Shown: positions 1 through 64,000, counted from the stretch's first letter. The stretch: 64,000 bases of DNA from Candidatus Uhrbacteria bacterium (GCA_021413945.1 JAIOPK010000006.1:124001-188000), one strand, 5' to 3'. The notes: generated by a model from the letters alone, not told the origin. A program made the numbers and translations.

Positions 1-66
1 GCGCTCAAATAAACGGCGATATCCCTCGTGGAGAACGGGGACGTAGCAAACGATCGACTTGGACAT
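1..66 (-). CDS. 5'-end fragment of an unidentified protein, cut by window edge
   Basis: Only the first 22 codons are in the window, beginning with ATG at 66-64 and running off the left edge; the peptide starts MSKSIVCYVPVLHEGYRRLF. It begins 3 nt after the stop codon of the upstream nucleotidyltransferase, so it is almost certainly the last visible gene of the same minus-strand operon (kinase, dut, nucleotidyltransferase). The neighbours suggest nucleotide metabolism, and a deaminase of the CMP/dCMP type is possible, but the fragment has no diagnostic motif. Function is not assigned. Confidence 0.6.
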   Translation of the reverse strand, partial: MSKSIVCYVPVLHEGYRRLFER

Positions 67-69
67 AGC

Positions 70-630
70 CTAGGCTTCTTTCATCGATACCATCGCTTCT
101 TCAACGGCTTGTAAGATTTTTGGCGTTAGAATTTTTTCCATTTTTTCCGCCGTTGTGAGCTGCATACGGCGGATTTTTGCGCTGGTAGAAGTCGTCGCCA
201 TCCGATCGAGGACGATGACCTCCTTACAATGTTCTTTCAGAGCCGCGATCTCTTCATCGGTATAGGTGTCTTCCGTCGCAATCAGGACATCGGGCTGTAT
301 CGTTTTAATTAAATGCCATTTTGGATCATCGTGCCGTTTCAATATGACAAAATCGACAGGTCGGAGATGCAAGACCATCTCCAATCGTTCGTCTTCCGGA
401 ACAATCGGACGCTCCGGTCCTTTACGTTCCTGGATTTTTTTATCGTTATCGATTCCTACAATCAGGATATCGCCCGTTTTTTTTGCCGCTTCCAGGTAAC
501 GGGCATGACCGATATGCACGAGGTCATACGATCCTTGCGTCAGGACGATCTTGGCCCCAAGAGCTTTCAAGCTGGCGACGACCGTTTTCAAATCGTCATG
601 ATCCATTATTCTTCGTCCCGTTTTGTACAT
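70..630 (-). CDS. HldE C-terminal-like nucleotidyltransferase
   Basis: Cytidylyltransferase-like alpha/beta protein of up to 186 aa. The N-terminal half contains TQGSYDLVHIGHARYL, the HxGH nucleotide-binding signature of the RfaE2/HldE ADP-heptose synthase adenylyltransferase domain, followed by IVGIDNDKKIQERKGPERPI, the usual second block. The C-terminus has a TTSTSAKIRRM segment resembling the ISTT motif of these enzymes. In the family such domains transfer AMP or CMP to a sugar or polyol phosphate. No heptose kinase is nearby, so the substrate is unknown. An alternative start is the Met at 606 (MDHDDLKT). It lies 35 nt downstream of dut and is probably co-transcribed with it. Confidence 0.8.
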   Translation of the reverse strand: MYKTGRRIMDHDDLKTVVASLKALGAKIVLTQGSYDLVHIGHARYLEAAKKTGDILIVGIDNDKKIQERKGPERPIVPEDERLEMVLHLRPVDFVILKRHDDPKWHLIKTIQPDVLIATEDTYTDEEIAALKEHCKEVIVLDRMATTSTSAKIRRMQLTTAEKMEKILTPKILQAVEEAMVSMKEA

Positions 631-665
631 ATGTTACTACGTTAGCAGTCTTGTATGCGTTACCG

Positions 666-1103
666 TCAAGTCTTATAACCGCCTGTCGAGCCCCAGCCGC
701 CTCGCGAGGGACCGGCAGGTTCGCCCTCGTCCCAAGTAGCGCGGGTGATCGGAATGAACATGCCTTGCGCCAAGCGCATGCCTGCTTCGATGGTGACCGG
801 TTCTGTTCCCGGGTTCCAAAAAAAGAGGAGGATTTCATCTTCCGGTCCGCAAAAGTCGCGGTCGACAATACCAATCGTGTTGCCGATGCGCAGTCCCATT
901 TTTTTGAATGTCGACGAGCGAGGAGCGATCATCAGCATATGACCTTCCGGTGCTTGAATCACCAGTCCCGTCGGTAGCATCAAGCTTCCACCCGGAGGGA
1001 CAACGCCGCCTTCACATACGGCAATATCAAAGGCCGCGGCCTCGGCGGTTTTATATTCCGGAAGCTCGATGCCTTCACGGATACGAGTAATGCGGGCTTT
1101 CAT
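666..1103 (-). CDS. dut: dUTP diphosphatase
   Basis: Trimeric dUTPase, hydrolysing dUTP to dUMP and PPi, which keeps uracil out of DNA and supplies dUMP for dTMP synthesis. All five family motifs are visible in the 145-aa protein: AAAFDIAV (motif 1), PRSST (motif 2), GNTIGIVDRDFCG (motif 3, with the catalytic Asp in IVDRD), RLAQGMF (motif 4) and the glycine-rich tail SRGGWGSTG (motif 5; the usual Phe that stacks on uracil is Trp here). Its ATG overlaps the stop codon of the upstream kinase as ATGA, implying translational coupling. Confidence 0.95.
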   Translation of the reverse strand: MKARITRIREGIELPEYKTAEAAAFDIAVCEGGVVPPGGSLMLPTGLVIQAPEGHMLMIAPRSSTFKKMGLRIGNTIGIVDRDFCGPEDEILLFFWNPGTEPVTIEAGMRLAQGMFIPITRATWDEGEPAGPSRGGWGSTGGYKT

Positions 1104-1666
1104 TCTTTTGGCGAGAATCCCAGTTCTTTCATCGCCAAATGAACGGCGGATTCAAATTCTTCACGCGTGCCGGCATTTGGAATGGCCTTCCAAGCGCGCG
1201 CCATGACGTCGGGAATCGTGATTTCGGTCGGAAACTTTTCTTCTTTTTGGAATTGTTCCCAAGTCATGTTGGCTTCCGTCGCTTTTTCTCCGCGTTTCTT
1301 CATTCGCTCATAACGGAGTTCGGCCGGAACCTCGATCGACAGGAGTTTGAAATGGGGGAGCGGTTCAAGAGCGACGATATCTTCCGGACGGCGGATACCG
1401 TCGATGACGACGATGTCTTCCGGAGAGGACAGCGCGATTTTTTCTACCGCATAAGAGAGCGCGTCCTCTCCGTACTCTTTTCTTAAACTATTGGAGAGCT
1501 TAACAAAATTCTCGCGTGATTTCTCGATACCGAGCGTTTCAAGCACGGTTCCGAGGATTCCGCTGAAGCGGATGTAGCCAGCTCCGTATTTGTCGCGGAG
1601 TAAATCAGCGGCCGTCCCTTTTCCGCAGCCGGCCTGGCCGACAAGTCCGATGATGAGTTTGGGCAT
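1100..1666 (-). CDS. P-loop nucleotide/dephospho-CoA kinase-like protein
   Basis: About 188 aa, starting MPKLIIGLVGQ at 1666; a longer reading to 1717 exists but the P-loop would then be unusually far in. Walker A is GQAGCGKGT (residues about 8-16), followed by a helix (AADLLRDKYG). VVIDGIRRPEDI is the Walker B-like strand. This is the pattern of NMP/dephospho-CoA-kinase-like AAA proteins that are common in archaea and Patescibacteria. The substrate cannot be named from sequence, but coupling to dut points to nucleotide or deoxynucleotide phosphorylation. It is the first gene of the minus-strand operon; a weak -10 (TACCCT) lies 11 nt upstream of the ATG. Confidence 0.75.
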   Translation of the reverse strand: MPKLIIGLVGQAGCGKGTAADLLRDKYGAGYIRFSGILGTVLETLGIEKSRENFVKLSNSLRKEYGEDALSYAVEKIALSSPEDIVVIDGIRRPEDIVALEPLPHFKLLSIEVPAELRYERMKKRGEKATEANMTWEQFQKEEKFPTEITIPDVMARAWKAIPNAGTREEFESAVHLAMKELGFSPKE

Positions 1667-1702
1667 AAGATGTGCCAAGGGTAACAGACCGTCGCCTAAC
1701 AC

Positions 1703-1729
1703 AAAACCCACCGTCAAGCGGTGGGTTTT
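1703..1729 (-). terminator. rplA terminator
   Basis: An 11-bp perfect stem (AAAACCCACCG / CGGTGGGTTTT) with a 5-nt loop lies 10 nt past the rplA stop codon. In minus-strand RNA the 3' arm ends in UUUU. It separates rplA from the kinase operon. Confidence 0.85.
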
Positions 1730-1739
1730 GGTTCAAGGG

Positions 1740-2432
1740 TTACGCGAGTTCTGCCGTGTCGACTTTGATGCCCGGGCCCATCGTGGAGGTCAATGTGACC
1801 GATCCGAGATAGACGCCCTTGGCGGAAGCCGGTTTGACCTTTTTCAAGGCATCGATGAGAACGTTCAAGTTCTCGAGGAGGTTCTTGGCATCGAGCGAGG
1901 ACTTGCCGATCGCTTGGTGAATGTTGCCGGTCGTATCGTTCTTGAAAGCGACCTTACCTTTCTTCACGTCTTCGATCAGCTTTTTGATGTTGGTGCCCAC
2001 TGTGTCGGTTTTCGGGTTCGGCATGAGGCCGGATGGTCCGAGAATTTTAGCGACCTTGGCGAGCTTAGGCATCATGTCCGGCGTTGCAACAGCGACTTCG
2101 AAATCGATTTTGCCTGTCTTGGCGATTTCATCGATCAACTCTTGGCCACCAACGATGTCGGCTCCGGCGTCCGTCGCTTCCTTCTCTTTGTCGGCGGCGA
2201 CGAAAGCGATGACTTTCTTTGCCTTGCCGATTGAGTGAGGGAAAATGATGGTGGAGCGGACTTGCTGATCGCCCTTTTTGACGTCGATACCGAGGTGGAT
2301 ATGGACCTCGACGGAGCCGTCAAACTTGGTCGTGGCTGTTTTCTTTACAAGCTCCATGGCTTCTGTCGGCTTGTAGAGCTTCTTGGGGTCAACGAGCTTT
2401 TTGAGCTCGGTATAACGCTTGGAATGCGCCAT
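1740..2432 (-). CDS. rplA: 50S ribosomal protein L1
   Basis: 230 aa, normal length for L1, starting MAHSKRYTELKKLVD; the longer reading up to 2471 is ignored because it would consume the regulatory leader. Typical L1 blocks are present: ATTKFDGSVEVHIHLGID, the GPSGLMPNPKTDTVG loop and a C-terminal GVYLGSVTLTSTMGPG. L1 binds the mobile stalk of 23S rRNA and in many bacteria represses its own operon. Here it is monocistronic, separated from rplK by a lipoprotein gene, with its own promoter (2490-2518), leader and terminator (1703-1729). Some Patescibacteria lineages lack L1; this one has it. Confidence 0.97.
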   Translation of the reverse strand: MAHSKRYTELKKLVDPKKLYKPTEAMELVKKTATTKFDGSVEVHIHLGIDVKKGDQQVRSTIIFPHSIGKAKKVIAFVAADKEKEATDAGADIVGGQELIDEIAKTGKIDFEVAVATPDMMPKLAKVAKILGPSGLMPNPKTDTVGTNIKKLIEDVKKGKVAFKNDTTGNIHQAIGKSSLDAKNLLENLNVLIDALKKVKPASAKGVYLGSVTLTSTMGPGIKVDTAELA

Positions 2433-2460
2433 ACGTGGTTCGGTCGGCCGCTTATTTAGC

Positions 2461-2473
2461 AAGCCTCCCACAT
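2461..2473 (-). promoter_or_regulatory. Candidate L1 autoregulatory site in rplA leader
   Basis: In minus-strand RNA the leader reads AUGUGGGAGGCUU, about 29 nt before the rplA start. GUGGGAGGCUU is identical to the segment of 23S rRNA helix 76 (GGUGGGAGGCUUUGAA in E. coli) bound by ribosomal protein L1. It lies between the rplA promoter and start codon, exactly where an L1 translational operator would act. The identity to 23S is from memory of the E. coli sequence; feedback repression is inferred. Confidence 0.65.
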
Positions 2474-2489
2474 AGGATTTAGTGCGGAG

Positions 2490-2518
2490 ACATTAGCCAA
2501 AAGCTTTAATAATGTCAA
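2490..2518 (-). promoter_or_regulatory. rplA promoter
   Basis: Minus-strand TTGACA (2518-2513), a 17-nt spacer, then TAATGT (2495-2490): a near-consensus sigma-70 promoter. The -35 box overlaps the stop codon of the upstream lipoprotein gene. The predicted start leaves a leader of about 50 nt containing the L1-like site. Confidence 0.85.
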
Positions 2519-3192
2519 CTGGTACGAAGTTGGGCGAGAATATCGTTCACGGTCTTGATCAGATCGTCCTGCGCAGGAAGGGGGAGGTCTTTGACGCTGT
2601 AATCGGCGAGAAGATAGAGATAGAGATTTCCATCCTGCAGATGGATTTCTCGGCGGTGTTCGGTTGGGATGCTTCTTGATTCCGGATGTGAAAACCACAT
2701 GGCCGTGCCTGGGAGTCGATCGATGGGCTGTCCGCCGCTTGGCGATCTCGCCTTTGCAATGTCGATGGCGACCTGGAATTTTTTTTCTACGTCGGCTCCC
2801 GTAACAAGAATTAACTGCGCCGTTCCATATGGAGAGACGCGCTCGCTTGGATGCAGTTTGAATCCCCACTGACAAAGTTCGCGTTGATCCTTATCGGGGT
2901 TTGATTTTGCTTCTCCGGGCGGAGTTCTGCCTAATAGATCCTCAACTTGTTCCGGCGTTAGAGCGATCTCTCCATCGCCTTCATGTTTTGTGAGATCAGA
3001 AGGAACCGGGACACCCACGAGTTTTGAAATATCAATTTCCGTGAGGAGTATGCACGGATTTTTAAGCGCATAAACAGTGCCGCTCCCGCGCTCTTCTCCA
3101 GTTCGCCCCGTTGGAACGGAGCTACACCCGGCTCCGAGCAGCATGCTGATGCCGAGCAGAGCAAGAAGACTCTTCAAAGGTTTTGTATTCAT
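2515..3192 (-). CDS. Predicted lipoprotein, unknown function
   Basis: 225 aa beginning MNTKPLKSLLALLG, with a signal peptide ending in the lipobox LGAGC (Cys about residue 22), so it should be lipidated and tethered to the outer face of the membrane. The mature part has a low-complexity linker (VPTGRTGEERGSG), then a globular domain with Cys in NPCILL and LCQWGF that could form a disulfide. I recognise no family. A TACGCT hexamer ends 9 nt before the ATG, suggesting near-leaderless transcription. It interrupts the usual rplK-rplA pair. Confidence 0.8.
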   Translation of the reverse strand: MNTKPLKSLLALLGISMLLGAGCSSVPTGRTGEERGSGTVYALKNPCILLTEIDISKLVGVPVPSDLTKHEGDGEIALTPEQVEDLLGRTPPGEAKSNPDKDQRELCQWGFKLHPSERVSPYGTAQLILVTGADVEKKFQVAIDIAKARSPSGGQPIDRLPGTAMWFSHPESRSIPTEHRREIHLQDGNLYLYLLADYSVKDLPLPAQDDLIKTVNDILAQLRTS

Positions 3193-3210
3193 GATAAGGG
3201 AAGCGTAACA

Positions 3211-3236
3211 CAAACCCCGCCTTGCGGCGGGGTTTG
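3211..3236 (-). terminator. rplK terminator
   Basis: 11-bp perfect stem (CAAACCCCGCC / GGCGGGGTTTG) with a 4-nt loop, 9 nt downstream of the rplK stop. It separates rplK from the lipoprotein gene. The U-tract on the minus strand is short (UGUU), so termination may be partial. Confidence 0.75.
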
Positions 3237-3245
3237 CTTTGTCGA

Positions 3246-3671
3246 TTAATCGACGACCGTTACTCCCATGTTGCGTGCCGTGCCTTCGATTTGGCTCATG
3301 GCCGCTTCGATGGTGTGGCAGTTTAAATCCTGCATTTTTGCTTCCGCAATTTCGCGGACCTGGGCTTTGGTGACCTTGCCGACCTTATCGAGGTGCGGTT
3401 TGGCGGAACCTTTCTCGATCTTGGCGGCCTTCATGAGGAAGGCGGAGACCGGAGCGGTTTTGAGAATGAAGTCGTAGGTACGATCTTCATACAACGTGAT
3501 GACGGCCGGGACGACGTCGCCGAGGCGGTCCTGTGTCGCATCGTTGATGCGCTTACAGAATTCGGCGATGTTCATACCGTGCTGACCGAGGGCAGGACCG
3601 AGCGGGGGAGCCGGGGTGGCACGGCCGCCGATGACCTGAACTTTGATCAGGGTTTTGATTTTCTTAGCCAT
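3246..3671 (-). CDS. rplK: 50S ribosomal protein L11
   Basis: 141 aa, the standard L11 length. The N-terminal domain has [20 protein letters not shown], and the C-terminal rRNA-binding domain ends [12 protein letters not shown], the typical family terminus. L11 forms the base of the GTPase-associated stalk where EF-G and EF-Tu act. It has its own promoter, whose -35 box sits inside the nusG terminator, and its own terminator, so it is transcribed separately from rplA. Confidence 0.97.
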
Positions 3672-3728
3672 AGTAATTGGTTATGTGAGTGGCGGGGAAG
3701 CTTCCGCCGACCGCGTAACAGTGGCCTG

Positions 3729-3757
3729 TTTATAGCAAAACCCTCGCCGTTTGGCAA
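3729..3757 (-). promoter_or_regulatory. rplK promoter nested in nusG terminator
   Basis: Minus strand TTGCCA (3757-3752), 17-nt spacer, TATAAA (3734-3729). The -35 and most of the spacer coincide with the stem of the nusG terminator hairpin (3738-3763). The resulting leader of about 50 nt contains a small GGCGG/CCGCC hairpin. Confidence 0.75.
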
Positions 3758-3763
3758 GGGTTT
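3738..3763 (-). terminator. nusG terminator hairpin
   Basis: Stem AAACCCTCGCC / GGCAAGGGTTT with one C-A mismatch and a 4-nt loop, starting 5 nt after the nusG stop codon. The minus-strand RNA continues UUUUGC after the stem. It doubles as part of the rplK promoter. Confidence 0.75.
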
Positions 3764-3768
3764 GGCTC

Positions 3769-4320
3769 CTAGATCTTTTTGACCTGTGTAAAATCGAGTT
3801 CCAGCGGGGTTTCGCGGCCAAACATCGAGACGAGGACTTTGACCTTTCCGCGGGCGCCATCGATCTCGTTGACTTTGCCTTCAAACCCTTTGAACGGACC
3901 GTCGCCGATTTTGACGGCCATTCCCACCTGCAAGTCGATCGTGATCTCCGGTTCTCCTTGCGTTGTTCCGGCGCGTTTCAAGATGGCATCGACTTCCAGT
4001 TGCGAGAGCGGGGAGGGAGTTGTTCCCGTTCCGATGAAACCGGTCACGTTGGGCGTGTTACGCACGACGTACCAGGAATCGTCGGTGACAAGCATATCGA
4101 CGAGGACGTAGCCTGGGTAGATCTTTTCTTCAACGACGCGGCGCTTGCCGTTCTTGATCTTAATTTTCTTTTCCTTGGGAACAAGGATGTTGAAAATATA
4201 ATCTTTCATGTTCAACGCCTCGATGCGCTGGACCAAGCTGTCGGCGACGTTTTCCTCGTATCCGCTATACGTGTGGATCGCGTACCAGCGTCGGCCGTAT
4301 TCTGCGGTTTGTTTAGGCAT
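3769..4320 (-). CDS. nusG: Transcription termination/antitermination factor NusG
   Basis: 183 aa. The NGN domain begins GRRWYAIHTYSGYEENVADS, the family hallmark, with KIYPGYVLVDM and GFIGTG motifs following; the C-terminal KOW domain is VGMAVKIGDGPFKGFEGKV. NusG binds RNA polymerase, suppresses pausing and links transcription to ribosomes or Rho. It lies 8 nt downstream of secE in the usual secE-nusG order. Confidence 0.97.
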   Translation of the reverse strand: MPKQTAEYGRRWYAIHTYSGYEENVADSLVQRIEALNMKDYIFNILVPKEKKIKIKNGKRRVVEEKIYPGYVLVDMLVTDDSWYVVRNTPNVTGFIGTGTTPSPLSQLEVDAILKRAGTTQGEPEITIDLQVGMAVKIGDGPFKGFEGKVNEIDGARGKVKVLVSMFGRETPLELDFTQVKKI

Positions 4321-4328
4321 ACTTTTTT

Positions 4329-4658
4329 TTATTGGATCGGCGTGACTTGAACGTCGACAGGCTTTCCTTCCGCATCAACGGCCTCGATGCCCGAGTTGAG
4401 ATTCGGCTGGAGATCGGGAACGACCGGGGAAGTAGCCGGCACTGTCGGAGCGCTGCCTTGGCGGCGCTGGAGGAGGGCGGTCACGCTCTTGCTCAGACCG
4501 AGGTCGAGTGCGGCAAAGAAGGCGGCCAGAATGACGCAGCTCACGATAACGAGCGCGCTGTAGCGGGCGACTTCTTGACGTGAAGGCCAAGTGACCTTTT
4601 CAAGTTCTGCCTTGGCGGAGCGGAGGTAGTTGAATGCGTAGGAGATGGGGTTGACCAT
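4329..4658 (-). CDS. secE: Preprotein translocase subunit SecE
   Basis: 109 aa from the Met at 4658 (MVNPISYAFNYLRSAKAEL). The amphipathic segment KAELEKVTWPSRQEV and a single membrane helix (about residues 34-56) are diagnostic for SecE, which clamps the SecY channel. The 45-residue hydrophilic C-terminal tail is longer than in minimal single-helix SecE proteins. Upstream in-frame sequence to 5000 is the leader and promoter region, so the short start is preferred. Co-transcribed with nusG. Confidence 0.95.
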   Translation of the reverse strand: MVNPISYAFNYLRSAKAELEKVTWPSRQEVARYSALVIVSCVILAAFFAALDLGLSKSVTALLQRRQGSAPTVPATSPVVPDLQPNLNSGIEAVDAEGKPVDVQVTPIQ

Positions 4659-4670
4659 AAAAGCTTTTTT

Positions 4671-4689
4671 AAAAGGCCCGCTAGGGGCC
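4671..4689 (-). terminator. Candidate attenuator in secE leader
   Basis: Minus-strand RNA forms GGCCC-CUAGC-GGGCC followed by UUUU just upstream of the secE start, i.e. an intrinsic-terminator-shaped hairpin inside the leader. It could attenuate the secE-nusG transcript. The stem is only 5 bp, so this is tentative. Confidence 0.45.
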
Positions 4690-4698
4690 AATGGAGCC

Positions 4699-4727
4699 AG
4701 ATTAACAGGTATTTTATTGTTTGGCAA
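4699..4727 (-). promoter_or_regulatory. secE-nusG promoter
   Basis: Minus strand TTGCCA (4727-4722), 17-nt spacer, TAATCT (4704-4699). The leader before secE is about 35 nt and holds the hairpin at 4671-4689. Confidence 0.75.
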
Positions 4728-4752
4728 GCCCCGTAGAGTTACGGGGTAGAGG

Positions 4753-4780
4753 TTGACAAATCCGTCGGAAGCTGTACCTT
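4753..4780 (+). promoter_or_regulatory. Promoter of the orphan gene at 4804
   Basis: TTGACA (4753-4758), 16-nt spacer, TACCTT (4775-4780). A strong Shine-Dalgarno AGGAGG at 4791-4796 follows, 7 nt before the ATG. SD sequences are otherwise rare in this window. Confidence 0.7.
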
Positions 4781-4803
4781 CACAAGTGCTAGGAGGCTGC
4801 CAA

Positions 4804-5331
4804 ATGTCGGCTGTCAAAGCGTATGAGGGAGTGCGACCGATCAGGAGATGGGATCGGGAGCCAAGCGAGTTCTGGGAGGCCGTCACGCGTATCATCGCGG
4901 AACTGCGGTACGATCCGCGGCCGCAGGCGGGCCGCTGGCCGGAGCCCGCCGCGCCGGTGCGCCGTACCGTCACCGGAATCGGTTTCTCCAGCGCGGTCAA
5001 GGATCAGCTGTGCCAGCTTGTAGCTCAGCTTCCCTGGCTTCTTCCCATTCTCGAGCATCGGCTCGCACGATCCCGCGAGGAAGGGCTCAGACGCATCGAC
5101 CACTATCGAGGAATTTTCGAGGATGCGTGTCTGCTGATCGACCTCGAGCAGTTTCGCGTCGATGAGAAAGCCGACCTCGAGACGCGCGCGGAACAGATCG
5201 ACGCGCTCTCGCGTGCGATGCTCCTCAAGAGCGAACTGCTTCTCGTCATCGCACAGTTTGACCTCTTGCGCGAGCCGTATCGCGACCGCCCCGCTCCCGA
5301 TATCCGGATCCGCCTCAAGGCTGTCGCCTAA
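4804..5331 (+). CDS. Orphan hypothetical protein, GC-rich, monocistronic
   Basis: 175 aa beginning MSAVKAYEGVRPIRRWDREP. The start is fixed by AGGAGG at 4791-4796. The protein is mainly helical and charged with many Arg/Glu/Leu, has no signal peptide or membrane segment, and a Leu-rich stretch near the middle (QLVAQLPWLLPILEHRLARS). I recognise no family. It is a stand-alone transcription unit with a consensus promoter and a strong terminator (5338-5370). Codon choice (CGC, CTC, GAG, ATC) is more GC-rich than its neighbours, a trait shared with the genes at 27975, 28650, 38240 and 55883. Confidence 0.7.
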   Translation: MSAVKAYEGVRPIRRWDREPSEFWEAVTRIIAELRYDPRPQAGRWPEPAAPVRRTVTGIGFSSAVKDQLCQLVAQLPWLLPILEHRLARSREEGLRRIDHYRGIFEDACLLIDLEQFRVDEKADLETRAEQIDALSRAMLLKSELLLVIAQFDLLREPYRDRPAPDIRIRLKAVA

Positions 5332-5337
5332 CTGAAA

Positions 5338-5370
5338 CGCCCCCGTAGGACACAATTGTCCACGGGGGCG
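5338..5370 (+). terminator. Terminator of the 4804 gene
   Basis: Two-tier stem: CGCCCCCGT/ACGGGGGCG outside, GGACA/TGTCC inside, one bulged A, 4-nt loop, then ATTGTTTT. It starts 6 nt after the stop codon. Confidence 0.9.
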
Positions 5371-5392
5371 CATTGTTTTCTCAAGCACCATG

Positions 5393-5465
5393 TCGGGCTA
5401 GTGGGATTTGAACCCACGGCCTCTTGCACCCCATGCAAGCGCGCTACCAACTGCGCTATAGCCCG
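5393..5465 (-). tRNA. tRNA-Pro (anticodon GGG)
   Basis: Complete 73-nt cloverleaf on the minus strand. The acceptor stem CGGGCTA/TAGCCCG has the C1-G72 pair and A73 discriminator characteristic of bacterial tRNA-Pro. The D stem is GCGC/GCGC, the anticodon stem CTTGC/GCAAG with loop ATGGGGT (anticodon GGG, reads CCC/CCU), and the T stem GTGGG/CCCAC with loop TTCAAAT. The CCA end is not encoded (ACATGG follows), so CCA must be added post-transcriptionally. Confidence 0.95.
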
Positions 5466-5561
5466 GCGCGAGGCTTGAGAAACGTGGGCAGAGCATACGC
5501 ATGAGCCAAGGTTTTTTCAAGGTGCTTGGGACGTGCCCCCTTGACGGATGTACCGCTTTTC

Positions 5562-5590
5562 TTGCGTTCCTCTTGAGCTAGGTACATAAT
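5562..5590 (+). promoter_or_regulatory. HU gene promoter
   Basis: TTGCGT (5562-5567), 17-nt spacer, CATAAT (5585-5590), leaving a leader of about 50 nt before the HU start at 5648. I see no other feature in the 5466-5561 gap after the tRNA. Confidence 0.6.
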
Positions 5591-5647
5591 TCCCTAGCAA
5601 ACCCGAACTTTTATTCACCACGGGTTGAAATAAATTTTTTAGACCAT

Positions 5648-5929
5648 ATGGCCAAGATGACCAAGTCCCAGCTCATGAGCGAGCTCGCCGCCAAGACAAA
5701 CATGAGCAAGAAGGACGTTATCATGTTCGTCGATACGCTCGTGAACATGGCTCTCAAGAACGTGAAGACAAACGGAGAGTTTGTCATTCCGGGCTTGGGC
5801 AAGCTTGTGAAGGTGAAGCGCGCCGCGCGCATGGGCCGCAACCCGGCCACGGGCGCCGAGATCAAGATCGCCGCCAAGACGGTCGTGAAGTTCCGCGTCG
5901 CCAAGGCCGCCAAGGAAGCCGTTCTTTAA
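5648..5929 (+). CDS. HU/IHF-family DNA-binding protein
   Basis: 93 aa, typical size of an HU subunit. It begins MAKMTKSQLMSELAAKTNMS (helical dimerisation domain) and carries the DNA-binding arm signature GLGKLVKVKRAARMGRNPATG. HU proteins bend and compact DNA and assist replication and recombination. An alternative start is the Met at codon 4. It is monocistronic, with a promoter at 5562-5590 and a perfect 17-bp terminator. Confidence 0.95.
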   Translation: MAKMTKSQLMSELAAKTNMSKKDVIMFVDTLVNMALKNVKTNGEFVIPGLGKLVKVKRAARMGRNPATGAEIKIAAKTVVKFRVAKAAKEAVL

Positions 5930-5948
5930 TCGACCCGTTCGATTTTAC

Positions 5949-5984
5949 AAAGCCCCGGTCCGATGTACATCGGACCGGGGCTTT
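5949..5984 (+). terminator. HU gene terminator
   Basis: Perfect 17-bp stem AAAGCCCCGGTCCGATG with a 2-nt loop, followed by TTT, 19 nt after the HU stop. The -10 of the next gene begins only 5 nt after it. Confidence 0.95.
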
Positions 5985-6001
5985 TGTGTTACGATTTCTT
6001 T

Positions 6002-6460
6002 ATGAAGTCGATCCTGATACGCGCCACGCCGATTTCACTCGGCGGTTCCGTTTTAGCCGGCTTGCTTCTGCTTGTCGGTGCATTGGTATGGATCGCGTTT
6101 CAACCGCATGAGCCTTCCGTTGCCCTGCGTGTCACGCTTTTGACCGTCTGGGTCGGACTTCTTGCCTACGCCGCCGATGCGTGGAGTGAACGGATTGAAT
6201 ATGAAGGCGGACGGATTTCTTTCAACTCATTTTTCAAGAAGCGGGTGGAGATCGTCCTGCGACTTACGGACGACATTCTCGTCGTGCATGAAGGCTTGAA
6301 TCAGGAGCGCGGTATTATTTCGGTACGATTTCGTGAACGCGGAGGTCGCCTCATTGAGTGGCCGCTCGGACCCCTGTGGCATCGCCATCACCTTGAGGCA
6401 TTTTTTTCCGCATTAGAAAAAGAAGCTGGGAAGAAAAAAATGTTTGAACAGGTCCGCTGA
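6002..6460 (+). CDS. Membrane protein with two N-terminal helices, unknown
   Basis: 152 aa from the Met at 6002 (MKSILIRATPISLGG). Two hydrophobic segments at about residues 12-34 and 40-57 are followed by a soluble domain of about 90 aa with alternating beta-like segments (RIEYEGGRISFNSFFKKRVE), reminiscent of bacterial PH-like domains after a membrane hairpin. No family is certain. TACGAT lies 6 nt before the ATG with no SD, so the mRNA is probably leaderless. The next gene starts 20 nt downstream with its own -10. Confidence 0.75.
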   Translation: MKSILIRATPISLGGSVLAGLLLLVGALVWIAFQPHEPSVALRVTLLTVWVGLLAYAADAWSERIEYEGGRISFNSFFKKRVEIVLRLTDDILVVHEGLNQERGIISVRFRERGGRLIEWPLGPLWHRHHLEAFFSALEKEAGKKKMFEQVR

Positions 6461-6480
6461 CAATCTGATACAATCATTCC

Positions 6481-7299
6481 ATGCCTCGACTTCCACAAAA
6501 GAAAAAGAACGCCTCCAAAAAGAAGTCTTCCGCAAAGACAAAGTTTTTTCCGCAGCCGAGTTGGTCCGGGCCGCATCCGAGTACGGGTACGCCAGCCACG
6601 CACCGCTTCAAGCATTGGGTTTGCAGTGATAACAACACCTGCGTCCCTTGGGAGGGGGATAGTTTTACGGACAATATCAACTGGCGCATCTTCCGCATCA
6701 TGGCGGAGTTTGTGGAAGGGTTTGAGTTTTTGTCGAACCTGCATCGGGAAGTGACATTCTTTGGTTCGGCGCGCGCACTTCCCGAACATGCGTCCTATAA
6801 GATTGCCCGCGAACTTGGGGGGTTATTGGCCAAGGATGGTTACACGGTTATTACCGGTGGCGGCCCTGGCATTATGGAAGCGGGTAATCGCGGGGCATTT
6901 GAGGCCGGTGGAGAATCGGTCGGACTCGATATCGTTTTGCCGACGGAACAGCGTCGCAACAAATACGTCAGAAAATCCAAAGGTTTTCACTACTTTTTTA
7001 CACGCAAAGTCATGCTCTCGGCTTCAGCTCAAGCATATGTCTTTTTTCCGGGAGGTTTTGGGACTCTCGACGAATTGTTTGAAGTCGTGACGCTGATCCA
7101 GACCGGTAAAATGTCGGACCAGGTACCGCTCATCCTTGTTGGAAAAGCGTACTGGTCCGGCATGCTCGACTGGATCAAGAAAGTCATGCTCGAGAAAAAT
7201 CATTATATCGAACCGTTTGATATCGATATCATGCAGCTGGTCGATACGCCGGAAGAGGCCTTGAAGATTATCCGCAAAACTCCCGAGCGGCAGTTGTAA
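6481..7299 (+). CDS. LOG family protein (TIGR00730-type Rossmann fold)
   Basis: 272 aa. The core has both family motifs: GGGPGIMEAGNRGAFEAGG (nucleotide-binding, equal to the PGGxGTxxE-associated GGxxGxMG region) and PGGFGTLDELFEV, the catalytic PGGxGTxxE motif. LOG proteins are phosphoribohydrolases that cleave nucleoside 5'-monophosphates (cytokinin activation in plants); many bacterial members are annotated as lysine decarboxylase in error. The N-terminal 60 residues are basic and Pro/Lys-rich (PQKKKNASKKKSSAK), an extension of unknown use. TACAAT lies 6 nt before the ATG. Ends at a bidirectional terminator shared with rpmB. Confidence 0.9.
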   Translation: MPRLPQKKKNASKKKSSAKTKFFPQPSWSGPHPSTGTPATHRFKHWVCSDNNTCVPWEGDSFTDNINWRIFRIMAEFVEGFEFLSNLHREVTFFGSARALPEHASYKIARELGGLLAKDGYTVITGGGPGIMEAGNRGAFEAGGESVGLDIVLPTEQRRNKYVRKSKGFHYFFTRKVMLSASAQAYVFFPGGFGTLDELFEVVTLIQTGKMSDQVPLILVGKAYWSGMLDWIKKVMLEKNHYIEPFDIDIMQLVDTPEEALKIIRKTPERQL

Positions 7300-7301
7300 A
7301 C

Positions 7302-7334
7302 AAAAAATCCTCCGTATCTGACGGAGGATTTTTT
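7302..7334. terminator. Bidirectional terminator between LOG gene and rpmB
   Basis: 14-bp perfect stem AAAAAATCCTCCGT / ACGGAGGATTTTTT with loop ATCTG. T-tracts on both strands mean it can end both the plus-strand LOG transcript and the minus-strand rpmB transcript. Confidence 0.92.
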
Positions 7335-7338
7335 TTGC

Positions 7339-7587
7339 TTACTTTTTTGCGGCGAATGTTGCTTTCTTGGCGGCTTTCTTTTGCTTGCGGGTCGGAATCT
7401 CGCCGTGAGCGATGGCGGCGGCGCGCTTAAGGGAGCGGACCGTGCGCGTGGAAACGCGAATACGCTTCCCTCCGATGCGGATGGTTTGCAAATTCACGTG
7501 CTGTTTACGCTTGGTAGCGATGTTGGAGTGGCTTCGCGAATTTGCCGTGTTGGCGCGCTTGCCAGTCAGTTGGTCGATGCGGGACAT
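7339..7587 (-). CDS. rpmB: 50S ribosomal protein L28
   Basis: 82 aa. The start MSRIDQLTGKRANTANSRSH matches the L28 N-terminus, with the usual first Cys of the zinc-type proteins replaced (RIDQ rather than RICQ). The middle IRIGGKRIRVSTRTVRSLKR is the L28 signature, and a Lys/Ala-rich tail follows. Monocistronic, with a consensus promoter and only about a 5-nt leader. Confidence 0.92.
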   Translation of the reverse strand: MSRIDQLTGKRANTANSRSHSNIATKRKQHVNLQTIRIGGKRIRVSTRTVRSLKRAAAIAHGEIPTRKQKKAAKKATFAAKK

Positions 7588-7599
7588 AGGAATGGCGGA

Positions 7600-7628
7600 A
7601 TATTAGCGGAGACCCGTCCCTTTGTCAA
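7600..7628 (-). promoter_or_regulatory. rpmB promoter
   Basis: Minus strand TTGACA (7628-7623), 17-nt spacer, TAATAT (7605-7600); the ATG follows the -10 by 12 nt. A very strong promoter with a nearly absent leader and no SD, which supports the short-leader pattern seen elsewhere. Confidence 0.85.
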
Positions 7629-7655
7629 CGGTCGTGGATATGAGAGAATGCCGTC

Positions 7656-8291
7656 ATGAATCTTCTTTCCCTGCTCTTTCAGGAACCCCTCGTTTTCCTT
7701 ATGATCGTCGGAGCGCTTGTTTTTACCTTATCGCTTCACGAATTCTTCCATGCTTGGGTTGCCCGTTTGCTCGGAGACCGCACGGCGGAGCGCGAGGGTC
7801 GATTAACGCTCAATCCCTTGGCGCATTTGGATCCATTCGGCTTTCTTTTGATTCTTGTTGCGGGTTTCGGGTATGCCAAACCGGTTCCCTATAATCCCTA
7901 TAATCTTAAGTATCCGGTTTGGGGGCCGGCGATGATTGCTGCGGCCGGGCCCGGTTCCAACCTTGTTTTTGGTTTTTTATTCGCTTTTTTGTATGGAATC
8001 GCGTTCCCCTTGCTTGGAGGAGATAACTTACTCATTGCGGCACTTTGGTTTCTTGGACGAATCAACTTTGCCCTCATGCTGTTCAACTTGATTCCGTTAC
8101 CGCCGCTCGACGGATCAAAAGCCCTCCTTTCCGCCCTCGCGGCGCCAAAATATCAGGCGGTACGCTTCTGGCTCGAGACACAAGGACCGTTTTTGCTCTT
8201 GGGAGTCATTTTGCTCGACGCGGTGCTAGGGTTGGGGATTTTTTCTTGGATCTCCTTCATTTCCGATTGGCTGTTTCGTCTTGTTTCGTAG
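7656..8291 (+). CDS. Site-2-protease family (M50) intramembrane metalloprotease
   Basis: 211 aa with several membrane segments. HEFFH (about residues 28-32, in LSLHEFFHAWVARLLGD) is the HExxH zinc motif, and NLIPLPPLDGSKAL near residue 146 supplies the conserved Asp of the NPxPxxDG motif (first P replaced: NLIPLPPLDG). These are the two active-site motifs of S2P/SpoIVFB-type proteases. This short form without PDZ domains is common in bacteria of unknown substrate. It lies directly upstream of the str operon promoter. Confidence 0.9.
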   Translation: MNLLSLLFQEPLVFLMIVGALVFTLSLHEFFHAWVARLLGDRTAEREGRLTLNPLAHLDPFGFLLILVAGFGYAKPVPYNPYNLKYPVWGPAMIAAAGPGSNLVFGFLFAFLYGIAFPLLGGDNLLIAALWFLGRINFALMLFNLIPLPPLDGSKALLSALAAPKYQAVRFWLETQGPFLLLGVILLDAVLGLGIFSWISFISDWLFRLVS

Positions 8292-8296
8292 ATGTC

Positions 8297-8326
8297 TTGA
8301 CGGGAAGGCAGGATTGTTGCTAGATT
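8297..8326 (+). promoter_or_regulatory. str operon promoter
   Basis: TTGACG (8297-8302), 18-nt spacer, TAGATT (8321-8326), 21 nt before rpsL. The predicted leader is about 14 nt and has no SD. Confidence 0.7.
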
Positions 8327-8347
8327 AGGCGCACTTTTTCCCCTAAC

Positions 8348-8776
8348 ATGCCAACGATCAATCAGCTCATCCGACGTCCCCGTAAGGCGACGCGGGTCAA
8401 GTCCAAGAGCCCTGCTCTGCAGTACGCTATGGACACCTTGCACCGCAAGCGCACGATGTTGCGCCGTGGCGCCGCTTTCAAGCGTGGCGTATGCGTCAAG
8501 GTAACGACGATGACGCCCAAAAAGCCGAACTCGGCCATTCGTAAGATTGCCCGTGTCCGACTTTCTAATGGGACGGAAGTCACCGCCTACATTCCTGGTG
8601 AAGGCCACAACCTTCAGGAGCACTCGATTGTCATGATCCGCGGTGGACGCGTAAAGGACCTTCCTGGTGTCCGCTACCACATCGTTCGCGGTGTGTACGA
8701 TACGCAGGGTGTCCAAGGCCGCCGCCGCAGCCGTTCCCTGTACGGAGCTCGCCGTCCTAAGGCTGAAAAGAAGTAA
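8348..8776 (+). CDS. rpsL: 30S ribosomal protein S12
   Basis: 142 aa. It starts [20 protein letters not shown] and contains [11 protein letters not shown], the decoding-centre loop that bears the streptomycin-resistance lysine, and [14 protein letters not shown], the second conserved loop. First gene of the str operon; rpsG follows after 19 nt. Confidence 0.98.
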
Positions 8777-8795
8777 CGATTGATATTGAATTTAT

Positions 8796-9263
8796 ATGCG
8801 AGGTAAACAAGCTCCTAAGCGAGCCGCGCCCATCGACCCGAAATATCAGAATCCTTTGATCGGGAAACTGATCAACTATTTGATGATCGGCGGTAAAAAG
8901 ACGACGGCCCAGAAAATCGTGTACGAGGCTCTCGACGCGGTTGAAGCCAAAATGGAAAAGCCGGCCATGGAAATTTTTGACGAGGCGATGAAGAATATTT
9001 CTCCGCTTCTTGAAGTCAAAGCCAAGCGCGTTGGCGGTGCCAACTATCAGGTGCCGATGCAGGTGCGCGCGGAACGCCGTGTTCAGCTTGCCTACCGCTG
9101 GCTCCTCAATGCCGCCCGTTCCCGCAAGGGCAAGCCGATGGCCGAGAAGCTTGCGTTTGAGATCATGGAAGCCGCGCAGAACCAAGGCGACGCCGTCAAG
9201 AAAAAGTTGGAAGTCCAGCGCATGGCAGAAGCCAACCGCGCGTTTGCCCACTTTGCGAAATAA
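8796..9263 (+). CDS. rpsG: 30S ribosomal protein S7
   Basis: 155 aa, standard length. It starts MRGKQAPKRAAPIDPKYQNP; the conserved stretch VGGANYQVPMQVRAERR and the C-terminal ANRAFAHFAK are diagnostic. S7 nucleates assembly of the 30S head and contacts E-site tRNA. A terminator hairpin separates it from fusA. Confidence 0.98.
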   Translation: MRGKQAPKRAAPIDPKYQNPLIGKLINYLMIGGKKTTAQKIVYEALDAVEAKMEKPAMEIFDEAMKNISPLLEVKAKRVGGANYQVPMQVRAERRVQLAYRWLLNAARSRKGKPMAEKLAFEIMEAAQNQGDAVKKKLEVQRMAEANRAFAHFAK

Positions 9264-9269
9264 AAAAAT

Positions 9270-9296
9270 GAGACCGCAGACAAGGTCTGCGGTCTC
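9270..9296 (+). terminator. Terminator-like hairpin between rpsG and fusA
   Basis: 12-bp perfect stem GAGACCGCAGAC / GTCTGCGGTCTC, 3-nt loop, then TTTC, located in the 46-nt gap. It likely reduces but need not abolish read-through into fusA, for which no obvious separate promoter is seen. Confidence 0.8.
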
Positions 9297-9309
9297 TTTC
9301 TAACACTAT

Positions 9310-11394
9310 ATGCCCCGCGAATATTCTCTCCTCGACACCCGTAACTTTGGCATCATTGCCCACATCGACGCCGGTAAGACCACGGTCTCCGAGCGTGTGC
9401 TGTATTACACCGGAAAAAAGCACAAGATCGGTGAAGTGCACGAGGGTGAAGCCACCATGGACTGGATGGCGCAGGAGCAAGAGCGCGGTATTACGATTAC
9501 GGCCGCTGCCACGACCTGTTTTTGGAAGGGCAAGCGTTTGAACCTGATCGATACTCCGGGTCACATCGACTTCACGATTGAAGTACAGCGCTCGCTGCGC
9601 GTTCTTGACGGTGCTGTCACCGTGTTTGACGGCGTTGCCGGTGTAGAACCGCAGTCGGAAACGGTATGGCGCCAGGCTGACAAGCACAAAGTGCCGCGCT
9701 TGTGTTTCATCAACAAGCTCGACCGCATGGGCGCCGACTTTTATAAGGATGTCGCTTCCATTCACGAGAAGCTCACCAAGAACGCCTACCCGATGCAGCT
9801 GCCGATCGGAACGGAAGCCAACTTTACCGGCATCATCGACCTGTTGCCGATGAAGGCCGAGGTCTATTTGGATGAAATGGGACAGAAGTTTGAAGAGCGC
9901 GATGTTCCGGCGGACATGCTAGATAAAGCCAAGGAGTACCGCGCCAAATTGGTCGAAGCGATTGCGGAAACGGATGAGGCGCTGATGAACAAGTATCTTG
10001 CCGGCGAGGAGCTTTCGATCGAAGAGCTGAAGACCGCACTTCGCAAAGCCGTCATCGCGAGCCAGATTTATCCGATTTTGTGCGGATCGGCTTTGAAGAA
10101 CAAGGGCGTGCAGTTTATGCTCGACGCCGTTGTTGATTATCTTCCGAGCCCGCTCGACATCAAGGAGATTATTGCTCATGACGTCGATGACGAGACAAAA
10201 GAGATTAAGATTCACGCCGATGACAGCGAGCCGTTTGCCGCGCTTGCGTTTAAAGTCATGTCGGATCCGTTCGTCGGACGCTTGGTATTTTTCCGCGTGT
10301 ACTCCGGCCACCTTGCATCCGGCTCTTATGTCATGAACGCCAAGACGGGGGAACGTGAACGTATCTCGCGTATCGTGCGCATGCACGCCAATGAGCGCGA
10401 GGAAGTGAGCGATGTGTATTCCGGAGAAATCGCCGCTGCCGTAGGTTTGAAGGCGACGTTTACGGGCCACACATTATATGACGAATCGCGCCCGCTTGTT
10501 CTCGAGTCGATTGTAATTCCGGAACCGGTTATCTCGATTGCTATCGAACCTAAGACCAAGGGCGATCAAGAGAAGATGGGTTTTGCTCTTCAGAAGCTTG
10601 CGGAAGAAGATCCTTCCTTCCGTGTGCGTACCGATGAGGAAACGTTGCAGACGATTATTTCCGGTATGGGTGAATTACACTTGGAAATTATTGTCGACCG
10701 TATGAAGCGCGAGTTTCAGGTCGATGCAACGGTTGGTAAGCCGCAGGTTGCGTATCGTGAAGCTATCCGCAATAAAGTGGAAGATGTGGAAGGTAAGTAT
10801 GTGCGTCAGTCGGGTGGTCGTGGTCAATATGGTCACGCCGTTATTAACCTTGAACCGAATGAACCGGGCAAGGGCTACGAATTCGTCGATGAAATTAAGG
10901 GTGGTGTGATTCCGCGTGAATTTATTACGCCGATCAACAAGGGTATTCAGGAAGCGACCACGCGCGGTGTGCTTGCCGGTTATCAAGTGATCGATGTGAA
11001 AGTCACGCTCGTCGATGGTTCGTACCACGATGTTGACTCGTCTGAAGCCGCCTTTAAGGTCGCGGGTTCGCTCGCGTTCAAGGAAGCCGCGATCAAGGCT
11101 GGTGTGTACTTGCTCGAGCCGATCATGAAGGTGGAAGTCGTGATGCCGGAATCCTTTATGGGCGATGTCGTCGGTAACTTGAACTCCAAGCGCGGACAAA
11201 TTCAGGACATGAGTGAACGCTCGGGCGCACGCGTCGCTAGCGCTCTCGTTCCGCTCTCGGAAATGTTCGGCTACTCCACGGACTTGCGCTCGATGACGCA
11301 GGGACGTGCGAGCTACTCGATGGAATTCTCCCATTACGGAGAGGTGCCGAATAACGTGGCGCAGACGATTATTGAAGGGCGCGCGAAGAAATAA
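9310..11394 (+). CDS. fusA: Elongation factor G
   Basis: 694 aa. G1 is AHIDAGKTT (residues about 17-25), G3 DTPGHIDF and G4 NKLD, followed by domains II-V; the switch-I ERGITI motif is in [15 protein letters not shown] catalyses GTP-driven translocation of tRNA-mRNA and, with RRF, ribosome recycling. The C-terminus ([20 protein letters not shown]) is typical. Third gene of the str operon; tuf is not linked but begins 2.6 kb downstream. Confidence 0.98.
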
Positions 11395-11410
11395 ACAGAC
11401 GCAGAATACA

Positions 11411-11440
11411 AAACACCCCCGACCGAAGTCGGGGGTGTTT
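11411..11440 (+). terminator. str operon terminator
   Basis: 13-bp perfect stem AAACACCCCCGAC / GTCGGGGGTGTTT with CGAA tetraloop, followed by TTT. It ends the rpsL-rpsG-fusA unit. The remaining gap to 11629 holds nothing I can identify. Confidence 0.93.
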
Positions 11441-11629
11441 TTTCGTCAAAACTTGAAGTCGTTTACCAGGCTAAATATTGTTGTTTCCTGTCGAACCTTC
11501 TGTGTTTTTGTGCGTTTGTCCGGAAAGCATCTACCAGATGGACGGACGCGTGTTTCAGCCGGTTAAAACCATTTGATATTTCGCGTAGCACTCGCTGTAA
11601 CTATAGCACTTTTTGGGCATTTTGTCAAT

Positions 11630-11672
11630 GAAATAGCTATTTCTAAGGCTAAGGTTAGCCACGTGGTATACT
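11630..11672 (+). promoter_or_regulatory. Three adjacent dyads and -10 before the ABC exporter
   Basis: GAAATAGCTATTTC (11630-11643, perfect palindrome), GGCTAAGGTTAGCC (11647-11660, 6-bp arms) and CCACGTGG (11659-11666) lie side by side immediately upstream of TATACT (11667-11672), the -10 placed 7 nt before the ATG. This is a plausible operator region for a transcription factor controlling the exporter. Confidence 0.5.
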
Positions 11673-11679
11673 TGGTTTA

Positions 11680-13491
11680 ATGACTCGATTGGACGCTTCC
11701 GGACGACCTTCCATACCTTGGCGCGATCTTTTGCGTTCGTATGTGCGTTTTTTAGTATTGCAATGGCGGGCAAATCGAGGCCTTACGGCGCTGCGAATTG
11801 TCTTGCAGCTGCTTTCCGCCACGATGCAGTCATTGCAAATTTTCTTTTTTGGTTTGTTGGTTGCCGCCGTGACTTCCGGGAATACGGATCGTGCCTATAC
11901 GCTCGTGATCGGTTCGGCGATTTCATACGGTCTGCAGAAACTTGCCGATAACCTCTTGCAGTCCAAGCTTGCGGATTGGGGGGAGCGATCTGTGACGCTC
12001 GCGGCGCATGAGGCCGTGTACGCCCATCTCTCAAAGATTGCTCCGGAGCGGTTGCTTGAACCGGATATTCGTCGCGATTTGGATTACGTGCGTGAAGAGT
12101 TGTGGCGTATCAATAGTCTGCCCGCGTATACGGAACAACTGTTTCGTTCCGTGATCCAGCTCATTGGAGCTATGAGTCTTGCGACGACTTCACCTTGGTG
12201 GGTGATGGCGCTTGTTCTGGGCGTGGCGGTTTTTCAGGCTCTCGACGCTTCATTTGAGGCAAAGAATGATTTGTGGGCTTCCATGTGGAATTCTCTTGAT
12301 GGGCGTCGCATCGAGTACACGAAGTATGTTTTCATGATGGGAGAGGATTTTCGTGAATTGCGTCTGCTTGGAGCGGCGCCGCGTTTACTTGATCGTTTCC
12401 GCGAGGCTTCCGGTCGCGTTCTTGCGCGTTATAAGAAAACCGGATTCAGCAGCGCGACGGCTCGTTTCATTTTGGCATTTGCACAAGGTGTCGCGTATGC
12501 CGTTATTCTTTTTGTCTTTGCTCCACAAGCGTTTAAAAATCCCGCGCTGCTTGGTTCGTTATATGTTTCTCTTAATCTATTTGGTCTTGTCGGAGAAGGT
12601 TTGGGCGGTATCACGACGGCGATTGCTCGCCTGACGGCAAATGCCGGAATACTTGCCCGCGTCGACCATGTATTTCATATTCCGGAAGAAACAAGCCAAG
12701 GACATCAGATTCCGCGCGAGAGGCTTATGATTGAATTCAAAAATGTTGGTTATCACTATCCGGGGACGGAACGTTTTGCTTTGCGAAATATTTCACTCAC
12801 GCTCCGTGAGAATGAGCATGTGGCGATTGTAGGGGAGAATGGTGCGGGAAAATCGACGTTCCTTCGACTACTCGCGTCTCTGGATAAGCCGAGTGAAGGG
12901 GAGATTCTGGTGAATGGAAAGCCGCTCGATTCCTATAAGCCGGCGGAATGGCGACGGGCATTTCATTTGCTTCTACAGAGTGGAAAGTTGTATCAGGATT
13001 TTATCCAAGATAATTTGTTATTTGGCGAGCCGGATGCACGCTGGGCCAAACACGGCGTTCCCGTTTCGCGCGCCCTGAAAATTTCCGGAGCGGATGCCGT
13101 CGTCCGCGAGCTGAAAAGCGGATTGAACACGTTTATTGGCGACTGGGTGGCGCCGCCCGGCATCGAACCGCACAATGTTTCCGGCGGGCAGACGCAACGA
13201 CTGCTCATCGCGAGAACGCTTGTGCATGGTGGACGCATGCTCGCATTCGACGAGCCGACATCGGCAATGGATGCGCTCGCGGAGACGGCGTTCTTCGAAC
13301 AACTACATGAAGAGATGCAAGGAAAGGGGATTATTTATATTTCGCATCGATTCTCAACGGTGCGCCGTGCGAATCGTATTATTGTGTTTGAAAATGGCGC
13401 GATGATGGAGGATGGATCGCATGAGGATTTGCTTGCCAAAGGAGGGACGTATGCCAAGCTCTATGAGGAGCAGGCTAAGTGGTATAACTAG
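11680..13491 (+). CDS. ABC exporter half-transporter (TMD-NBD fusion)
   Basis: 603 aa. The N-terminal half has six hydrophobic segments (for example LRIVLQLLSATMQSLQIFFF), and the C-terminal half is an ATPase with Walker A GENGAGKST (about 385-393), Q-loop LLQSGK, signature VSGGQ (about 500) in place of LSGGQ, Walker B MLAFDEPTSA and H-loop ISHRFST. Such half-transporters dimerise to export lipids, peptides or drugs; the substrate is unknown. No SD is present, TATACT lies 7 nt before the ATG, and three palindromes upstream suggest regulation. Confidence 0.93.
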   Translation: MTRLDASGRPSIPWRDLLRSYVRFLVLQWRANRGLTALRIVLQLLSATMQSLQIFFFGLLVAAVTSGNTDRAYTLVIGSAISYGLQKLADNLLQSKLADWGERSVTLAAHEAVYAHLSKIAPERLLEPDIRRDLDYVREELWRINSLPAYTEQLFRSVIQLIGAMSLATTSPWWVMALVLGVAVFQALDASFEAKNDLWASMWNSLDGRRIEYTKYVFMMGEDFRELRLLGAAPRLLDRFREASGRVLARYKKTGFSSATARFILAFAQGVAYAVILFVFAPQAFKNPALLGSLYVSLNLFGLVGEGLGGITTAIARLTANAGILARVDHVFHIPEETSQGHQIPRERLMIEFKNVGYHYPGTERFALRNISLTLRENEHVAIVGENGAGKSTFLRLLASLDKPSEGEILVNGKPLDSYKPAEWRRAFHLLLQSGKLYQDFIQDNLLFGEPDARWAKHGVPVSRALKISGADAVVRELKSGLNTFIGDWVAPPGIEPHNVSGGQTQRLLIARTLVHGGRMLAFDEPTSAMDALAETAFFEQLHEEMQGKGIIYISHRFSTVRRANRIIVFENGAMMEDGSHEDLLAKGGTYAKLYEEQAKWYN

Positions 13492-13526
13492 CGCTTGCAC
13501 AGGCGAGATCGACATGGTGAGATCCG

Positions 13527-13901
13527 ATGCATATGTCATTTCAGCGCATTTTGGAGACGGCTCGCCGGATGGGGTCGCCGCTTATCGTTACGGACGCCGC
13601 CGGTCGAGAACCGATGGTAATTATGGCGCTTCAGACGTACGAGCGTCTTGGGGAAGGCGTTTCGCAAGCCACAAGTCGTAAGCCGCAGAACTCAAAACCT
13701 GAATCGGAGGAACCGACGGTTACCGAGTTTGCGACCATGGCGCCTCAGACATCAAGCGAGGCTCCTATCAAGCAGGAATCGGCCCCGGTTTTGCGGGAAA
13801 TTGCGATTCAGGTGATGGATTCGCCAGAAATGGCTCAAGATAGCGAAATTTCTTTGGAGGAGCGTTTCTATTTGGAGCCCACGGACGAGGAGACGAAATA
13901 G
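13527..13901 (+). CDS. Small protein with PhD/YefM-like N-terminus
   Basis: 124 aa. The first 40 residues (ILETARRMGSPLIVTDAAGR followed by EPMVIMALQTYERL) resemble the antitoxin-like fold in which a residue string precedes a conserved 'PMVIM...YERL' strand-helix, as in Phd/YefM. The remaining 80 residues are acidic, Pro/Ser/Glu-rich and probably disordered. There is no toxin gene beside it, so a classical toxin-antitoxin pair is not supported. It lies 35 nt after the ABC exporter. The Met at 13533 is an alternative start. Confidence 0.55.
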   Translation: MHMSFQRILETARRMGSPLIVTDAAGREPMVIMALQTYERLGEGVSQATSRKPQNSKPESEEPTVTEFATMAPQTSSEAPIKQESAPVLREIAIQVMDSPEMAQDSEISLEERFYLEPTDEETK

Positions 13902-13916
13902 GGAAAACCCCGCCTC

Positions 13917-13945
13917 TTGCGCGTTTTTTTAGCCTCTGATATCCT
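13917..13945 (+). promoter_or_regulatory. tuf / S10 operon promoter
   Basis: TTGCGC (13917-13922), 17-nt spacer containing a T7 run, TATCCT (13940-13945). It leaves a leader of about 55 nt with a small TCGCTTT/AAAGCGA hairpin (13955-13969) before tuf. This is the only good promoter before the ribosomal cluster. Confidence 0.75.
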
Positions 13946-14007
13946 CGTGACACTCGCTTTTAAAGCGAACCTTATTCTATCGGCTTAATTTACGTCACGT
14001 ACTTCTT

Positions 14008-15198
<1,191 letters not shown>

Positions 15199-15224
15199 TT
15201 CAGTACATTAACGAGGGAGGATTT

Positions 15225-15274
15225 CTCCGCAGCCTCTCGCCACCACAACGGGTGATGGCGAGGACGGTGCGGAG
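15225..15274 (+). promoter_or_regulatory. Structured RNA leader upstream of rpsJ
   Basis: Nested complementarity: CTCCGCA (15225-15231) pairs with TGCGGAG (15268-15274), and CTCGCCA (15236-15242) with TGGCGAG (15256-15262). The flanks GAGG and CCTC can extend the stem. There is no U-tract, so it is a leader structure rather than a terminator. The position matches that of S10-operon leaders regulated by L4 in other bacteria; regulation here is inferred. Confidence 0.6.
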
Positions 15275-15299
15275 AATGCCATGGTCCTCTCCACTCCAC

Positions 15300-15650
15300 A
15301 TGCCCGACACCAAATCAAAGTCAGCCGCTTCAAAGGAAGCCGCCGGCGGTCACCGAGTCCGAATCAAGATTCGTGCGTACGACCACAAGATCATCGATCT
15401 TGCGACGCGCACCATCATTGAAACAGCCGAGCGCTCCGGCGCAAAAGTTGTCGGTCCGGTACCTCTTCCTACCGAGAAGAAAAAGTGGACGGTTAACCGT
15501 TCCACCTTTGTCCACAAGAACGCGCGTGAACAATTCGAAATGCGAATTCACAAGCGAATCGTGGACATCCTCGATCCGAATGCCAAGACGATCGACGCCC
15601 TGACGTCGCTCAACTTGCCAGCCGGTGTCGACGTGGAGATCAAGATGTAG
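15300..15650 (+). CDS. rpsJ: 30S ribosomal protein S10
   Basis: 116 aa from [20 protein letters not shown]; core S10 blocks [20 protein letters not shown] and [20 protein letters not shown] are complete. S10 also serves as NusE in antitermination. About 12 residues of Lys/Ala-rich N-terminal extension precede the core. The reading frame is open to 15252 but that region forms the leader hairpin, so the shorter start is used. Confidence 0.95.
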
Positions 15651-15744
15651 TTTTCACAACAAAGGTTCCCAAGGAGAAAGTTCTCACGTGAGATAACCTC
15701 CCTGCAGCGAATCGCGAAAAACCCATCAATCATGGACTTAACAG

Positions 15745-15794
15745 AAGCCCGTAATTTGAAGGCGATTTCCCGATCGTCAGCAGATTACGGGCTT
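15745..15794 (+). promoter_or_regulatory. Attenuator-like hairpin between rpsJ and rplC
   Basis: 11-bp perfect stem AAGCCCGTAAT / ATTACGGGCTT with a 28-nt loop, followed by TTGTTA (overlapping a TTTT run). It sits in an unusually long 196-nt gap inside the ribosomal cluster. A 31-codon ORF (15732-15827) spans the hairpin and could act as a leader peptide. This looks like a conditional terminator for rplC and downstream genes. Confidence 0.6.
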
Positions 15795-15846
15795 TTGTTA
15801 TCTACCAGTTCGATCAGTTCTATTTAATCCGCGACCAATCCGACCT

Positions 15847-16449
15847 ATGAAATTCATTCTGGGCGAAAAACTCGAGATGTCGCAGGTCTATGCGGCGGAC
15901 GGCACGGTAGTTCCCGTGACGCTCGTGAAAGCCGGACCCTGCATTGTTACGCAAGTCAAAACCGCCGAAAAGGACGGCGTTGCTGCCGTTCAAATCGGTT
16001 TTCAAAATCATAAGAACGCCACCAAGCCGGAAGCAGGTCACTTGAAAGATTTGCCGCCGATGCGTGTCCTTCGCGATTTCCGTGTCGAGAGCGATTCTAC
16101 GCTCAAGCGCGGCGATGCGATCGAGGCCGGTATCTTCCAGCCGGGAGAGACCGTCAACGTTGTCGGTCAGTCCAAAGGTAAGGGCTTCCAGGGTGTTGTG
16201 AAGCGCCATGGTTTCCATGGTCATCCAAAATCCCACGGTCACAAGGACCAGGAACGTATGCCGGGTTCCATTGGAGCCGGTGGTCCTCAGCACGTTTTCA
16301 AGGGACGCCGCATGGGCGGTCACATGGGTGACGAACGCGTCACGGTCAAGAATCTCGAAGTCGTCGAGATTCGCGACGGCGGTATCATCGCTCTCAAGGG
16401 CGCGGTACCGGGCGCACGCCACACAATTATTGAAATCCATTCCGCCTAA
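15847..16449 (+). CDS. rplC: 50S ribosomal protein L3
   Basis: 200 aa. The signature KGKGFQGVVKRHGFHGHPKS and the GSIGAGGPQHVFKGRRMGGH loop, which reaches toward the peptidyl-transferase centre, are intact. First gene after the attenuator-like gap; rplD begins 1 nt after its stop codon with no SD. Confidence 0.98.
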   Translation: MKFILGEKLEMSQVYAADGTVVPVTLVKAGPCIVTQVKTAEKDGVAAVQIGFQNHKNATKPEAGHLKDLPPMRVLRDFRVESDSTLKRGDAIEAGIFQPGETVNVVGQSKGKGFQGVVKRHGFHGHPKSHGHKDQERMPGSIGAGGPQHVFKGRRMGGHMGDERVTVKNLEVVEIRDGGIIALKGAVPGARHTIIEIHSA

Positions 16450-16450
16450 T

Positions 16451-17077
16451 ATGACGAGCATTTCTCTCTACAGCCAAGACGGCAAAGCCGTCGGTGAACT
16501 CGCTCTCAACGAGGCGTTGTTTGGTATCAAGCCCAACAAGGCGCTTGTGCACGAGGTCATGGTTGCTCAGCGCAACAATGCCCGCCGTTCCATCGCCAGC
16601 ACCAAGACCAAGGGTGAAGTTAGCGGTGGTGGTAAAAAGCCATGGAAGCAGAAGGGTACGGGCCGCGCCCGCCAAGGTTCCATCCGCAGCCCGCAGTGGG
16701 TTGGTGGTGGTATCGCTTTTGGTCCGCTTTCCGAACGTAATTTTTCGCAAAAAGTAAACAAGAAGGCCAAGCGCACGGCTTTGCTTATGGCATTGTCCGA
16801 CAAGGTCCTCGACAAGAAGATGATCGCGATCGAATCGATCAAGACGGAATCGCCCAAGACCAAGGTCATGGCCGAGATGATCAAGAAGTTGCCGCTTGAT
16901 CGCAACACGCTTTTGGTGGCACCGGCTTCCAATCCGTCCTTGCTCCGCATGGTACGCAACATTCCTAACGTCAAACTCGTGACCGTTAACAGCGTGAACT
17001 TGAACGACGTTCTTACGTATCGCTCAGTCGCCTTCCTCAAGGACGCGGTTGCGGCTTTTGAGAAGATTTACGCCTAA
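16451..17077 (+). CDS. rplD: 50S ribosomal protein L4
   Basis: 208 aa from MTSISLYSQDGKAVGELALN at 16451; the longer in-frame reading from 16208 overlaps rplC and is not used. The exit-tunnel loop KKPWKQKGTGRARQGSIRSP is intact. In many bacteria L4 represses its operon via the S10 leader, making it the likely ligand of the structures at 15225 or 15745. rplW follows after 4 nt. Confidence 0.97.
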   Translation: MTSISLYSQDGKAVGELALNEALFGIKPNKALVHEVMVAQRNNARRSIASTKTKGEVSGGGKKPWKQKGTGRARQGSIRSPQWVGGGIAFGPLSERNFSQKVNKKAKRTALLMALSDKVLDKKMIAIESIKTESPKTKVMAEMIKKLPLDRNTLLVAPASNPSLLRMVRNIPNVKLVTVNSVNLNDVLTYRSVAFLKDAVAAFEKIYA

Positions 17078-17081
17078 ACAT

Positions 17082-17501
17082 ATGGCTATTCTCGACCGAT
17101 TCCTCAAGAAAGATGAAGCTCCGGCTAAGAAGCCGGCTGCGAAGAAAGCTGTTGCCAAAAAAACTGTCGCCAAATCGGAAAAGTCGGACAAGCCGGCTGT
17201 GACAAGCAAGGTTGATCCTCAAGCGCTCCGTCTTTTGACCAAGCCGCACGTCAGTGAAAAGGCCGCTCGTCTTGCCGATGCCGGAACCTACGTCTTCCAA
17301 GTCCCGATGAATGCCGAGAAGGTATCCATCCGCAAGGCGGTCGAGTCGCTGTACGGCGTCAACGTCGAGGCTGTCCGTATTATCCGTACATCGGGTAAGC
17401 CTGTCCGCCGCGGCAAGCGCGTCACGTTCCGACACGATGTTAAAAAGGCACTCGTCACCTTGAAGAAGGGACAGACGCTTAGCCTGTACGAAGGAGTCTA
17501 A
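17082..17501 (+). CDS. rplW: 50S ribosomal protein L23, with N-terminal extension
   Basis: 139 aa. The L23 core starts near residue 45 (LLTKPHVSEKAARL) and includes VNVEAVRIIRTSGKPVRRGK. The first 40 residues are a Lys/Ala-rich low-complexity extension (KKPAAKKAVAKKTVAKSEK) not found in ordinary L23. L23 sits at the tunnel exit and docks trigger factor, SRP and SecY. rplB starts 4 nt downstream. Confidence 0.95.
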   Translation: MAILDRFLKKDEAPAKKPAAKKAVAKKTVAKSEKSDKPAVTSKVDPQALRLLTKPHVSEKAARLADAGTYVFQVPMNAEKVSIRKAVESLYGVNVEAVRIIRTSGKPVRRGKRVTFRHDVKKALVTLKKGQTLSLYEGV

Positions 17502-17505
17502 TCAT

Positions 17506-18345
17506 ATGCCTATTAAGAAAATTCGCCCGAACCATTCCGGGTCGCGAAATCTCTCGGTGCAGAGCTTTGCCGACGTCACCTCGACGGAACCGGAAAAGTC
17601 TCTCATCTCGTTCCGCAAGTCCAATGCGGGTCGTTCGCTTGGAAAGATTACCGTGCGCCATCAGGGCGGCGGCGCTCGTCGTTATCTGCGCGAAGTCGAT
17701 TTCAAGCGCACGCGCTTTGATATTCCGGCTACGGTCGCGACGATCGAATACGATCCGAACCGCGGAGCTCGTATCGCCCTTATCAACTACAAGGATGGCG
17801 TGAAGAGCTACATTCTTGCTCCGGAAGGTTTGAAGGTTGGCGACATTGTCGTCTCGTCGATGAACGAAGCGGAAATTTCCGTCGGTAACCGTTTGCCGCT
17901 TTCCAAGATTCCGCTGGGTGCACTGGTACACTCGGTTGAGCTCGCTCCCGGAAAGGGCGGTCAGCTTGGACATGGCGCCGGTTCGCGTATTGAGTTTATG
18001 GCGTTGGAAGACGAGTGGGCCGCATTGAAACTTCCGTCCGGTGAAGTTCGCCGCGTTCCTCAATCCTGCATGGCGACGATCGGTACGGTATCCAACCCCG
18101 ACTGGCACTTGGTCCGCTGGGGCAAGGCCGGCCGCATGCGACATCGCGGTATTAAGCCGACGGTTCGCGGTAAGGTCATGAACCCGGTTGATCACCCGCA
18201 CGGAGGTGGTGAAGGTAAACATCCGATCGGTATGAAGTACGCCAAGACCAAGTGGGGCAAGCACGCTCTCGGCGTGAAGACCCGCAAAGGACACCTCTCC
18301 AGCAATAAACTCATTATTTCGCGCCGTAAGGGTAAGACCCTCTAA
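17506..18345 (+). CDS. rplB: 50S ribosomal protein L2
   Basis: 279 aa. It has the N-terminal KSLISFRKSNAGRSLGKITV block and the conserved C-terminal GKVMNPVDHPHGGGEGKHPI, including the histidine required for peptidyl-transferase assembly. Tightly packed between rplW and rpsS (9-nt gap). Confidence 0.98.
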   Translation: MPIKKIRPNHSGSRNLSVQSFADVTSTEPEKSLISFRKSNAGRSLGKITVRHQGGGARRYLREVDFKRTRFDIPATVATIEYDPNRGARIALINYKDGVKSYILAPEGLKVGDIVVSSMNEAEISVGNRLPLSKIPLGALVHSVELAPGKGGQLGHGAGSRIEFMALEDEWAALKLPSGEVRRVPQSCMATIGTVSNPDWHLVRWGKAGRMRHRGIKPTVRGKVMNPVDHPHGGGEGKHPIGMKYAKTKWGKHALGVKTRKGHLSSNKLIISRRKGKTL

Positions 18346-18354
18346 TCCACGCCT

Positions 18355-18678
18355 ATGTCACGAAGTCTCAAAAAGGGCCCGTTCATCGACGAGAAACTTC
18401 TCGCCAAGGTGAGAAAAGCCGGCCCCGGATCCAAGACCGTCATCAAGACCTGGTCACGTGCATCCACGATCACACCTGAAATGGTGGGAATGACGTTTGG
18501 CGTGCATAACGGCAAGATTCATATCCCCGTGCATGTCGTGGAGAACATGGTCGGCCACAAGCTGGGCGAATTTTCCCAGACGCGCAAGTTTGTTCGTCAT
18601 GGAGGCAAGTTAGCTAAGACGACCGATGCCGCCGCCGCTCCGGCTCCTGCCGCCGCCGCTCCGGCCGCCAAGAAATAA
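18355..18678 (+). CDS. rpsS: 30S ribosomal protein S19, with Ala/Pro tail
   Basis: 107 aa. The core [19 protein letters not shown] to [16 protein letters not shown] is canonical. The last 18 residues form an Ala/Pro repeat tail ([16 protein letters not shown]) absent from ordinary S19 proteins. rplV begins 1 nt after the stop. Confidence 0.96.
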
Positions 18679-18679
18679 T

Positions 18680-19105
18680 ATGGATGTACACGCTTCCCTC
18701 CGCTTCCTCCGCATGTCGCCCCGCAAGGTCCGACTCGTGGTTGATGCTATCCGTGGCTTGTCGGTGACTGCCGCCGAAACCAAGCTTAACTTCTTGCCAA
18801 AGCTTGCCGCCCAACCGGTGCACAAGCTGTTGCGTTCCGCGATGGCCAATGCCGATCATAATTTTCATTTGAAGCCGGAAACGCTTTTCGTCAAAACCAT
18901 CGTCGCCGACGGAGGTCCGACCTTGAAGCGCTCACGTCCGCGCGCTTTTGGCCGTGCGGCACCGATCCGCAAGCGCACGACGCATATCACGCTCGTGCTC
19001 TCGGATGAGAAGCCTGTTGCCAAAGCCAAGAAGTCCAAGAAAGTCATCAAGACCGTTGCTACTAAGAAGTCCGTAAAGGCTCCGAAGTCGGAGGCTAACG
19101 CCTAA
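18680..19105 (+). CDS. rplV: 50S ribosomal protein L22, with basic tail
   Basis: 141 aa from MDVHASLRFLRMSPRKVRLV. The extended beta-hairpin region RPRAFGRAAPIRKRTTHITL, which lines the exit tunnel, is present. A 30-residue Lys/Ala-rich C-terminal tail (KAKKSKKVIKTVATKKSVK) is an addition. rpsC starts 4 nt later. Confidence 0.96.
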   Translation: MDVHASLRFLRMSPRKVRLVVDAIRGLSVTAAETKLNFLPKLAAQPVHKLLRSAMANADHNFHLKPETLFVKTIVADGGPTLKRSRPRAFGRAAPIRKRTTHITLVLSDEKPVAKAKKSKKVIKTVATKKSVKAPKSEANA

Positions 19106-19109
19106 TCCT

Positions 19110-19916
19110 ATGGGACATAAAGTAAATCCAAAAGTCTTCCGTCTCGGTACGACCACCACATGGCCGTCTCGCTGGATGGCACGTGACGATGCGTATCGCG
19201 CCAACTTGCGCCAGGATTTGGCGATCCGCGATTTCCTCAGAAAGGATCTCAAGGATGCCGCGATCAGCCGTATTGAAATCGAGCGCTCTCGTGGAACGAT
19301 GGCTGTGACGGTTCATTCCGCCAAGCCCGGTCTCGTGATCGGCCGCTCCGGCGAAGGAGCCGACGGATTGAAGAAGAAATTGCTCAAGAAGTTTTTCCCG
19401 AGCAAAGCCAAGAGCGTTCAGCTCGCGGTGAATGTCGTCGAAATCGGCCGCCCGTCATTGGACGCCGCTCTCGTCGTACAAGGCGTGATCGCCGACCTCG
19501 AGCGCCGCATGCCGTTCCGCCGCGTGCTCAAGATGTCGATCGAGCGCGTGAAGAAAGGTGGCGCACTCGGTGTGAAGGTTGCCGTGTCCGGTCGTTTGAA
19601 CGGTGCGGAAATTGCCCGCCGCGAATGGTTGGCTTGGGGCAAGATTCCGCTCACCAACTTGCGCGCCGACATCGACTATGCCGCCGACGCCGCCCGCACG
19701 ATGGCGGGAGCCATCGGTGTAAAAGTCTGGATTTATCGCGGCGACGTGTTTGCGCAGGATCGTTTGAATCAATACCAGCCGACGACGCCGTCCCGCGGTC
19801 GTGGCGGTCGCGATACCGATCGCGCCCCGCGTTCCGCTCCTCGCGCCCCGCGCGGAGAAGCTGCCTCATTCGCCCCAACGGATAAGCCGGAACCGGCTGC
19901 TCCCGCTGTCTCATAA
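19110..19916 (+). CDS. rpsC: 30S ribosomal protein S3
   Basis: 268 aa. The start MGHKVNPKVFRLGTTTTWPS, the KH-domain motif KPGLVIGRSGEGADGLKKKL (GxxG-like loop) and VSGRLNGAEIARREW of the C-terminal domain are typical. A 40-residue RGG/Pro/Ala-rich tail (SRGRGGRDTDRAPRSAPRAP) follows the core. S3 lies at the mRNA entry and helps helicase activity. Confidence 0.96.
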   Translation: MGHKVNPKVFRLGTTTTWPSRWMARDDAYRANLRQDLAIRDFLRKDLKDAAISRIEIERSRGTMAVTVHSAKPGLVIGRSGEGADGLKKKLLKKFFPSKAKSVQLAVNVVEIGRPSLDAALVVQGVIADLERRMPFRRVLKMSIERVKKGGALGVKVAVSGRLNGAEIARREWLAWGKIPLTNLRADIDYAADAARTMAGAIGVKVWIYRGDVFAQDRLNQYQPTTPSRGRGGRDTDRAPRSAPRAPRGEAASFAPTDKPEPAAPAVS

Positions 19917-19925
19917 CCCACTCGT

Positions 19926-20336
19926 ATGTTGATTCCAAAAAAAGTCAAACACCGCAAGTGGCATAAGGGCCGCGCGCGAAACATCCGTGTCGCAACAACC
20001 AAACTTGAACTCTCGTTTGGTAGCTACGGCCTGAAGGCGATGACCCCGGCTTGGATCTCAAGCCAGGAAATCGAAGCAGGACGCCGCGTCCTTACTCGCT
20101 ACATTAAGAAAGGTGGAAAGGTCTGGATCCGTGTTTTCCCGGACAAGCCGATCACCAAGAAAGGAAACGAAGTGCCGATGGGATCCGGTAAAGGTGCGGT
20201 CGACCACTACGTCGCCGTCGTACGCGCCGGCACCGTGATCTACGAGATGGACGGCATCCCGGCCGATCAGGCCAAGATCGCGCTTCAGAGCGCGGCTTAC
20301 AAATTGAGTCCGGTCTGTAAGTTCATTAGCAACTAA
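19926..20336 (+). CDS. rplP: 50S ribosomal protein L16
   Basis: 136 aa, usual length. It begins [20 protein letters not shown] and carries the conserved [20 protein letters not shown] and [14 protein letters not shown] motifs. L16 contacts A-site tRNA near the peptidyl-transferase centre. rpmC begins 1 nt after its stop. Confidence 0.98.
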
Positions 20337-20337
20337 T

Positions 20338-20541
20338 ATGTCTAAAGAACTTCAGCAGAAGTCCGCCGCCGAGCTCACACGCGAGGCCGCCGACCTGCAA
20401 GGCACGATCCGCGAACTCCGGTTCAAGATCGCGACCCGCCAGCACGGAAAAGTCCGCGAGATGCGCAGCAAGAAGCGCGAGCTCGCACGACTCCTCACCG
20501 CTATCGCTTCCAAACCCAAGTCCGAAGCCAAAAACGCCTAA
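20338..20541 (+). CDS. rpmC: 50S ribosomal protein L29
   Basis: 67 aa helical-hairpin protein. The central ADLQGTIRELRFKIATRQH and REMRSKKRELARLLTAI segments match L29. L29 sits near the tunnel exit next to L23. The junction with rplP is TAATATG, without SD. Confidence 0.94.
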   Translation: MSKELQQKSAAELTREAADLQGTIRELRFKIATRQHGKVREMRSKKRELARLLTAIASKPKSEAKNA

Positions 20542-20546
20542 CCCAT

Positions 20547-20807
20547 ATGACATCCACTAACACAAACAATCCACGCCGCCTCCAAGGCGTTGTCGTTTCC
20601 ACGGCAATGCAGAAGACGGCTGTGGTCCGCGTGGACCGTCGTGTGGCTCATGCAAAGTACGGTAAGTACTTCACGCTTTCCAAAAAGTTCAAGATCCACG
20701 ATCCGGACAGCGTTTGCAAGATGGGCGACGTCGTCGAGTTCCAGGAAACGCGACCGATTTCCAAGGACAAGCACTTCAAGTATTTGTCTACGGTTTCTCA
20801 AGCCTAA
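20547..20807 (+). CDS. rpsQ: 30S ribosomal protein S17
   Basis: 86 aa OB-fold protein with [20 protein letters not shown] and [20 protein letters not shown], both characteristic. It lies 5 nt after rpmC and 1 nt before rplN. Confidence 0.96.
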
Positions 20808-20808
20808 T

Positions 20809-21180
20809 ATGGTTCAACATCGATCCATGCTCACCGTCGCCGACAACACGGGAGCCAAACTTCTCCAGGTGATTCAGGTCACCGGAGGTTATAAGAAGCG
20901 TTACGGCATGCTCGGCGATGTCGTTACTTGCGTCGTCAAGATCGCCGATCCGCGCGGAACCGTGAAGAAGTCGGACGTGGTGAAAGCGGTTCTCGTGCGC
21001 ACGCGCAAGGAGACACGCCGCCCGGACGGCACGTATATCCGTTTTGATGAGAACGCCGGCGTCATCATCGACCTTAAGAATAAGGAACCCAAAGGTACGC
21101 GTATCTTTGGACCTGTCGCTCGTGAACTGCGCGGTCGTGGCTATGCCAAGATCGTGTCGCTCGCACCGGAAGTCCTCTAA
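20809..21180 (+). CDS. rplN: 50S ribosomal protein L14
   Basis: 123 aa from [20 protein letters not shown]; an upstream in-frame reading overlaps rpsQ and is discarded. Further signatures are [20 protein letters not shown] and [21 protein letters not shown]14 forms the inter-subunit bridge B8 and is the RsfS docking site. Confidence 0.98.
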
Positions 21181-21184
21181 GACT

Positions 21185-21454
21185 ATGAAACTCCAAATTA
21201 AATCCGGCGACGAAGTCATCGTCATTGCCGGCAAGAACAAGGGAAAGAAGGGGAAAGTCGTGCAAACGCTTCCCTTGCTTAACCGTGTCGTAGTCGAGGG
21301 CGTGAACATGACAAAGCGCCACATGCGCTCGCGACGTACAGAGGACAAGGGTCAGGTCATCGAATTTGCGATGCCGATCCACGCGTCGAATGTCCAGCCT
21401 GTTGGTTCTAACGGTAAACCGATGCGCCACTCCAAGGCGCGTAAGACTGCCTAA
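21185..21454 (+). CDS. rplX: 50S ribosomal protein L24
   Basis: 89 aa. KOW motif GDEVIVIAGKNKGKKGKVVQ followed by VVVEGVNMTKRHMRSRR is diagnostic. L24 is an assembly initiator near the tunnel exit. Start at 21185, 4 nt after rplN. Confidence 0.96.
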   Translation: MKLQIKSGDEVIVIAGKNKGKKGKVVQTLPLLNRVVVEGVNMTKRHMRSRRTEDKGQVIEFAMPIHASNVQPVGSNGKPMRHSKARKTA

Positions 21455-21459
21455 CCCAT

Positions 21460-21996
21460 ATGACACTTCAAGAACGCTACAATAAGGAGATCGTTCCGGC
21501 TCTTACCAAAGAGTTCGGTATCGAGAACCGCATGGCCGTCCCGAAGGTCACGTCGGTTACGCTTTCCGTCGGTTTGTCGCAGGGGATCAAGGATCCCAAG
21601 GTGCTCGACACCGTCGAACAGACCTTGCTCCGCATCACCGGACAAAAACCGGTGAAGACCAAGGCCAAGAAATCCATCGCGAGCTTTAAAATCCGCGAGG
21701 GAATGATCGTTGGCATGATGGTTACGCTTCGTGGCAAGCGCATGTGGGATTTTCTCACGCGCTTTACCCAGTTCACCTTCCCGCGTATCCGCGACTTCCG
21801 CGGTATCTCAAAGCAGGGAATTGACGGTCGCGGCAACTTTTCCATCGGCTTCCGTGAGAACCTCGCGTTCCCGGAAATCCGTCCGGATGAAGTCGAGCGC
21901 GTCCATGGCCTCCAAGTCACCGTGTCCACCACGGCCGGAACCCGCGAGCGCGGTGAAGCGCTCCTGCGCGCTCTCGGTTTCCCATTCAACAACTAG
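21460..21996 (+). CDS. rplE: 50S ribosomal protein L5
   Basis: 178 aa. Conserved blocks KVTSVTLSVGLSQGIKDPKV, LRITGQKPVKTKAKKSIASF and RDFRGISKQGIDGRGNFSIG identify L5, which binds 5S rRNA in the central protuberance. rpsN starts 3 nt after its stop. Confidence 0.98.
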   Translation: MTLQERYNKEIVPALTKEFGIENRMAVPKVTSVTLSVGLSQGIKDPKVLDTVEQTLLRITGQKPVKTKAKKSIASFKIREGMIVGMMVTLRGKRMWDFLTRFTQFTFPRIRDFRGISKQGIDGRGNFSIGFRENLAFPEIRPDEVERVHGLQVTVSTTAGTRERGEALLRALGFPFNN

Positions 21997-21999
21997 TCT

Positions 22000-22185
22000 A
22001 TGGCTACTCAAGCGCAAATCGCCAAGTCCCTCCGCAAGCCAAAGTTTTCCACCCGTGAAGTGCGCCGTTGCTGGCGCTGCGGGCGCAAGCACGCGTTCAT
22101 GCGCGACTTCGGAATCTGCCGCATCTGCTTCCGTGAGCTTGCCAACCGCGGCGAGTTGCCCGGTGTGACCAAATCAAGCTGGTAA
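22000..22185 (+). CDS. rpsN: 30S ribosomal protein S14, zinc-binding type
   Basis: 61 aa, the short type-Z form. Two CxxC pairs (CWRC and CRIC) build the zinc ribbon, and [17 protein letters not shown] is the canonical C-terminus. S14 completes the 30S head. Confidence 0.97.
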
Positions 22186-22189
22186 TCCT

Positions 22190-22582
22190 ATGTATACCGA
22201 TCCAATCAGCGACTTCCTGACCCGCATTCGCAACGCGTATGCGGCCGGGCTCGACACGATGAGCGTGCCGGGTTCGCGTATCAAACTTTCTATCGCCAAG
22301 GTCCTTGAGCGTGAAGGCTTTATCGCCGGCGTCAAGGAAACAACCGTCGGCCCCAAAAAATCGTTTTCCGTGACGTTGAAGTACGATGGAAAAATTCCGG
22401 CCGTCCGTTCCATCGACCGTATCTCAACTCCGGGCCGCCGCGTCTACGCCAAGTATACGGAACTCCGTCCGGTCCTTTCCGGACAGGGTATCGCTATCTT
22501 GTCGACGTCAGCCGGTCTTATGACCAACAAAGAGGCTCGTCGCCGAAAGCTCGGCGGTGAAGTGCTTTGCGAAGTCACCTAA
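22190..22582 (+). CDS. rpsH: 30S ribosomal protein S8
   Basis: 130 aa, starting MYTDPISDFLTRIRNAYAAG. The C-terminal GQGIAILSTSAGLMTNKEAR and GGEVLCEV are hallmark S8 sequence (STSxGxMT). In E. coli S8 represses the spc operon. rplF begins 10 nt later. Confidence 0.98.
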   Translation: MYTDPISDFLTRIRNAYAAGLDTMSVPGSRIKLSIAKVLEREGFIAGVKETTVGPKKSFSVTLKYDGKIPAVRSIDRISTPGRRVYAKYTELRPVLSGQGIAILSTSAGLMTNKEARRRKLGGEVLCEVT

Positions 22583-22592
22583 TTCCAACTCT

Positions 22593-23141
22593 ATGTCTCG
22601 TATTGGTAAAAAACCGATTCTCCTGCCCTCGGGCATCGACCTCACGGTCGAGGCTGGGAAGGTGATCGTGAAGGGCCCCAAGGCTACACTCACGGTTCCG
22701 CTTCCTCCGCACTCGATTGTCACGCTTGAAACCGAGCCGCGCAGCGCCGTCGTGAATGTTGAACTTCCGGATAACGTGTATCAACGCGCTATTTGGGGCC
22801 TGACTCGCCAGCTCATCGCCAACGCGGTGGAAGGTTTGCAAAAGCCTTACGAGAAGTCTCTCGAGTTTGTCGGCGTCGGCTACAAAGTCGCGCTGGAAGG
22901 AAAGACCGTCGTCATGGACGTGGGTTTTTCTCATAATATTAAATTCCCACTGCCGGAAGGTATCGAGGCAAAAGTCGACAAACAGGTGTTGACGATTTCC
23001 GGTGCCGACAAGCAGATGGTCGGCGAGCTCGCCGCCCAGATCCGCCGCAAGCGTCCGCCGGAGCCTTATAAGGGCAAGGGTGTGAAGTACACGGATGAAA
23101 CGATTCGCCGCAAAGCCGGTAAGACCGCAAAGACCGCCTAA
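22593..23141 (+). CDS. rplF: 50S ribosomal protein L6
   Basis: 182 aa from MSRIGKKPILLPSGIDLTVE at 22593. The C-terminal RRKRPPEPYKGKGVKYTDE is the L6 signature that contacts the sarcin-ricin loop. Nine nt of CT-rich sequence separate it from rplR. Confidence 0.98.
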   Translation: MSRIGKKPILLPSGIDLTVEAGKVIVKGPKATLTVPLPPHSIVTLETEPRSAVVNVELPDNVYQRAIWGLTRQLIANAVEGLQKPYEKSLEFVGVGYKVALEGKTVVMDVGFSHNIKFPLPEGIEAKVDKQVLTISGADKQMVGELAAQIRRKRPPEPYKGKGVKYTDETIRRKAGKTAKTA

Positions 23142-23150
23142 CCTCCTCCT

Positions 23151-23510
23151 ATGTCTCTCAACACTTCTACCGCCCGCGCCCGCCGTGTCGCGCGCGTGCG
23201 TGCCAAGGTCACCGGCTCGAGCGAGCGACCGCGTCTTACGGTTGCCCGTACGCTCGCGCATATCTATGCGCAAGTTATCGATGACCGTGCCGGCAAGACA
23301 CTCGCCGCCGCAAGCGACGCCGATGTTTCCGCCGCCGACCGCAAGGGCAAGACTAAGTCCGAGATTTCGACGATGGTGGGCAAACTCATTGCCGAGCGTG
23401 CCAAGGCAAAAGGTATTTCGTCGGTCGTTTTTGACCGCCGCGACAAGCGTTATCATGGCCGTGTGAAAGCCGTCGCTGACGGTGCGCGCGAAGCCGGATT
23501 GACTTTCTAA
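23151..23510 (+). CDS. rplR: 50S ribosomal protein L18
   Basis: 119 aa, starting near [40 protein letters not shown] is the conserved C-terminal block. L18 binds 5S rRNA with L5. The start is preceded by CCTCCTCCT, a pyrimidine tract rather than an SD. Confidence 0.96.
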
Positions 23511-23514
23511 TCTT

Positions 23515-24231
23515 ATGATCGAAGAAACAAACCAGCCAATTCCGGAAGCCGTCGTTCCGGTCGAGCCTAGCTCGACTCCGGCTCCGACGCCCGCCGCGAA
23601 ACCCGCCCCTGCCGCCGCACCAGCCGGTGCGCGTGGCGCTTATCGTCCCGGCGGCCGACCCGGTGATCGCCGTGGCGGTCCCGGAGGCGGAGGCGCCGGC
23701 GGACGTGGAGGCCGCGGAGGCGGTCGTGATCGCCGTCCGCGTATGGATGTGCCGGCAGAAGCCGACTACGAAGAAAAGAATATTGAAGTCGCTCGTGTCA
23801 CGCGTGTGACCAAGGGTGGTAAGCGCATGCGCTTCCGCGTCTTGACCGTCATCGGCAACCGTAAGGGCCGAGCCGGATACGGACTTGCCAAGGGTGTCGA
23901 CGTTGCCGGTGGAACGGCCAAGGCAACGACACAGGCACGCAAGGCCTTGTTCACAGTTCCGCTTGTGAAGGGAACAATTCCGCATGCCGTGGAAGCCAAG
24001 TTTGGCGCCGCGTATGTGATCTTGAAACCGGCTCCGGAAGGTACGGGGGTCAAGGCCGGTGGCGCCGTGCGCATCGTGCTTGAACTTGCCGGCGTTCCAA
24101 ACGTCGTGTCCAAGATTCTTGGTTCCAAGAACAAGACCAACAACGTGAAAGCGACGTTTGCCGCACTCCGCAAGCTCCGTTTGTCCACTCGTACGGCAGC
24201 CGCTCAGGCTCCCGTCGAGAAGACCGCATAA
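23515..24231 (+). CDS. rpsE: 30S ribosomal protein S5, with RGG-rich extension
   Basis: 238 aa, about 70 longer than usual. The S5 core begins near residue 85 (NIEVARVTRVTKGGKRMRFR) and includes GNRKGRAGYGLAKGVDVAGG and the C-terminal NVVSKILGSKNKTNNVKATF. Residues 1-80 are Pro/Ala-rich followed by an RGG/Gly-Arg box (GGGGAGGRGGRGGGRDRR), probably disordered and RNA-binding. rplO follows after 6 nt; rpmD (L30), expected here, is absent. Confidence 0.96.
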   Translation: MIEETNQPIPEAVVPVEPSSTPAPTPAAKPAPAAAPAGARGAYRPGGRPGDRRGGPGGGGAGGRGGRGGGRDRRPRMDVPAEADYEEKNIEVARVTRVTKGGKRMRFRVLTVIGNRKGRAGYGLAKGVDVAGGTAKATTQARKALFTVPLVKGTIPHAVEAKFGAAYVILKPAPEGTGVKAGGAVRIVLELAGVPNVVSKILGSKNKTNNVKATFAALRKLRLSTRTAAAQAPVEKTA

Positions 24232-24237
24232 ACTATT

Positions 24238-24675
24238 ATGTCTCTTACTCTCAACAACCTCGCGCCCAAATTTGGTTCGCGCTCCAAGCGATTCCGCATC
24301 GGTCGAGGACCGGGAAGCGGACGCGGAAAGACCGCCGGAAAAGGTACCAAGGGTCAGAAGTCCCGTACCGGTGGTAGCCATAAGCTCAAACTCAAAGGTT
24401 TGAAGCAGATGTTGCTGTCCTTCCCAAAGAACCGCGGTTTCAAGAGCCGTTACGCCAAGGTTGCCGCTATTCCGCTCAAGCGCCTCTCGGTGTTTGCCAA
24501 CGGAGAAGAGGTGTCGATGGCGACCCTTCGCGAGAAAGGCATCATTGGCCGCAGCGATCGTGAAGCCAAGATTGTCGGCAGCGGAGCATTCGATAAGAAG
24601 CTGACCGTGAATGGCGTTGCCGTTACGGCCGGTTCCAAAGCGTCGATTGAAGCAGCAGGCGGTTCCGTCAAATAA
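24238..24675 (+). CDS. rplO: 50S ribosomal protein L15
   Basis: 145 aa. The N-terminal glycine-rich GRGPGSGRGKTAGKGTKGQK and C-terminal VNGVAVTAGSKASIEAAGGS are typical of L15. Directly upstream of secY as in the spc operons of most bacteria. Confidence 0.97.
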   Translation: MSLTLNNLAPKFGSRSKRFRIGRGPGSGRGKTAGKGTKGQKSRTGGSHKLKLKGLKQMLLSFPKNRGFKSRYAKVAAIPLKRLSVFANGEEVSMATLREKGIIGRSDREAKIVGSGAFDKKLTVNGVAVTAGSKASIEAAGGSVK

Positions 24676-24696
24676 CTCTTCGTTTTTCTTCGCTCT

Positions 24697-25974
24697 ATGT
24701 GGGATAAGCTCATGCAAGCCTGGAAGGTAAAAGAGGTACGCAATGGCCTCCTCTTTGTCCTCGGAATGATGGTCATCTTCCGTGTCATGGCCAATATTCC
24801 GCTCCCGGGAGTCGACCTTGTCGCGCTCAAGCGTTTCTTTGACGCGAACCAGGTGCTCGGACTTCTGAACTTGTTCTCGGGCGGTACGATTGAGAACTTC
24901 AGCATCGTCGCGTTGGGTGTCGCTCCGTATATTACGGCGTCGATTATCTTCCAGCTCTTGGCGATGATTTTCCCGCGTCTTGAGGAAATCCAGAAAGACG
25001 GGGAGGCCGGACAGCGCCGTATTAACCAGTGGACGCGCATGCTGACGATCCCGCTCGCGATTGTTCAATCGTTTAGCTTGCTGCAATTGCTCAAGCAATC
25101 GCAAACGCCGATTTTGACCAACAGCGATCCGCTTCACATTGTGATGATTATCGCGTCGGTGACCGGCGGAACGATGCTGCTTATGTGGATGGGCGAGCTC
25201 ATGAGCGAGAAGAAAGTTGGTAACGGTATCTCATTGCTCATCTTTGCCGGTATTATTGCCGGATTGCCGAGCTCGCTTTCCCAGCTTCTTGCGACGACCG
25301 ATGCAACGCAGTGGTTTACTTATGTCCTGTACGCCGCCGTGGCGGTCGGTATGGTTGCCGGTGTCGTGTTTGTGTCGGAAGGCCAGCGCAATGTGCCGGT
25401 GCAGTACGCGCGACAGTCGCGCGGGATGAGTAGCGGTCTCGGCGGCGTAGGCTCGTCGCTTCCGCTCCGTGTCAACTTGACCGGCGTTATTCCGATCATT
25501 TTTGCCATCTCGCTGTTGTTGTTCCCGTCCGTGATCGCTCAGTTCTTTACGCAGGCCCATACGGCATGGGTCGCGCAGGCTGCGACGTGGGTGATCGTGA
25601 CGCTGCAGAATCAGCTGGTGTATGGCATCCTCTACTTTTCACTCGTCGTCATCTTCACCTACTTCTATACGTCGATCGTGTTTCACCCGGATCGCATCGC
25701 CGAAAACATTCAGAAGCAGGGCGGATTTATTCCGGGCATTCGTCCGGGTAAGCCGACGGCCGATTATTTGCAGAGCGTCGTGAACCGCATCACGCTCGGA
25801 GGCGCGCTTTTCCTCGGCATCATTGCCGTCGCCCCGCTCATCGCGGAAGGTGCTCTTGGAACGCGTTTGATCGCGCTTGGCGGTACGTCGATCTTGATCG
25901 TCGTTTCCGTGGTGGTTGAATCGATCAAGCAGATCCAGTCGCAAATTACGATGCGCGAGTACGACGTGTACTAG
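24697..25974 (+). CDS. secY: Preprotein translocase subunit SecY
   Basis: 425 aa, ten predicted membrane helices. VFRVMANIPLPGVD in TM1, the GGTIENFSIVALGVAPYITA plug/TM2 region and the cytosolic loop NPADIAENIQKQGGFIPGIR-like sequence (here HPDRIAENIQKQGGFIPGIR) are diagnostic. With SecE and SecA, also in this window, it forms the Sec channel that would export the surface proteins at 42-54 kb. Confidence 0.97.
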   Translation: MWDKLMQAWKVKEVRNGLLFVLGMMVIFRVMANIPLPGVDLVALKRFFDANQVLGLLNLFSGGTIENFSIVALGVAPYITASIIFQLLAMIFPRLEEIQKDGEAGQRRINQWTRMLTIPLAIVQSFSLLQLLKQSQTPILTNSDPLHIVMIIASVTGGTMLLMWMGELMSEKKVGNGISLLIFAGIIAGLPSSLSQLLATTDATQWFTYVLYAAVAVGMVAGVVFVSEGQRNVPVQYARQSRGMSSGLGGVGSSLPLRVNLTGVIPIIFAISLLLFPSVIAQFFTQAHTAWVAQAATWVIVTLQNQLVYGILYFSLVVIFTYFYTSIVFHPDRIAENIQKQGGFIPGIRPGKPTADYLQSVVNRITLGGALFLGIIAVAPLIAEGALGTRLIALGGTSILIVVSVVVESIKQIQSQITMREYDVY

Positions 25975-25996
25975 GGCAGTTGTCAGGTTTCAGTGA

Positions 25997-26022
25997 GCAG
26001 TGAGCAGTTTACTGTTCACTGC
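25997..26022. repeat. 26-bp imperfect palindrome between secY and adk
   Basis: GCAGTGA/TCACTGC outer arms and CAGT/ACTG inner arms around TT, one mismatch. The flanks contain further CAGTGAG and ACTG/CAGT copies, so the 68-nt gap is almost wholly built of this unit. It may be one copy of a dispersed palindromic repeat; no second copy was noticed in the window. Confidence 0.5.
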
Positions 26023-26043
26023 TTTCTGTTTACAGTATTGGCC

Positions 26044-26694
26044 ATGGCACGTGTCCGCTTACGAGCCTTGTTGTTTGGTCCCCATGGGGCCGGCAAGACT
26101 ACGCAAGGCCAGTTATTGGCCGAGCGTTATGGCGTTCCATTCGTTTCGTCCGGGAATGTTTTGCGCGCCGAGATTGCGGAGAAAACCGCAATCGGAAAAA
26201 TGGTGGAGGATTATGTGGAGGCGGGGATGCTCGCTCCGGACGAACTGGTCGATGCGATCGTACTGAAACGTCTCAAAGGCTTGGCGATGGAACGCGGGTA
26301 TGTGCTCGACGGATTTCCGCGTAATGTGGAACAGGCGGTTGCACTTGATAAGTTACTGAAACCGAATTTAGCGATTCAGTTGAAATTGCCGGATGCGACG
26401 GCGCTTAAACGCCTTACCGGCCGACTTGTCTGCGAGAAGTGTCGTTCCGTATTTCATCGTGACTTTGTCATCGCGAATATGACTTGCGCGGTGTGCCGAG
26501 GTAAACTCGCACCTCGAAAAGACGATGCGGGAGATACCGCGCGCTTGAGACTTGCCGTGTATCATTTTATGACCGAGCCCTTGGCCGCTCATTATCGCCA
26601 ACGGGGACTTCTGCTTGCGGTGAATGCGGATCAGTCGATTGAGGATTTACATGAGGAGCTTTGTAAGAAATCACAGAAGCTGGGGTTCACATAA
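26044..26694 (+). CDS. adk: Adenylate kinase, zinc-lid type
   Basis: 216 aa from MARVRLRALLFGPHGAGKTT. The P-loop GPHGAGKTT departs from the usual GxPGxGKGT, with His for Pro and Thr for Gly. YVLDGFPRNVEQA and LTGRLVCEKC are canonical; CEKC and CAVC supply a four-Cys zinc site in the LID. Converts ATP + AMP to 2 ADP. Position between secY and map is the standard one. The start at 26044 is chosen because the upstream sequence is the palindrome. Confidence 0.92.
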   Translation: MARVRLRALLFGPHGAGKTTQGQLLAERYGVPFVSSGNVLRAEIAEKTAIGKMVEDYVEAGMLAPDELVDAIVLKRLKGLAMERGYVLDGFPRNVEQAVALDKLLKPNLAIQLKLPDATALKRLTGRLVCEKCRSVFHRDFVIANMTCAVCRGKLAPRKDDAGDTARLRLAVYHFMTEPLAAHYRQRGLLLAVNADQSIEDLHEELCKKSQKLGFT

Positions 26695-26696
26695 TT

Positions 26697-27479
26697 ATGT
26701 CGATGATTAAAACGCCGGAAGAAATTGAGGCGCTACGCGAAGGCGGGGTGCTGCTTTCGCGTACACTGGCGGAGATTCGGAAGGCTTGTGTGGCCGGTGC
26801 GACGAGTGAGGAGCTTGATGCGATTGCGATCAAGCGTTTTGCGGAAGCCGGCGCCAAGCCGAGTTTTCTTGGTTATAAAATCGACAAAGATGGCTCGCCG
26901 TTTCCGGGAGCGCTTTGTGTTTCAATTAACGATGAAGTCGTTCATGGCTTGCCGATTCCGGCGCGCGTGATCAAGGAAGGGGATGTTGTCGGTCTCGACA
27001 TCGGTGTTTGGTACAAAGGGTTGTGCACAGATATGGCGACGACGGTGATCGTCGGGAAGACAGATGAGAAGACGCGCAAGCTCGTGGAGGACACGCGCGA
27101 GTCATTGGTGCTTGCTCTCAAAGAAGTTCGTGCGGGGAAATTCATCCATGACATCAGCAATGCGATCGACGATTATTTGACGCCCAAAGGTTATGGGATC
27201 GTCCGCGACTTGGTCGGGCATGGCGTCGGACATGCCGTGCATGAAGAGCCACAGATTCCGCATTATCGCGATCGTCGTGCTCCGCGCGTGAAACTTGAGA
27301 CCGGTATGGTGCTCGCTATCGAACCAATGATTACGCTTGGCGATTGGCATGTCTATATGAAAGACGACGAGTGGACAATCGCGACCGATGACGGAAGCAC
27401 TTCCGCGCATTTTGAGGTGACGGTGGCGGTTACGGACGAGGGGTATGAGTTGATTACGCCGTGGCCGGATTTGTCGTGA
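26697..27479 (+). CDS. map: Methionine aminopeptidase, type I
   Basis: 260 aa. The five metal ligands can be placed: Asp in VGLDIGVWYKGLCTD (two Asp, 11 apart), His in GHGVGHAVHEEP, Glu in LAIEPMIT and Glu in HFEVTVAV. Removes the initiator Met from nascent proteins at the ribosome. It starts 2 nt after the adk stop and ends the spc-derived block; infA, rpmJ and the alpha operon are not next to it. Confidence 0.97.
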   Translation: MSMIKTPEEIEALREGGVLLSRTLAEIRKACVAGATSEELDAIAIKRFAEAGAKPSFLGYKIDKDGSPFPGALCVSINDEVVHGLPIPARVIKEGDVVGLDIGVWYKGLCTDMATTVIVGKTDEKTRKLVEDTRESLVLALKEVRAGKFIHDISNAIDDYLTPKGYGIVRDLVGHGVGHAVHEEPQIPHYRDRRAPRVKLETGMVLAIEPMITLGDWHVYMKDDEWTIATDDGSTSAHFEVTVAVTDEGYELITPWPDLS

Positions 27480-27537
27480 GTTATCCACGGGTGAGGTCTT
27501 GACAGGGGAAGTAGTTTCATGGAACGGAGTGTAGTAT

Positions 27538-27888
27538 ATGAAAATGAAAACTTCGCCGAATGATGTTTCAAATAAAGAGATTTTGCTGGAGCTCAGAGAG
27601 TTCAAGCAAGAATTTAAGCAACTTTCTACTAAAGTTGATAGAATTGAAGCTTCTCAGGGTGAGCTTTTGGAAGTGATCAATGAGTTTTCTAGTGAGACGG
27701 ATGCGCGTTTTGATCGTTTAGAAGATCGTATGGGAGGGTTAGATGGCCGGATGGGTGGGGTTGAGAATCGTCTGACTAGGGTGGAGGCGGGGATGGTTAC
27801 AAAAGGATATTTGGACGATAAATTGGCTGATTTGAGGTCGGATATTGTTCGATACACAAAGAAGGAGATCGTAAAAGCCTTAGGATAA
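27538..27888 (+). CDS. Small coiled-coil protein, unknown
   Basis: 116 aa, AT-richer than its neighbours. Residues 10-85 are heptad-like and charged (LLELREFKQEFKQLSTKVDR and repeated RFDRL/DRMGGLDGRMGG units), predicting a coiled coil; the C-terminal 30 residues are a basic amphipathic segment (DLRSDIVRYTKKEIVKALG). Such short coiled-coil proteins are frequent in Patescibacteria and have no known role. No SD. Confidence 0.65.
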   Translation: MKMKTSPNDVSNKEILLELREFKQEFKQLSTKVDRIEASQGELLEVINEFSSETDARFDRLEDRMGGLDGRMGGVENRLTRVEAGMVTKGYLDDKLADLRSDIVRYTKKEIVKALG

Positions 27889-27891
27889 GGG

Positions 27892-27938
27892 TTGACAAGA
27901 GTCCTAAAATAAGCTAATAAATCATTAGCCGTTTTAGG
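27892..27938 (+). promoter_or_regulatory. Consensus promoter overlapped by an operator-like dyad
   Basis: TTGACA (27892-27897), 17-nt spacer, TAATAA (27915-27920). A two-tier inverted repeat covers the -10 and start site: CCTAAAA (27903-27909) with TTTTAGG (27932-27938) and GCTAAT (27913-27918) with ATTAGC (27924-27929). This is a strong promoter with either an operator or a 5' hairpin. Confidence 0.7.
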
Positions 27939-27956
27939 TTATGGCTGGTCTGTGAT

Positions 27957-27971
27957 TGCAAATGATTTGCA
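27957..27971 (+). repeat. Palindrome TGCAAAT-G-ATTTGCA
   Basis: Perfect 7-bp inverted repeat around one base, located just upstream of the possible start codon at 27975 and downstream of the dyad promoter. A second potential regulatory element for the same gene. Confidence 0.5.
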
Positions 27972-27974
27972 TGA

Positions 27975-28526
27975 ATGGGCTTGTCGGCGGTCATGGAAAG
28001 GATTGCAGATTACATGGGGCTCACAGCACCCCCGTTAGCCAGCTGTCGCCTTCACGTGAGCTACGCCAAGCTCCCGGGAGTCGCGGCGCTCGAGAAGAAG
28101 TTCTTGAGCAAGGAGAGCATCTTTGTTCTCTTCGATGGTCGTACGTGGGAGCGTCACAGTTCCTGCGCTAAGATCGATCAGACTCCGGGCGAACGCGACT
28201 TCCTCGTCGCGGAGATCCCCGCCGAGTTCCTCGGCAAGCGGATCGACACGATCGAAGAAGCTCTCGCCGAGCACTTCGACCGCCTCGGCTACCACTTTGC
28301 GATCGAGACGGAAGCCGTCGAGTTCGGACACGCCCAGCCGGAGCTCCAGCACACGAACTGGATCTGCGCCCTCGGGTCGTCGGCGCTCAATGATTACGGC
28401 GGCCGGTGCGTGACGATGCTGCGCGCACGCGTTCGCGTTCGCATCCTGCGCGACTGCTGGGTCGGCTACGGTCTGGGCGACAACGTTCGTCTGCTCCTCG
28501 TCCGCAACGAGGCTTTGGCACTTTGA
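27975..28526 (+). CDS. Orphan hypothetical protein with complex 5' region
   Basis: 183 aa at most (MGLSAVMERIADYMGLTAPP); the Met at 27993 and at 28014 are alternatives, the latter with AAAGGA upstream. Soluble, mixed alpha/beta, with no signal peptide or membrane helix. Cys/Trp-containing stretches (HTNWICALGSSALNDYGGR) stand out, but no family is recognised. GC-rich codons contrast with the AT-rich gene before it. Transcribed alone: promoter and dyad at 27892-27938, terminator at 28538-28571. One of five such orphan genes. Confidence 0.6.
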   Translation: MGLSAVMERIADYMGLTAPPLASCRLHVSYAKLPGVAALEKKFLSKESIFVLFDGRTWERHSSCAKIDQTPGERDFLVAEIPAEFLGKRIDTIEEALAEHFDRLGYHFAIETEAVEFGHAQPELQHTNWICALGSSALNDYGGRCVTMLRARVRVRILRDCWVGYGLGDNVRLLLVRNEALAL

Positions 28527-28537
28527 CCACTCTGCTC

Positions 28538-28571
28538 AAGCCCCGTTTCAACTTCTGTTGGGACGGGGCTT
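28538..28571 (+). terminator. Terminator of the 27975 gene
   Basis: Stem AAGCCCCGT / ACGGGGCTT plus CAAC/GTTG-type inner pairing, 12 nt after the stop codon. The tail is TCTGAG, so the U-tract is poor. Confidence 0.7.
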
Positions 28572-28588
28572 CTGAGTATCTGATAGGG

Positions 28589-28617
28589 TTGACTTTTATT
28601 ACAATTTTTGCTAAGGT
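28589..28617 (+). promoter_or_regulatory. Promoter of the 28650 gene
   Basis: TTGACT (28589-28594), 17-nt AT-rich spacer, TAAGGT (28612-28617). SD GGAGGT (28637-28642) lies 7 nt before the ATG. Confidence 0.75.
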
Positions 28618-28649
28618 CAGCCCTACGGAAGAATACGGAGGTACATTTC

Positions 28650-29777
28650 ATGTCTGCTGTCGCGTTCTTTGACCCGCGTCTCGTTCGTCAGGTTTCACTG
28701 CGGCTGTCGGGCGAGACGATTCATCGTCAGGTGTACCGCTTCCCCGATGCCAAGCTCATCGTGATCGCCTCCTCGCAAGAGGATGGCCGCACCGGCAAGG
28801 CCGTTTTGCACTCAAACGAGCTCAAGGTGCGCACCAAGGGTGCGACCGAGCACATGGAGATTCCCAACAGCTTCCGCCTGCAGTCCCTGCTCGAGCACAT
28901 CGATCATGGCGGCATCGCGGAGGAGCGGGTGCTTCAGATGCGCATCGGCGAGCTCAAGGTCGCGGGCAACTATCTGATGCGCTGCGGCAAGCTCAAGAAC
29001 GGCGACGCCAAGGAGATCTTTGGTCTCCTGCGCGACATCGAGCGCGATCTCGCCGAGCCCAAGCGCAATGCGCAGAAGCTCGCGGCGAGCCGCAATGTCG
29101 GCAAGGGGATCGGCTACCGCAGTCCCAAGGCGGAGAATCCCGTCGGGCCGGTCGTCGCGATCACCGCCAAGGCCGCGGTCGTTCGGCTCGAACACCGCAT
29201 CGCGCAGATCCTCGGCGTTCGCAGCTTTGCGAATCTGCGGCTTGCTCTTGTCACCGCCTTCAATCGGGAGGCGGAAGCGCTCTTCAAGGCCCTCAAGGAG
29301 GAGAAGAGCATGCGGAGCCAGACCTTTCCGGGTCTCGTGGCTCAGCTCGAGCACATGCGCATCCAGCCTTTCGAGGCTCCCGCACGCCGTATCGAGGCGC
29401 TCTGCGATAGCTGTCGCTTTGGCGATGCCATCGAGTCGGATGTGTTCGCGGCGATTCGCCGCGAGCTGCACGCCGTACTCCTCGTGTGCGTCGTCGAGCG
29501 TCAGGTGATCCGCCGTCTCTCGCACATGACGCATCGGCGTCTTAGCGAGGCGCAGATGAAGGATTGCCGTGAGGCGTCGATCAACGCGATCGAGCGCATC
29601 GCCAAGCATGTGGCTGCCTGCGACTCGTTCAGCGTGGACGCGCGCCGAATGGCTGCAATCAAGCTCACACATGCGCGCGGCATTCTCGCACAGGAAGACC
29701 TGTTCGAGACTCCCAAGAAGCGCATCAAGAGCGCCGATCGAATCCTCAAGGAGCTGACCGCGGTTCTGCCGGTCTGA
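28650..29777 (+). CDS. Orphan hypothetical protein, 375 aa, helical
   Basis: Start MSAVAFFDPRLVRQVSLRLS fixed by GGAGGT. The first 80 residues are beta-rich (RFPDAKLIVIASSQEDGR); the remainder is almost entirely helical and rich in Arg, Ala, Leu and Glu. No signal peptide, membrane segment or catalytic motif is visible, and the family is unrecognised. The protein is basic overall, so nucleic-acid binding is conceivable. Monocistronic with promoter, SD and a 14-bp terminator; GC-rich codon use like the other orphan units. Confidence 0.65.
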   Translation: MSAVAFFDPRLVRQVSLRLSGETIHRQVYRFPDAKLIVIASSQEDGRTGKAVLHSNELKVRTKGATEHMEIPNSFRLQSLLEHIDHGGIAEERVLQMRIGELKVAGNYLMRCGKLKNGDAKEIFGLLRDIERDLAEPKRNAQKLAASRNVGKGIGYRSPKAENPVGPVVAITAKAAVVRLEHRIAQILGVRSFANLRLALVTAFNREAEALFKALKEEKSMRSQTFPGLVAQLEHMRIQPFEAPARRIEALCDSCRFGDAIESDVFAAIRRELHAVLLVCVVERQVIRRLSHMTHRRLSEAQMKDCREASINAIERIAKHVAACDSFSVDARRMAAIKLTHARGILAQEDLFETPKKRIKSADRILKELTAVLPV

Positions 29778-29783
29778 TCCGAA

Positions 29784-29815
29784 CGCCCCCGACACCTTCT
29801 CAGGTGTCGGGGGCG
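29784..29815 (+). terminator. Terminator of the 28650 gene
   Basis: 14-bp perfect stem CGCCCCCGACACCT / AGGTGTCGGGGGCG, 4-nt loop, then AATTGTTTTATT. The outer CGCCCCCG is the same as in the terminator at 5338-5370. Confidence 0.95.
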
Positions 29816-29835
29816 AATTGTTTTATTGAAATGAC

Positions 29836-29861
29836 AAACGGTCCCAAAGAAGGGACCGTTT
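29836..29861 (-). terminator. Terminator of the 29865 gene
   Basis: 10-bp stem AAACGGTCCC / GGGACCGTTT with a 6-nt loop; it lies just past the stop codon of the minus-strand membrane protein gene. Confidence 0.8.
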
Positions 29862-29864
29862 TGT

Positions 29865-30143
29865 TCAGTGTGAGCCCGAGTGACGCATGTCGATGGCGCG
29901 CTCAGGAAGGCTTGGAGGCTCGCTAGGCAGCTGTGTACAGCTGAAGTAGTCGTAGACGATGATGCCTATGATGATGAGCGCTACGCAGATGAGGGGTCCG
30001 TAGCTTTTTCCGGAGCCTGGCTTTTTTGGAGGCGGTGCTCCGTTGTCGTGCCGGGGATTTTTTGGTGCCTTTTGCGCTTCCGCATCAAGCTCCATCTTGG
30101 TCTGAATCGCATCAAGTTTTGCTTCCGCGGGAGTGATTTTCAT
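29865..30143 (-). CDS. Small single-helix membrane protein, unknown
   Basis: 92 aa from MKITPAEAKLDAIQTKMELD; GGAGGG upstream of this ATG supports it over the Met 12 nt earlier. A charged, Pro-rich N-terminal half (PPPKKPGSGKSYG) leads into one membrane helix (LICVALIIIGIIVYDYF), then a short external tail ending HSGSH. Unknown function. It lies 27 nt downstream of the glycoside-hydrolase-like gene and may share its transcript. Confidence 0.65.
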   Translation of the reverse strand: MKITPAEAKLDAIQTKMELDAEAQKAPKNPRHDNGAPPPKKPGSGKSYGPLICVALIIIGIIVYDYFSCTQLPSEPPSLPERAIDMRHSGSH

Positions 30144-30170
30144 CGAGCCCTCCAATGTGCTCGCGATACT

Positions 30171-31346
30171 TTAGTCTATTGTCTTTTTCTGTGTCAATGG
30201 AGCGTAATTCGCCGGTTCGTAGACGTTGCGAGCGTTCCAGAGAATCCATCCGGAAGCGCCGGCATCGCGTGAGGCTTTGATTTGTGCCTCGATGTGTTTT
30301 GCCGTGTACGTCGCGCCGATATCAAAATCTTGAATCCACGGACGGAAATGGGGACGGCTGGAGGTCGCGGAAATAAAGTGATCGGTTTCAAGGATTTCCG
30401 CGCCTTTGTCGAGCGTCGCTTTAACGACTTCATACGGATGGTCGGCCGGATTTTTGAAACCGAGGTAGCCGGGCCAATAGTGTGATGGGTATGCCATCGG
30501 TGAGACGAAATCGGCATTGGGGTACGCGTCTTCTAATCGTTGGCCGATACCAAAATCTTCCGCCGTTAAAAATGTCATGCCAAAGAGATCAAAAGAGACG
30601 GGGATGTGTTCGTCCATTAATGCGCCTCCGACATTCTCAAAAAAAGCTCGCATGATGTCGGTTTTGATTTTTGGGTTGTCGGCTTTAGAAATCGAGGAGA
30701 GAGATCCGTCGGAGGCGAAGCGGATATAGTCGAACTGGATTTCATCAAAACCCATTTTGTAGGCTTCACGCGCAAGATCGAGCGCGGTATCGGCGATTTC
30801 GACATGGGATGGATTGAGCCAAGCGGCGCCTGTTTTATCAAGCCAAAGTTTTCCAGATGTCGACTTGATCGCCTGATCGGGATGAGCGCGGGCGTAGACC
30901 GAATCGCGCATGACGGCGATACGCGCGATACGGTAGATATTATCTTTGCCTAGTTCGTCGACAATCGTTTGCGGAGGCATGACGACTTGGCCATTGTCCA
31001 TTTTCAGGTCGATGACGGCCGTATTCAATCCGGTTTTGAGCATGTACGCGCGCAGTTCTTCCGCACGATGGATGCGTGCTGTTTCCGCGGTCCAATAGAT
31101 GCCGCGTACTTCGTCGGGAAGCGGGACATGGAGTGTCACGGGCTCCGGCGGTTCGACGACAATGAGTGTGTTGGTTGGGGCAATCGGTACGACAGCATCC
31201 GAGGACGTTGATGTTGATGCGAGAAAAATCGAGTTGAGTCGAGGAGCTTGAAATTGCCGATAGATTTCAAATCCCCCCAAGCCTGCGGCAGTCAAAAATA
31301 GAGTAACCGGGAAGGCTATCAACAGCACCCTACGCCTATTTGGCAT
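30171..31346 (-). CDS. DUF4015-type putative glycoside hydrolase, secreted
   Basis: 391 aa. The N-terminal anchor (VLLIAFPVTLFLTAAGLGGF) is followed by a spacer and a TIM-barrel-like domain. VRGIYWTAETARIHRAEELR, TGLNTAVIDLKMDNGQVVMP and GFDEIQFDYIRFASDG are the characteristic strands of the DUF4015 putative glycosyl hydrolase family, with acidic residues at strand ends (DLKMD, EIQFDY). Polysaccharide or peptidoglycan-sugar cleavage outside the cell is plausible but unproven. TATACT lies 6 nt before the ATG: leaderless. Confidence 0.85.
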   Translation of the reverse strand: MPNRRRVLLIAFPVTLFLTAAGLGGFEIYRQFQAPRLNSIFLASTSTSSDAVVPIAPTNTLIVVEPPEPVTLHVPLPDEVRGIYWTAETARIHRAEELRAYMLKTGLNTAVIDLKMDNGQVVMPPQTIVDELGKDNIYRIARIAVMRDSVYARAHPDQAIKSTSGKLWLDKTGAAWLNPSHVEIADTALDLAREAYKMGFDEIQFDYIRFASDGSLSSISKADNPKIKTDIMRAFFENVGGALMDEHIPVSFDLFGMTFLTAEDFGIGQRLEDAYPNADFVSPMAYPSHYWPGYLGFKNPADHPYEVVKATLDKGAEILETDHFISATSSRPHFRPWIQDFDIGATYTAKHIEAQIKASRDAGASGWILWNARNVYEPANYAPLTQKKTID

Positions 31347-31458
31347 GGAATGAGTATAGCTTTAGGACCATTTTTTGCCCAATAGAAGGCCATTTTATAG
31401 GTTTTTGCTGGACGGGAAGAAACAAAAGGTGTTTAACGGCGTAGTAATCATAGGTCGC

Positions 31459-32028
31459 ATGACAAACCATGATGTCAGCCGCGCCGACGAGGACATCGTC
31501 GGGGACGCCTTAGTGCAGAAAGAGGCTTTTGCACTTTTGGTCCATAGGTATCAGGAACGATTGACGCGTTATCTGCGTCGATTGGGTGTTTTTAAGCGTG
31601 AAGACATGGAAGACATTTTGCAGAATGTGTTTTTGAAAACGTATCGCAACTTGAACGAATTTGATCGCAAATTGAAATTTTCCTCTTGGATTTACCGCAT
31701 CACACATAACGAGGCGATGAGTTTTTTTCGTTCGACCTCGTCGCGTCCGGAAGGCCATCCTGTCGATGATGCGGAGCTGGTGCTCGAACAGTTGAGCGGG
31801 TCTGCCGATACGTCGATGGAGGCGGAACTTGGATTGAATGCATCGCAATTGACGGAGGCGATGAAAAAATTGGAAGCCAAATATCGCGACGTCATTGTTC
31901 TCCGATATTTTGAGGAGCGCGAGTACGCCGAGATTTCCGATATTTTGCGGATTCCGACGGGTACGGTTGCGACACTCTTGAGCCGCGCCAAGAAACGTCT
32001 GCGCGAAACCCTTTCCCACCTTGCCTAA
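31459..32028 (+). CDS. ECF-type RNA polymerase sigma factor
   Basis: 189 aa from MTNHDVSRADEDIVGDALVQ. Region 2 (FALLVHRYQERLTRYLRRLG, DMEDILQNVFLKTYRNLNEF, SSWIYRITHNEAMSFFR) and region 4 (KLEAKYRDVIVLRYFEEREY, GTVATLLSRAKKRLRE) are both complete with no region 3, so it is an extracytoplasmic-function sigma factor. It is followed with no space by a membrane protein and then a secreted protein, the layout of a sigma/anti-sigma module. The in-frame extension upstream to 31375 is judged non-coding. Confidence 0.93.
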   Translation: MTNHDVSRADEDIVGDALVQKEAFALLVHRYQERLTRYLRRLGVFKREDMEDILQNVFLKTYRNLNEFDRKLKFSSWIYRITHNEAMSFFRSTSSRPEGHPVDDAELVLEQLSGSADTSMEAELGLNASQLTEAMKKLEAKYRDVIVLRYFEEREYAEISDILRIPTGTVATLLSRAKKRLRETLSHLA

Positions 32029-32029
32029 T

Positions 32030-32908
32030 ATGAACGAATTCGAATCAAAGCCAAACGGCTCTTCCGAAGACCTTGCTCACAAGGTCTTGGATCGTATTGA
32101 AGAAGAGCGGGTGGTGCCTCGACCCAAGTGGCAGTTCACGGTAAAAGACCGTCTGTTCTGGGTGTTCTGGATTCTGTCGATTGTTCTCGGCTCGCTTCTT
32201 ACCGCTGCGATTGTCTTTGCCTGTGTGAATGCCGGCTGGGAATTCCGCGACGTCACGCATCATAATTTATTTGGATTCTTGTTGCAGGTGCTGCCGATGC
32301 TTTGGATTGTGGCGCTGCTTGGAGCCTTATTGCTCGCTTATGAGATTTTTCGTCACACTTCCCGAGGATATCGCTTTCCTTTTTCCGTGATTGTCGGCTT
32401 GCTGTTGTTGATCACGGTTGTCGGAGGCGTAGTATTTTACGTGAGCGGAGCCGGTCGTGTCGTTGAAGAGGAAATTGGTGCACGCATTCCGACATATCGA
32501 CCCGTGATGATGCGGCAAAAAGAAATGTGGTCAAAGCCGGAACAAGGATTGTTGGCGGGAGAAGTGCTCGAGTTTGATCGGGCGCAATCCTTGCTGCGAT
32601 TACGAGGCTTTGACGGGAGTCTGTATCTTATGAATACGGAGGAGCTTGCGGATGATAGCAATCGCGTCCTTGTTGAACGGGAATCGGTGCGCGTGGTCGG
32701 CGTGTTTGCCAAGCCGAGCGATGGGCCGGAGAAGCCGTATTTCCGTCCTTGTTACGTGTTCCCTTGGGATGTGCGAGTGAAAACCAAGAATCTGTTGGCG
32801 GTGAAATGCGATCCTGAAAGAATCATCGAGGAACCGCGTAGCACTGAATGTAAGGGTTTGATTCCTTACGAGATTCTCAAGACACTTCGCCGCGGTTCGT
32901 GTCGTTAA
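32030..32908 (+). CDS. Three-helix membrane protein, putative anti-sigma factor
   Basis: 292 aa, starting 1 nt after the sigma factor stop. Residues 1-40 are cytoplasmic and charged (HKVLDRIEEERVVPRPKWQF); three membrane helices follow (about 48-70, 82-104, 114-138). An extracytoplasmic domain of about 150 aa contains a segment EFDRAQSLLRLRGFDGSLYL and two or three Cys (RPCYVF, VKCDPE, TECKGL). It has no zinc anti-sigma motif. The role as the sigma factor's membrane regulator is inferred from position and topology. Confidence 0.65.
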   Translation: MNEFESKPNGSSEDLAHKVLDRIEEERVVPRPKWQFTVKDRLFWVFWILSIVLGSLLTAAIVFACVNAGWEFRDVTHHNLFGFLLQVLPMLWIVALLGALLLAYEIFRHTSRGYRFPFSVIVGLLLLITVVGGVVFYVSGAGRVVEEEIGARIPTYRPVMMRQKEMWSKPEQGLLAGEVLEFDRAQSLLRLRGFDGSLYLMNTEELADDSNRVLVERESVRVVGVFAKPSDGPEKPYFRPCYVFPWDVRVKTKNLLAVKCDPERIIEEPRSTECKGLIPYEILKTLRRGSCR

Positions 32909-32928
32909 TTCTTCATCTCTTCTCTCCT

Positions 32929-33336
32929 ATGAAATATCGTGCGTTATTTTATTCAACCGCCGTCGCATTACCGCTCGCCGCCCTCGCGTTTACCGGCGTG
33001 CATGCCGCAACAACGGATACGGCCGTAGGAACTTCTGACGCTCCAAAATGGGGGATGTTCCAGAAGGCAAATCTTACGGATGCGCAGAAGGCCGCTATTG
33101 AGCAGGCTCAAGCCTTGCACAAACAGGCCCAGGACATCTTGGAGAAAGCCGGATTACCGGTACATCGCCCCGGAAAGATGATGCGCGCCCAATTGACGGA
33201 CGAGCAGAAATCGATCTTGGAGCAGGCGAATGCTCTGCGCAAAGAAGGCAAGATCGACGAGGCAAAGGCCTTGATCGAAAAGGCCGGATTGCCGGCGATG
33301 CGCCAGATACATCGAGGTTTCCGCGGAGGTCGATAA
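32929..33336 (+). CDS. Secreted helical protein with duplicated repeat
   Basis: 135 aa from MKYRALFYSTAVALPLAALA, a signal peptide cleaved near VHAA. The mature protein has two copies of a helical unit: LTDAQKAAIEQAQALHKQ...EKAGLP and LTDEQKSILEQANALRKE...EKAGLP. This looks like small periplasmic helical repeat proteins such as CpxP/Spy, although the LTxxQ motif is only similar. Third gene of the sigma module and a likely output or sensor of it. Ends at the terminator 33352-33381. Confidence 0.65.
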   Translation: MKYRALFYSTAVALPLAALAFTGVHAATTDTAVGTSDAPKWGMFQKANLTDAQKAAIEQAQALHKQAQDILEKAGLPVHRPGKMMRAQLTDEQKSILEQANALRKEGKIDEAKALIEKAGLPAMRQIHRGFRGGR

Positions 33337-33351
33337 GAGGCTCGGTTTTAG

Positions 33352-33381
33352 AAAACGCACCATGCATGGATGGTGCGTTTT
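33352..33381. terminator. Bidirectional terminator
   Basis: 12-bp stem AAAACGCACCAT / ATGGTGCGTTTT, 6-nt loop, T-tract TTATTTTAT on the plus strand and A-tract before it. It terminates the plus-strand sigma module; the minus-strand methyltransferase gene (33381-33905) ends at the same place. Confidence 0.9.
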
Positions 33382-33905
33382 TATTTTATATAGATGTAGA
33401 GCCCACCGTTTTTTTCTTTCAGCGGCCAGGTCGGAAACTGGAAGCCGAGTGAGATGACTTGCGATCCGGGTTTCAGTTCACGTTGCAGTTTTTTCTCGAG
33501 ACGTTTCATGATGTAGCCGACGCCAAATAAGGTTACGACATCGTACCGCGAGAAATTCGTTTTCCATAAATCTTTCCAATGGATTTGTGCGAGATGTTCC
33601 AGATTTGCTTCCCGAATTTTTTTGCGCGACAATTGCACAAGAACGGGATTAATTTCGTAGCCGTGCGATTCTATTCCGGTTTTTGCCAATGCGATCACGA
33701 TGCGTCCGTCGCCCGAACCGATATCGACGGCCCTCATGTTTGGACGTTTCTCGACGAGAGATAGGATTCTTTCAACGCCCTCGGCTTTGGTCGGAATATA
33801 CGGCGCGCCTCTGGCTAACACCCAAAGGGCCACGATATCGATCGCGACAAGAATGATCGCGATGGCGACCAACGCGTAGGTGCTCCAGACAAGGGGTTCG
33901 TTCAC
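33381..33905 (-). CDS. Membrane-anchored class I methyltransferase (FAM173-like)
   Basis: 174 aa with a GTG start. One N-terminal helix (YALVAIAIILVAIDIVALWV) anchors a compact Rossmann domain containing the SAM motif AVDIGSGDGRIVIALA and a DVVTLFGVGYIMKRLEKKL region. A small N-anchored methyltransferase with this SAM motif resembles the FAM173/ATPSCKMT lysine methyltransferases, which modify the ATP synthase c-subunit in mitochondria; the target here is unknown. The GTG overlaps the DUF817 stop (GTGA), so the two are translationally coupled. Confidence 0.8.
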   Translation of the reverse strand: MNEPLVWSTYALVAIAIILVAIDIVALWVLARGAPYIPTKAEGVERILSLVEKRPNMRAVDIGSGDGRIVIALAKTGIESHGYEINPVLVQLSRKKIREANLEHLAQIHWKDLWKTNFSRYDVVTLFGVGYIMKRLEKKLQRELKPGSQVISLGFQFPTWPLKEKNGGLYIYIK

Positions 33906-34687
33906 AATTTTTTCTCGCGCACTTTAAAATGCTTGAGGTTGGCGACCAAGATGAAGCTAATAATGACGAGAAGGAACCATGAGGTGATTTTATGGAGTGA
34001 AACCATGTTCCACGTAGTGAGTTGATGCGGGTACTTCCAAGCGCCGAGATACGTCGAGATATTTTCCGCAATCCAAATGAAAAAGGCGATGAGGAGAAAC
34101 GAGAGGCTGACGGGCATGCGGTAGATCTTTTTTGTAACGATAAATTCCACGGACACGCCGAGGAAAACGATGAAGACGAGCGGAATTAAGATCCAGCGAA
34201 TGTCGGGGAAGAAGTGATTAGTGAAAAAGTTGAGATAGATGGTTATTCCGAGAACGGCACTTGGCCAATACGGGACTTTGCCGGTGAGCCGCAAGCGCAT
34301 GATGCGCCATGACTGGCTTAGGTAGCTGCCGACAGCCGCGTACATGAACCCGCTGTATAACGGAACGGTACCAATTTTGAGAAAGCCGGCCTCTGGATAT
34401 GACCACGAGCCGATGCTTGGATGGGTTTTGTAAAGCTCAAGCATGAGACCGATGACATGAAAGAGTGCAATCGTTTTGATCTCGTCTTTGGTTTCAATTT
34501 TAGCGAGGTAGAGAACGACTTGAATCGCTACGGAAGCTAAGAACAGGAAATCGTAACGGGGGAGGGGGCCGAGCGGGAGTTGATGTGAAAGGAAAAGCAA
34601 GATAAAAAACAGGCCGGCAAAAACGCAGGCGCGGGCTTGCTTGATGCCGAATATGAGGAATTCTGTGCCGTAAAATCTCCCGCGCAT
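33902..34687 (-). CDS. DUF817 family membrane protein
   Basis: 261 aa from the Met at 34687 (MRGRFYGTEFLIFGIKQARA); an upstream TTG at 34717 is less likely because it falls inside the promoter. About eight membrane helices. KTHPSIGSWSYPEAGFLKIG and FTNHFFPDIRW match the DUF817 family as I know it. Function of the family is unknown. TTGCCT-17-TATAGT (34722-34694) lies 6 nt before the ATG, so the mRNA should start at the codon itself. Coupled to the methyltransferase. Confidence 0.82.
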   Translation of the reverse strand: MRGRFYGTEFLIFGIKQARACVFAGLFFILLFLSHQLPLGPLPRYDFLFLASVAIQVVLYLAKIETKDEIKTIALFHVIGLMLELYKTHPSIGSWSYPEAGFLKIGTVPLYSGFMYAAVGSYLSQSWRIMRLRLTGKVPYWPSAVLGITIYLNFFTNHFFPDIRWILIPLVFIVFLGVSVEFIVTKKIYRMPVSLSFLLIAFFIWIAENISTYLGAWKYPHQLTTWNMVSLHKITSWFLLVIISFILVANLKHFKVREKKL

Positions 34688-34693
34688 TCGCTT

Positions 34694-34757
34694 ACTATAG
34701 GCGTCTAATCTGTACAAGGCAAAGCCGTTTGCGATGCGGGTAGGTCAATGTTATGCT
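34694..34757. promoter_or_regulatory. Divergent promoters, DUF817 and FAD oxidoreductase
   Basis: Minus strand: TTGCCT (34722-34717), 17 nt, TATAGT (34699-34694), 6 nt, ATG. Plus strand: TTGCGA (34729-34734), 17 nt, TATGCT (34752-34757), 11 nt, ATG. The two -35 boxes are 6 nt apart, so the genes may be co-regulated; both have ultrashort leaders. Confidence 0.7.
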
Positions 34758-34768
34758 CCGCCCATCTT

Positions 34769-36406
34769 ATGGCCAAGAAATCAAGTACAAGCGCTCTTAC
34801 GAAAGAACAGCATGCCGTTCAAGATGCCCGCTACGCGCAAGGGTATACGTATGATTACGTGATTATCGGGACGGGGAGTTCCGCGCTTACGGTTGGCGCG
34901 CTTCTTGCGCATGCCGGAAACAAGGTTTGTATGCTGGAGGCCCATGATATTCCCGGCGGTTATGCCCAGACATTCCACACGGGCGAATATCATTTTTGTG
35001 CGCAGGTACATTACATCTGGGGTTGTGCGCCGGGGGGAAAGATTTACGAATTTTTAAAACATGTCGGGCTGGAGAAAGATATTACGTTCGAATTGCTCGA
35101 CAAGGATGGTTATGACCACATGGTGATGCCGGATGGAAAACGCGTCACGATTCCTTACGGTTACGACAAGCTTCGCGACCATATCGTTGAGGCGTATCCC
35201 GATCAAGCCGAGCCGATGCGAAAATTTATCGGTGTTTTGAAAGCGTTGCGAGAGGAGTTTCGCTATGTACCGGAACGTAAATTGAAGCTTGTCGACTATT
35301 TGAAATTCTACAAGGTACCGACGATTATCAAGTATCGCCTCGCAACATTACAGAACTTGTTTGACGAATGCGGTTTGAGTAAGGAAGCGCAGGCGGTGCT
35401 GTGTGCTAATGCCGGCGACTTTATGCTTCCGCCGGAGAAGTTGTCTTTGTTTATGTACTCGGCGCTTTTTGGCGGGTATAACACGGGCGCCTATTATCCG
35501 ACCAAGCATTTCAAGTACTACGTTCAACGTTTGGCCGACTTTATTACGAGCCATGACGGCTGTCATATCTATTATGAAACGCCGGTCGACAAGATCAATG
35601 TCGAGAACGGTGTTGTGACGAGCGTCGGAACAAAAAATGGAAAGACGTTTACGGCAAAAAACTTTATCTGCAATGGGGATCCACAAACGATGGCCAAGAT
35701 CATCGGTATGGAAAAGTTTCCGGAAGAGGAACGGAAGAAATTATCGTACACGTATTCGCAAGCCGGCGTCGTCGTGTATCTTGGCTTGAAAGATATCGAC
35801 CTGCGCAAGTACGGATTTGGTTCATTCAATATTTGGCACTTGGAAGATTGGGACATGAACAAGATGTGGAAAGAAATGGGAGCCACGAATTTTGAAAAAC
35901 CGTGGGTATTCATGTCGACGCCGACCCTGCATTCCGATGCGGGCGGTACGACGCCGGGTCCCGACTGCCAGATTCTCGAACTTGCTTCGTATACGGAGTA
36001 CCAGCCGTACAAGGATGCGCAGGATAAGAGCTACGTCGATTACATGAAGTTAAAACTGAAGACGGCGGAAAAGATGCTCGATATCGTCGAGAAGAAGTAT
36101 ATTCCGGATCTCCGCAAGCATATTGTCGTGAAAACGATCGGAACATCGACGACGAACGAGGATTTTTGTTTGGCGCCAAAGGGGAATGCGTATGGTGCGG
36201 ATATGATTCCCACGCAGGTCAGCAAGAATCGACTCAAGGCCAAAACGCCGTTTCCAAATTTTTGGTGGTGCAATGCGTCGAGCGGATGGGCCGGGATGTA
36301 CGGAACCGTTTCTACCGGAATGGGATTGTATATGGATTTGACCGGCGATCGCTTTCACGATTCCGCGACAGCACCGAGCGACGAGGAACTGATCAAAGCG
36401 CTTTAA
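34769..36406 (+). CDS. FAD-dependent oxidoreductase, CrtI/CrtISO/RetSat-like
   Basis: 545 aa from [23 protein letters not shown]-binding site [20 protein letters not shown] and the second phosphate-binding stretch [20 protein letters not shown] are at the N-terminus; the C-terminus [20 protein letters not shown] is the family's FAD cap. The fold is that of phytoene desaturases, carotenoid isomerases and retinol saturase. GSS replaces the usual GxGGL. Probably acts on a polyene or other hydrophobic substrate. Converges on, and overlaps by 14 nt, the amine-oxidase-like gene. Confidence 0.85.
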
Positions 36407-37676
36407 TCAATTGTTCGGCGACGCGTTCTCCGTTGCGGAGGGCGCCTTCCGTCCAAGGTCCGTTCAGGTAATCGCCGCAGAAGAATACGTTATTTGCGCC
36501 TTGTCCTTCATGCATGAAATCGCTGACGCGCTGTAAGTGGCCGTGGGAAAATTTGGGCATCGCGTCCGTCCAGCGTTCAAGGTCGTGGTTATGCAATTGA
36601 TCGACGGAGGTGAACCATGGACAGGCTTTGAGCAGTTCCGGTTTTACGGCGGCAAAAATTTCTTCGTCGGTTTTATTGAGCAGGGTTTTGGCAAAGTCTT
36701 CATGGAGCCAGGCGCAGATCAGCGTTTTACCGTCGTGAATAACCTCGTCGCCTTTCATCGCTTCATTGACATAGCCGGAGATGGCTTGGTTTTCCACAAA
36801 AGGGACCCAGACAACGGCGATATCGGGGAGGAGTTTGCGGTCGACGCGGAAGGCGATGCTGATCGATGAAGAGTAGTTTGTGTTCGTCAAAATTTCCGAT
36901 TGTTTTTCCGTCGGATTTTTGTAGATCTTATGGCTGACCGTGGCTTGTGAGGCGAGGACGACGGCGTCGAATGTTTGCGCCGTTCCCGTCGAGTCGACCA
37001 AAGTTACGTTCTCGCCTCCGATAATCTCTTTGACGGGGGAGTCGAGTCTCATGTCGAGCCGTTCCGCAAATGCGTTGGGGAGCGCCTGCATGCCGCCTTT
37101 GGTACGGTGCAGATGCCATCGGCCCGGTTCCGTCTCGATGGATTTCATGATGCCTTTTAATGCCGCGACGCTGATTTCTTCCGCGCGGTGGAATTGGTAG
37201 GTGGATGTGAACGCGTCGACATAGTAGTCGGCGACGTCTTTGCCTGCCCAGCGTCGCATGTAGTCGTAGGCGTTGTCGGTGTCTTGGCCGGCAAGTTCAT
37301 CAAGATCCAAAAAATTACCGATATTTTTTGCGAGGAAAAACTGCCACGTAAAACGCAGTTTGGACAGCATGCCGACCGCATCGGCAAAGGGGATGAGCTC
37401 TCCTTTTTGGAGGATCGCGTATTTAAGAAAACGCATCTTTTCCCACTCGATGCCAAATGCGTTGCAGTAATATTTTATTCTATCGTATAAATCGCATAAA
37501 TGATCGGCTCCGAGGTCAAAAATAAATCCGTCCTTGGTGCGCGAGCTCATGCGGCCGCCGACATACGAATTTTTTTCGTAGACCGTCACGTCATAACCGT
37601 TTTGTTTTAACGTATAGGCGCAAGCGAGTCCGGCGATACCGGCTCCGACGACCGCCACGCGCTTTTTGTCCGTCAT
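36393..37676 (-). CDS. FAD-dependent amine oxidase / desaturase-like protein
   Basis: 427 aa from [20 protein letters not shown], a typical dinucleotide fold, followed by [15 protein letters not shown], the GGR motif of the protoporphyrinogen/amine oxidase/phytoene desaturase superfamily; the C-terminus has [20 protein letters not shown], the FAD-closing motif. Shares its superfamily with the converging gene but is only distantly similar. Promoter TTGACA (37715-37710), 17 nt, TACGCT (37692-37687), 10 nt, ATG. Substrate unknown. Confidence 0.85.
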
Positions 37677-37686
37677 AGATGCGCGA

Positions 37687-37715
37687 AGCGTATGTTTTTG
37701 CTCCTCTCTTGTCAA
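37687..37715 (-). promoter_or_regulatory. Promoter of the amine-oxidase-like gene
   Basis: Consensus TTGACA, 17-nt spacer, TACGCT; the ATG is 10 nt past the -10, so the 5' leader would be about 3 nt. The strong -35 makes this the best anchored short-leader example in the window. Confidence 0.8.
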
Positions 37716-37750
37716 TTGATATGGGTCTGCTACAACGTGTAGGTATGACT

Positions 37751-38170
37751 ATGAATAAACACCTCATTCTCTTGGGAAGCTTGGCTTTGCTTGGCGCCGG
37801 CTGCGCGATTCCGGGGATGCCTTTCGGCGAGACGGCGGATAAGACGACGGATGAAAAAGTCGCGATGTGCGCGCAGACGCCACAGGTACATTTTTTTAAC
37901 AAACTTGGTTTTGGGCCGCGTGAGATTACCGAGATTCAGGCCAATGTCGTCGGTCCTTTGGTCGACTACTATCGGACATTGCCCGGTGGAGGATTTCAAA
38001 TTGTATCGATTGTGATCAAGCGCACGGCGACCGGTATTACCGTCGATGCCATTGTCGACCAACCGGATTCCGATGAGCCGGTGTATCACGGGTTTGTACA
38101 TGCACGAACGGCGACGGGAGAATATCCGCGCTGGTATCCGGAAGAAGTTCCGCCGGAATATCGCGGCTAA
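37751..38170 (+). CDS. Predicted lipoprotein, unknown
   Basis: 139 aa from MNKHLILLGSLALLGAGCAI; lipobox LGAGC near residue 18. An ATG at 37745 is also possible. The mature domain of about 115 aa carries a Cys in VAMCAQTPQ and an alternating beta pattern (GGGFQIVSIVIKRTATGITV). No family recognised. Ends at the hairpin 38189-38218. Confidence 0.75.
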   Translation: MNKHLILLGSLALLGAGCAIPGMPFGETADKTTDEKVAMCAQTPQVHFFNKLGFGPREITEIQANVVGPLVDYYRTLPGGGFQIVSIVIKRTATGITVDAIVDQPDSDEPVYHGFVHARTATGEYPRWYPEEVPPEYRG

Positions 38171-38188
38171 CGAATCAATAAAACGACG

Positions 38189-38218
38189 ACCGCCCCGAAA
38201 AAGAAATTTCGGGGCGGT
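38189..38218. terminator. Convergent terminator
   Basis: 12-bp stem ACCGCCCCGAAA / TTTCGGGGCGGT with a 6-nt loop, between the plus-strand lipoprotein gene and the minus-strand HD gene; usable by both. Confidence 0.85.
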
Positions 38219-38239
38219 GTTGTAGCGATTAGACGGCGA

Positions 38240-38836
38240 CTAAAGGGCGAGGAGCGACTCCTCGGCTTGGTCGCAGAGGAGCTCGAGCTCGTGTGCGTAG
38301 ACGGGGCAAGTTATGCGAGCGATCGGCAGGAGGAATCCGCGCGTCTCGTCGATGTACTTGCGGCGGCGTTGTTCCACGAAGGCGCGCATGTCCGAGAGAT
38401 TGTGCTTGCGGTCCGAGCACTTGGTGATACGGACAACTCGGTCGGCATTGGCGATGCCTTCGTAGTAGACCTCGACCGGCTTCACGATGCGGTCGAGCAC
38501 TTCACCCGTGACCGGATCGAAGCAAGGGATCTTCTTGGAGATCGTCTCCAGCCGGTCCCAGGCGAGCGAACCAAAGAGGTTCACGATGACCTTGGGCGGC
38601 GTGTTGGTGTCCTCGACCACGTCATGGAGCAACGCGATGATGAGCGTCTCCGTGTCGTAGTAGCCATGATCGATCAGGCTCAACGCGACTTGGCGCGGAT
38701 GCTCAAAGTAGCGTTCGCCGCCGTCGCGCTCTTGGTCGCGATGGACACACTTGCTTAGCCAGTAGGCGAGCTGGATGAGCTCGAGCTCCTCGGCCGTGCG
38801 CTGAGGAAGCTTGTGAAAGAACTCGTCACGGTTCAT
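38240..38836 (-). CDS. HD-domain protein, small ppGpp-hydrolase-like
   Basis: 198 aa. YWLSKCVHRDQERDGGERYF followed by EHP, then LIIALLHDVVEDTNTP, reproduces the RelA/SpoT hydrolase pattern: first His in EHP, HD in LLHDVVEDT, and a later Asn/Asp region (KCSDRKHNLSDMR; the usual KxADRxxNL). There is no synthetase or TGS/ACT domain, so it resembles a stand-alone alarmone hydrolase (SAH/MESH1). Acts on (p)ppGpp if active. TTGACA-17-TTAGAT promoter; GC-rich codons as in the other orphan units. Confidence 0.85.
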   Translation of the reverse strand: MNRDEFFHKLPQRTAEELELIQLAYWLSKCVHRDQERDGGERYFEHPRQVALSLIDHGYYDTETLIIALLHDVVEDTNTPPKVIVNLFGSLAWDRLETISKKIPCFDPVTGEVLDRIVKPVEVYYEGIANADRVVRITKCSDRKHNLSDMRAFVEQRRRKYIDETRGFLLPIARITCPVYAHELELLCDQAEESLLAL

Positions 38837-38860
38837 GCAGGCCGGCCTTTCTGTGGCTAG

Positions 38861-38889
38861 ATCTAACTAGAAAATGGGCTTATTGTCAA
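38861..38889 (-). promoter_or_regulatory. Promoter of the HD gene
   Basis: Minus strand TTGACA (38889-38884), 17-nt spacer, TTAGAT (38866-38861). Leader about 18 nt; the SD (AAAGG) is weak. Confidence 0.8.
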
Positions 38890-38950
38890 CGCTCTATCCT
38901 GCTTGCAAGGATCGACTTTTTACGCTACTTTAAGCGGGCCAAAACAATAG

Positions 38951-39024
38951 AGGGACGTCGTATAATGGTAGTACAAAGGTCTCCAAAACCTTTAGCGTGG
39001 GTTCGATTCCCCCCGTCCCTGCCA
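38951..39024 (+). tRNA. tRNA-Trp (anticodon CCA)
   Basis: Cloverleaf with acceptor AGGGACG/CGTCCCT, D stem GTAT/GTAC (one G-U pair), anticodon stem AAGGT/ACCTT with loop CTCCAAA (anticodon CCA), T arm GTGGG-TTCGATT-CCCCC with a T50-C64 mismatch, discriminator G73 and an encoded CCA end (39022-39024). G73 is the identity base for bacterial tRNA-Trp. Confidence 0.95.
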
Positions 39025-39027
39025 TAA

Positions 39028-39055
39028 AAAATCATCCGCCACGGCGGGTGATTTT
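39028..39055 (+). terminator. tRNA-Trp terminator
   Basis: AAAATCATCCGCC pairs with GGCGGGTGATTTT across a tiny loop, with one T-G wobble, followed by TTGTTT. It directly follows the encoded CCA. Confidence 0.8.
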
Positions 39056-39086
39056 TGTTTGACGGTCGTGCTATGATCGGCTGTAT

Positions 39087-39581
39087 ATGGAGACGCGAGT
39101 TGCGGTGTTAGCGGGCGGGTGTTTTTGGGGCTTAGAAGAGCTCTTCCGTAAGCAGCCCGGCGTCGTCGAGACGGTAACCGGCTACACGGGAGGCGAGAAC
39201 GAGCATCCGACATACGAGAATCATCCGGGGCATGCCGAGGCGTTGAAGATTACATATGATCCGGAGAAAACGAGTTATCCAGAATTGCTGGATTTCTTTT
39301 TCCGCATTCACGATCCGACGACGATGAATCGGCAGGGGAATGATGTCGGTAGTGCGTATCGATCGGCGATCTTTTATGCGGACGATGATCAGAAGAAGGA
39401 GGCCGAGAAATTTATCGACATCGTGAATGCAAGCGGACGATGGCCGAGTCCGGTCGTCACGACTATCGAGCCGTTGAAGCGTTTCTCCGAAGCCGAGGGA
39501 TATCATCAAGATTATCTCCAGAAAAATCCTGGCGGATATACGTGTCATTTTGTGCGAACGATGCCAAGTTATCTTTCCTAA
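39087..39581 (+). CDS. msrA: Peptide methionine sulfoxide reductase A
   Basis: 164 aa. [12 protein letters not shown] holds the catalytic Cys (about residue 12) in the GCFWG motif, and [12 protein letters not shown] is the second conserved block. Reduces methionine-S-sulfoxide in proteins using thioredoxin. No MsrB domain is fused or adjacent. TATGAT lies 9 nt before the ATG. First of a run of redox and membrane genes. Confidence 0.96.
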
Positions 39582-39582
39582 T

Positions 39583-39900
39583 ATGAAAAAGCATATCCTC
39601 AAGCTCGCCGCGCTCCATGTATTGGCTACCGCGCTCTATATCGTCGCGGTGGTTTCTCTTCTATTCTCTATGCCTCGATCGGTTGATCAATCTAATTCGA
39701 TTCTTCTGCCGATCGGCATGCTGCTCTTGTTCGTTTTCTCCGCTTTGTTCACTGGTTCATTAGTTCTTGGCCGACCGGTGCTCTGGTATTTGGATGGTAA
39801 GAAGAAGGAAGCGATTTCGCTACTCATGGCGTCGATTGGGATGTTGTTCGTGGTTACTCTATTGGTGTTTTCAGCCGCTATTCTTTTTGCTACACGGTAA
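39583..39900 (+). CDS. Three-helix membrane protein, unknown
   Basis: 105 aa from MKKHILKLAALHVLATALYI, 1 nt after the msrA stop. Three hydrophobic segments (about 8-28, 42-63, 78-103) with a basic loop (LDGKKKEA). No family recognised. Likely co-transcribed with msrA. Confidence 0.7.
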   Translation: MKKHILKLAALHVLATALYIVAVVSLLFSMPRSVDQSNSILLPIGMLLLFVFSALFTGSLVLGRPVLWYLDGKKKEAISLLMASIGMLFVVTLLVFSAAILFATR

Positions 39901-39928
39901 TTTTGCACTTGTGCTAAGGTTATTTGAT

Positions 39929-40408
39929 ATGAAACGCTATCTTCCATTATTGCTCACCATCGCCATAGCAGGAGCGGGCTGTACCTCGGAACCGGCTCCA
40001 AATTACCGTCCGCCCGGAACGGTGAAAGCGCCGGCAGGAGCGATGCTGGATTTAAGCAACAAGGGTTTGACATCGATTCCGGAAGATACGTTTTCCAAAA
40101 CGGATCTTGTACGGCTCGATCTTTCGCACAATCAACTGACGAGTGCTCCGCAGTCGCAGATCGGCCAGTTACAAGATCTTAAGTTTCTTGATTTGAGCGA
40201 TAACGCCCTAACAGGAATTCCTGCCGAGCTAGGACAATTGAAGAAGCTTGAGACGCTCGATCTATCAAATAATAAGCTAACCGGACTGCCGATGGAGCTT
40301 GGCAATCTTGTAAGACTACGTATTCTTGATGTTTCCGGCAATGATTATTCAGCGCAGGATTTGGATCAGATTGCCGGCAAATTGAAATGGACTGACATAA
40401 AGCGTTGA
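39929..40408 (+). CDS. Leucine-rich-repeat lipoprotein
   Basis: 159 aa from MKRYLPLLLTIAIAGAGCTS, lipobox AGAGC. After a Pro-rich linker it has about five LRRs of 22-23 residues (LVRLDLSHNQLTSAPQSQIG, LKFLDLSDNALTGIPAELGQ, LETLDLSNNKLTGLPMELGN). LRRs form a curved protein-binding solenoid; on the cell surface this suggests binding of a partner or host protein. TAAGGT lies 8 nt before the ATG. Confidence 0.88.
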   Translation: MKRYLPLLLTIAIAGAGCTSEPAPNYRPPGTVKAPAGAMLDLSNKGLTSIPEDTFSKTDLVRLDLSHNQLTSAPQSQIGQLQDLKFLDLSDNALTGIPAELGQLKKLETLDLSNNKLTGLPMELGNLVRLRILDVSGNDYSAQDLDQIAGKLKWTDIKR

Positions 40409-40449
40409 TTGTTGCGTAATAGATGTGCATGTTAAGCTGTCGCTTTAAG

Positions 40450-40923
40450 ATGCAATATATGCAAACGCACAAAGGCCTCATCGGAATGGCGGTATTGACG
40501 GTTTTTTTAATGGGAGCCGGGTCTATCGTTTATATGGGGCGCCCGGTTATGAAGATTGTGCCGATTACCGACGTGCCGCTGGAACAGCCAATACCCTCCA
40601 CGTTTATCTCAGGACCCGCGCCTTCTCCGACTCCGACCCCGGTCTCTCCGCAGGGTGGTCAATCTGGGTCGACATCGGGTAACGGAGCAACGATGTATAC
40701 GATGGCTGATGTCCGAGCTCATGCCACGCAATCCAATTGCTGGTCGGCAGTCGGGGGAAATGTGTATGACCTGACTACGTGGGTTTCGCGTCACCCGGGC
40801 GGTGAGGCGGTTATCGTAGCGATGTGCGGAGTAGATGGCACGAGCGCCTACAATGGCCAGCACGGTAGTTCAAGGCGTCCTCTATCGATGTTGGCACTGC
40901 TTAAAATCGGAACGCTTCAATAA
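40450..40923 (+). CDS. Membrane-anchored cytochrome b5-like protein
   Basis: 157 aa from MQYMQTHKGLIGMAVLTVFL (a start at 40423 or 40459 is possible). The N-terminal helix is an anchor; a Pro/Ser/Gly-rich linker (GPAPSPTPTPVSPQGGQSGS) follows; the C-terminal 80 residues are a cytochrome b5 domain: YTMADVRAH, WSAVGGNVYDLTTWVSRHPGG with the first haem His in HPGG, and NGQHGSS with the second. An extracytoplasmic electron carrier. The DoxX-like gene begins 6 nt downstream. Confidence 0.92.
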   Translation: MQYMQTHKGLIGMAVLTVFLMGAGSIVYMGRPVMKIVPITDVPLEQPIPSTFISGPAPSPTPTPVSPQGGQSGSTSGNGATMYTMADVRAHATQSNCWSAVGGNVYDLTTWVSRHPGGEAVIVAMCGVDGTSAYNGQHGSSRRPLSMLALLKIGTLQ

Positions 40924-40929
40924 GGCGGT

Positions 40930-41346
40930 ATGACATTCGCTTCTCGTATTGTATTGAGATGGTCGTGGGCATTGCTGTTTGTTTGGTTTGGCGTTCAACA
41001 ATTACTGCACCCGGCTCAATGGGTTGCGTTTCTTCCCGTTTGGATCGGTTATTTCCCAATCCCGCCTGAAATGCTGGTTCAGTTAAATGGATGGACGGAG
41101 GTATGTGTAGCGGTGTTGATTCTAGTCGGGTGCTACACGCGTTTTTCCGCCGCTTTTCTTGCTCTGCATTTATTCGGAATCGCCATAACGGCGGGCGGAG
41201 CTATCGGAGTTCGTGATGCGACTTTGGCGATGGTCGGTGTTTCACTCGCCTTAGGAGAACCGGATGAATGGACCTTGGATGCAAAACTCAAGGATGTGAA
41301 AATAGTGGCCCCGAGTGCGAACACGGATCACTCGGATATTCATTAA
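40930..41346 (+). CDS. DoxX-like membrane protein
   Basis: 138 aa with four helices. LRWSWALLFVWFGVQQLLHP, GWTEVCVAVLILVGCYTRFS and AAFLALHLFGIAI follow the DoxX pattern (helix pairs with a conserved Pro/Trp). DoxX proteins are linked to quinol or thiol redox chemistry. It directly follows the cytochrome b5 gene, so the two may form one electron-transfer unit. Confidence 0.8.
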   Translation: MTFASRIVLRWSWALLFVWFGVQQLLHPAQWVAFLPVWIGYFPIPPEMLVQLNGWTEVCVAVLILVGCYTRFSAAFLALHLFGIAITAGGAIGVRDATLAMVGVSLALGEPDEWTLDAKLKDVKIVAPSANTDHSDIH

Positions 41347-41382
41347 CCTTTTTTACGTTCGACGTTCGTCCAGTGCCGCTTG

Positions 41383-41532
41383 TTACAGAATCTTTTCTCC
41401 TCGAATCACTCTGACGAGTACAACGATGATGGCAATGACAAGAAGGATGTGGATGAAGCCGCCGAGCGTATAGGATGTCACGATACCGAGCAGCCACAGG
41501 ATGATGAGAATGACGGCGATGGTCCAAAGCAT
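41383..41532 (-). CDS. Lmo0937/DUF5670-type 49-aa membrane protein
   Basis: A short gene (49 aa) starting MLWTIAVILIILWLLGIVTS and continuing YTLGGFIHILLVIAIIVVLV. This is the well-conserved Lmo0937-family two-helix peptide: near-identical sequences occur across unrelated bacteria. Function is unknown; it is often linked to stress. Converges with the DoxX gene and has no SD. Confidence 0.9.
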   Translation of the reverse strand: MLWTIAVILIILWLLGIVTSYTLGGFIHILLVIAIIVVLVRVIRGEKIL

Positions 41533-41622
41533 ATAATAAATTTGTTAGAGTAAGGCTTGTATTTACTATGGGCTCGTAAGTACGAAGCGTCAATTCGATC
41601 GTAACGTTCGGAAAGGGCTTGG

Positions 41623-41976
41623 CTAGCTTGCTTTCTTAAACGTGATTCTAAAGATCGGTTCGTACTTCACGTCGTTTTCGTCCGTAAGATCGAGGGCTTG
41701 GCCTTTCATGAGCATGGTGAGGGAGAGATCGGTAAGCAAAACCTCGTCGGTTTTTACGTCGAGCGTTAAGCGTTCGAGTTGTTCGAGCTCGGATCCAAAA
41801 TCGCTCCAGAGCTCCTGTTTCAATTGGATTTTTTTTACGTTGAGCTTTCGTAGTTCCTCTAAAACCTCCTGATATGATTTGGATCCGGCAAGGACATCCT
41901 TGAAAATGACATTTACTTTTTTCTTCTCATCTTTTTTGGCACGGATGCGGGCGTGGATTTCTTGGAGATCGGGCAT
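41623..41976 (-). CDS. Hypothetical protein with coiled coil
   Basis: 117 aa from MPDLQEIHARIRAKKDEKKK. The first half is a helical coiled-coil-like segment (SYQEVLEELRKLNVKKIQLK); the second half is beta-like (LTLDVKTDEVLLTDLSLTML). No family recognised. TATACT lies 20 nt upstream of the ATG. Single gene. Confidence 0.65.
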   Translation of the reverse strand: MPDLQEIHARIRAKKDEKKKVNVIFKDVLAGSKSYQEVLEELRKLNVKKIQLKQELWSDFGSELEQLERLTLDVKTDEVLLTDLSLTMLMKGQALDLTDENDVKYEPIFRITFKKAS

Positions 41977-42030
41977 AGATGATAATTGTGTGGGGAAGTA
42001 TAGCATCTTATGCGAGAATGCGATGTATGA

Positions 42031-42055
42031 AAAGACCCCTCGTCGAGGGGTCTTT
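42031..42055 (-). terminator. Terminator of the collagen-like protein gene
   Basis: 11-bp stem AAAGACCCCTC / GAGGGGTCTTT with GTC loop, with T-tracts both ways. It lies 25 nt beyond the stop of the 42081 gene. Confidence 0.88.
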
Positions 42056-42080
42056 TTGTTTCTTGTCCGAGCTTGTTCTA

Positions 42081-43934
42081 TTAGATTGAATCGCCCGTTC
42101 GAATGATATGTAGAATGACGGAGGGGGAGTCGGGAGAGATCGGGTCGGTTATGCCTGTAATTGTATGCAAGCCTGCACCTGACACGCTTGAGGATTGCAT
42201 TATTTCAAGATAGTCACCCGCTACAACATCGATGACATTCACAACCGTTTTTACGGTGTATCCATTTTGTACGGTTGAGACTCTCGCGGTGAGAGGGATA
42301 TCGATACCATTTTTTCGTATCCAATTATTGAATACGCCGCCTCCGGAAAGCTGTAATACGCCGGTTATGCGGTATCTACCGGTTACGGTGATGTAGATGC
42401 GCGAAGGATCTACCGTCGTCGAGTGGTCGACCAAGTACAGTGCCGCATTTGTGTTAAACGTAATTGGCTGTGCTACGTTTATATCCGCTACGTGTTGTTC
42501 GGTCGTGTCTCGTGAGGTTGCATGCGGAGTAGCGCCTTCGCCGACTCCTCCCGCTCCGGTTGCTCCGGTAGACCCCTGTGTTCCTTGACCACCTTGAATG
42601 CCGGTTTCCCCTGTAATGCCAGTAGTCCCGGTCGCGCCTTGCTCGCCGGCGATACCTTGAGCTCCCGTTGCCCCCAATTGGCCTAGGATTCCTTGAATAC
42701 CTTGGATGCCCTGAATACCAATCGGGCCGCGTAAGCCGACCAAGCCCGGTGCACAGTCAGGTTTTGTGATGAAGCTGCGCTTGTTTTTGTGTGCAAGAGA
42801 ATTACCGGCGGTGCTTCTTACGCCATCGGACGCGGCCATGCTGTAGGTGAAATCTCCCTCCAAAGGAAGGGTGGGCGTCATGATGAGGACGTGCGCGTGA
42901 TCGCTGGAAGTCTTATCAAATATTCCTGTTGCCTTGATGCCGATGCTTTTTTGCCAGGCGATTAATGCCGCCTTGGTACCGTTCCCAAAGTTTTGGGTCG
43001 GAACCGTGCGCGAGAAGTAGCCGAGAGCATGCAAAAATACTTGGAGTTTTTTTACGTCTTCCCCCTTACTGCCTACGGCAAGATTCGCTCTGACGCCTTC
43101 AAGATGCAAATAGGCGTATTGGCTTTGAACAAAAAGTCCTTCTTGGTCGAGCAAGCTGATATTGCTTGGCGTAAGTGTCGAGGGGTCTACGTGAGCGGTA
43201 AAGGTGACTGCCGCGGCGGTGTTGTCCGACGTGCAGGTCGGACCTCCGGAGATGTTGATCGGGTTAAATTTGACGTCAAATACTTCGCCGACGGGTGACG
43301 TTGTTACCGCTGTCGGTTGACTTGTACCGCACGGTCCCGTCGTGAAATACCAACCAACGGCGTTTGTAAACGCATTTCCCGAAGCGTCGCGCGCACCTGT
43401 TGTGACGGCGCCAATGTATTTGGTGCTGGGTAAGAGGGGACTGGTCGACGTGAAAATAGCCACGCCGAATTGCGCTCTGGAAGCCGGTCCAAATACGCCT
43501 GTTGCATCGATTCCCGACGCTTTTTGCCAAGCAACGACGGCTGCCTTTGTTTGATAGCCAAAGTAGCCGTTTGGTGTCGCGACGCCCAGCAATCCACCGT
43601 CGATGAGGAGCTGCTGTAAGCGAGTGACATCGTCTCCACTGCTGCCGAGCGAGAGATCGCGTGTGATGGTTGAGGCGTTCTCGTATCTAACGTTACCTGC
43701 GACGCGTCCGTTTGGTCCTGTGACGGTCAGACTCTCGGTATTGATGGAAAACGGGTCCATCGCTTCATTGAAGACGGCGGCGATTTTTGTCGCTTGGTTG
43801 ACGCAGGTTTTTGCGTTGGAAGGGCCGGCCGCGACAAGCTTGGGAGGCGTGATGTCTGTTGCCGCTGATACGGGCAGGGCACCTATTGAGGAGCCAAGCA
43901 GGATACAGAAAATGAGCGAGGCTAAGGTTTTCAT
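42081..43934 (-). CDS. Surface protein: Ig-like, PG-binding, collagen-like, BclA-like end
   Basis: 617 aa from [20 protein letters not shown], signal peptide. Layout: Big_5-type Ig-like domain 1 (about 28-205) with a peptidoglycan-binding-1 module ([20 protein letters not shown] to GPASRAQF, about 89-155) inside it; Ig-like domain 2 (about 215-390) with a second PG module ([20 protein letters not shown]) at the same place; a collagen-like Gly-X-Y stretch (about 396-465, [20 protein letters not shown]); and a beta-rich C-terminal domain of about 150 aa like the trimeric BclA/C1q heads. Likely a wall-bound trimeric filament. Confidence 0.85.
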
Positions 43935-43985
43935 AGTAGATACGATGAATGATAGCATAGGGTAATAAAATATGGTTAAAATAAT

Positions 43986-44017
43986 AAGAAAGACCCCCGA
44001 TGTCGGGGGTCTTTCTT
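43986..44017 (-). terminator. Terminator of the 44051 gene
   Basis: 15-bp perfect stem AAGAAAGACCCCCGA / TCGGGGGTCTTTCTT with loop TG. Almost identical to the hairpin at 44706-44735, indicating duplication together with the gene. Confidence 0.92.
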
Positions 44018-44050
44018 TGCTAGGATAAAGCCTGTGTATTCAATAGTATT

Positions 44051-44614
44051 TTAGTTTTTTGTGACCATGATGTAAAAGTCGACGGAACCCGCTGAAAGTG
44101 AAGAGATGTTTGTCGGTTGCGAAGACGCATCTTGACCGCAGATGTAAGCAACCACATCCCAAGTCGCGTTTTCATCATAGAAGGCGATTTCATCGCTGTT
44201 TGGTCTATGATTTTCAATGTAGGTTGTATCCATCAGATCCGGATTGGGTGTCGCGATGTCTCCGGATGATATTTGTACGCCGCTTTGTTCCGCACGAACA
44301 GCGCGTACGCCGATTTGAGAGACGCCATTACCGCTAAACGCTACGTTTGTCTTTGTAACAATCGAGTCAATTTGTCCGGCTGTCGGAACCGTATACAGCA
44401 CGACACGTTTGGCAAGCCCGCCGCACGTATTGTTTGGGTCGTTCGTGTTTGCGGCAGCAGCGACTTCCGTCGAACTAACACGGATTCGACTCATCTGAAC
44501 GGAGCGGCTCGTTACGGTTTCCGATACGGCATACGCCGTGTAGATTCCGGAGAATGAGATGACCGCGGCTGCTAGGGACAAGACGGAAGGGATTACCAGT
44601 CGGTTGTTTGGCAT
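44051..44614 (-). CDS. Secreted protein, paralog A
   Basis: 187 aa with a signal/anchor helix (VIPSVLSLAAAVISFSGIYT). The mature part is beta-rich and holds two Cys (NNTCGGLAKRV and VVAYICGQDAS) likely joined in a disulfide, with QIGVRAVRAEQSGVQISSGD in the middle. Family unknown. About half of the residues match paralog B at 44755. TACAAT lies 8 nt before the ATG. Confidence 0.75.
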   Translation of the reverse strand: MPNNRLVIPSVLSLAAAVISFSGIYTAYAVSETVTSRSVQMSRIRVSSTEVAAAANTNDPNNTCGGLAKRVVLYTVPTAGQIDSIVTKTNVAFSGNGVSQIGVRAVRAEQSGVQISSGDIATPNPDLMDTTYIENHRPNSDEIAFYDENATWDVVAYICGQDASSQPTNISSLSAGSVDFYIMVTKN

Positions 44615-44705
44615 AAAGGGCGATTGTAAATGAATAGTCCACGCAAGAATTACTATAACACATTATTTGATTAAAAATGTGTATAAGTGGTAGCTTTTTA
44701 CATAG

Positions 44706-44735
44706 AGAAAGACCCCCGGTGTCGGGGGTCTTTCT
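44706..44735 (-). terminator. Terminator of the 44755 gene
   Basis: 13-bp stem AGAAAGACCCCCG / CGGGGGTCTTTCT with a 4-nt loop; a near copy of 43986-44017. Confidence 0.92.
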
Positions 44736-44754
44736 TGAATCGGTTTAATGATTC

Positions 44755-45315
44755 TTATCTTGTCATCATGATGTAGAAATCCGCGGCACCTGCTGCGAGA
44801 CCGCTGATATCCGTCGGTTCTGACGAGGCATTTTGTCCGCAAATGTAGGCGACGACATCCCACGGGTCGGCTTCGTCATAGAAGGCGACTTCTCCTGTGT
44901 TTGCATTCCGATTTTCAATGTATTCTGTGTCGACTAAGTCCGGGTTAGGAACGGCGATATCTCCGTTGGAAACCACGACTCCGCCTTGTTCCGCGCGAAC
45001 AGCGCGTACGCCGATCTGCCCAAAGCCCGTACCGGTAAAGGCTGTTCTTACCTTGGTTACGATGGAATTGACTTCACCGCCTGGGGCAACCGTCGTCACA
45101 ACGACGCGCTTAGCAAAGCCTCCGCAGGAGTTACCAGGGTCGGTTACGTTTGGTAGTACACGGACATCTGTGGCATTGACGCGGATTCTGGTCATCTGCA
45201 CAGCTCGGCTGATGAGGGTTTCCGAGACGGCGTCTACGGAGTTCACACCGGAGACGATGATGAGCGCGGCGGCGAGGAGATACATCGCCGGAACAGAGAG
45301 TTGGATTTTCTGCAT
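44755..45315 (-). CDS. Secreted protein, paralog B
   Basis: 186 aa from MQKIQLSVPAMYLLAAALII. Same architecture as paralog A: signal/anchor helix, conserved SETLISRAVQMTRIRVNATD after it, Cys in NSCGGFAKRV and YICGQNAS, and IGVRAVRAEQGGVVVSNGDI. DNA identity is high in the central stretch (for example CGAACAGCGCGTACGCCGAT in both on the plus strand). Tandem duplication within the surface island. Confidence 0.75.
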   Translation of the reverse strand: MQKIQLSVPAMYLLAAALIIVSGVNSVDAVSETLISRAVQMTRIRVNATDVRVLPNVTDPGNSCGGFAKRVVVTTVAPGGEVNSIVTKVRTAFTGTGFGQIGVRAVRAEQGGVVVSNGDIAVPNPDLVDTEYIENRNANTGEVAFYDEADPWDVVAYICGQNASSEPTDISGLAAGAADFYIMMTR

Positions 45316-45434
45316 AGAAGCCAAAGAACTATAATTAGTTAAAATCGAATTAAATTATAACATACTTGTCAAGATTCCTTGTGTATAACTGGTCCGCCGT
45401 TCCTTTGTCGCGTATTTTTTGATACGTTTGTCGG

Positions 45435-46052
45435 ATGTACGGCTTGACGAGATCAGAGTTGTTACTGTTGCGACGACTGGATACTCCGAGGAAAGTCCAG
45501 GACTATTTGGACTCTCTGTCCCAAAATCACGAACCTAAGGGCGATACCTGCTATTCGCCTCGCACGGTCATGCGTGAGAAACGTGCGCATTGCATTGAGG
45601 GGGCGATGCTGGCCGCACTCGCATTCCGTTTACAAGGGCAGAAGCCGCTCATCCTCGACTTGGAGAGCACGCGACATGATTTTGATCATGTGATCGCTTT
45701 ATTCAAACAGCATGGCTGTTGGGGAGCGGTTTCAAAGACCAATCATGCGGTTCTGCGTTATCGGGAACCGGTCTATAAGACGATTCGCGAGCTGGTTTTG
45801 TCCTATTTTCATGAGTATTTTGATAAAAACGGTTTCAAGACGCTTCGTCGATACTCGAGACCGGTAGATCTTTCGCGATTTGATAAACAAAACTGGATGA
45901 CCAATGAAAAGCATAACTGGTTTGTGGCGCAGCATCTTGTAGAAGTCGATCATGTTTCGCTGCTGACACGCCCGCAAATAGCGACGCTTCGTAAGGCGGA
46001 TCCGATCGAGATCAGGGTCGGGGAGATTGTTGAGTGGAGATCGGGCAGATGA
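45435..46052 (+). CDS. Transglutaminase-like (papain-fold) protein
   Basis: 205 aa with no signal peptide. REKRAHCIEGAMLAALAFRL places a Cys at the start of a helix as in transglutaminase-like enzymes, HDFDHVIALFKQHG gives the His strand, and SKTNHAVLRYREPVYK may supply the third residue. The Cys-His pattern supports a papain-like catalytic fold; protease, amidase or transglutaminase activity cannot be told apart. It lies between secreted protein paralogs and the giant FN3 protein. Confidence 0.7.
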   Translation: MYGLTRSELLLLRRLDTPRKVQDYLDSLSQNHEPKGDTCYSPRTVMREKRAHCIEGAMLAALAFRLQGQKPLILDLESTRHDFDHVIALFKQHGCWGAVSKTNHAVLRYREPVYKTIRELVLSYFHEYFDKNGFKTLRRYSRPVDLSRFDKQNWMTNEKHNWFVAQHLVEVDHVSLLTRPQIATLRKADPIEIRVGEIVEWRSGR

Positions 46053-46091
46053 TGACTCGATATGGTAGTATCTGTTTTGTAGCATTCTTTT

Positions 46092-49000
46092 ATGAAGCGT
46101 TTGAACGAGCAGAAGCCCGAACGCGAGGGGCGTTCATTTTTTGAGTTGTGGCCGATGGTACCCATCGTCATGATTCTTCTGGCGGTAACATGGATCTCCG
46201 GCGTCTATTTTGTTCAAGCCGCAACGCTTGTTCAGTCGGCAGAAGGAACAAAGCTATCCAACCAAGGAACCCCGACATCGGTCACGGCGACGTTTACTTC
46301 CGCGGCGGTTGCGGGGCGTATGCTGATTGCGGTTGTCGGAACGAACGGCTACACGACCATCACGGGCCCCTCGGGCTGGTCGACCGCGATTAATCAGGCG
46401 GGAACAGCAAGTCAGGGAATATTTTATAAGCGCGCCGCAGGAGGGGAGACGGCGGTCACGGCGACGGTTTCATCCAATCCGGGTTCCGTAGGCATGCATA
46501 TCTATGAATATTCCGGCGCGACGACATTCGAGGCCGCCGGTTCGAGTTTTGGCACCAGTACGACACCGGGCTCGGGTTCGGTCGTAACGTCACAAGCTAA
46601 TGAGCTCGTATTTGCGGCATTTGTCATACGCGCTAACACGAACTATACGGACACATCTTGGAATAACGGCGGTGAAGGATTTGCCGAGCGCCGGGATTTC
46701 TCGACGTCCGGAGCAGGCAGGTTAGCCACATATGGGGGCGGTGATAATCTCGCAAATACCGCCGGTTCTAAGAGTGTGACGGTTGCGGCCGGGTCATCGG
46801 CTGGGTGGCGGGGACAAGTCGTTAGATTTACAAACGATACGACCGCGCCTGCCGCCGTTTCAAACCTCGCGGCGGCGAGTCCGACCGTTTCGTCGACCCG
46901 TCTTACGTGGACTTCTCCCGGTGACGACGGAAGTTCGGGTACGGCTTCGTCATATGATATCCGTTATTCGACGTCGCTTATTACGGATGCAAATTTCGGT
47001 TCCGCTACGCAGGTTGCCGGAGAGCCAACGCCCGTTGTTGCCGGCACGAGCCAGTCGATGACGGTTTCCGGACTGTCGGCAAATACAACCTATTATTTTG
47101 CGATGAAGGCTGCAGATGAAGTGCCAAATTGGTCGGGATTATCGAATGTTCCCAGCCGGTCCACGCTGGCAACGACGGATTCCACGCCGCCCGATGCCGT
47201 CAGTAATCTTGCGTTGTCGAATCCGACTCTTTCAAGTATCGATCTTGCTTGGACCGCACCGGGCGACGATGACGGCACCGGCACGGCCGAGTCCTATGAT
47301 GTGCGTTATTCCATGTCGCCCATTACTTCCGATGCCGATTTTGCCGCCGCGAGCGAGGCGAGCGGAGAACCGACGCCGAGCTTGGCGGGAACACCCGAAA
47401 CGATGACGGTTACAGGTCTCTCGCCAAACACGAATTATTATTTTGCGATCAAGACCTCGGATGAAGTGCCGAACATTTCCGATCTTTCCAACACTCCAAA
47501 TTTGTCGACGCTTGCCGCCCCCGATGCCATTCCGCCAGATCCGGTCGACGATCTCGCCGCGTCCAATCCGGCGCTTACCAGTATCGACCTTACGTGGACG
47601 GCGACGGGCGATGACGGGGTCACGGGGACGGCCAGTGCCTACGATATCCGCTACTCGACTTCACCGATCCTCTCGGATAGCGATTTTGCCGCCGCGACGC
47701 CGGTTGTCGGCGAACCTGTTCCCGCCGGCGCCGGCGCCGGCCAGTCGATGACCGTGTCGGGGCTCGTATCGAATAGACATTATTATTTTGTGATGGTTGT
47801 CGCGGATGAATCGCTCAATGTTTCCGATCGTTCCAATACGGCGGAGCTATCAACGCTAGCAGCCGCCGATACGATCGCTCCCGCCGCAATCACGGATCTC
47901 ACCTTGTCCAACCCTACGCCATTCAGTATCGATCTTGCATGGACCGCACCGGGCGACGACGGCGATACCGGTACGGCCGCTTTCTACGATGTCCATTACT
48001 CGACGTCGCCGATCGTCAGTGATGCCGATTTTGACTCGGCACATCACGCTTCGGGTGAGCCGGTACCCGGATCTGCCGGAACCCCGCAGTCGATGACCGT
48101 GACGGGGCTGGATGCAAATACACGCTATTACTTTATCGTCCGTACTTCCGACGAGGCGCCCAATGAATCGGCGCTTTCCAATAATCCGCATCTCTCCACG
48201 CTCGTCTCACCGGATACGACTCCTCCTGCGGCGGTGGCCAATCTTTCCCTTACCGGACCGAGTGCATCCGGTATGACGGTGTCTTGGATGGCCCCGGGCG
48301 ATGACGGAACGATCGGACAAGCGTCGCTCTATGACATTCGCTACTCGACGTCGCCGATTTCGTCGGACGGAGATTTTAACGCGGCCGTGCTCGTGGATGG
48401 CGAGCCTTTGCCCCAGACGGCCGGAGCCGCCCAGTCCATGGTTGTTTCAGGCCTTTCTTCCAACACGTACTATTATTTCGCGATGAAGACGAAGGACGAT
48501 GTTCCGAATACGTCGGGCCTTTCTAATGTCCCCGGGCTCTCCACGCTTTCCGCGGCTCCTGGCGGGGAGCCGGATACGGTTCCCGAGGAAGTTCATGTAC
48601 TCTTTTTTCCCGAAGTCTGTACGACAGACCCGCATGTGAAACTGCTGGTACATGCGCACAATGCAACGGCGGTCAGGTTTGGTACTACGGCGGATCTGGA
48701 AGGCGTGGCTTGGCAGGACTATTCTGTCGGTATGGATCGGACCGCCGTATATCCTTGGACGCTTTCCGGAGAGGACGGTCCAAAGATAGCGTATGTAGGT
48801 TTCAGGAGTTTGGCGGGAGTCGAGTCGGAAGTGGAGAGCGTCTCCATTCTTCTCGACCGTACGACGAATTGCCACGCGGCAGAAGGACATGAACATATCG
48901 TGGTCGATGGAGAGATTGAAGCCGTAGAAAGCAGTCCCGCTTGTCTTGCGGATTTTATCCATGCCGAAATCGAACCGTATCTCGTCGATCGGAACGGCAA

Positions 49001-50498
49001 GTCGATCGGCTGGCAAGACGAGTCCGTCGTTCATGTGACGCGTTTGTCCGAGATTGAGGTTCAATATGCGTTCGAGGTTACGGGTAATGCCACGTTTGAC
49101 GACATCGTTGTCCATGTCGAGCGGTTTGGCCGACAGACTACGGTTCATCTTGATAGCGCGATTCGCACCGATGACTATCGCGTCCATCTCCGCATCGATG
49201 CCGCCGACCGCAAGACGCTCATGGATGAAATGGTTTGGGATTTATCGAATGGGAAAGATTTCGAGGCCAAGTCAATCAACCTAGAGACGTATCCCGAACT
49301 TTGCGAGTCAAGCCTGGTGCCCCATGCTCACTTCCTGGACCTGTTCAAGAGTCCGACTTCGGATGTTTATTTTATGGGCGGCGACGGCAAACGTCATGCA
49401 TTTCCGAGCCAGGCCGTCTTTGACAGCTGGTTTCCGAATGGAGCAGACATTACGATCGTTCCTCGCTATCAGCTTGCTGATATTCCGCTCGGTGAAAATG
49501 TTACATTCCGACCCGGTACGTTGGTGCGTATTATCGACGGAGTTCGATACTATGTCGTGGATTTTGGAAAACGACTGCGTTTCATTGCGAGCGATATCCT
49601 GCTTCCGTTCATTTTTGGCAATACATGGCAGGCATCGGTTCGGCTTCTCGATCTCGCTATTGCCGGCGACTATACATTCGGGACGTCCATAGAGGTAACA
49701 CAGGATTTACAGACGATTCTTGATCGCAGTGCCACATCGAGCATCGATATGCTGGCCCCGGTCGGACAACTCCAGAGTGAAACGGTCTTGGGCAATGTCA
49801 TCGACGGAAGAATCGTTGTGGAGGGCGAGCCCTATACCAAGGGCAGTGCGGAGATTCGATTCAAGATTCTTGCAAAAGATGGGCACGCTTTCTCGTCCGC
49901 CGATCTTCAGGGTGCGCATGGAGCCGCCGTACATCTTATTATAGCGCGCGACGATATGTCTGTTCTCCAGCACTTGCATCCGATAGAACATGACGGCGTT
50001 TGGAGCGTGTCGACCGTCATCCCTTCCGATGGAAGGTACTACGCGTATGCGGACATCGTGCCCGTGGGCGAACCGGCGATTATCCTCCGTGCCCCTTTAT
50101 TGGTCGGTGAGGACTTACTTCCAGGTGAAGCGTTTCCCGAACCGACTCCGATGTTGTCCGTCGCGGATGGCGATTATCGGGTCACGATGTCGCCCTTGAA
50201 GCTTGTTGCCGGCAAATCCTTACCTGTTACGTTCACGGTAACAAAAGACGGCAAGCCATTTGACGATGTACGAGCTAATCATGGAGAGGAGGGACACTTG
50301 GTTATATTGAAACAGCACGAACCTAACTTCTACGTTCACACGCATCCTGACGAGAAGGTTTCGGCAAATCAGGGCGAACTCCAATTCCATCTGCTTTTCC
50401 CAACGCCCGGTAGATATACAAACTTTCTTTTGCTTGATTTGGGAGGAAAAATTCACACAGTTTCCATAACGACGGAGATATCAGAATCAAGGCCATAA
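46092..50498 (+). CDS. Giant surface protein with five FN3 repeats
   Basis: 1468 aa. A membrane helix at residues 17-36 (MVPIVMILLAVTWISGVYFV) is followed by a jelly-roll-like domain (about 40-245), then five FN3-type repeats of about 114 aa (about 248-820), each with the sequence W-x-x-x-GDDG, RYSTSPI and STL. A beta-rich region of about 260 aa follows (KLLVHAHNATAVRFGTTADL), then the DGKRHAFP domain (about 1082-1200) and two tandem His-rich beta domains (about 1250-1460: HLIIARDDMSVLQHLHPIEH; HLVILKQHEPNFYVHTHPDE). Likely an adhesin or matrix protein; the His-rich end may bind metal. Confidence 0.88.
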   Translation: MKRLNEQKPEREGRSFFELWPMVPIVMILLAVTWISGVYFVQAATLVQSAEGTKLSNQGTPTSVTATFTSAAVAGRMLIAVVGTNGYTTITGPSGWSTAINQAGTASQGIFYKRAAGGETAVTATVSSNPGSVGMHIYEYSGATTFEAAGSSFGTSTTPGSGSVVTSQANELVFAAFVIRANTNYTDTSWNNGGEGFAERRDFSTSGAGRLATYGGGDNLANTAGSKSVTVAAGSSAGWRGQVVRFTNDTTAPAAVSNLAAASPTVSSTRLTWTSPGDDGSSGTASSYDIRYSTSLITDANFGSATQVAGEPTPVVAGTSQSMTVSGLSANTTYYFAMKAADEVPNWSGLSNVPSRSTLATTDSTPPDAVSNLALSNPTLSSIDLAWTAPGDDDGTGTAESYDVRYSMSPITSDADFAAASEASGEPTPSLAGTPETMTVTGLSPNTNYYFAIKTSDEVPNISDLSNTPNLSTLAAPDAIPPDPVDDLAASNPALTSIDLTWTATGDDGVTGTASAYDIRYSTSPILSDSDFAAATPVVGEPVPAGAGAGQSMTVSGLVSNRHYYFVMVVADESLNVSDRSNTAELSTLAAADTIAPAAITDLTLSNPTPFSIDLAWTAPGDDGDTGTAAFYDVHYSTSPIVSDADFDSAHHASGEPVPGSAGTPQSMTVTGLDANTRYYFIVRTSDEAPNESALSNNPHLSTLVSPDTTPPAAVANLSLTGPSASGMTVSWMAPGDDGTIGQASLYDIRYSTSPISSDGDFNAAVLVDGEPLPQTAGAAQSMVVSGLSSNTYYYFAMKTKDDVPNTSGLSNVPGLSTLSAAPGGEPDTVPEEVHVLFFPEVCTTDPHVKLLVHAHNATAVRFGTTADLEGVAWQDYSVGMDRTAVYPWTLSGEDGPKIAYVGFRSLAGVESEVESVSILLDRTTNCHAAEGHEHIVVDGEIEAVESSPACLADFIHAEIEPYLVDRNGKSIGWQDESVVHVTRLSEIEVQYAFEVTGNATFDDIVVHVERFGRQTTVHLDSAIRTDDYRVHLRIDAADRKTLMDEMVWDLSNGKDFEAKSINLETYPELCESSLVPHAHFLDLFKSPTSDVYFMGGDGKRHAFPSQAVFDSWFPNGADITIVPRYQLADIPLGENVTFRPGTLVRIIDGVRYYVVDFGKRLRFIASDILLPFIFGNTWQASVRLLDLAIAGDYTFGTSIEVTQDLQTILDRSATSSIDMLAPVGQLQSETVLGNVIDGRIVVEGEPYTKGSAEIRFKILAKDGHAFSSADLQGAHGAAVHLIIARDDMSVLQHLHPIEHDGVWSVSTVIPSDGRYYAYADIVPVGEPAIILRAPLLVGEDLLPGEAFPEPTPMLSVADGDYRVTMSPLKLVAGKSLPVTFTVTKDGKPFDDVRANHGEEGHLVILKQHEPNFYVHTHPDEKVSANQGELQFHLLFPTPGRYTNFLLLDLGGKIHTVSITTEISESRP

Positions 50499-50515
50499 GT
50501 TACCGTTCGGCGTGT

Positions 50516-50521
50516 TATAAT
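50516..50521 (+). promoter_or_regulatory. -10 of the beta-helix protein gene
   Basis: Consensus TATAAT 6 nt before the ATG; the -35 is weak (CCATAA at 17 nt). The best -10 hexamer among the leaderless examples. Confidence 0.7.
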
Positions 50522-50527
50522 AAGCTC

Positions 50528-53500
50528 ATGCCCGTCACGGAGGTGTTTTTAAGATATGTGAGGTATCCATTCGTTATAGGGATGGCATTCGTTGTTTTAG
50601 TCGTCGTGACAAGCGCATTGTTCATGGCCACCGTTTTTGCCGCTACCACGATCACCGTGTGTAATTCCGGTTGTGACTACACCACGATCACGGACGCGAT
50701 CAATCTCGGAGCGCCGGCTTCCGGAGATACGATTGCGGTTGGCGCGGATTATGCTTCGACCACCGAGACGTTTCCGTTCAATTTACCTACGGGTGTGAAT
50801 CTAGACTGCCAAAACAGCGGTGCCGTGATTGGAGTGGATGATGAGAATAACCGGGTCAACATCCACCCACAGTCGGACAACATCTTCCGCGACTGTCAGT
50901 ACTCGAACGTTTCGATCGAAAGCAATGGCCAGTCGAATATCCAAATCCTCGACAACGGCTTTTTTGAAAACTCCCGCATTTCCACAAACAATGTCACAGA
51001 CATCACAGCCACAGGGAACACCGGTCTGAAGAATATTAACATCGGTAATACCGTGGGAGCGACCATTGACTCGAACACGATCAACTCCCTCTCGTATGCC
51101 AGTGGTGATGCGCTGCAGATCACTAATTCCACTAGCGTACAGTTCACGAGAAACATTATTACGGATTATGTCACTTCAACGCCCACGGGGGATCAGATCA
51201 TCGGTATAACCAACCACAGCTATGATATTTATTTTGCCTCAAACACGGTTTCGATGCCTTCTTCAACCTACTCCGGCGGCGGGTTGAGCGTGCTCGAGAT
51301 CACGAGCAGTCTGAGGATCACCGTCCGCGACAACGTTTTTTCCATGTCAGGGAACGGCGGTGGCATCCAGGTGCTTAACCTCAACGGATCGGGTGGAGAT
51401 ATCGAGGTCGACACCCAGCACAACACGATTAAAATGAATGATCCGTGCAATAATTGTTCGGGTATCCTCATGTCGTCATGGAACGTTTCAACTGTCACGG
51501 TGACCTCCTCATACAACCTGATCGTAGCGACCACCCCGTCCAGCACCGCGTCCATGTCAGGCCACTCATCGTACGGCGCGGGTCCGTCGTCGAGCCTGCA
51601 TCTGTTTACCGAGTACGAAGGGTTCGTAGGGTTGAACGTGCTGGACACGACGGATTTCCCCAAGGCCGGAAATTCCATCGTCAGAAATGATACCCCTTTT
51701 CGTGTTGATGATGCGACATCGACAGACGACAATGAACTGGTTTCCTATAGCGTATTCCTCGACGTAAATGGTGCGGAGGATGTCGGTGCGATTCCGGGAG
51801 CACGAGGAAATGATTTTCATGTGGTTGAAGGCGGAACAATCGACTATTCCGCCGTCGACGCTACAAATACCACGACGATCATCGCCAATCTTCGTAGCGG
51901 CGACACCGTGAACTTAGCAGCGGGTACGTATTCTCCCGTTTTTCTCGTTGCGACCACGACCAATGTCGCGGTTGTTTCCGGTGTTTCGTTCCTCGGTGCA
52001 GGGTCCAGTACGATTATTCATGCTTCGTCGACGGGGAATGCACTCTATGTCGACGGGATGACCGATTCTATTTTCCGCGATTTCACGGTTACAGGCGCAT
52101 CCTCTACGGCGACATCGACATACAAAATTACACGCTCACAATTTTCCGCTGGCGGTACCGATTATGATGACGGTTCAGGAATCGGTTTTCCAAATGCCGT
52201 CATTATTGCGGGAGGGGTGCCTTTCGGAGGTTCGTGTAATGCATCACTGTACGATGCGGACGATTATAATGTCACGACGATTGTTGGAGGTGCGACGGAT
52301 GATTGGAATGTGTTTCTCATCGATTATTTTGGGAATAAATTAACCTTGATCGGTCCCGATCGATTTATCCCCGATGCAACCGCCGCGGCGGGATGTGGAG
52401 GCCCCGGCTTGGTTACCATCGAACATGAAGTGAGCAGTGTCTACACGGTTTCCTCGGGTGTCTATACGTATAACGCGGCCGCCGCGGCGCTTGCCGGAGT
52501 GTCGCCTAAAACGGGTGAAACTAATCCTCCGCGTTTAGACATGACGATTGTTGGCGCTACCGAGGCCGGAATTGCGCTCAATGACTCAAGCGATAACATC
52601 TTCACGAATGTTACTTCGACGGGGAACTCGGTCGGTGTGTCCTTTACGGGTACATCGACGAACAACCTATTTACGGATGCGGCGATGGATTCAAATGATC
52701 AATACGATATCCGACATGAGACGGCCGGCGACCAAACGTTTGCCGACTCCCTGTTTGATATTACGCAGGTCTCGATTACCGGTAACGGGTTGATCCAAGG
52801 GAAATTTTCTGCGCGTGTTTTTACGCAGAACTCGTCGCTGGTCGGCGTTTCAGGCGTTACGGTGAATGGCGTTTCCGCCAATAGCGCGAGCTCGACTTCC
52901 CTTGTCAGTGCGGGATCCGGATTCTCGTCTTATAGCACCCCTCTGCCCGCGTTCTCGTTTAGCTCATCATCCGCAACGCTGACGACGGGCGGATTCAACC
53001 CATACACATGGACATCTATCGCGAATTCATCGTTTAACGCCGCATCGGTTTCCGCGTCGCTATCCCAACCGAGACAAACGATTACACTTACGTTGACAGC
53101 GGCTCCAAGCACGGGCGGAGGAGGGGGAGGCGGTGGTGGAAGCGTTATTTATCCTCCCGTGACTCCTCCGGTCGATGATGGTCTTGCCGCAAGACTCGCG
53201 GTGTTTGCGCAAGCAGGATTGTCTCCCGGAGATCTTGTGAAATTGCCGGACGACGGCAATGCGCTCACTCAATATGACAGCACGGTGTATGAACTTGATG
53301 CCGATGGCCGGCGTCATGCGTTTCCTAATCCTTCCGTGTATTTCTCTCGACATTGTTCATTTGCGAATGTTCGCATCGTTAACGGCGTTCTTGCGCGTAT
53401 TCCGCTCGGTATCAACATGACCTACTTCCCGGGATTGCGGCTTGTGAAATTTATTTCCGTGCCGACGGTATACCTCGTGCAAGCTCCGAATGCCCTGCGC

Positions 53501-53941
53501 GCTATCCCGAATGAAGCGGCAGCCGTTCAGTTAGTCGGAGCGGATTGGAGCAAACGCGTTTCGGATATTTCCGATGCGTTCTATAACGACTATGTGATTG
53601 CGTTGCCGATTACGTCGGCTCAAGAAACGCTGGATCGTACTCCTCCGCTTGCTTGCAGCGTCACCGTTCAGCCGTGGCCATTTTTGAGAATTCCTCAATC
53701 ATTCTCCTTTAGCGCCGCTCTTACCTACGGAGCTCGCAACGCGGAAGTCCTTTATCTACAGGAGGTGCTTGCGTTTCTTGGTCCGTCTATCTATCCGGAA
53801 GCTGTCGTTAACGGCGTCTATGGGGATGCGACAACGGATGCCGTAAAACGGTTCCAGTCTTCCAAGGGTCTGAAGCAGACCGGAGCGGTAGGCCCCGGTA
53901 CCCGTGCCGAGCTTAACGCGACCCTGGACATCTATCGTTAA
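50528..53941 (+). CDS. Giant surface protein: beta-helix and peptidoglycan-binding
   Basis: 1137 aa. Signal/anchor helix (about 16-37), then a right-handed parallel beta-helix with repeats of the pectate-lyase type (about 45-480: NIQILDNGFFEN, NVTDITATGNTGLKNINIGN) and a second helix-like part to about 860, a Gly9 linker, the DGRRHAFP domain (about 905-1050) and a C-terminal peptidoglycan-binding-1 module (AALTYGARNAEVLYLQEVLA, about 1060-1135). Shares the DGxRHAFP domain with the upstream giant. A wall-anchored carbohydrate-binding or -cleaving adhesin is likely. No lyase active site could be placed. Confidence 0.88.
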   Translation: MPVTEVFLRYVRYPFVIGMAFVVLVVVTSALFMATVFAATTITVCNSGCDYTTITDAINLGAPASGDTIAVGADYASTTETFPFNLPTGVNLDCQNSGAVIGVDDENNRVNIHPQSDNIFRDCQYSNVSIESNGQSNIQILDNGFFENSRISTNNVTDITATGNTGLKNINIGNTVGATIDSNTINSLSYASGDALQITNSTSVQFTRNIITDYVTSTPTGDQIIGITNHSYDIYFASNTVSMPSSTYSGGGLSVLEITSSLRITVRDNVFSMSGNGGGIQVLNLNGSGGDIEVDTQHNTIKMNDPCNNCSGILMSSWNVSTVTVTSSYNLIVATTPSSTASMSGHSSYGAGPSSSLHLFTEYEGFVGLNVLDTTDFPKAGNSIVRNDTPFRVDDATSTDDNELVSYSVFLDVNGAEDVGAIPGARGNDFHVVEGGTIDYSAVDATNTTTIIANLRSGDTVNLAAGTYSPVFLVATTTNVAVVSGVSFLGAGSSTIIHASSTGNALYVDGMTDSIFRDFTVTGASSTATSTYKITRSQFSAGGTDYDDGSGIGFPNAVIIAGGVPFGGSCNASLYDADDYNVTTIVGGATDDWNVFLIDYFGNKLTLIGPDRFIPDATAAAGCGGPGLVTIEHEVSSVYTVSSGVYTYNAAAAALAGVSPKTGETNPPRLDMTIVGATEAGIALNDSSDNIFTNVTSTGNSVGVSFTGTSTNNLFTDAAMDSNDQYDIRHETAGDQTFADSLFDITQVSITGNGLIQGKFSARVFTQNSSLVGVSGVTVNGVSANSASSTSLVSAGSGFSSYSTPLPAFSFSSSSATLTTGGFNPYTWTSIANSSFNAASVSASLSQPRQTITLTLTAAPSTGGGGGGGGGSVIYPPVTPPVDDGLAARLAVFAQAGLSPGDLVKLPDDGNALTQYDSTVYELDADGRRHAFPNPSVYFSRHCSFANVRIVNGVLARIPLGINMTYFPGLRLVKFISVPTVYLVQAPNALRAIPNEAAAVQLVGADWSKRVSDISDAFYNDYVIALPITSAQETLDRTPPLACSVTVQPWPFLRIPQSFSFSAALTYGARNAEVLYLQEVLAFLGPSIYPEAVVNGVYGDATTDAVKRFQSSKGLKQTGAVGPGTRAELNATLDIYR

Positions 53942-53967
53942 CCGCCTGTCTCTGCTAGAGTCCCGCC

Positions 53968-54542
53968 ATGGTTAAGAATGCGACATTCGTGAAGAGCTAC
54001 GCCGATCCTGCGCTTGTGCCCAAGGATGGTTTGCCGCAGGTTGCGATGCTTGGTCGATCCAATGCCGGAAAGTCCTCGCTCATTAACTCGATCACGGGCG
54101 TCGATGGGCTTGCCAAGACAAGTGCGGCTCCCGGCCGTACGCGTTTGATCAATGTTTTTAATATCGACAAGCAATACGAGCTCGTCGACCTTCCGGGTTA
54201 TGGATACGCGAAAGCGTCCAAGAACGAGCGCGATCGTCTCCTCGATTTGCTGTCCGGATTTCTGTCCTCGGCAGTCCGTTTGAAGCTTGTCGTCGTTATT
54301 CTCGACTCGCGATTGGGTGCGACGACGGTCGATAATGAAGTGATTGAGCAGGTTCAGCGCTCAGGGCTTCCGCTTCTTCTCGTCGCAAATAAAGCGGACA
54401 AGCCGTCACGCATGGAGCTCCGTCAAATTATTCAGTCTATCGAACGTACGTATCCGAATGTACCGGTGGTGGCGCATTCCACGGTTTCCGGTGATGGGCG
54501 AGGATTGTTGCTCGATGCGTTTACGACGGCGATCAGGAAGGA

Positions 54543-54546
<4 letters not shown>
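53968..54546 (+). CDS. engB: Ribosome-biogenesis GTPase EngB/YsxC
   Basis: 192 aa. G1 [10 protein letters not shown]3 DLPGYGYA, G4 NKAD, all intact. EngB helps late 50S assembly and is essential in many bacteria. TAGAGT lies 6 nt before the ATG. The stop TAA overlaps the stop of convergent glyA as TTAA. Confidence 0.96.
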
Positions 54547-55817
<1,271 letters not shown>

Positions 55818-55827
55818 GGACAGAGTG

Positions 55828-55856
55828 TAGACAGGAAGTGAAAAGTAGGCTAGGGT
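55828..55856 (+). promoter_or_regulatory. Promoter of the 55883 gene, overlapping the glyA -10
   Basis: TAGACA (55828-55833), 17-nt spacer, TAGGGT (55851-55856); SD GGAGGT at 55874-55879. The -35 shares two bases with the minus-strand glyA -10 (55824-55829), so the two promoters should exclude one another. Confidence 0.65.
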
Positions 55857-55882
55857 CAGGATTGCGCTCTTTTGGAGGTCGC

Positions 55883-56377
55883 ATGGATCAAACAGGCGTT
55901 TTTTTGCCGAATGGAATCGAGGTTGCTCACCGCAAACTCGAGCCGATCATCGCCTCGCTCGTCGACGACGAGCGTACCGGCGCGGATCTGATGCGCGCCT
56001 ACTTCCACGTCTACTTGAATGTCCGGTTCATCGGGCAGTCGAATGTGCTTATCGCCGTGTTCCAGGATCTCTTGGAGGCCGGATGTGAGTATCGGGACGT
56101 GCACGCCGGCATGGTCGAGGCGCACAAGGCGCTCAATCGATCGCCGCGCTGGATCAATGTTCTGAAGGACATGCAGCCGGACCACGTTGTCGTTCATGAT
56201 CGTGGCGACGACAAAGGAGTAGCTGTCGCTTATGCGATTGTCCGACCTCCGCGCAATATGCGCCGTCCTCATGAGAGGTCGTCGATGCCTATCACCAAGT
56301 CTGCGCCCGAAGAACCGACGGAATCCGCCGCTGCGGCGACCAACGGATCGTCCGCGCAAGATTCTTTCTCCAAGTAG
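55883..56377 (+). CDS. Orphan hypothetical protein, GC-rich, monocistronic
   Basis: 164 aa from [20 protein letters not shown]. The first 115 residues form a compact helical/mixed domain ([40 protein letters not shown]) and the last 40 are disordered, rich in Ala/Ser/Glu/Pro. No family recognised. Monocistronic with SD, promoter and terminator overlapping its stop codon. GC-rich codons as in the other four orphan units. Confidence 0.65.
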
Positions 56378-56403
56378 CCCCGGAAGGCCTGCCTTCCGGG
56401 GCT
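56376..56403 (+). terminator. Terminator of the 55883 gene
   Basis: 12-bp stem AGCCCCGGAAGG / CCTTCCGGGGCT with a 4-nt loop, then TTCC; the stem begins inside the TAG stop codon. Confidence 0.88.
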
Positions 56404-56438
56404 TTCCAATTCTTTTCATACGCCGTAGCCTATAGGGC

Positions 56439-57854
56439 ATGGATTTGTCACAGGTTCGCCGCGTTCACCTCGTCGGAATCGGCGGTATTAATATGTCGGG
56501 CGTGGCCAAACTACTGGCGCGTGCCGGCGTGCGCGTCACGGGTTCCGACGTCATTGCATCGGAGGCGACGGCCGAGCTGATCAAAGCGGGTATTCCGGTT
56601 ATTATCGGTCATGAAGCGTCGAACGTACCGACGGATACGGAATTAGTGATTTACACATCGGCCGCACCGGAGAAAAATCCGGAACGATTGGCTGCAGCGG
56701 CGCGAGGAATTCCACAGGTGACGAATTTTGCGTTTCTTGGAGCGTGGCTAGCCAATAAACGCTGTCTTCTTGTTTGTGGAACGCATGGCAAGAGCACGAC
56801 GACGGCTTTGACCGGTCTTCTGCTCGAGGGCGCCAATCAGGATCCAATGGTGATTGTCGGAAGCCGTGTGCCGTCTTTTCCGGATGGGAATGTGCGCTTT
56901 GGCGGATCGGACATGGTTGTTATCGAAGGCGATGAATATGCGCGGCATTTTTTGGAGTTCGAGCCTTATGCGGTCATTTTGAATAATCTTGAGCTCGATC
57001 ATACGGATATTTTTCCGGATCTACAGAATTTATTACAGGCGTTTCGAGAACTTCTCGAAAAAGTTCGGAATGGTGGAATCATCGTCGCCAATGCGGATGA
57101 TCCGAATGTGCAGACGCTGATCGGACAGGAACGGGCGGCGCTGATTGAGCGCGGTGTGCGCATTCGAACATTTGGTTTTGGGACGCATGCCGATCATCAA
57201 GTCGTCGATTACGCCGTCAAAGCGGGAGAACAGAGTTTTGGACTGCGTGATGCGAGTAACCGTGTGTATCGTTTCAAACTGTCGATTCCGGGGAAAATGA
57301 ATGTAATGAACTGCGCGGCGGCATTGAGTTTGATTTCTTCGATCGGAATTCCTTGGACGGGGCTGGAGAAGGTGCTGGGTCGGTTCACCGGAATTTGGCG
57401 GAGATTCGAGCGTATTGCCGAACGTGATGGGATACTCGTGATCTCCGATTACGGCCACCATCCGACGGCTGTTGCCGCGACTCTCGAAGCCGCGAAAGCA
57501 TTTTATCCGGGAAGACGTATTGTCCTCGCATTCCAACCGCATCAACGCCGACGCACGCGCGATTTGTTTCTCGACTTTGTTCCGAGCTTTGATCGCGCGG
57601 ATGCGTTGCTTCTCGTGGAGATCTATGATGTCGCCGGTCGTGAATCGGAAGATGAAGCGATTAGTTCTCGCGACTTGCAGGATGCGATTGTGAGACATGA
57701 TGCGGATCGTGCGGTTGTGCGTTCTGTCGACTTTGCGCCAAATTCGGATGAGGCGTTGGCGGTGCTGCGTCGATGGAAGCGGCAGGGGGATGTGATTATC
57801 GTGATGGGAGCGGGGGATATTTATAAGATGGCGGATAAAATCATGGACGTATGA
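56439..57854 (+). CDS. murC: UDP-N-acetylmuramate-L-alanine ligase
   Basis: 471 aa. N-terminal HLVGIGGINMSGVAKLLARA, central ATP-binding LLVCGTHGKSTTTALTGLLL, and C-terminal SDYGHHPTAVAATLEAAKAF mark MurC. Adds L-alanine to UDP-MurNAc in the cytoplasm, the first step of the peptidoglycan stem peptide. A related Mpl-type recycling enzyme is less likely given coupling to murB, whose ATG overlaps the murC stop (ATGA). Confidence 0.95.
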   Translation: MDLSQVRRVHLVGIGGINMSGVAKLLARAGVRVTGSDVIASEATAELIKAGIPVIIGHEASNVPTDTELVIYTSAAPEKNPERLAAAARGIPQVTNFAFLGAWLANKRCLLVCGTHGKSTTTALTGLLLEGANQDPMVIVGSRVPSFPDGNVRFGGSDMVVIEGDEYARHFLEFEPYAVILNNLELDHTDIFPDLQNLLQAFRELLEKVRNGGIIVANADDPNVQTLIGQERAALIERGVRIRTFGFGTHADHQVVDYAVKAGEQSFGLRDASNRVYRFKLSIPGKMNVMNCAAALSLISSIGIPWTGLEKVLGRFTGIWRRFERIAERDGILVISDYGHHPTAVAATLEAAKAFYPGRRIVLAFQPHQRRRTRDLFLDFVPSFDRADALLLVEIYDVAGRESEDEAISSRDLQDAIVRHDADRAVVRSVDFAPNSDEALAVLRRWKRQGDVIIVMGAGDIYKMADKIMDV

Positions 57855-58834
57855 CGCCGATCACGGAAGAAAAAATCGCGAGTTATCTCGCGCGTGTTCC
57901 ATCGACCAAAAGAGATGAGCCGATGGCTAAGCGGACAAGTTTTCGGGTTGGCGGGAATGCGAAGCTGCATGTGACAGCGATATCGTCGGAAGCGTTGATC
58001 GAGGCTGTGACGGCTGCACTGGAACTCGACGTGCCGTTTTATCTTTATGGCGGGGGATCGAATCTTCTTGTGAATGATGAGGGATATGAGGGGGTGATGA
58101 TACAGGCGGGGAATCGGAAGACGACGATTCATGGGGATCGGGTTGAAGTGGAGGCGGGAATGATTACAGGGCTTGTTGCGAGGCAATCTGTTGATGCGGG
58201 GCTAACGGGATTTGAGTGGGCGATTGGCGTGCCGGGGACGATTGGTGGCGCGGTTTATGGAAATGCCGGTTGTTATGGCGGGGAGATGAAAGATTCGGTT
58301 TTATCGGTGGAAGTTTTTGATTTGAATACGCATGAACGGAAGATGCTTTCTAATAGCGAGTGTGGGTTCGTGTATCGCGGGAGCACGTTCAAGCATCACC
58401 CCTATCTTATCTTGTCGGCAACGATGCAGTTGAAGCCGACGGCGGATATTGTCGCGGGAAAAACGCGGATGGAAGAAATCATGAAGATGCGCAAGGAGAA
58501 ACAGCCGTTGGATGCATCGAGTGCGGGATGCGCGTTCAAGAATTTTGAATTTACCGATGAGTCGGCGTTGGATATTTTGAAACGGTCCGTTGAAGTACCG
58601 GAATCGATGATCAAGAATAAGTCGGTGTCGGCGGGTTGGCTGATCGACCAAGTCGGAATGATGGGAGAATCTGTCGGTGATGCACAAGTGAGTACGAAGC
58701 ACGGGAACTTTTTTCTGAACAAGGGGAAGGCAAGGGCGCAGGATATTTTGGCGTTGATTTCACGGGTGAAAATGAAGGTTCGGGATGAGTTTGGGATTGA
58801 GATGCAGGAGGAGGTGCAATTGGTCGGTTTTTGA
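57851..58834 (+). CDS. murB: UDP-N-acetylenolpyruvoylglucosamine reductase
   Basis: 327 aa. FAD-binding FRVGGNAKLHV and LYGGGSNLLVNDEGYEGVMI, then FEWAIGVPGTIGGAVYGNAG with the following CYGGE; the C-terminal KSVSAGWLIDQVGMMGESVG carries the catalytic Ser/Glu region. Makes UDP-MurNAc, the substrate of MurC, so the two coupled genes catalyse consecutive steps. Length (327) is that of type-I/IIa MurB forms. Confidence 0.96.
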   Translation: MTPITEEKIASYLARVPSTKRDEPMAKRTSFRVGGNAKLHVTAISSEALIEAVTAALELDVPFYLYGGGSNLLVNDEGYEGVMIQAGNRKTTIHGDRVEVEAGMITGLVARQSVDAGLTGFEWAIGVPGTIGGAVYGNAGCYGGEMKDSVLSVEVFDLNTHERKMLSNSECGFVYRGSTFKHHPYLILSATMQLKPTADIVAGKTRMEEIMKMRKEKQPLDASSAGCAFKNFEFTDESALDILKRSVEVPESMIKNKSVSAGWLIDQVGMMGESVGDAQVSTKHGNFFLNKGKARAQDILALISRVKMKVRDEFGIEMQEEVQLVGF

Positions 58835-58850
58835 GCTAGGCTTTATCTGT

Positions 58851-59165
58851 ATGACTATCAACATTCTTGCCAAGGACATGGAGCTTACGCCGGCTATTAG
58901 ATCGTACGCCGAGGAAAAGATGCAGGGACTTGAGAAATACCTTGAATCCATCCGTCATATCGACATAGAAGTTGGAATGGCGGACGGCCATCAGCATTCG
59001 GGGAAAATTTTTATGTGTAAGGCGAATGTGCAGATTGGCGGGGAGACAATATTGGTCGAGCGCGAGGCTGATGACCTTTATAAGGCGATCGACAAGGTGA
59101 AGGATCATTTGCGCGAGACGATTACGCAATGGAAGAAGAAGATGGAGGAGCGGGGGAAGTCCTAA
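58851..59165 (+). CDS. hpf: Ribosome hibernation-promoting factor (short form)
   Basis: 104 aa from MTINILAKDMELTPAIRSYA. The fold-defining KDMELTPAIRSYAEEKMQGL and the C-terminal DDLYKAIDKVKDHLRETITQ match the HPF/RaiA/YfiA family. It binds the 30S in the decoding region and inactivates ribosomes at low growth. No C-terminal dimerisation extension, so it is the short type. TAGGCT lies 8 nt before the ATG. Terminator at 59175-59203. Confidence 0.92.
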   Translation: MTINILAKDMELTPAIRSYAEEKMQGLEKYLESIRHIDIEVGMADGHQHSGKIFMCKANVQIGGETILVEREADDLYKAIDKVKDHLRETITQWKKKMEERGKS

Positions 59166-59174
59166 GATTACGCC

Positions 59175-59203
59175 AAAAAGACGCCTTGTAAGGGGCGTCT
59201 TTT
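59175..59203 (+). terminator. hpf terminator
   Basis: Stem AAAAAGACGCC / GGCGTCTTTTT with a 7-nt loop, right after hpf and just before the secA -10. Confidence 0.88.
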
Positions 59204-59223
59204 TGGGCTAAGATCGGCCAACT

Positions 59224-61950
59224 ATGAAGTTCCTCACCAAGCTGTTTGGCGACCCCAATGCGCGCGAGGTTGCGCGCCTTCGGACGATCGTCGATGAGGC
59301 AAATACGCATGAAGAGGCCATGAAGGCCTTGTCGGATGCGGATTTTCGCGCCAAGACGGCGGAATACAAGGAACGATTGGCAAAGGGTGAGTCGACCGAG
59401 GCGTTTTTGCCCGAGGCGTTTGCGCTTGTTCGTGAAGTTTCCAAGCGTGTGTTGAAACAGCGTCAATATGATGTGCAGTTGATCGGTGGACTGGCGCTTC
59501 ATCGCGGAATGATCGCGGAAATGAGAACGGGTGAAGGAAAGACGCTTACGGCCACGGCGCCGGTATATTTGAATGCGCTTTCCGGAAAAGGCGTTCACGT
59601 CGTCACGGTGAACGATTATCTTGCGCGACGCGACGCCGTTTGGATGGGTCAGGTGTATCACGCGCTCGGACTTTCTGTTGCGTCGATTCAGCATGCGGGA
59701 AGTTTTATCTACGATCCGGATTTTAAGGCCGAGGAAAAACATGATGAAGAGCGCGATGCAACCGGATCTTTCCGCGTTGACATGGATTACATGCGACCCG
59801 TTTCACGTCGCGAGGCCTATGCCGCCGACATCACGTACGGAACCAACAATGAATTTGGTTTCGACTTTTTGCGCGACAACATGGTTCAGCGTGCGGAAGA
59901 AATGGTTCAGCGCGATCTACATTTCGCGGTTGTTGACGAAGTCGACTCTATTTTGATCGATGAAGCACGTACGCCGCTTATTATCAGTGCGCCGGCGGAG
60001 GAGGCGACGGATCAATATTTTAAGTTTGCCGACGTGGTCGCGAAACTTGTTCAGGACGAGGATTACAAACTTGATGAGAAACAGCGTGCCGCGACGTTGA
60101 CGGAAGCGGGCGTTGCCAAGCTCGAACAGTGGCTCAATGTCGAGAACTTGTATGTTCAAGGCGGAATGCGCACGGTGCATCACATTGAACAGGCTTTGCG
60201 CGCCAAGGCTTTGTTCAAGTTGGATCGCGATTATGTTGTTCGCGATGGTGAAGTTGTCATTGTCGACGAGTTTACGGGCCGCATGATGCCGGGACGTCGC
60301 TATTCAGAAGGCTTGCATCAAGCGATAGAAGCAAAGGAGCGCGTGAATGTTCAGCGTGAATCGATCACGCTTGCGACGATTACATTTCAGAACTATTTCC
60401 GTTTGTACGAGAAGCTTTCAGGTATGACGGGTACGGCGTCGACCGAGGCCGAGGAATTCCACAAGATTTACAAACTTGAAGTTTTAACGATTCCGACAAA
60501 CAAGGACAATCAACGTATCGATTTGCCGGATCGCGTGTATAAAAATGAAATCGGAAAGTTTCATGCGGCTGTGAAGGAAATTAAGATGCGTCACGAGAAG
60601 GGTCAGCCGGTTTTGGTCGGTACCGTTTCCATCGAAAAGAACGAGCTTTTGTCGGAATTGCTCAAGCAAGAAGGCGTTCCGCATGAGGTGTTGAATGCCA
60701 AGAACCACGCGCGTGAAGCCGAGATTATCGCTCAAGCAGGTCGAAAAGGCGCGGTGACGGTTGCTACAAACATGGCCGGTCGTGGTGTGGACATTTTGCT
60801 TGGTGGAAATCCGCCGATTCCGGAGGAAGTCGAGGTCGTGCGTCAGCTCGGCGGCTTGCATGTGCTTGGTACGGAGCGCCATGAATCGCGCCGTATCGAC
60901 AACCAGCTGCGCGGACGTTCCGGTCGTCAGGGAGATCCGGGATCGACGCAATTCTGCGTATCAATGGAAGACGACTTGATGCGCATCTTCGGCTCCGATC
61001 GCATGAAGTCGATGATGGAACGTTTGGGCGTGCCGGAGGATGAGGCGATCGAAAATAAAGTATTAACGCGCTCGCTTGCGGCGGCACAGCGTAAAGTTGA
61101 AGGACATAACTTTGATATTCGTAAGCACTTGCTCGAGTACGATGACGTTCTGAACAAACATCGCATGGTCGTTTATAAGAAACGCCGTGATTTGTTGAAG
61201 GCGAGCAAGGAGCGGACGGAATACAATGAGAGCCCGCTCAAGCCGCTCATTATGGAAATGGTCGAGGGTGAAATTGAGCAGATGGTTTCATTTCATACGG
61301 CATCGGATGATGTCGGGGAGTGGGAGTTGGATAAACTTGCGGAGACGGCGGCGGCGATTTTGCCAAAGGGCGTCGATGTACGCGGGCAATTGAATGCCGT
61401 GAGCGAGAATAAGGATGACCGCGAGGATCTCGTGAAGATGCGTACGGCGCTTATCGAAACATTGTTGAAGCTCGCGCGTGAAGCGTATGTCGCGCTTAGC
61501 AAACAGGCGGGTGATCCGGCATTGCAAGCGGAAGTCGAGAAAGCCGTTGCGATCCGTGCATTGGATGATTTGTGGATCGCGCATTTGGAGAGCATGGATT
61601 ATTTGCGCCATGGCGTCGGGCTTCAGGGTTATGGTCAGCGCGATCCGTTGGTCGAGTATAAGCGCGAGGCGTATCGCATGTTCCATGAATTGCTTGGTAC
61701 GTTGAATCAACGTGTCGCATCGACGATTTTCCGCGTGCAGATCGCTCGTGAGACTGCGGAAGAGGAATTGCGTCGTTTGCAGCCTTTGGCAAAGGCCGTG
61801 TCGCTTTCAGGACCGGCGAAAGAGGGTGAAGGCGGAGCGGCTGTCGTTGCATCGGAAGAAAAGAGAGCGATGGCGGATGTTGGAAGAAATGATCCTTGTC
61901 CTTGTGGGAGCGGGAAGAAGTATAAGAAGTGTCACGGGATTGAGAGCTAG
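59224..61950 (+). CDS. secA: Protein translocase ATPase SecA
   Basis: 908 aa. Walker A is [11 protein letters not shown] (around residue 100); [20 protein letters not shown] is Walker B with the DEAR motif; helical scaffold and preprotein cross-linking regions are complete. C-terminal [19 protein letters not shown] is the zinc-binding SecB/lipid-contact motif. Drives Sec export with SecYE. TAAGAT lies 9 nt before the ATG. Confidence 0.98.
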
Positions 61951-61965
61951 TTATAATGGCTTTGT

Positions 61966-62436
61966 ATGGCCAAGACATTGACCCTCGTTTATCTCCGTCG
62001 AGGTGATGAGATTCTTTTAGGGTATAAGAAAAGGGGATTTGGGATGGGGCAATGGAATGGATTGGGTGGAAAGGTTGAGGAGGGCGAGGAAGTTGGTGAG
62101 AGTGCTCGACGTGAGGCACGTGAAGAGGCCGGGATTGAAGTTGGTGCGCTTCGGAAGTTCGCCATTATTGAATGTGATTATCGGAATGTGGAAAAGCCCG
62201 GTGTTCTCGAGATTCACATGTTTGAGTCGTCGGATTTTAAGGGCGAGCCTGTCGAAACGGAGGAAATTAAACCGCAATGGTTTAAGATTTCGGAATATCC
62301 GTTCGACAAAGCTTGGCCTGATGATCGGTATTGGTTTCCTTTTTACATCGAGGGAAAGACGTTTCGTGGGAGCTTTCTTTTTGACGGGTACGATAAAATT
62401 ACGTCGTACGAAATTATTGAAACGCTGGTCGACTAG
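61966..62436 (+). CDS. Nudix hydrolase, 8-oxo-dGTPase (MTH1)-like
   Basis: 156 aa. The Nudix box GGKVEEGEEVGESARREARE followed by EAGIEV fits GX5EX7REUXEEXGU. The layout (VYLRRGDEILLGYKKRGFGM, then GQWNGLGGK) is that of MTH1-type enzymes that remove oxidised purine nucleotides. Consensus TATAAT lies 8 nt before the ATG. Its stop TAG and the stop of the convergent methyltransferase share CTAG. Confidence 0.9.
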   Translation: MAKTLTLVYLRRGDEILLGYKKRGFGMGQWNGLGGKVEEGEEVGESARREAREEAGIEVGALRKFAIIECDYRNVEKPGVLEIHMFESSDFKGEPVETEEIKPQWFKISEYPFDKAWPDDRYWFPFYIEGKTFRGSFLFDGYDKITSYEIIETLVD

Positions 62437-63230
62437 TTCATTTTACGAGCGCGCAATCCGAGGAACAGAGGGATTTCTTTACGGGCGACGTTTTCTGCCT
62501 TCGCTTTGGGGCCGGAGTCGCTGACTTTGTTTGACACCCATTCTTCGAGTGCTTCTATCACAAAGCCGTACTTGGCGAGTTCGGTGACGTACATCGAAAG
62601 AGGTCGATGATACGAGTAGGTTTTTTCTTCCGGTGCGGAACCGGGATGTGCGATGATCGGCATTTCGTAGTCGGTCATGTATTTGTCGACGCGGCGGTAT
62701 TGGAGTTTGCGCTCTTCATCCCAGCCCCAGCCGCTTTGGCGCGGCTGTCGGAATGCGGGGTGATTCATCGTGATGACGAGGACGCCATCGGGTTTGAGTG
62801 CGCGAGCCGCTTCGGAAAAGACGAGCGTGAGCGGATCGATGTTTTGGATCGCGAGGTTGCACACGATTCCGTCGAGGGAGTTCGGCGGAAAAAGATGGGA
62901 AAAGTTGGTGGCGTCATCGACGGTGAAGCGCACATTTTTTGGAGCGATTCTTTTGGCTTGGTCGATCAAGCTCGGTGAGGCATCCAGTCCATCGACTTTG
63001 AAAGCTTTTGGTGCGAGGAGTTTTGCGAACACGCCTTGACCGCAAGCGAGGTCGAGGTAGTGGCCGTCCTTTTTTGGAGCAAGTAAACGTAGCGCACCGG
63101 GGAAGATGAGATCGCGTTGGAAGTCGCCGCCCTCTTTGCCCATGTAGCCCCCATACCACCCGGCGACGGATTCCCAGCTGGATTTGGGGCCGACGACCAC
63201 TTTACGGCCTCGTCCTCGAATAGATCGCAT
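62433..63230 (-). CDS. Class I SAM-dependent methyltransferase
   Basis: 265 aa from MRSIRGRGRKVVVGPKSSWE. Motif I DLACGQGVFAKLL, motif II GLDASPSLIDQAK, motif III NVRFTVDDATNFS and motif IV DGIVCNLAIQNIDPL define a small-molecule-type methyltransferase (UbiE/Methyltransf_11 style). Substrate unknown. TAGCAT lies 9 nt before the ATG; the promoter region is shared with the divergent small membrane protein gene. Confidence 0.88.
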   Translation of the reverse strand: MRSIRGRGRKVVVGPKSSWESVAGWYGGYMGKEGGDFQRDLIFPGALRLLAPKKDGHYLDLACGQGVFAKLLAPKAFKVDGLDASPSLIDQAKRIAPKNVRFTVDDATNFSHLFPPNSLDGIVCNLAIQNIDPLTLVFSEAARALKPDGVLVITMNHPAFRQPRQSGWGWDEERKLQYRRVDKYMTDYEMPIIAHPGSAPEEKTYSYHRPLSMYVTELAKYGFVIEALEEWVSNKVSDSGPKAKAENVARKEIPLFLGLRARKMN

Positions 63231-63280
63231 ATGCACGGTATGCTACACTGTCAGCATATTCCTACAATATGGGCTTTATC

Positions 63281-63532
63281 ATGCGCGTGCTTCTCGGGTT
63301 GGTGATCGTTGCGGTCGGTGCGTTCTTTGTCATTCGGACGCGCACGATCGTCGACTTTTTTGGCGGTGTCGACTTTGCAGAGAAATATCTGGGCGGCGGT
63401 GGGACGAATTTGTTCTATAAGCTGCTCGGTATCGTTTTCTGTCTTCTCGGTTTCCTGATCGCAACCAATATGTGGACGGCGTTTCTGCAAGCGACGCTTG
63501 GGTCCTTGTTTCCGGCGGCTCAACCAAAATAA
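63281..63532 (+). CDS. Small membrane protein, unknown
   Basis: 83 aa from MRVLLGLVIVAVGAFFVIRT. The Met at 63269 is also possible but TACAAT lies immediately before it, so the start of transcription probably falls between them. Two hydrophobic helices (about 2-20 and 48-68) flank a segment with GGGGTNLFYKLLG. Unknown function. The following gene begins 2 nt after the stop, so they form an operon. Confidence 0.7.
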   Translation: MRVLLGLVIVAVGAFFVIRTRTIVDFFGGVDFAEKYLGGGGTNLFYKLLGIVFCLLGFLIATNMWTAFLQATLGSLFPAAQPK

Positions 63533-63534
63533 CC

Positions 63535-64000
63535 ATGCATCATAGCGGTAACGAGCTCATCAATCCGTTCAAAGCCTTGGAACGCGCCGGGTTGCGCAAG
63601 GGCTCGCATATTGTCGATCTTGGATGCGGAGCGCTCGGGCATTTTGTGTTCCCCGCGGCGCAGATGACCGGTGGCGAGGGACGGGTGTATGCGGTCGATA
63701 TCGATAAGGCTGCTCTGAAGGCCGTTGAGCGGGCGGCTCGGCATGATCAGTACTGGAACGTGATTCCGATTTGGTCGGATATTGACGTGGTGAACGCGGC
63801 GCGTATTCCGAGCGGCTCCATCGACTTGACGGTACTGGCTAATAACCTCTACCTTTCCGCTAACCGAGCGGGCATGGTGGAAGAGGCGTTACGCCTTACC
63901 AAGCCCGGCGGACGCATCCTTGTTATCGAGTGGAAGCCGATCAAGACGGCGATCGGCCCGCCCATTGAGAATCGCATGTCGGCCACGGAAGCCAAGCGCT
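63535..64000 (+). CDS. SAM-dependent methyltransferase, cut by window edge
   Basis: Starts ATG at 63535 (MHHSGNELINPFKALERAGL) and runs off the right edge; at least 155 residues. SAM motif IVDLGCGALGHFVFPAAQ, then VYAVDIDKAALKAVERAA and LTVLANNLYLSANR. Looks like a UbiE-like methyltransferase. Probably co-transcribed with the preceding small membrane protein. Confidence 0.85.
   Translation, partial: MHHSGNELINPFKALERAGLRKGSHIVDLGCGALGHFVFPAAQMTGGEGRVYAVDIDKAALKAVERAARHDQYWNVIPIWSDIDVVNAARIPSGSIDLTVLANNLYLSANRAGMVEEALRLTKPGGRILVIEWKPIKTAIGPPIENRMSATEAKR

What the first reader, a model, noticed from the sequence alone, without database searches (positions are those of the whole stretch)
5990..63281. 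Widespread leaderless or near-leaderless transcripts
In many genes a TANNNT -10 hexamer sits 6-9 nt before the start codon and there is no SD. Examples: 6002 TACGAT+6; 6481 TACAAT+6; 31346 TATACT+6; 34687 TATAGT+6; 50528 TATAAT+6; 53968 TAGAGT+6; 55817 TACACT+6; 11680 TATACT+7; 61966 TATAAT+8; 58851 TAGGCT+8; 39929 TAAGGT+8; 44614 TACAAT+8; 39087 TATGAT+9; 59224 TAAGAT+9. Three have a full -35 at 17 nt: 34687, 37676 (TTGACA-17-TACGCT-10-ATG) and 7587 (TTGACA-17-TAATAT-12-ATG). Transcription would start at or within a few bases of the ATG. Such -10 placement is known in Deinococcus and Actinobacteria; here it appears to be the default for single genes, including secA, engB and glyA.
Basis: partly seen in the sequence, partly recalled or inferred. 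Interest (0 to 1): 0.75.

Follow-up and report, generated by a model that had tools for sequence, protein, structure and literature searches.

The report
Leaderless genes in a Patescibacteria genome
In this tiny-genome bacterium of the Candidate Phyla Radiation, and in most relatives sampled, many genes carry their promoter so close to the start codon that the messenger RNA should begin at or a few bases before the protein-coding part, so the usual ribosome landing site (Shine-Dalgarno) cannot be used.

Summary
In 464 kb of this 1.05-Mb genome (Patescibacteria, near Ca. Uhrbacteria), with starts called from coding potential alone, TANNNT peaks at T = -12, exactly 6 nt before the start codon: 34 of 359 genes against 5.0 in dinucleotide shuffles. 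One base closer it falls to 4. The hexamers are promoters: TTGACA-like sequences stand 17 bp upstream (33 of 113, against about 3.5 at other spacings) and 43 of 113 have an extended TGN. The peak recurs in the family, class and a 20-family sample of the phylum; it is absent in E. coli and present in Deinococcus deserti.

About 40% of genes heading a transcription unit show it (roughly 30% net of chance). Another 10-15% use a normal Shine-Dalgarno; the anti-Shine-Dalgarno is intact.

Less expected: operon-distal genes almost never have a Shine-Dalgarno (0 of 101) and carry U at -1 (67%, against 11% before internal ATGs). Where the transcript would start on the ATG itself, -1 is only a pyrimidine.

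This signature is known in Actinobacteria and Deinococcus. Patescibacteria is a new lineage of a known kind. No transcript ends were mapped.

The parts
5990..5995 (+). -10 TACGAT, extended TGN, 6 nt before ATG 6002; a terminator hairpin ends 17 nt before the ATG
6469..6474 (+). -10 TACAAT, extended TGN, 6 nt before ATG 6481 (lysine-decarboxylase/LOG-like SLOG family)
7600..7605 (-). -10 TAATAT 12 nt before ATG 7587 (ribosomal protein bL28); TTGACA 17 bp upstream
11667..11672 (+). -10 TATACT, extended TGN, 7 nt before ATG 11680 (ABC transporter)
31353..31358 (-). -10 TATACT 6 nt before ATG 31346 (DUF4015 putative glycosyl hydrolase)
34694..34699 (-). -10 TATAGT 6 nt before ATG 34687 (DUF817); -35 TTGCCT, 4/6 only, at 17 bp
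37687..37692 (-). -10 TACGCT 10 nt before ATG 37676 (flavin amine oxidoreductase); TTGACA at 17 bp
39072..39077 (+). -10 TATGAT, extended TGN, 9 nt before ATG 39087 (peptide methionine sulfoxide reductase, msrA)
39915..39920 (+). -10 TAAGGT, extended TGN, 8 nt before ATG 39929 (leucine-rich repeat protein)
44623..44628 (-). -10 TACAAT 8 nt before ATG 44614 (no family match)
50516..50521 (+). -10 TATAAT, extended TGN, 6 nt before ATG 50528 (1137-aa peptidoglycan-binding protein)
53956..53961 (+). -10 TAGAGT, extended TGN, 6 nt before ATG 53968 (EngB-type GTPase)
55824..55829 (-). -10 TACACT 6 nt before ATG 55817 (glyA, SHMT); a TANNNT at spacer 6-14 is kept in 17 of 18 family genomes
58837..58842 (+). 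-10 TAGGCT 8 nt before ATG 58851 (S30AE/HPF ribosome-hibernation family)
59209..59214 (+). -10 TAAGAT 9 nt before ATG 59224 (secA); the best -35 (TTGTAA, 17 bp) lies in the loop of a terminator-like hairpin
61952..61957 (+). -10 TATAAT 8 nt before ATG 61966 (NUDIX)
15847..25974 (+). long co-directional gene run with short stop-to-start gaps (order looks like the ribosomal-protein operon; genes not individually identified): distal genes joined as TAA-(1 to 10 nt)-T-ATG, essentially no SD

Best explanation
In this Patescibacteria genome and most of its relatives, ordinary sigma-70-type promoters (TTGACA-17-TAtaaT, often with extended TGN) sit so that +1 falls on the A of the ATG (hexamer-to-ATG spacer 6) or a few nt upstream (spacers 7-14, predicted leader 1-8 nt). 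The first gene of many transcription units is therefore read from a leaderless or near-leaderless mRNA. Translation must then start on a 5'-terminal AUG without Shine-Dalgarno pairing, presumably by 70S or IF2-assisted binding. SHOWN here: the promoter elements, their register, positional enrichment, conservation, and the lack of room for a leader behind terminators. INFERRED: the actual 5' ends and the mode of ribosome binding.
For: Sharp peak at -12 with a cut-off at -11. Best fits from random seeds find TAtaaT, decoys never. -35 at 17 bp in 33 of 113 against about 3.5 per other spacing, TGN in 43 of 113 against 7.5; the -35 peak repeats in family (22), class (13) and phylum (29) samples. 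glyA keeps TANNNT at spacer 6-14 in 17 of 18 family genomes against 3 of 18 in a control window; secA likewise in most genera. Fourteen genes have a strict intrinsic terminator ending 7-38 nt before the start codon, several with the -10 wedged between. At spacer 6 the -1 base is C or T (17 C, 12 T of 31), an initiator-like pyrimidine; at spacers 8-14, where -1 would be transcribed, it is T in 53 of 65 (p = 5e-5; repeats in family p = 0.004 and class p = 0.03). Controls: E. coli none, D. deserti peak at -12.
Against: No transcript data. Only about 40% of transcription-unit-first genes show TANNNT in the window; the rest are unassigned or SD-led. A few Patescibacteria samples show no peak (G086, G028). 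The U(-1) contrast does not repeat at phylum scale (p = 0.75). Genes may have additional promoters further upstream.
Confidence: 0.9

Rival explanations
1. The AT-rich hexamer is a translation signal (an A/U-rich enhancer or S1 site on a longer leader), as has been suggested for some SD-poor phyla, and not a promoter.
For: Nakagawa et al. 2017 (PMC5397173) note that AT bias at -20 to -10 cannot always be attributed to leaderless promoters. A bS1-like protein with four S1 domains is encoded.
Against: A TTGACA-like element exactly 17 bp upstream and TGN directly upstream of the hexamer are promoter features with no translational role. The hard edge at spacer 6 fits a transcription start that cannot pass the ATG.
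Confidence: 0.04
2. The annotated starts are too far upstream; the true starts are downstream ATGs with normal leaders.
For: Starts are predictions; 59 of 360 moved between the coding-only and motif-aware models.
Against: SecA N-termini align to the first residue in most relatives, and GlyA starts are consistent across the family. The peak appears with starts called without the motif and is as strong or stronger for confident starts.
Confidence: 0.03
3. The near-ATG promoters are real but secondary; most mRNA comes from upstream promoters or operon read-through with ordinary leaders.
For: Many genes are co-directional with short gaps; some distal genes also carry such a -10 (20 of 106 at spacer 6-12).
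Against: Intrinsic terminators directly upstream of several such genes; divergently placed first genes show the signal too; most of these upstream regions have no SD.
Confidence: 0.1

Closest known systems
TA-led (leaderless) genes of Actinobacteria and Deinococcus-Thermus (Zheng et al. 2011, PMC3160421)
   Same: Same TANNNT Pribnow-like core about 10 bp before the start codon, tested against dinucleotide shuffles; same inference of leaderless mRNA.
   Different: That survey of genomes available in 2010 does not list Patescibacteria. It describes distal operon genes as usually needing SD; here distal genes have essentially none (0 of 101) despite an intact anti-SD.
GeneMarkS-2 class of bacterial genomes with leaderless transcription (described in the StartLink paper PMC9581028)
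   Same: Promoter signal close to the start used to predict leaderless transcription, up to 40% of transcripts in such genomes.
   Different: No Patescibacteria are discussed in the passages read; the original paper is not in the library.
Deinococcus deserti (positive control computed here)
   Same: TANNNT peak at -12: 6 of 86 against a background of 0.46 per position.
   Different: Distal genes use SD (7 of 14) and lack U(-1) (14%), unlike here.
SD-less Bacteroidetes initiation
   Same: Most genes lack SD; A-rich region upstream of distal starts.
   Different: From general knowledge these genes have leaders. Here many first genes look leaderless and a 10-15% minority keeps a strong SD.

Membership tests
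Leaderless (TA-led) genes | TANNNT located about 10-12 bp upstream of the start codon | tested here: met
   Peak at T = -12
Leaderless (TA-led) genes | Number of such genes exceeds dinucleotide-shuffled sequence | tested here: met
   34 vs 4.95 (max 12); 123 vs 42-57
Leaderless (TA-led) genes | Transcription start at or within a few nt of the start codon | not testable with these tools
   No transcriptome available; only the register and the terminator geometry support it
Sigma-70-type promoter | -35 TTGACA-like element 16-18 bp from the -10 | tested here: met
   33 of 113 at exactly 17 bp, about 3.5 at other spacings; repeated in relatives
Sigma-70-type promoter | Extended -10 TGN allowed when the -35 is weak | tested here: met
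   43 of 113 vs 7.5 expected
Deinococcus/Actinobacteria-type mixed system | Distal operon genes are SD-led | tested here: not met
   0 of 101 (coding-only starts), 1 of 106, family 1 of 96
Bacteroidetes-type SD-less system | SD absent across the genome | tested here: not met
   12-15% of first genes have a strong SD against 0-3% in the control window
Bacteroidetes-type SD-less system | Anti-SD retained in 16S rRNA | tested here: met
   3' end complement of TAGAAAGGAGGTGATCC

The most novel reading that the evidence does not exclude
Much of the Candidate Phyla Radiation, or at least this class, may run a two-part, largely Shine-Dalgarno-free initiation system. Unit-first genes would be leaderless or have leaders of 1-8 nt. 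Operon-distal genes would start by tight stop-start coupling on a U-AUG context that may extend codon-anticodon pairing. The anti-SD would be kept for only a minority of genes. This differs from other leaderless-rich bacteria, where distal genes depend on SD.
Probability: 0.5. Interest if true: 0.7.

Novelty: new member of a known kind. Interest (0 to 1): 0.55.

Why it matters
Patescibacteria are a very large, mostly uncultured branch with small ribosomes and reduced genomes, and how their ribosomes choose start codons is not described in the papers I could search. If leaderless initiation is common there, SD-trained gene finders will mis-place many of their start codons. Promoters could then be read directly from sequence next to the ATG, and the ribosomal minimum for leaderless plus coupled initiation becomes testable. 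The SD-free distal genes with U(-1) are the part a translation specialist would find least expected.

Tried and rejected
A first mixture model without a start-proximal term merged the U(-1) signal with the -10 and was replaced (then 42). Short named contigs (about 4-23 kb) gave weak, noisy profiles because starts are poorly called there, so longer stretches were used. glyA conservation holds strongly in the family but not clearly in other families of the class (7 of 13 against 6 in the control) and only modestly in the phylum (8 of 26 against 3). A TTGACA scan at fixed distance from the ATG shows no sharp peak, as expected if the spacer to the ATG varies. Ten literature searches and two direct DOI look-ups found no report of leaderless transcripts in this phylum, but the library holds only open-licence papers and two key papers were missing.

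Full report
WHERE IT IS. The window lies in a 1.05-Mb, 23-contig genome judged 100% complete. SecA of the window is closest (55-63% identity) to records named Candidatus Uhrbacteria and other Patescibacteria. GC is about 53%, so AT-rich hexamers are not a trivial consequence of composition.

THE OBSERVATION. Only one detail fails: the -35 of gene 34687 is TTGCCT (4/6), not a full match; 37676 and 7587 do have TTGACA at 17 bp. Pfam identifies glyA (SHMT), an EngB-type GTPase, msrA, bL28, an HPF-like protein and others among the downstream genes.

I sampled 464 kb (window plus 20 stretches) and called 360 genes by coding potential only, with no upstream model. TANNNT shows a sharp peak with its T at -12 relative to the start codon: 34 of 359 genes, against 4.95 +/- 2.2 in 200 dinucleotide shuffles. 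It drops to 4 at -11. In a sigma-70 promoter the -10 hexamer occupies -12 to -7 (general knowledge), so T at -12 puts +1 on the A of the ATG. A closer hexamer would start transcription inside the gene, which explains the edge. Extra counts at spacers 7-14 correspond to leaders of 1-8 nt. A mixture model that chooses start and motif together finds TAtaaT at spacers 6-12 in its best-likelihood fits even from random seeds; shuffled decoys never do. With motif-aware starts 123 of 360 genes carry TANNNT at spacer 6-12 against 42-57 in decoys with equal freedom.

IT IS A PROMOTER. The -35 was not used in choosing sites. Among 113 near-ATG hexamers of non-distal genes, TTGACA-like sequence (4/6 or better) occurs 33 times at exactly 17 bp and about 3.5 times on average at any other spacing; TGN precedes 43 of them against 7.5 expected. 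The 17-bp peak repeats in the family, class and phylum samples. In 16 genes a strict intrinsic terminator stands just upstream of the start codon, 14 of them ending 7-38 nt before it. In several, such as gene 6002, the -10 is wedged between terminator and ATG, so no long leader is possible unless transcription reads through. At secA the best -35 lies inside the loop of the terminator-like hairpin, as it does in two congeners.

HOW COMMON. For confident starts, 27 of 62 divergently placed genes and 19 of 29 genes with 16-60 nt same-strand gaps have TANNNT at spacer 6-14, against 4-9 and 3-6 in control windows of equal size. Net of chance this is roughly 30% of divergent first genes and 50% of the short-gap class. 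A strong SD occurs in 12-15% of first genes, and the 16S anti-SD is canonical. So "default" is too strong; "commonest single start signal" is fair.

CONSERVATION. glyA keeps a TANNNT 6-14 nt before the ATG in 17 of 18 genomes of the family (14 of them at spacer 6 or 7) while the surrounding DNA differs; a control window gives 3 of 18. secA shows the same in most genera. The -12 peak appears in most family and class genomes sampled (family pool 37 against 4.5 per position, class pool 28 against 8) and in a sample of 20 other families of the phylum (71 against about 21), though not in every genome (G086 and G028 lack it). E. coli shows none; D. deserti, a known leaderless organism (general knowledge), shows the peak with the same pipeline.

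DISTAL GENES. Operon-distal genes have no strong SD (0 of 101; family 1 of 96), unlike D. deserti (7 of 14) and E. coli (6 of 26) analysed identically. They are joined to the preceding gene by short gaps (typically ATGA overlaps or TAA plus 1-10 nt) and carry T at -1 in 67%, against 11% before internal in-frame ATGs and 0-27% in the control genomes. At transcription-unit starts the same T(-1) bias appears only when that base would be transcribed: 53 of 65 at spacers 8-14, but 12 of 31 at spacer 6, where the base is C or T as expected just before a transcription start (p = 5e-5). This repeats in family (p = 0.004) and class (p = 0.03), not at phylum scale (p = 0.75). I read this as a translational preference for U-AUG, possibly by extended pairing with the initiator tRNA; that mechanism is inference. 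The genome encodes a four-domain S1 protein and weak bS21 matches.

WHAT IS KNOWN. Zheng et al. 2011 describe exactly this TANNNT signature as leaderless genes, richest in Actinobacteria and Deinococcus-Thermus, and state that distal genes usually need SD. The StartLink paper summarises leaderless transcription in 21.6% of bacterial species. None of the papers found reports it for Patescibacteria, within the limits of an open-licence library. I therefore file it as a new lineage of a known kind, with SD-free distal genes as the unusual element.

LIMITS. No 5' ends were mapped. Gene starts are computed. The phylum sample is 20 genomes of 40 kb each. Genes sharing ancestry are not independent, so conservation counts are not probabilities.

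Noticed in passing
window 59180-59224; relatives L053 and L057: Terminator-like hairpin upstream of secA whose loop (TTGTAA or TTGTAC) is also the best -35 for the secA promoter, conserved in two congeners: terminator, promoter and start codon packed in about 50 bp.
   Followed up: partly
window 15847-25974 and operon-distal genes generally: Distal genes lack SD and carry T immediately before ATG (67%, against 11% before internal ATGs), often as TAA-(1 to 10 nt)-T-ATG.
   Followed up: yes
window 9269-9310: A strong hairpin with a T-run lies between rpsG and fusA, ending 13 nt before the fusA ATG, inside what is usually one operon.
   Followed up: no
window 4804, 28650, 55883: A minority of genes do have a strong SD (AGGAGG or GGAGGT) at normal distance; what sets these genes apart was not examined.
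   Followed up: no
G043 and G086 stretches (L261-L262, L243-L244): Some Patescibacteria families differ: G043 uses SD in 5 of 8 distal genes, and G086 shows no -12 peak but SD in 8 of 29 genes, suggesting gain or loss of SD use inside the phylum.
   Followed up: no
G000:C2:65765-66766: A 387-aa protein with four S1 domains, a shortened bS1 candidate.
   Followed up: no
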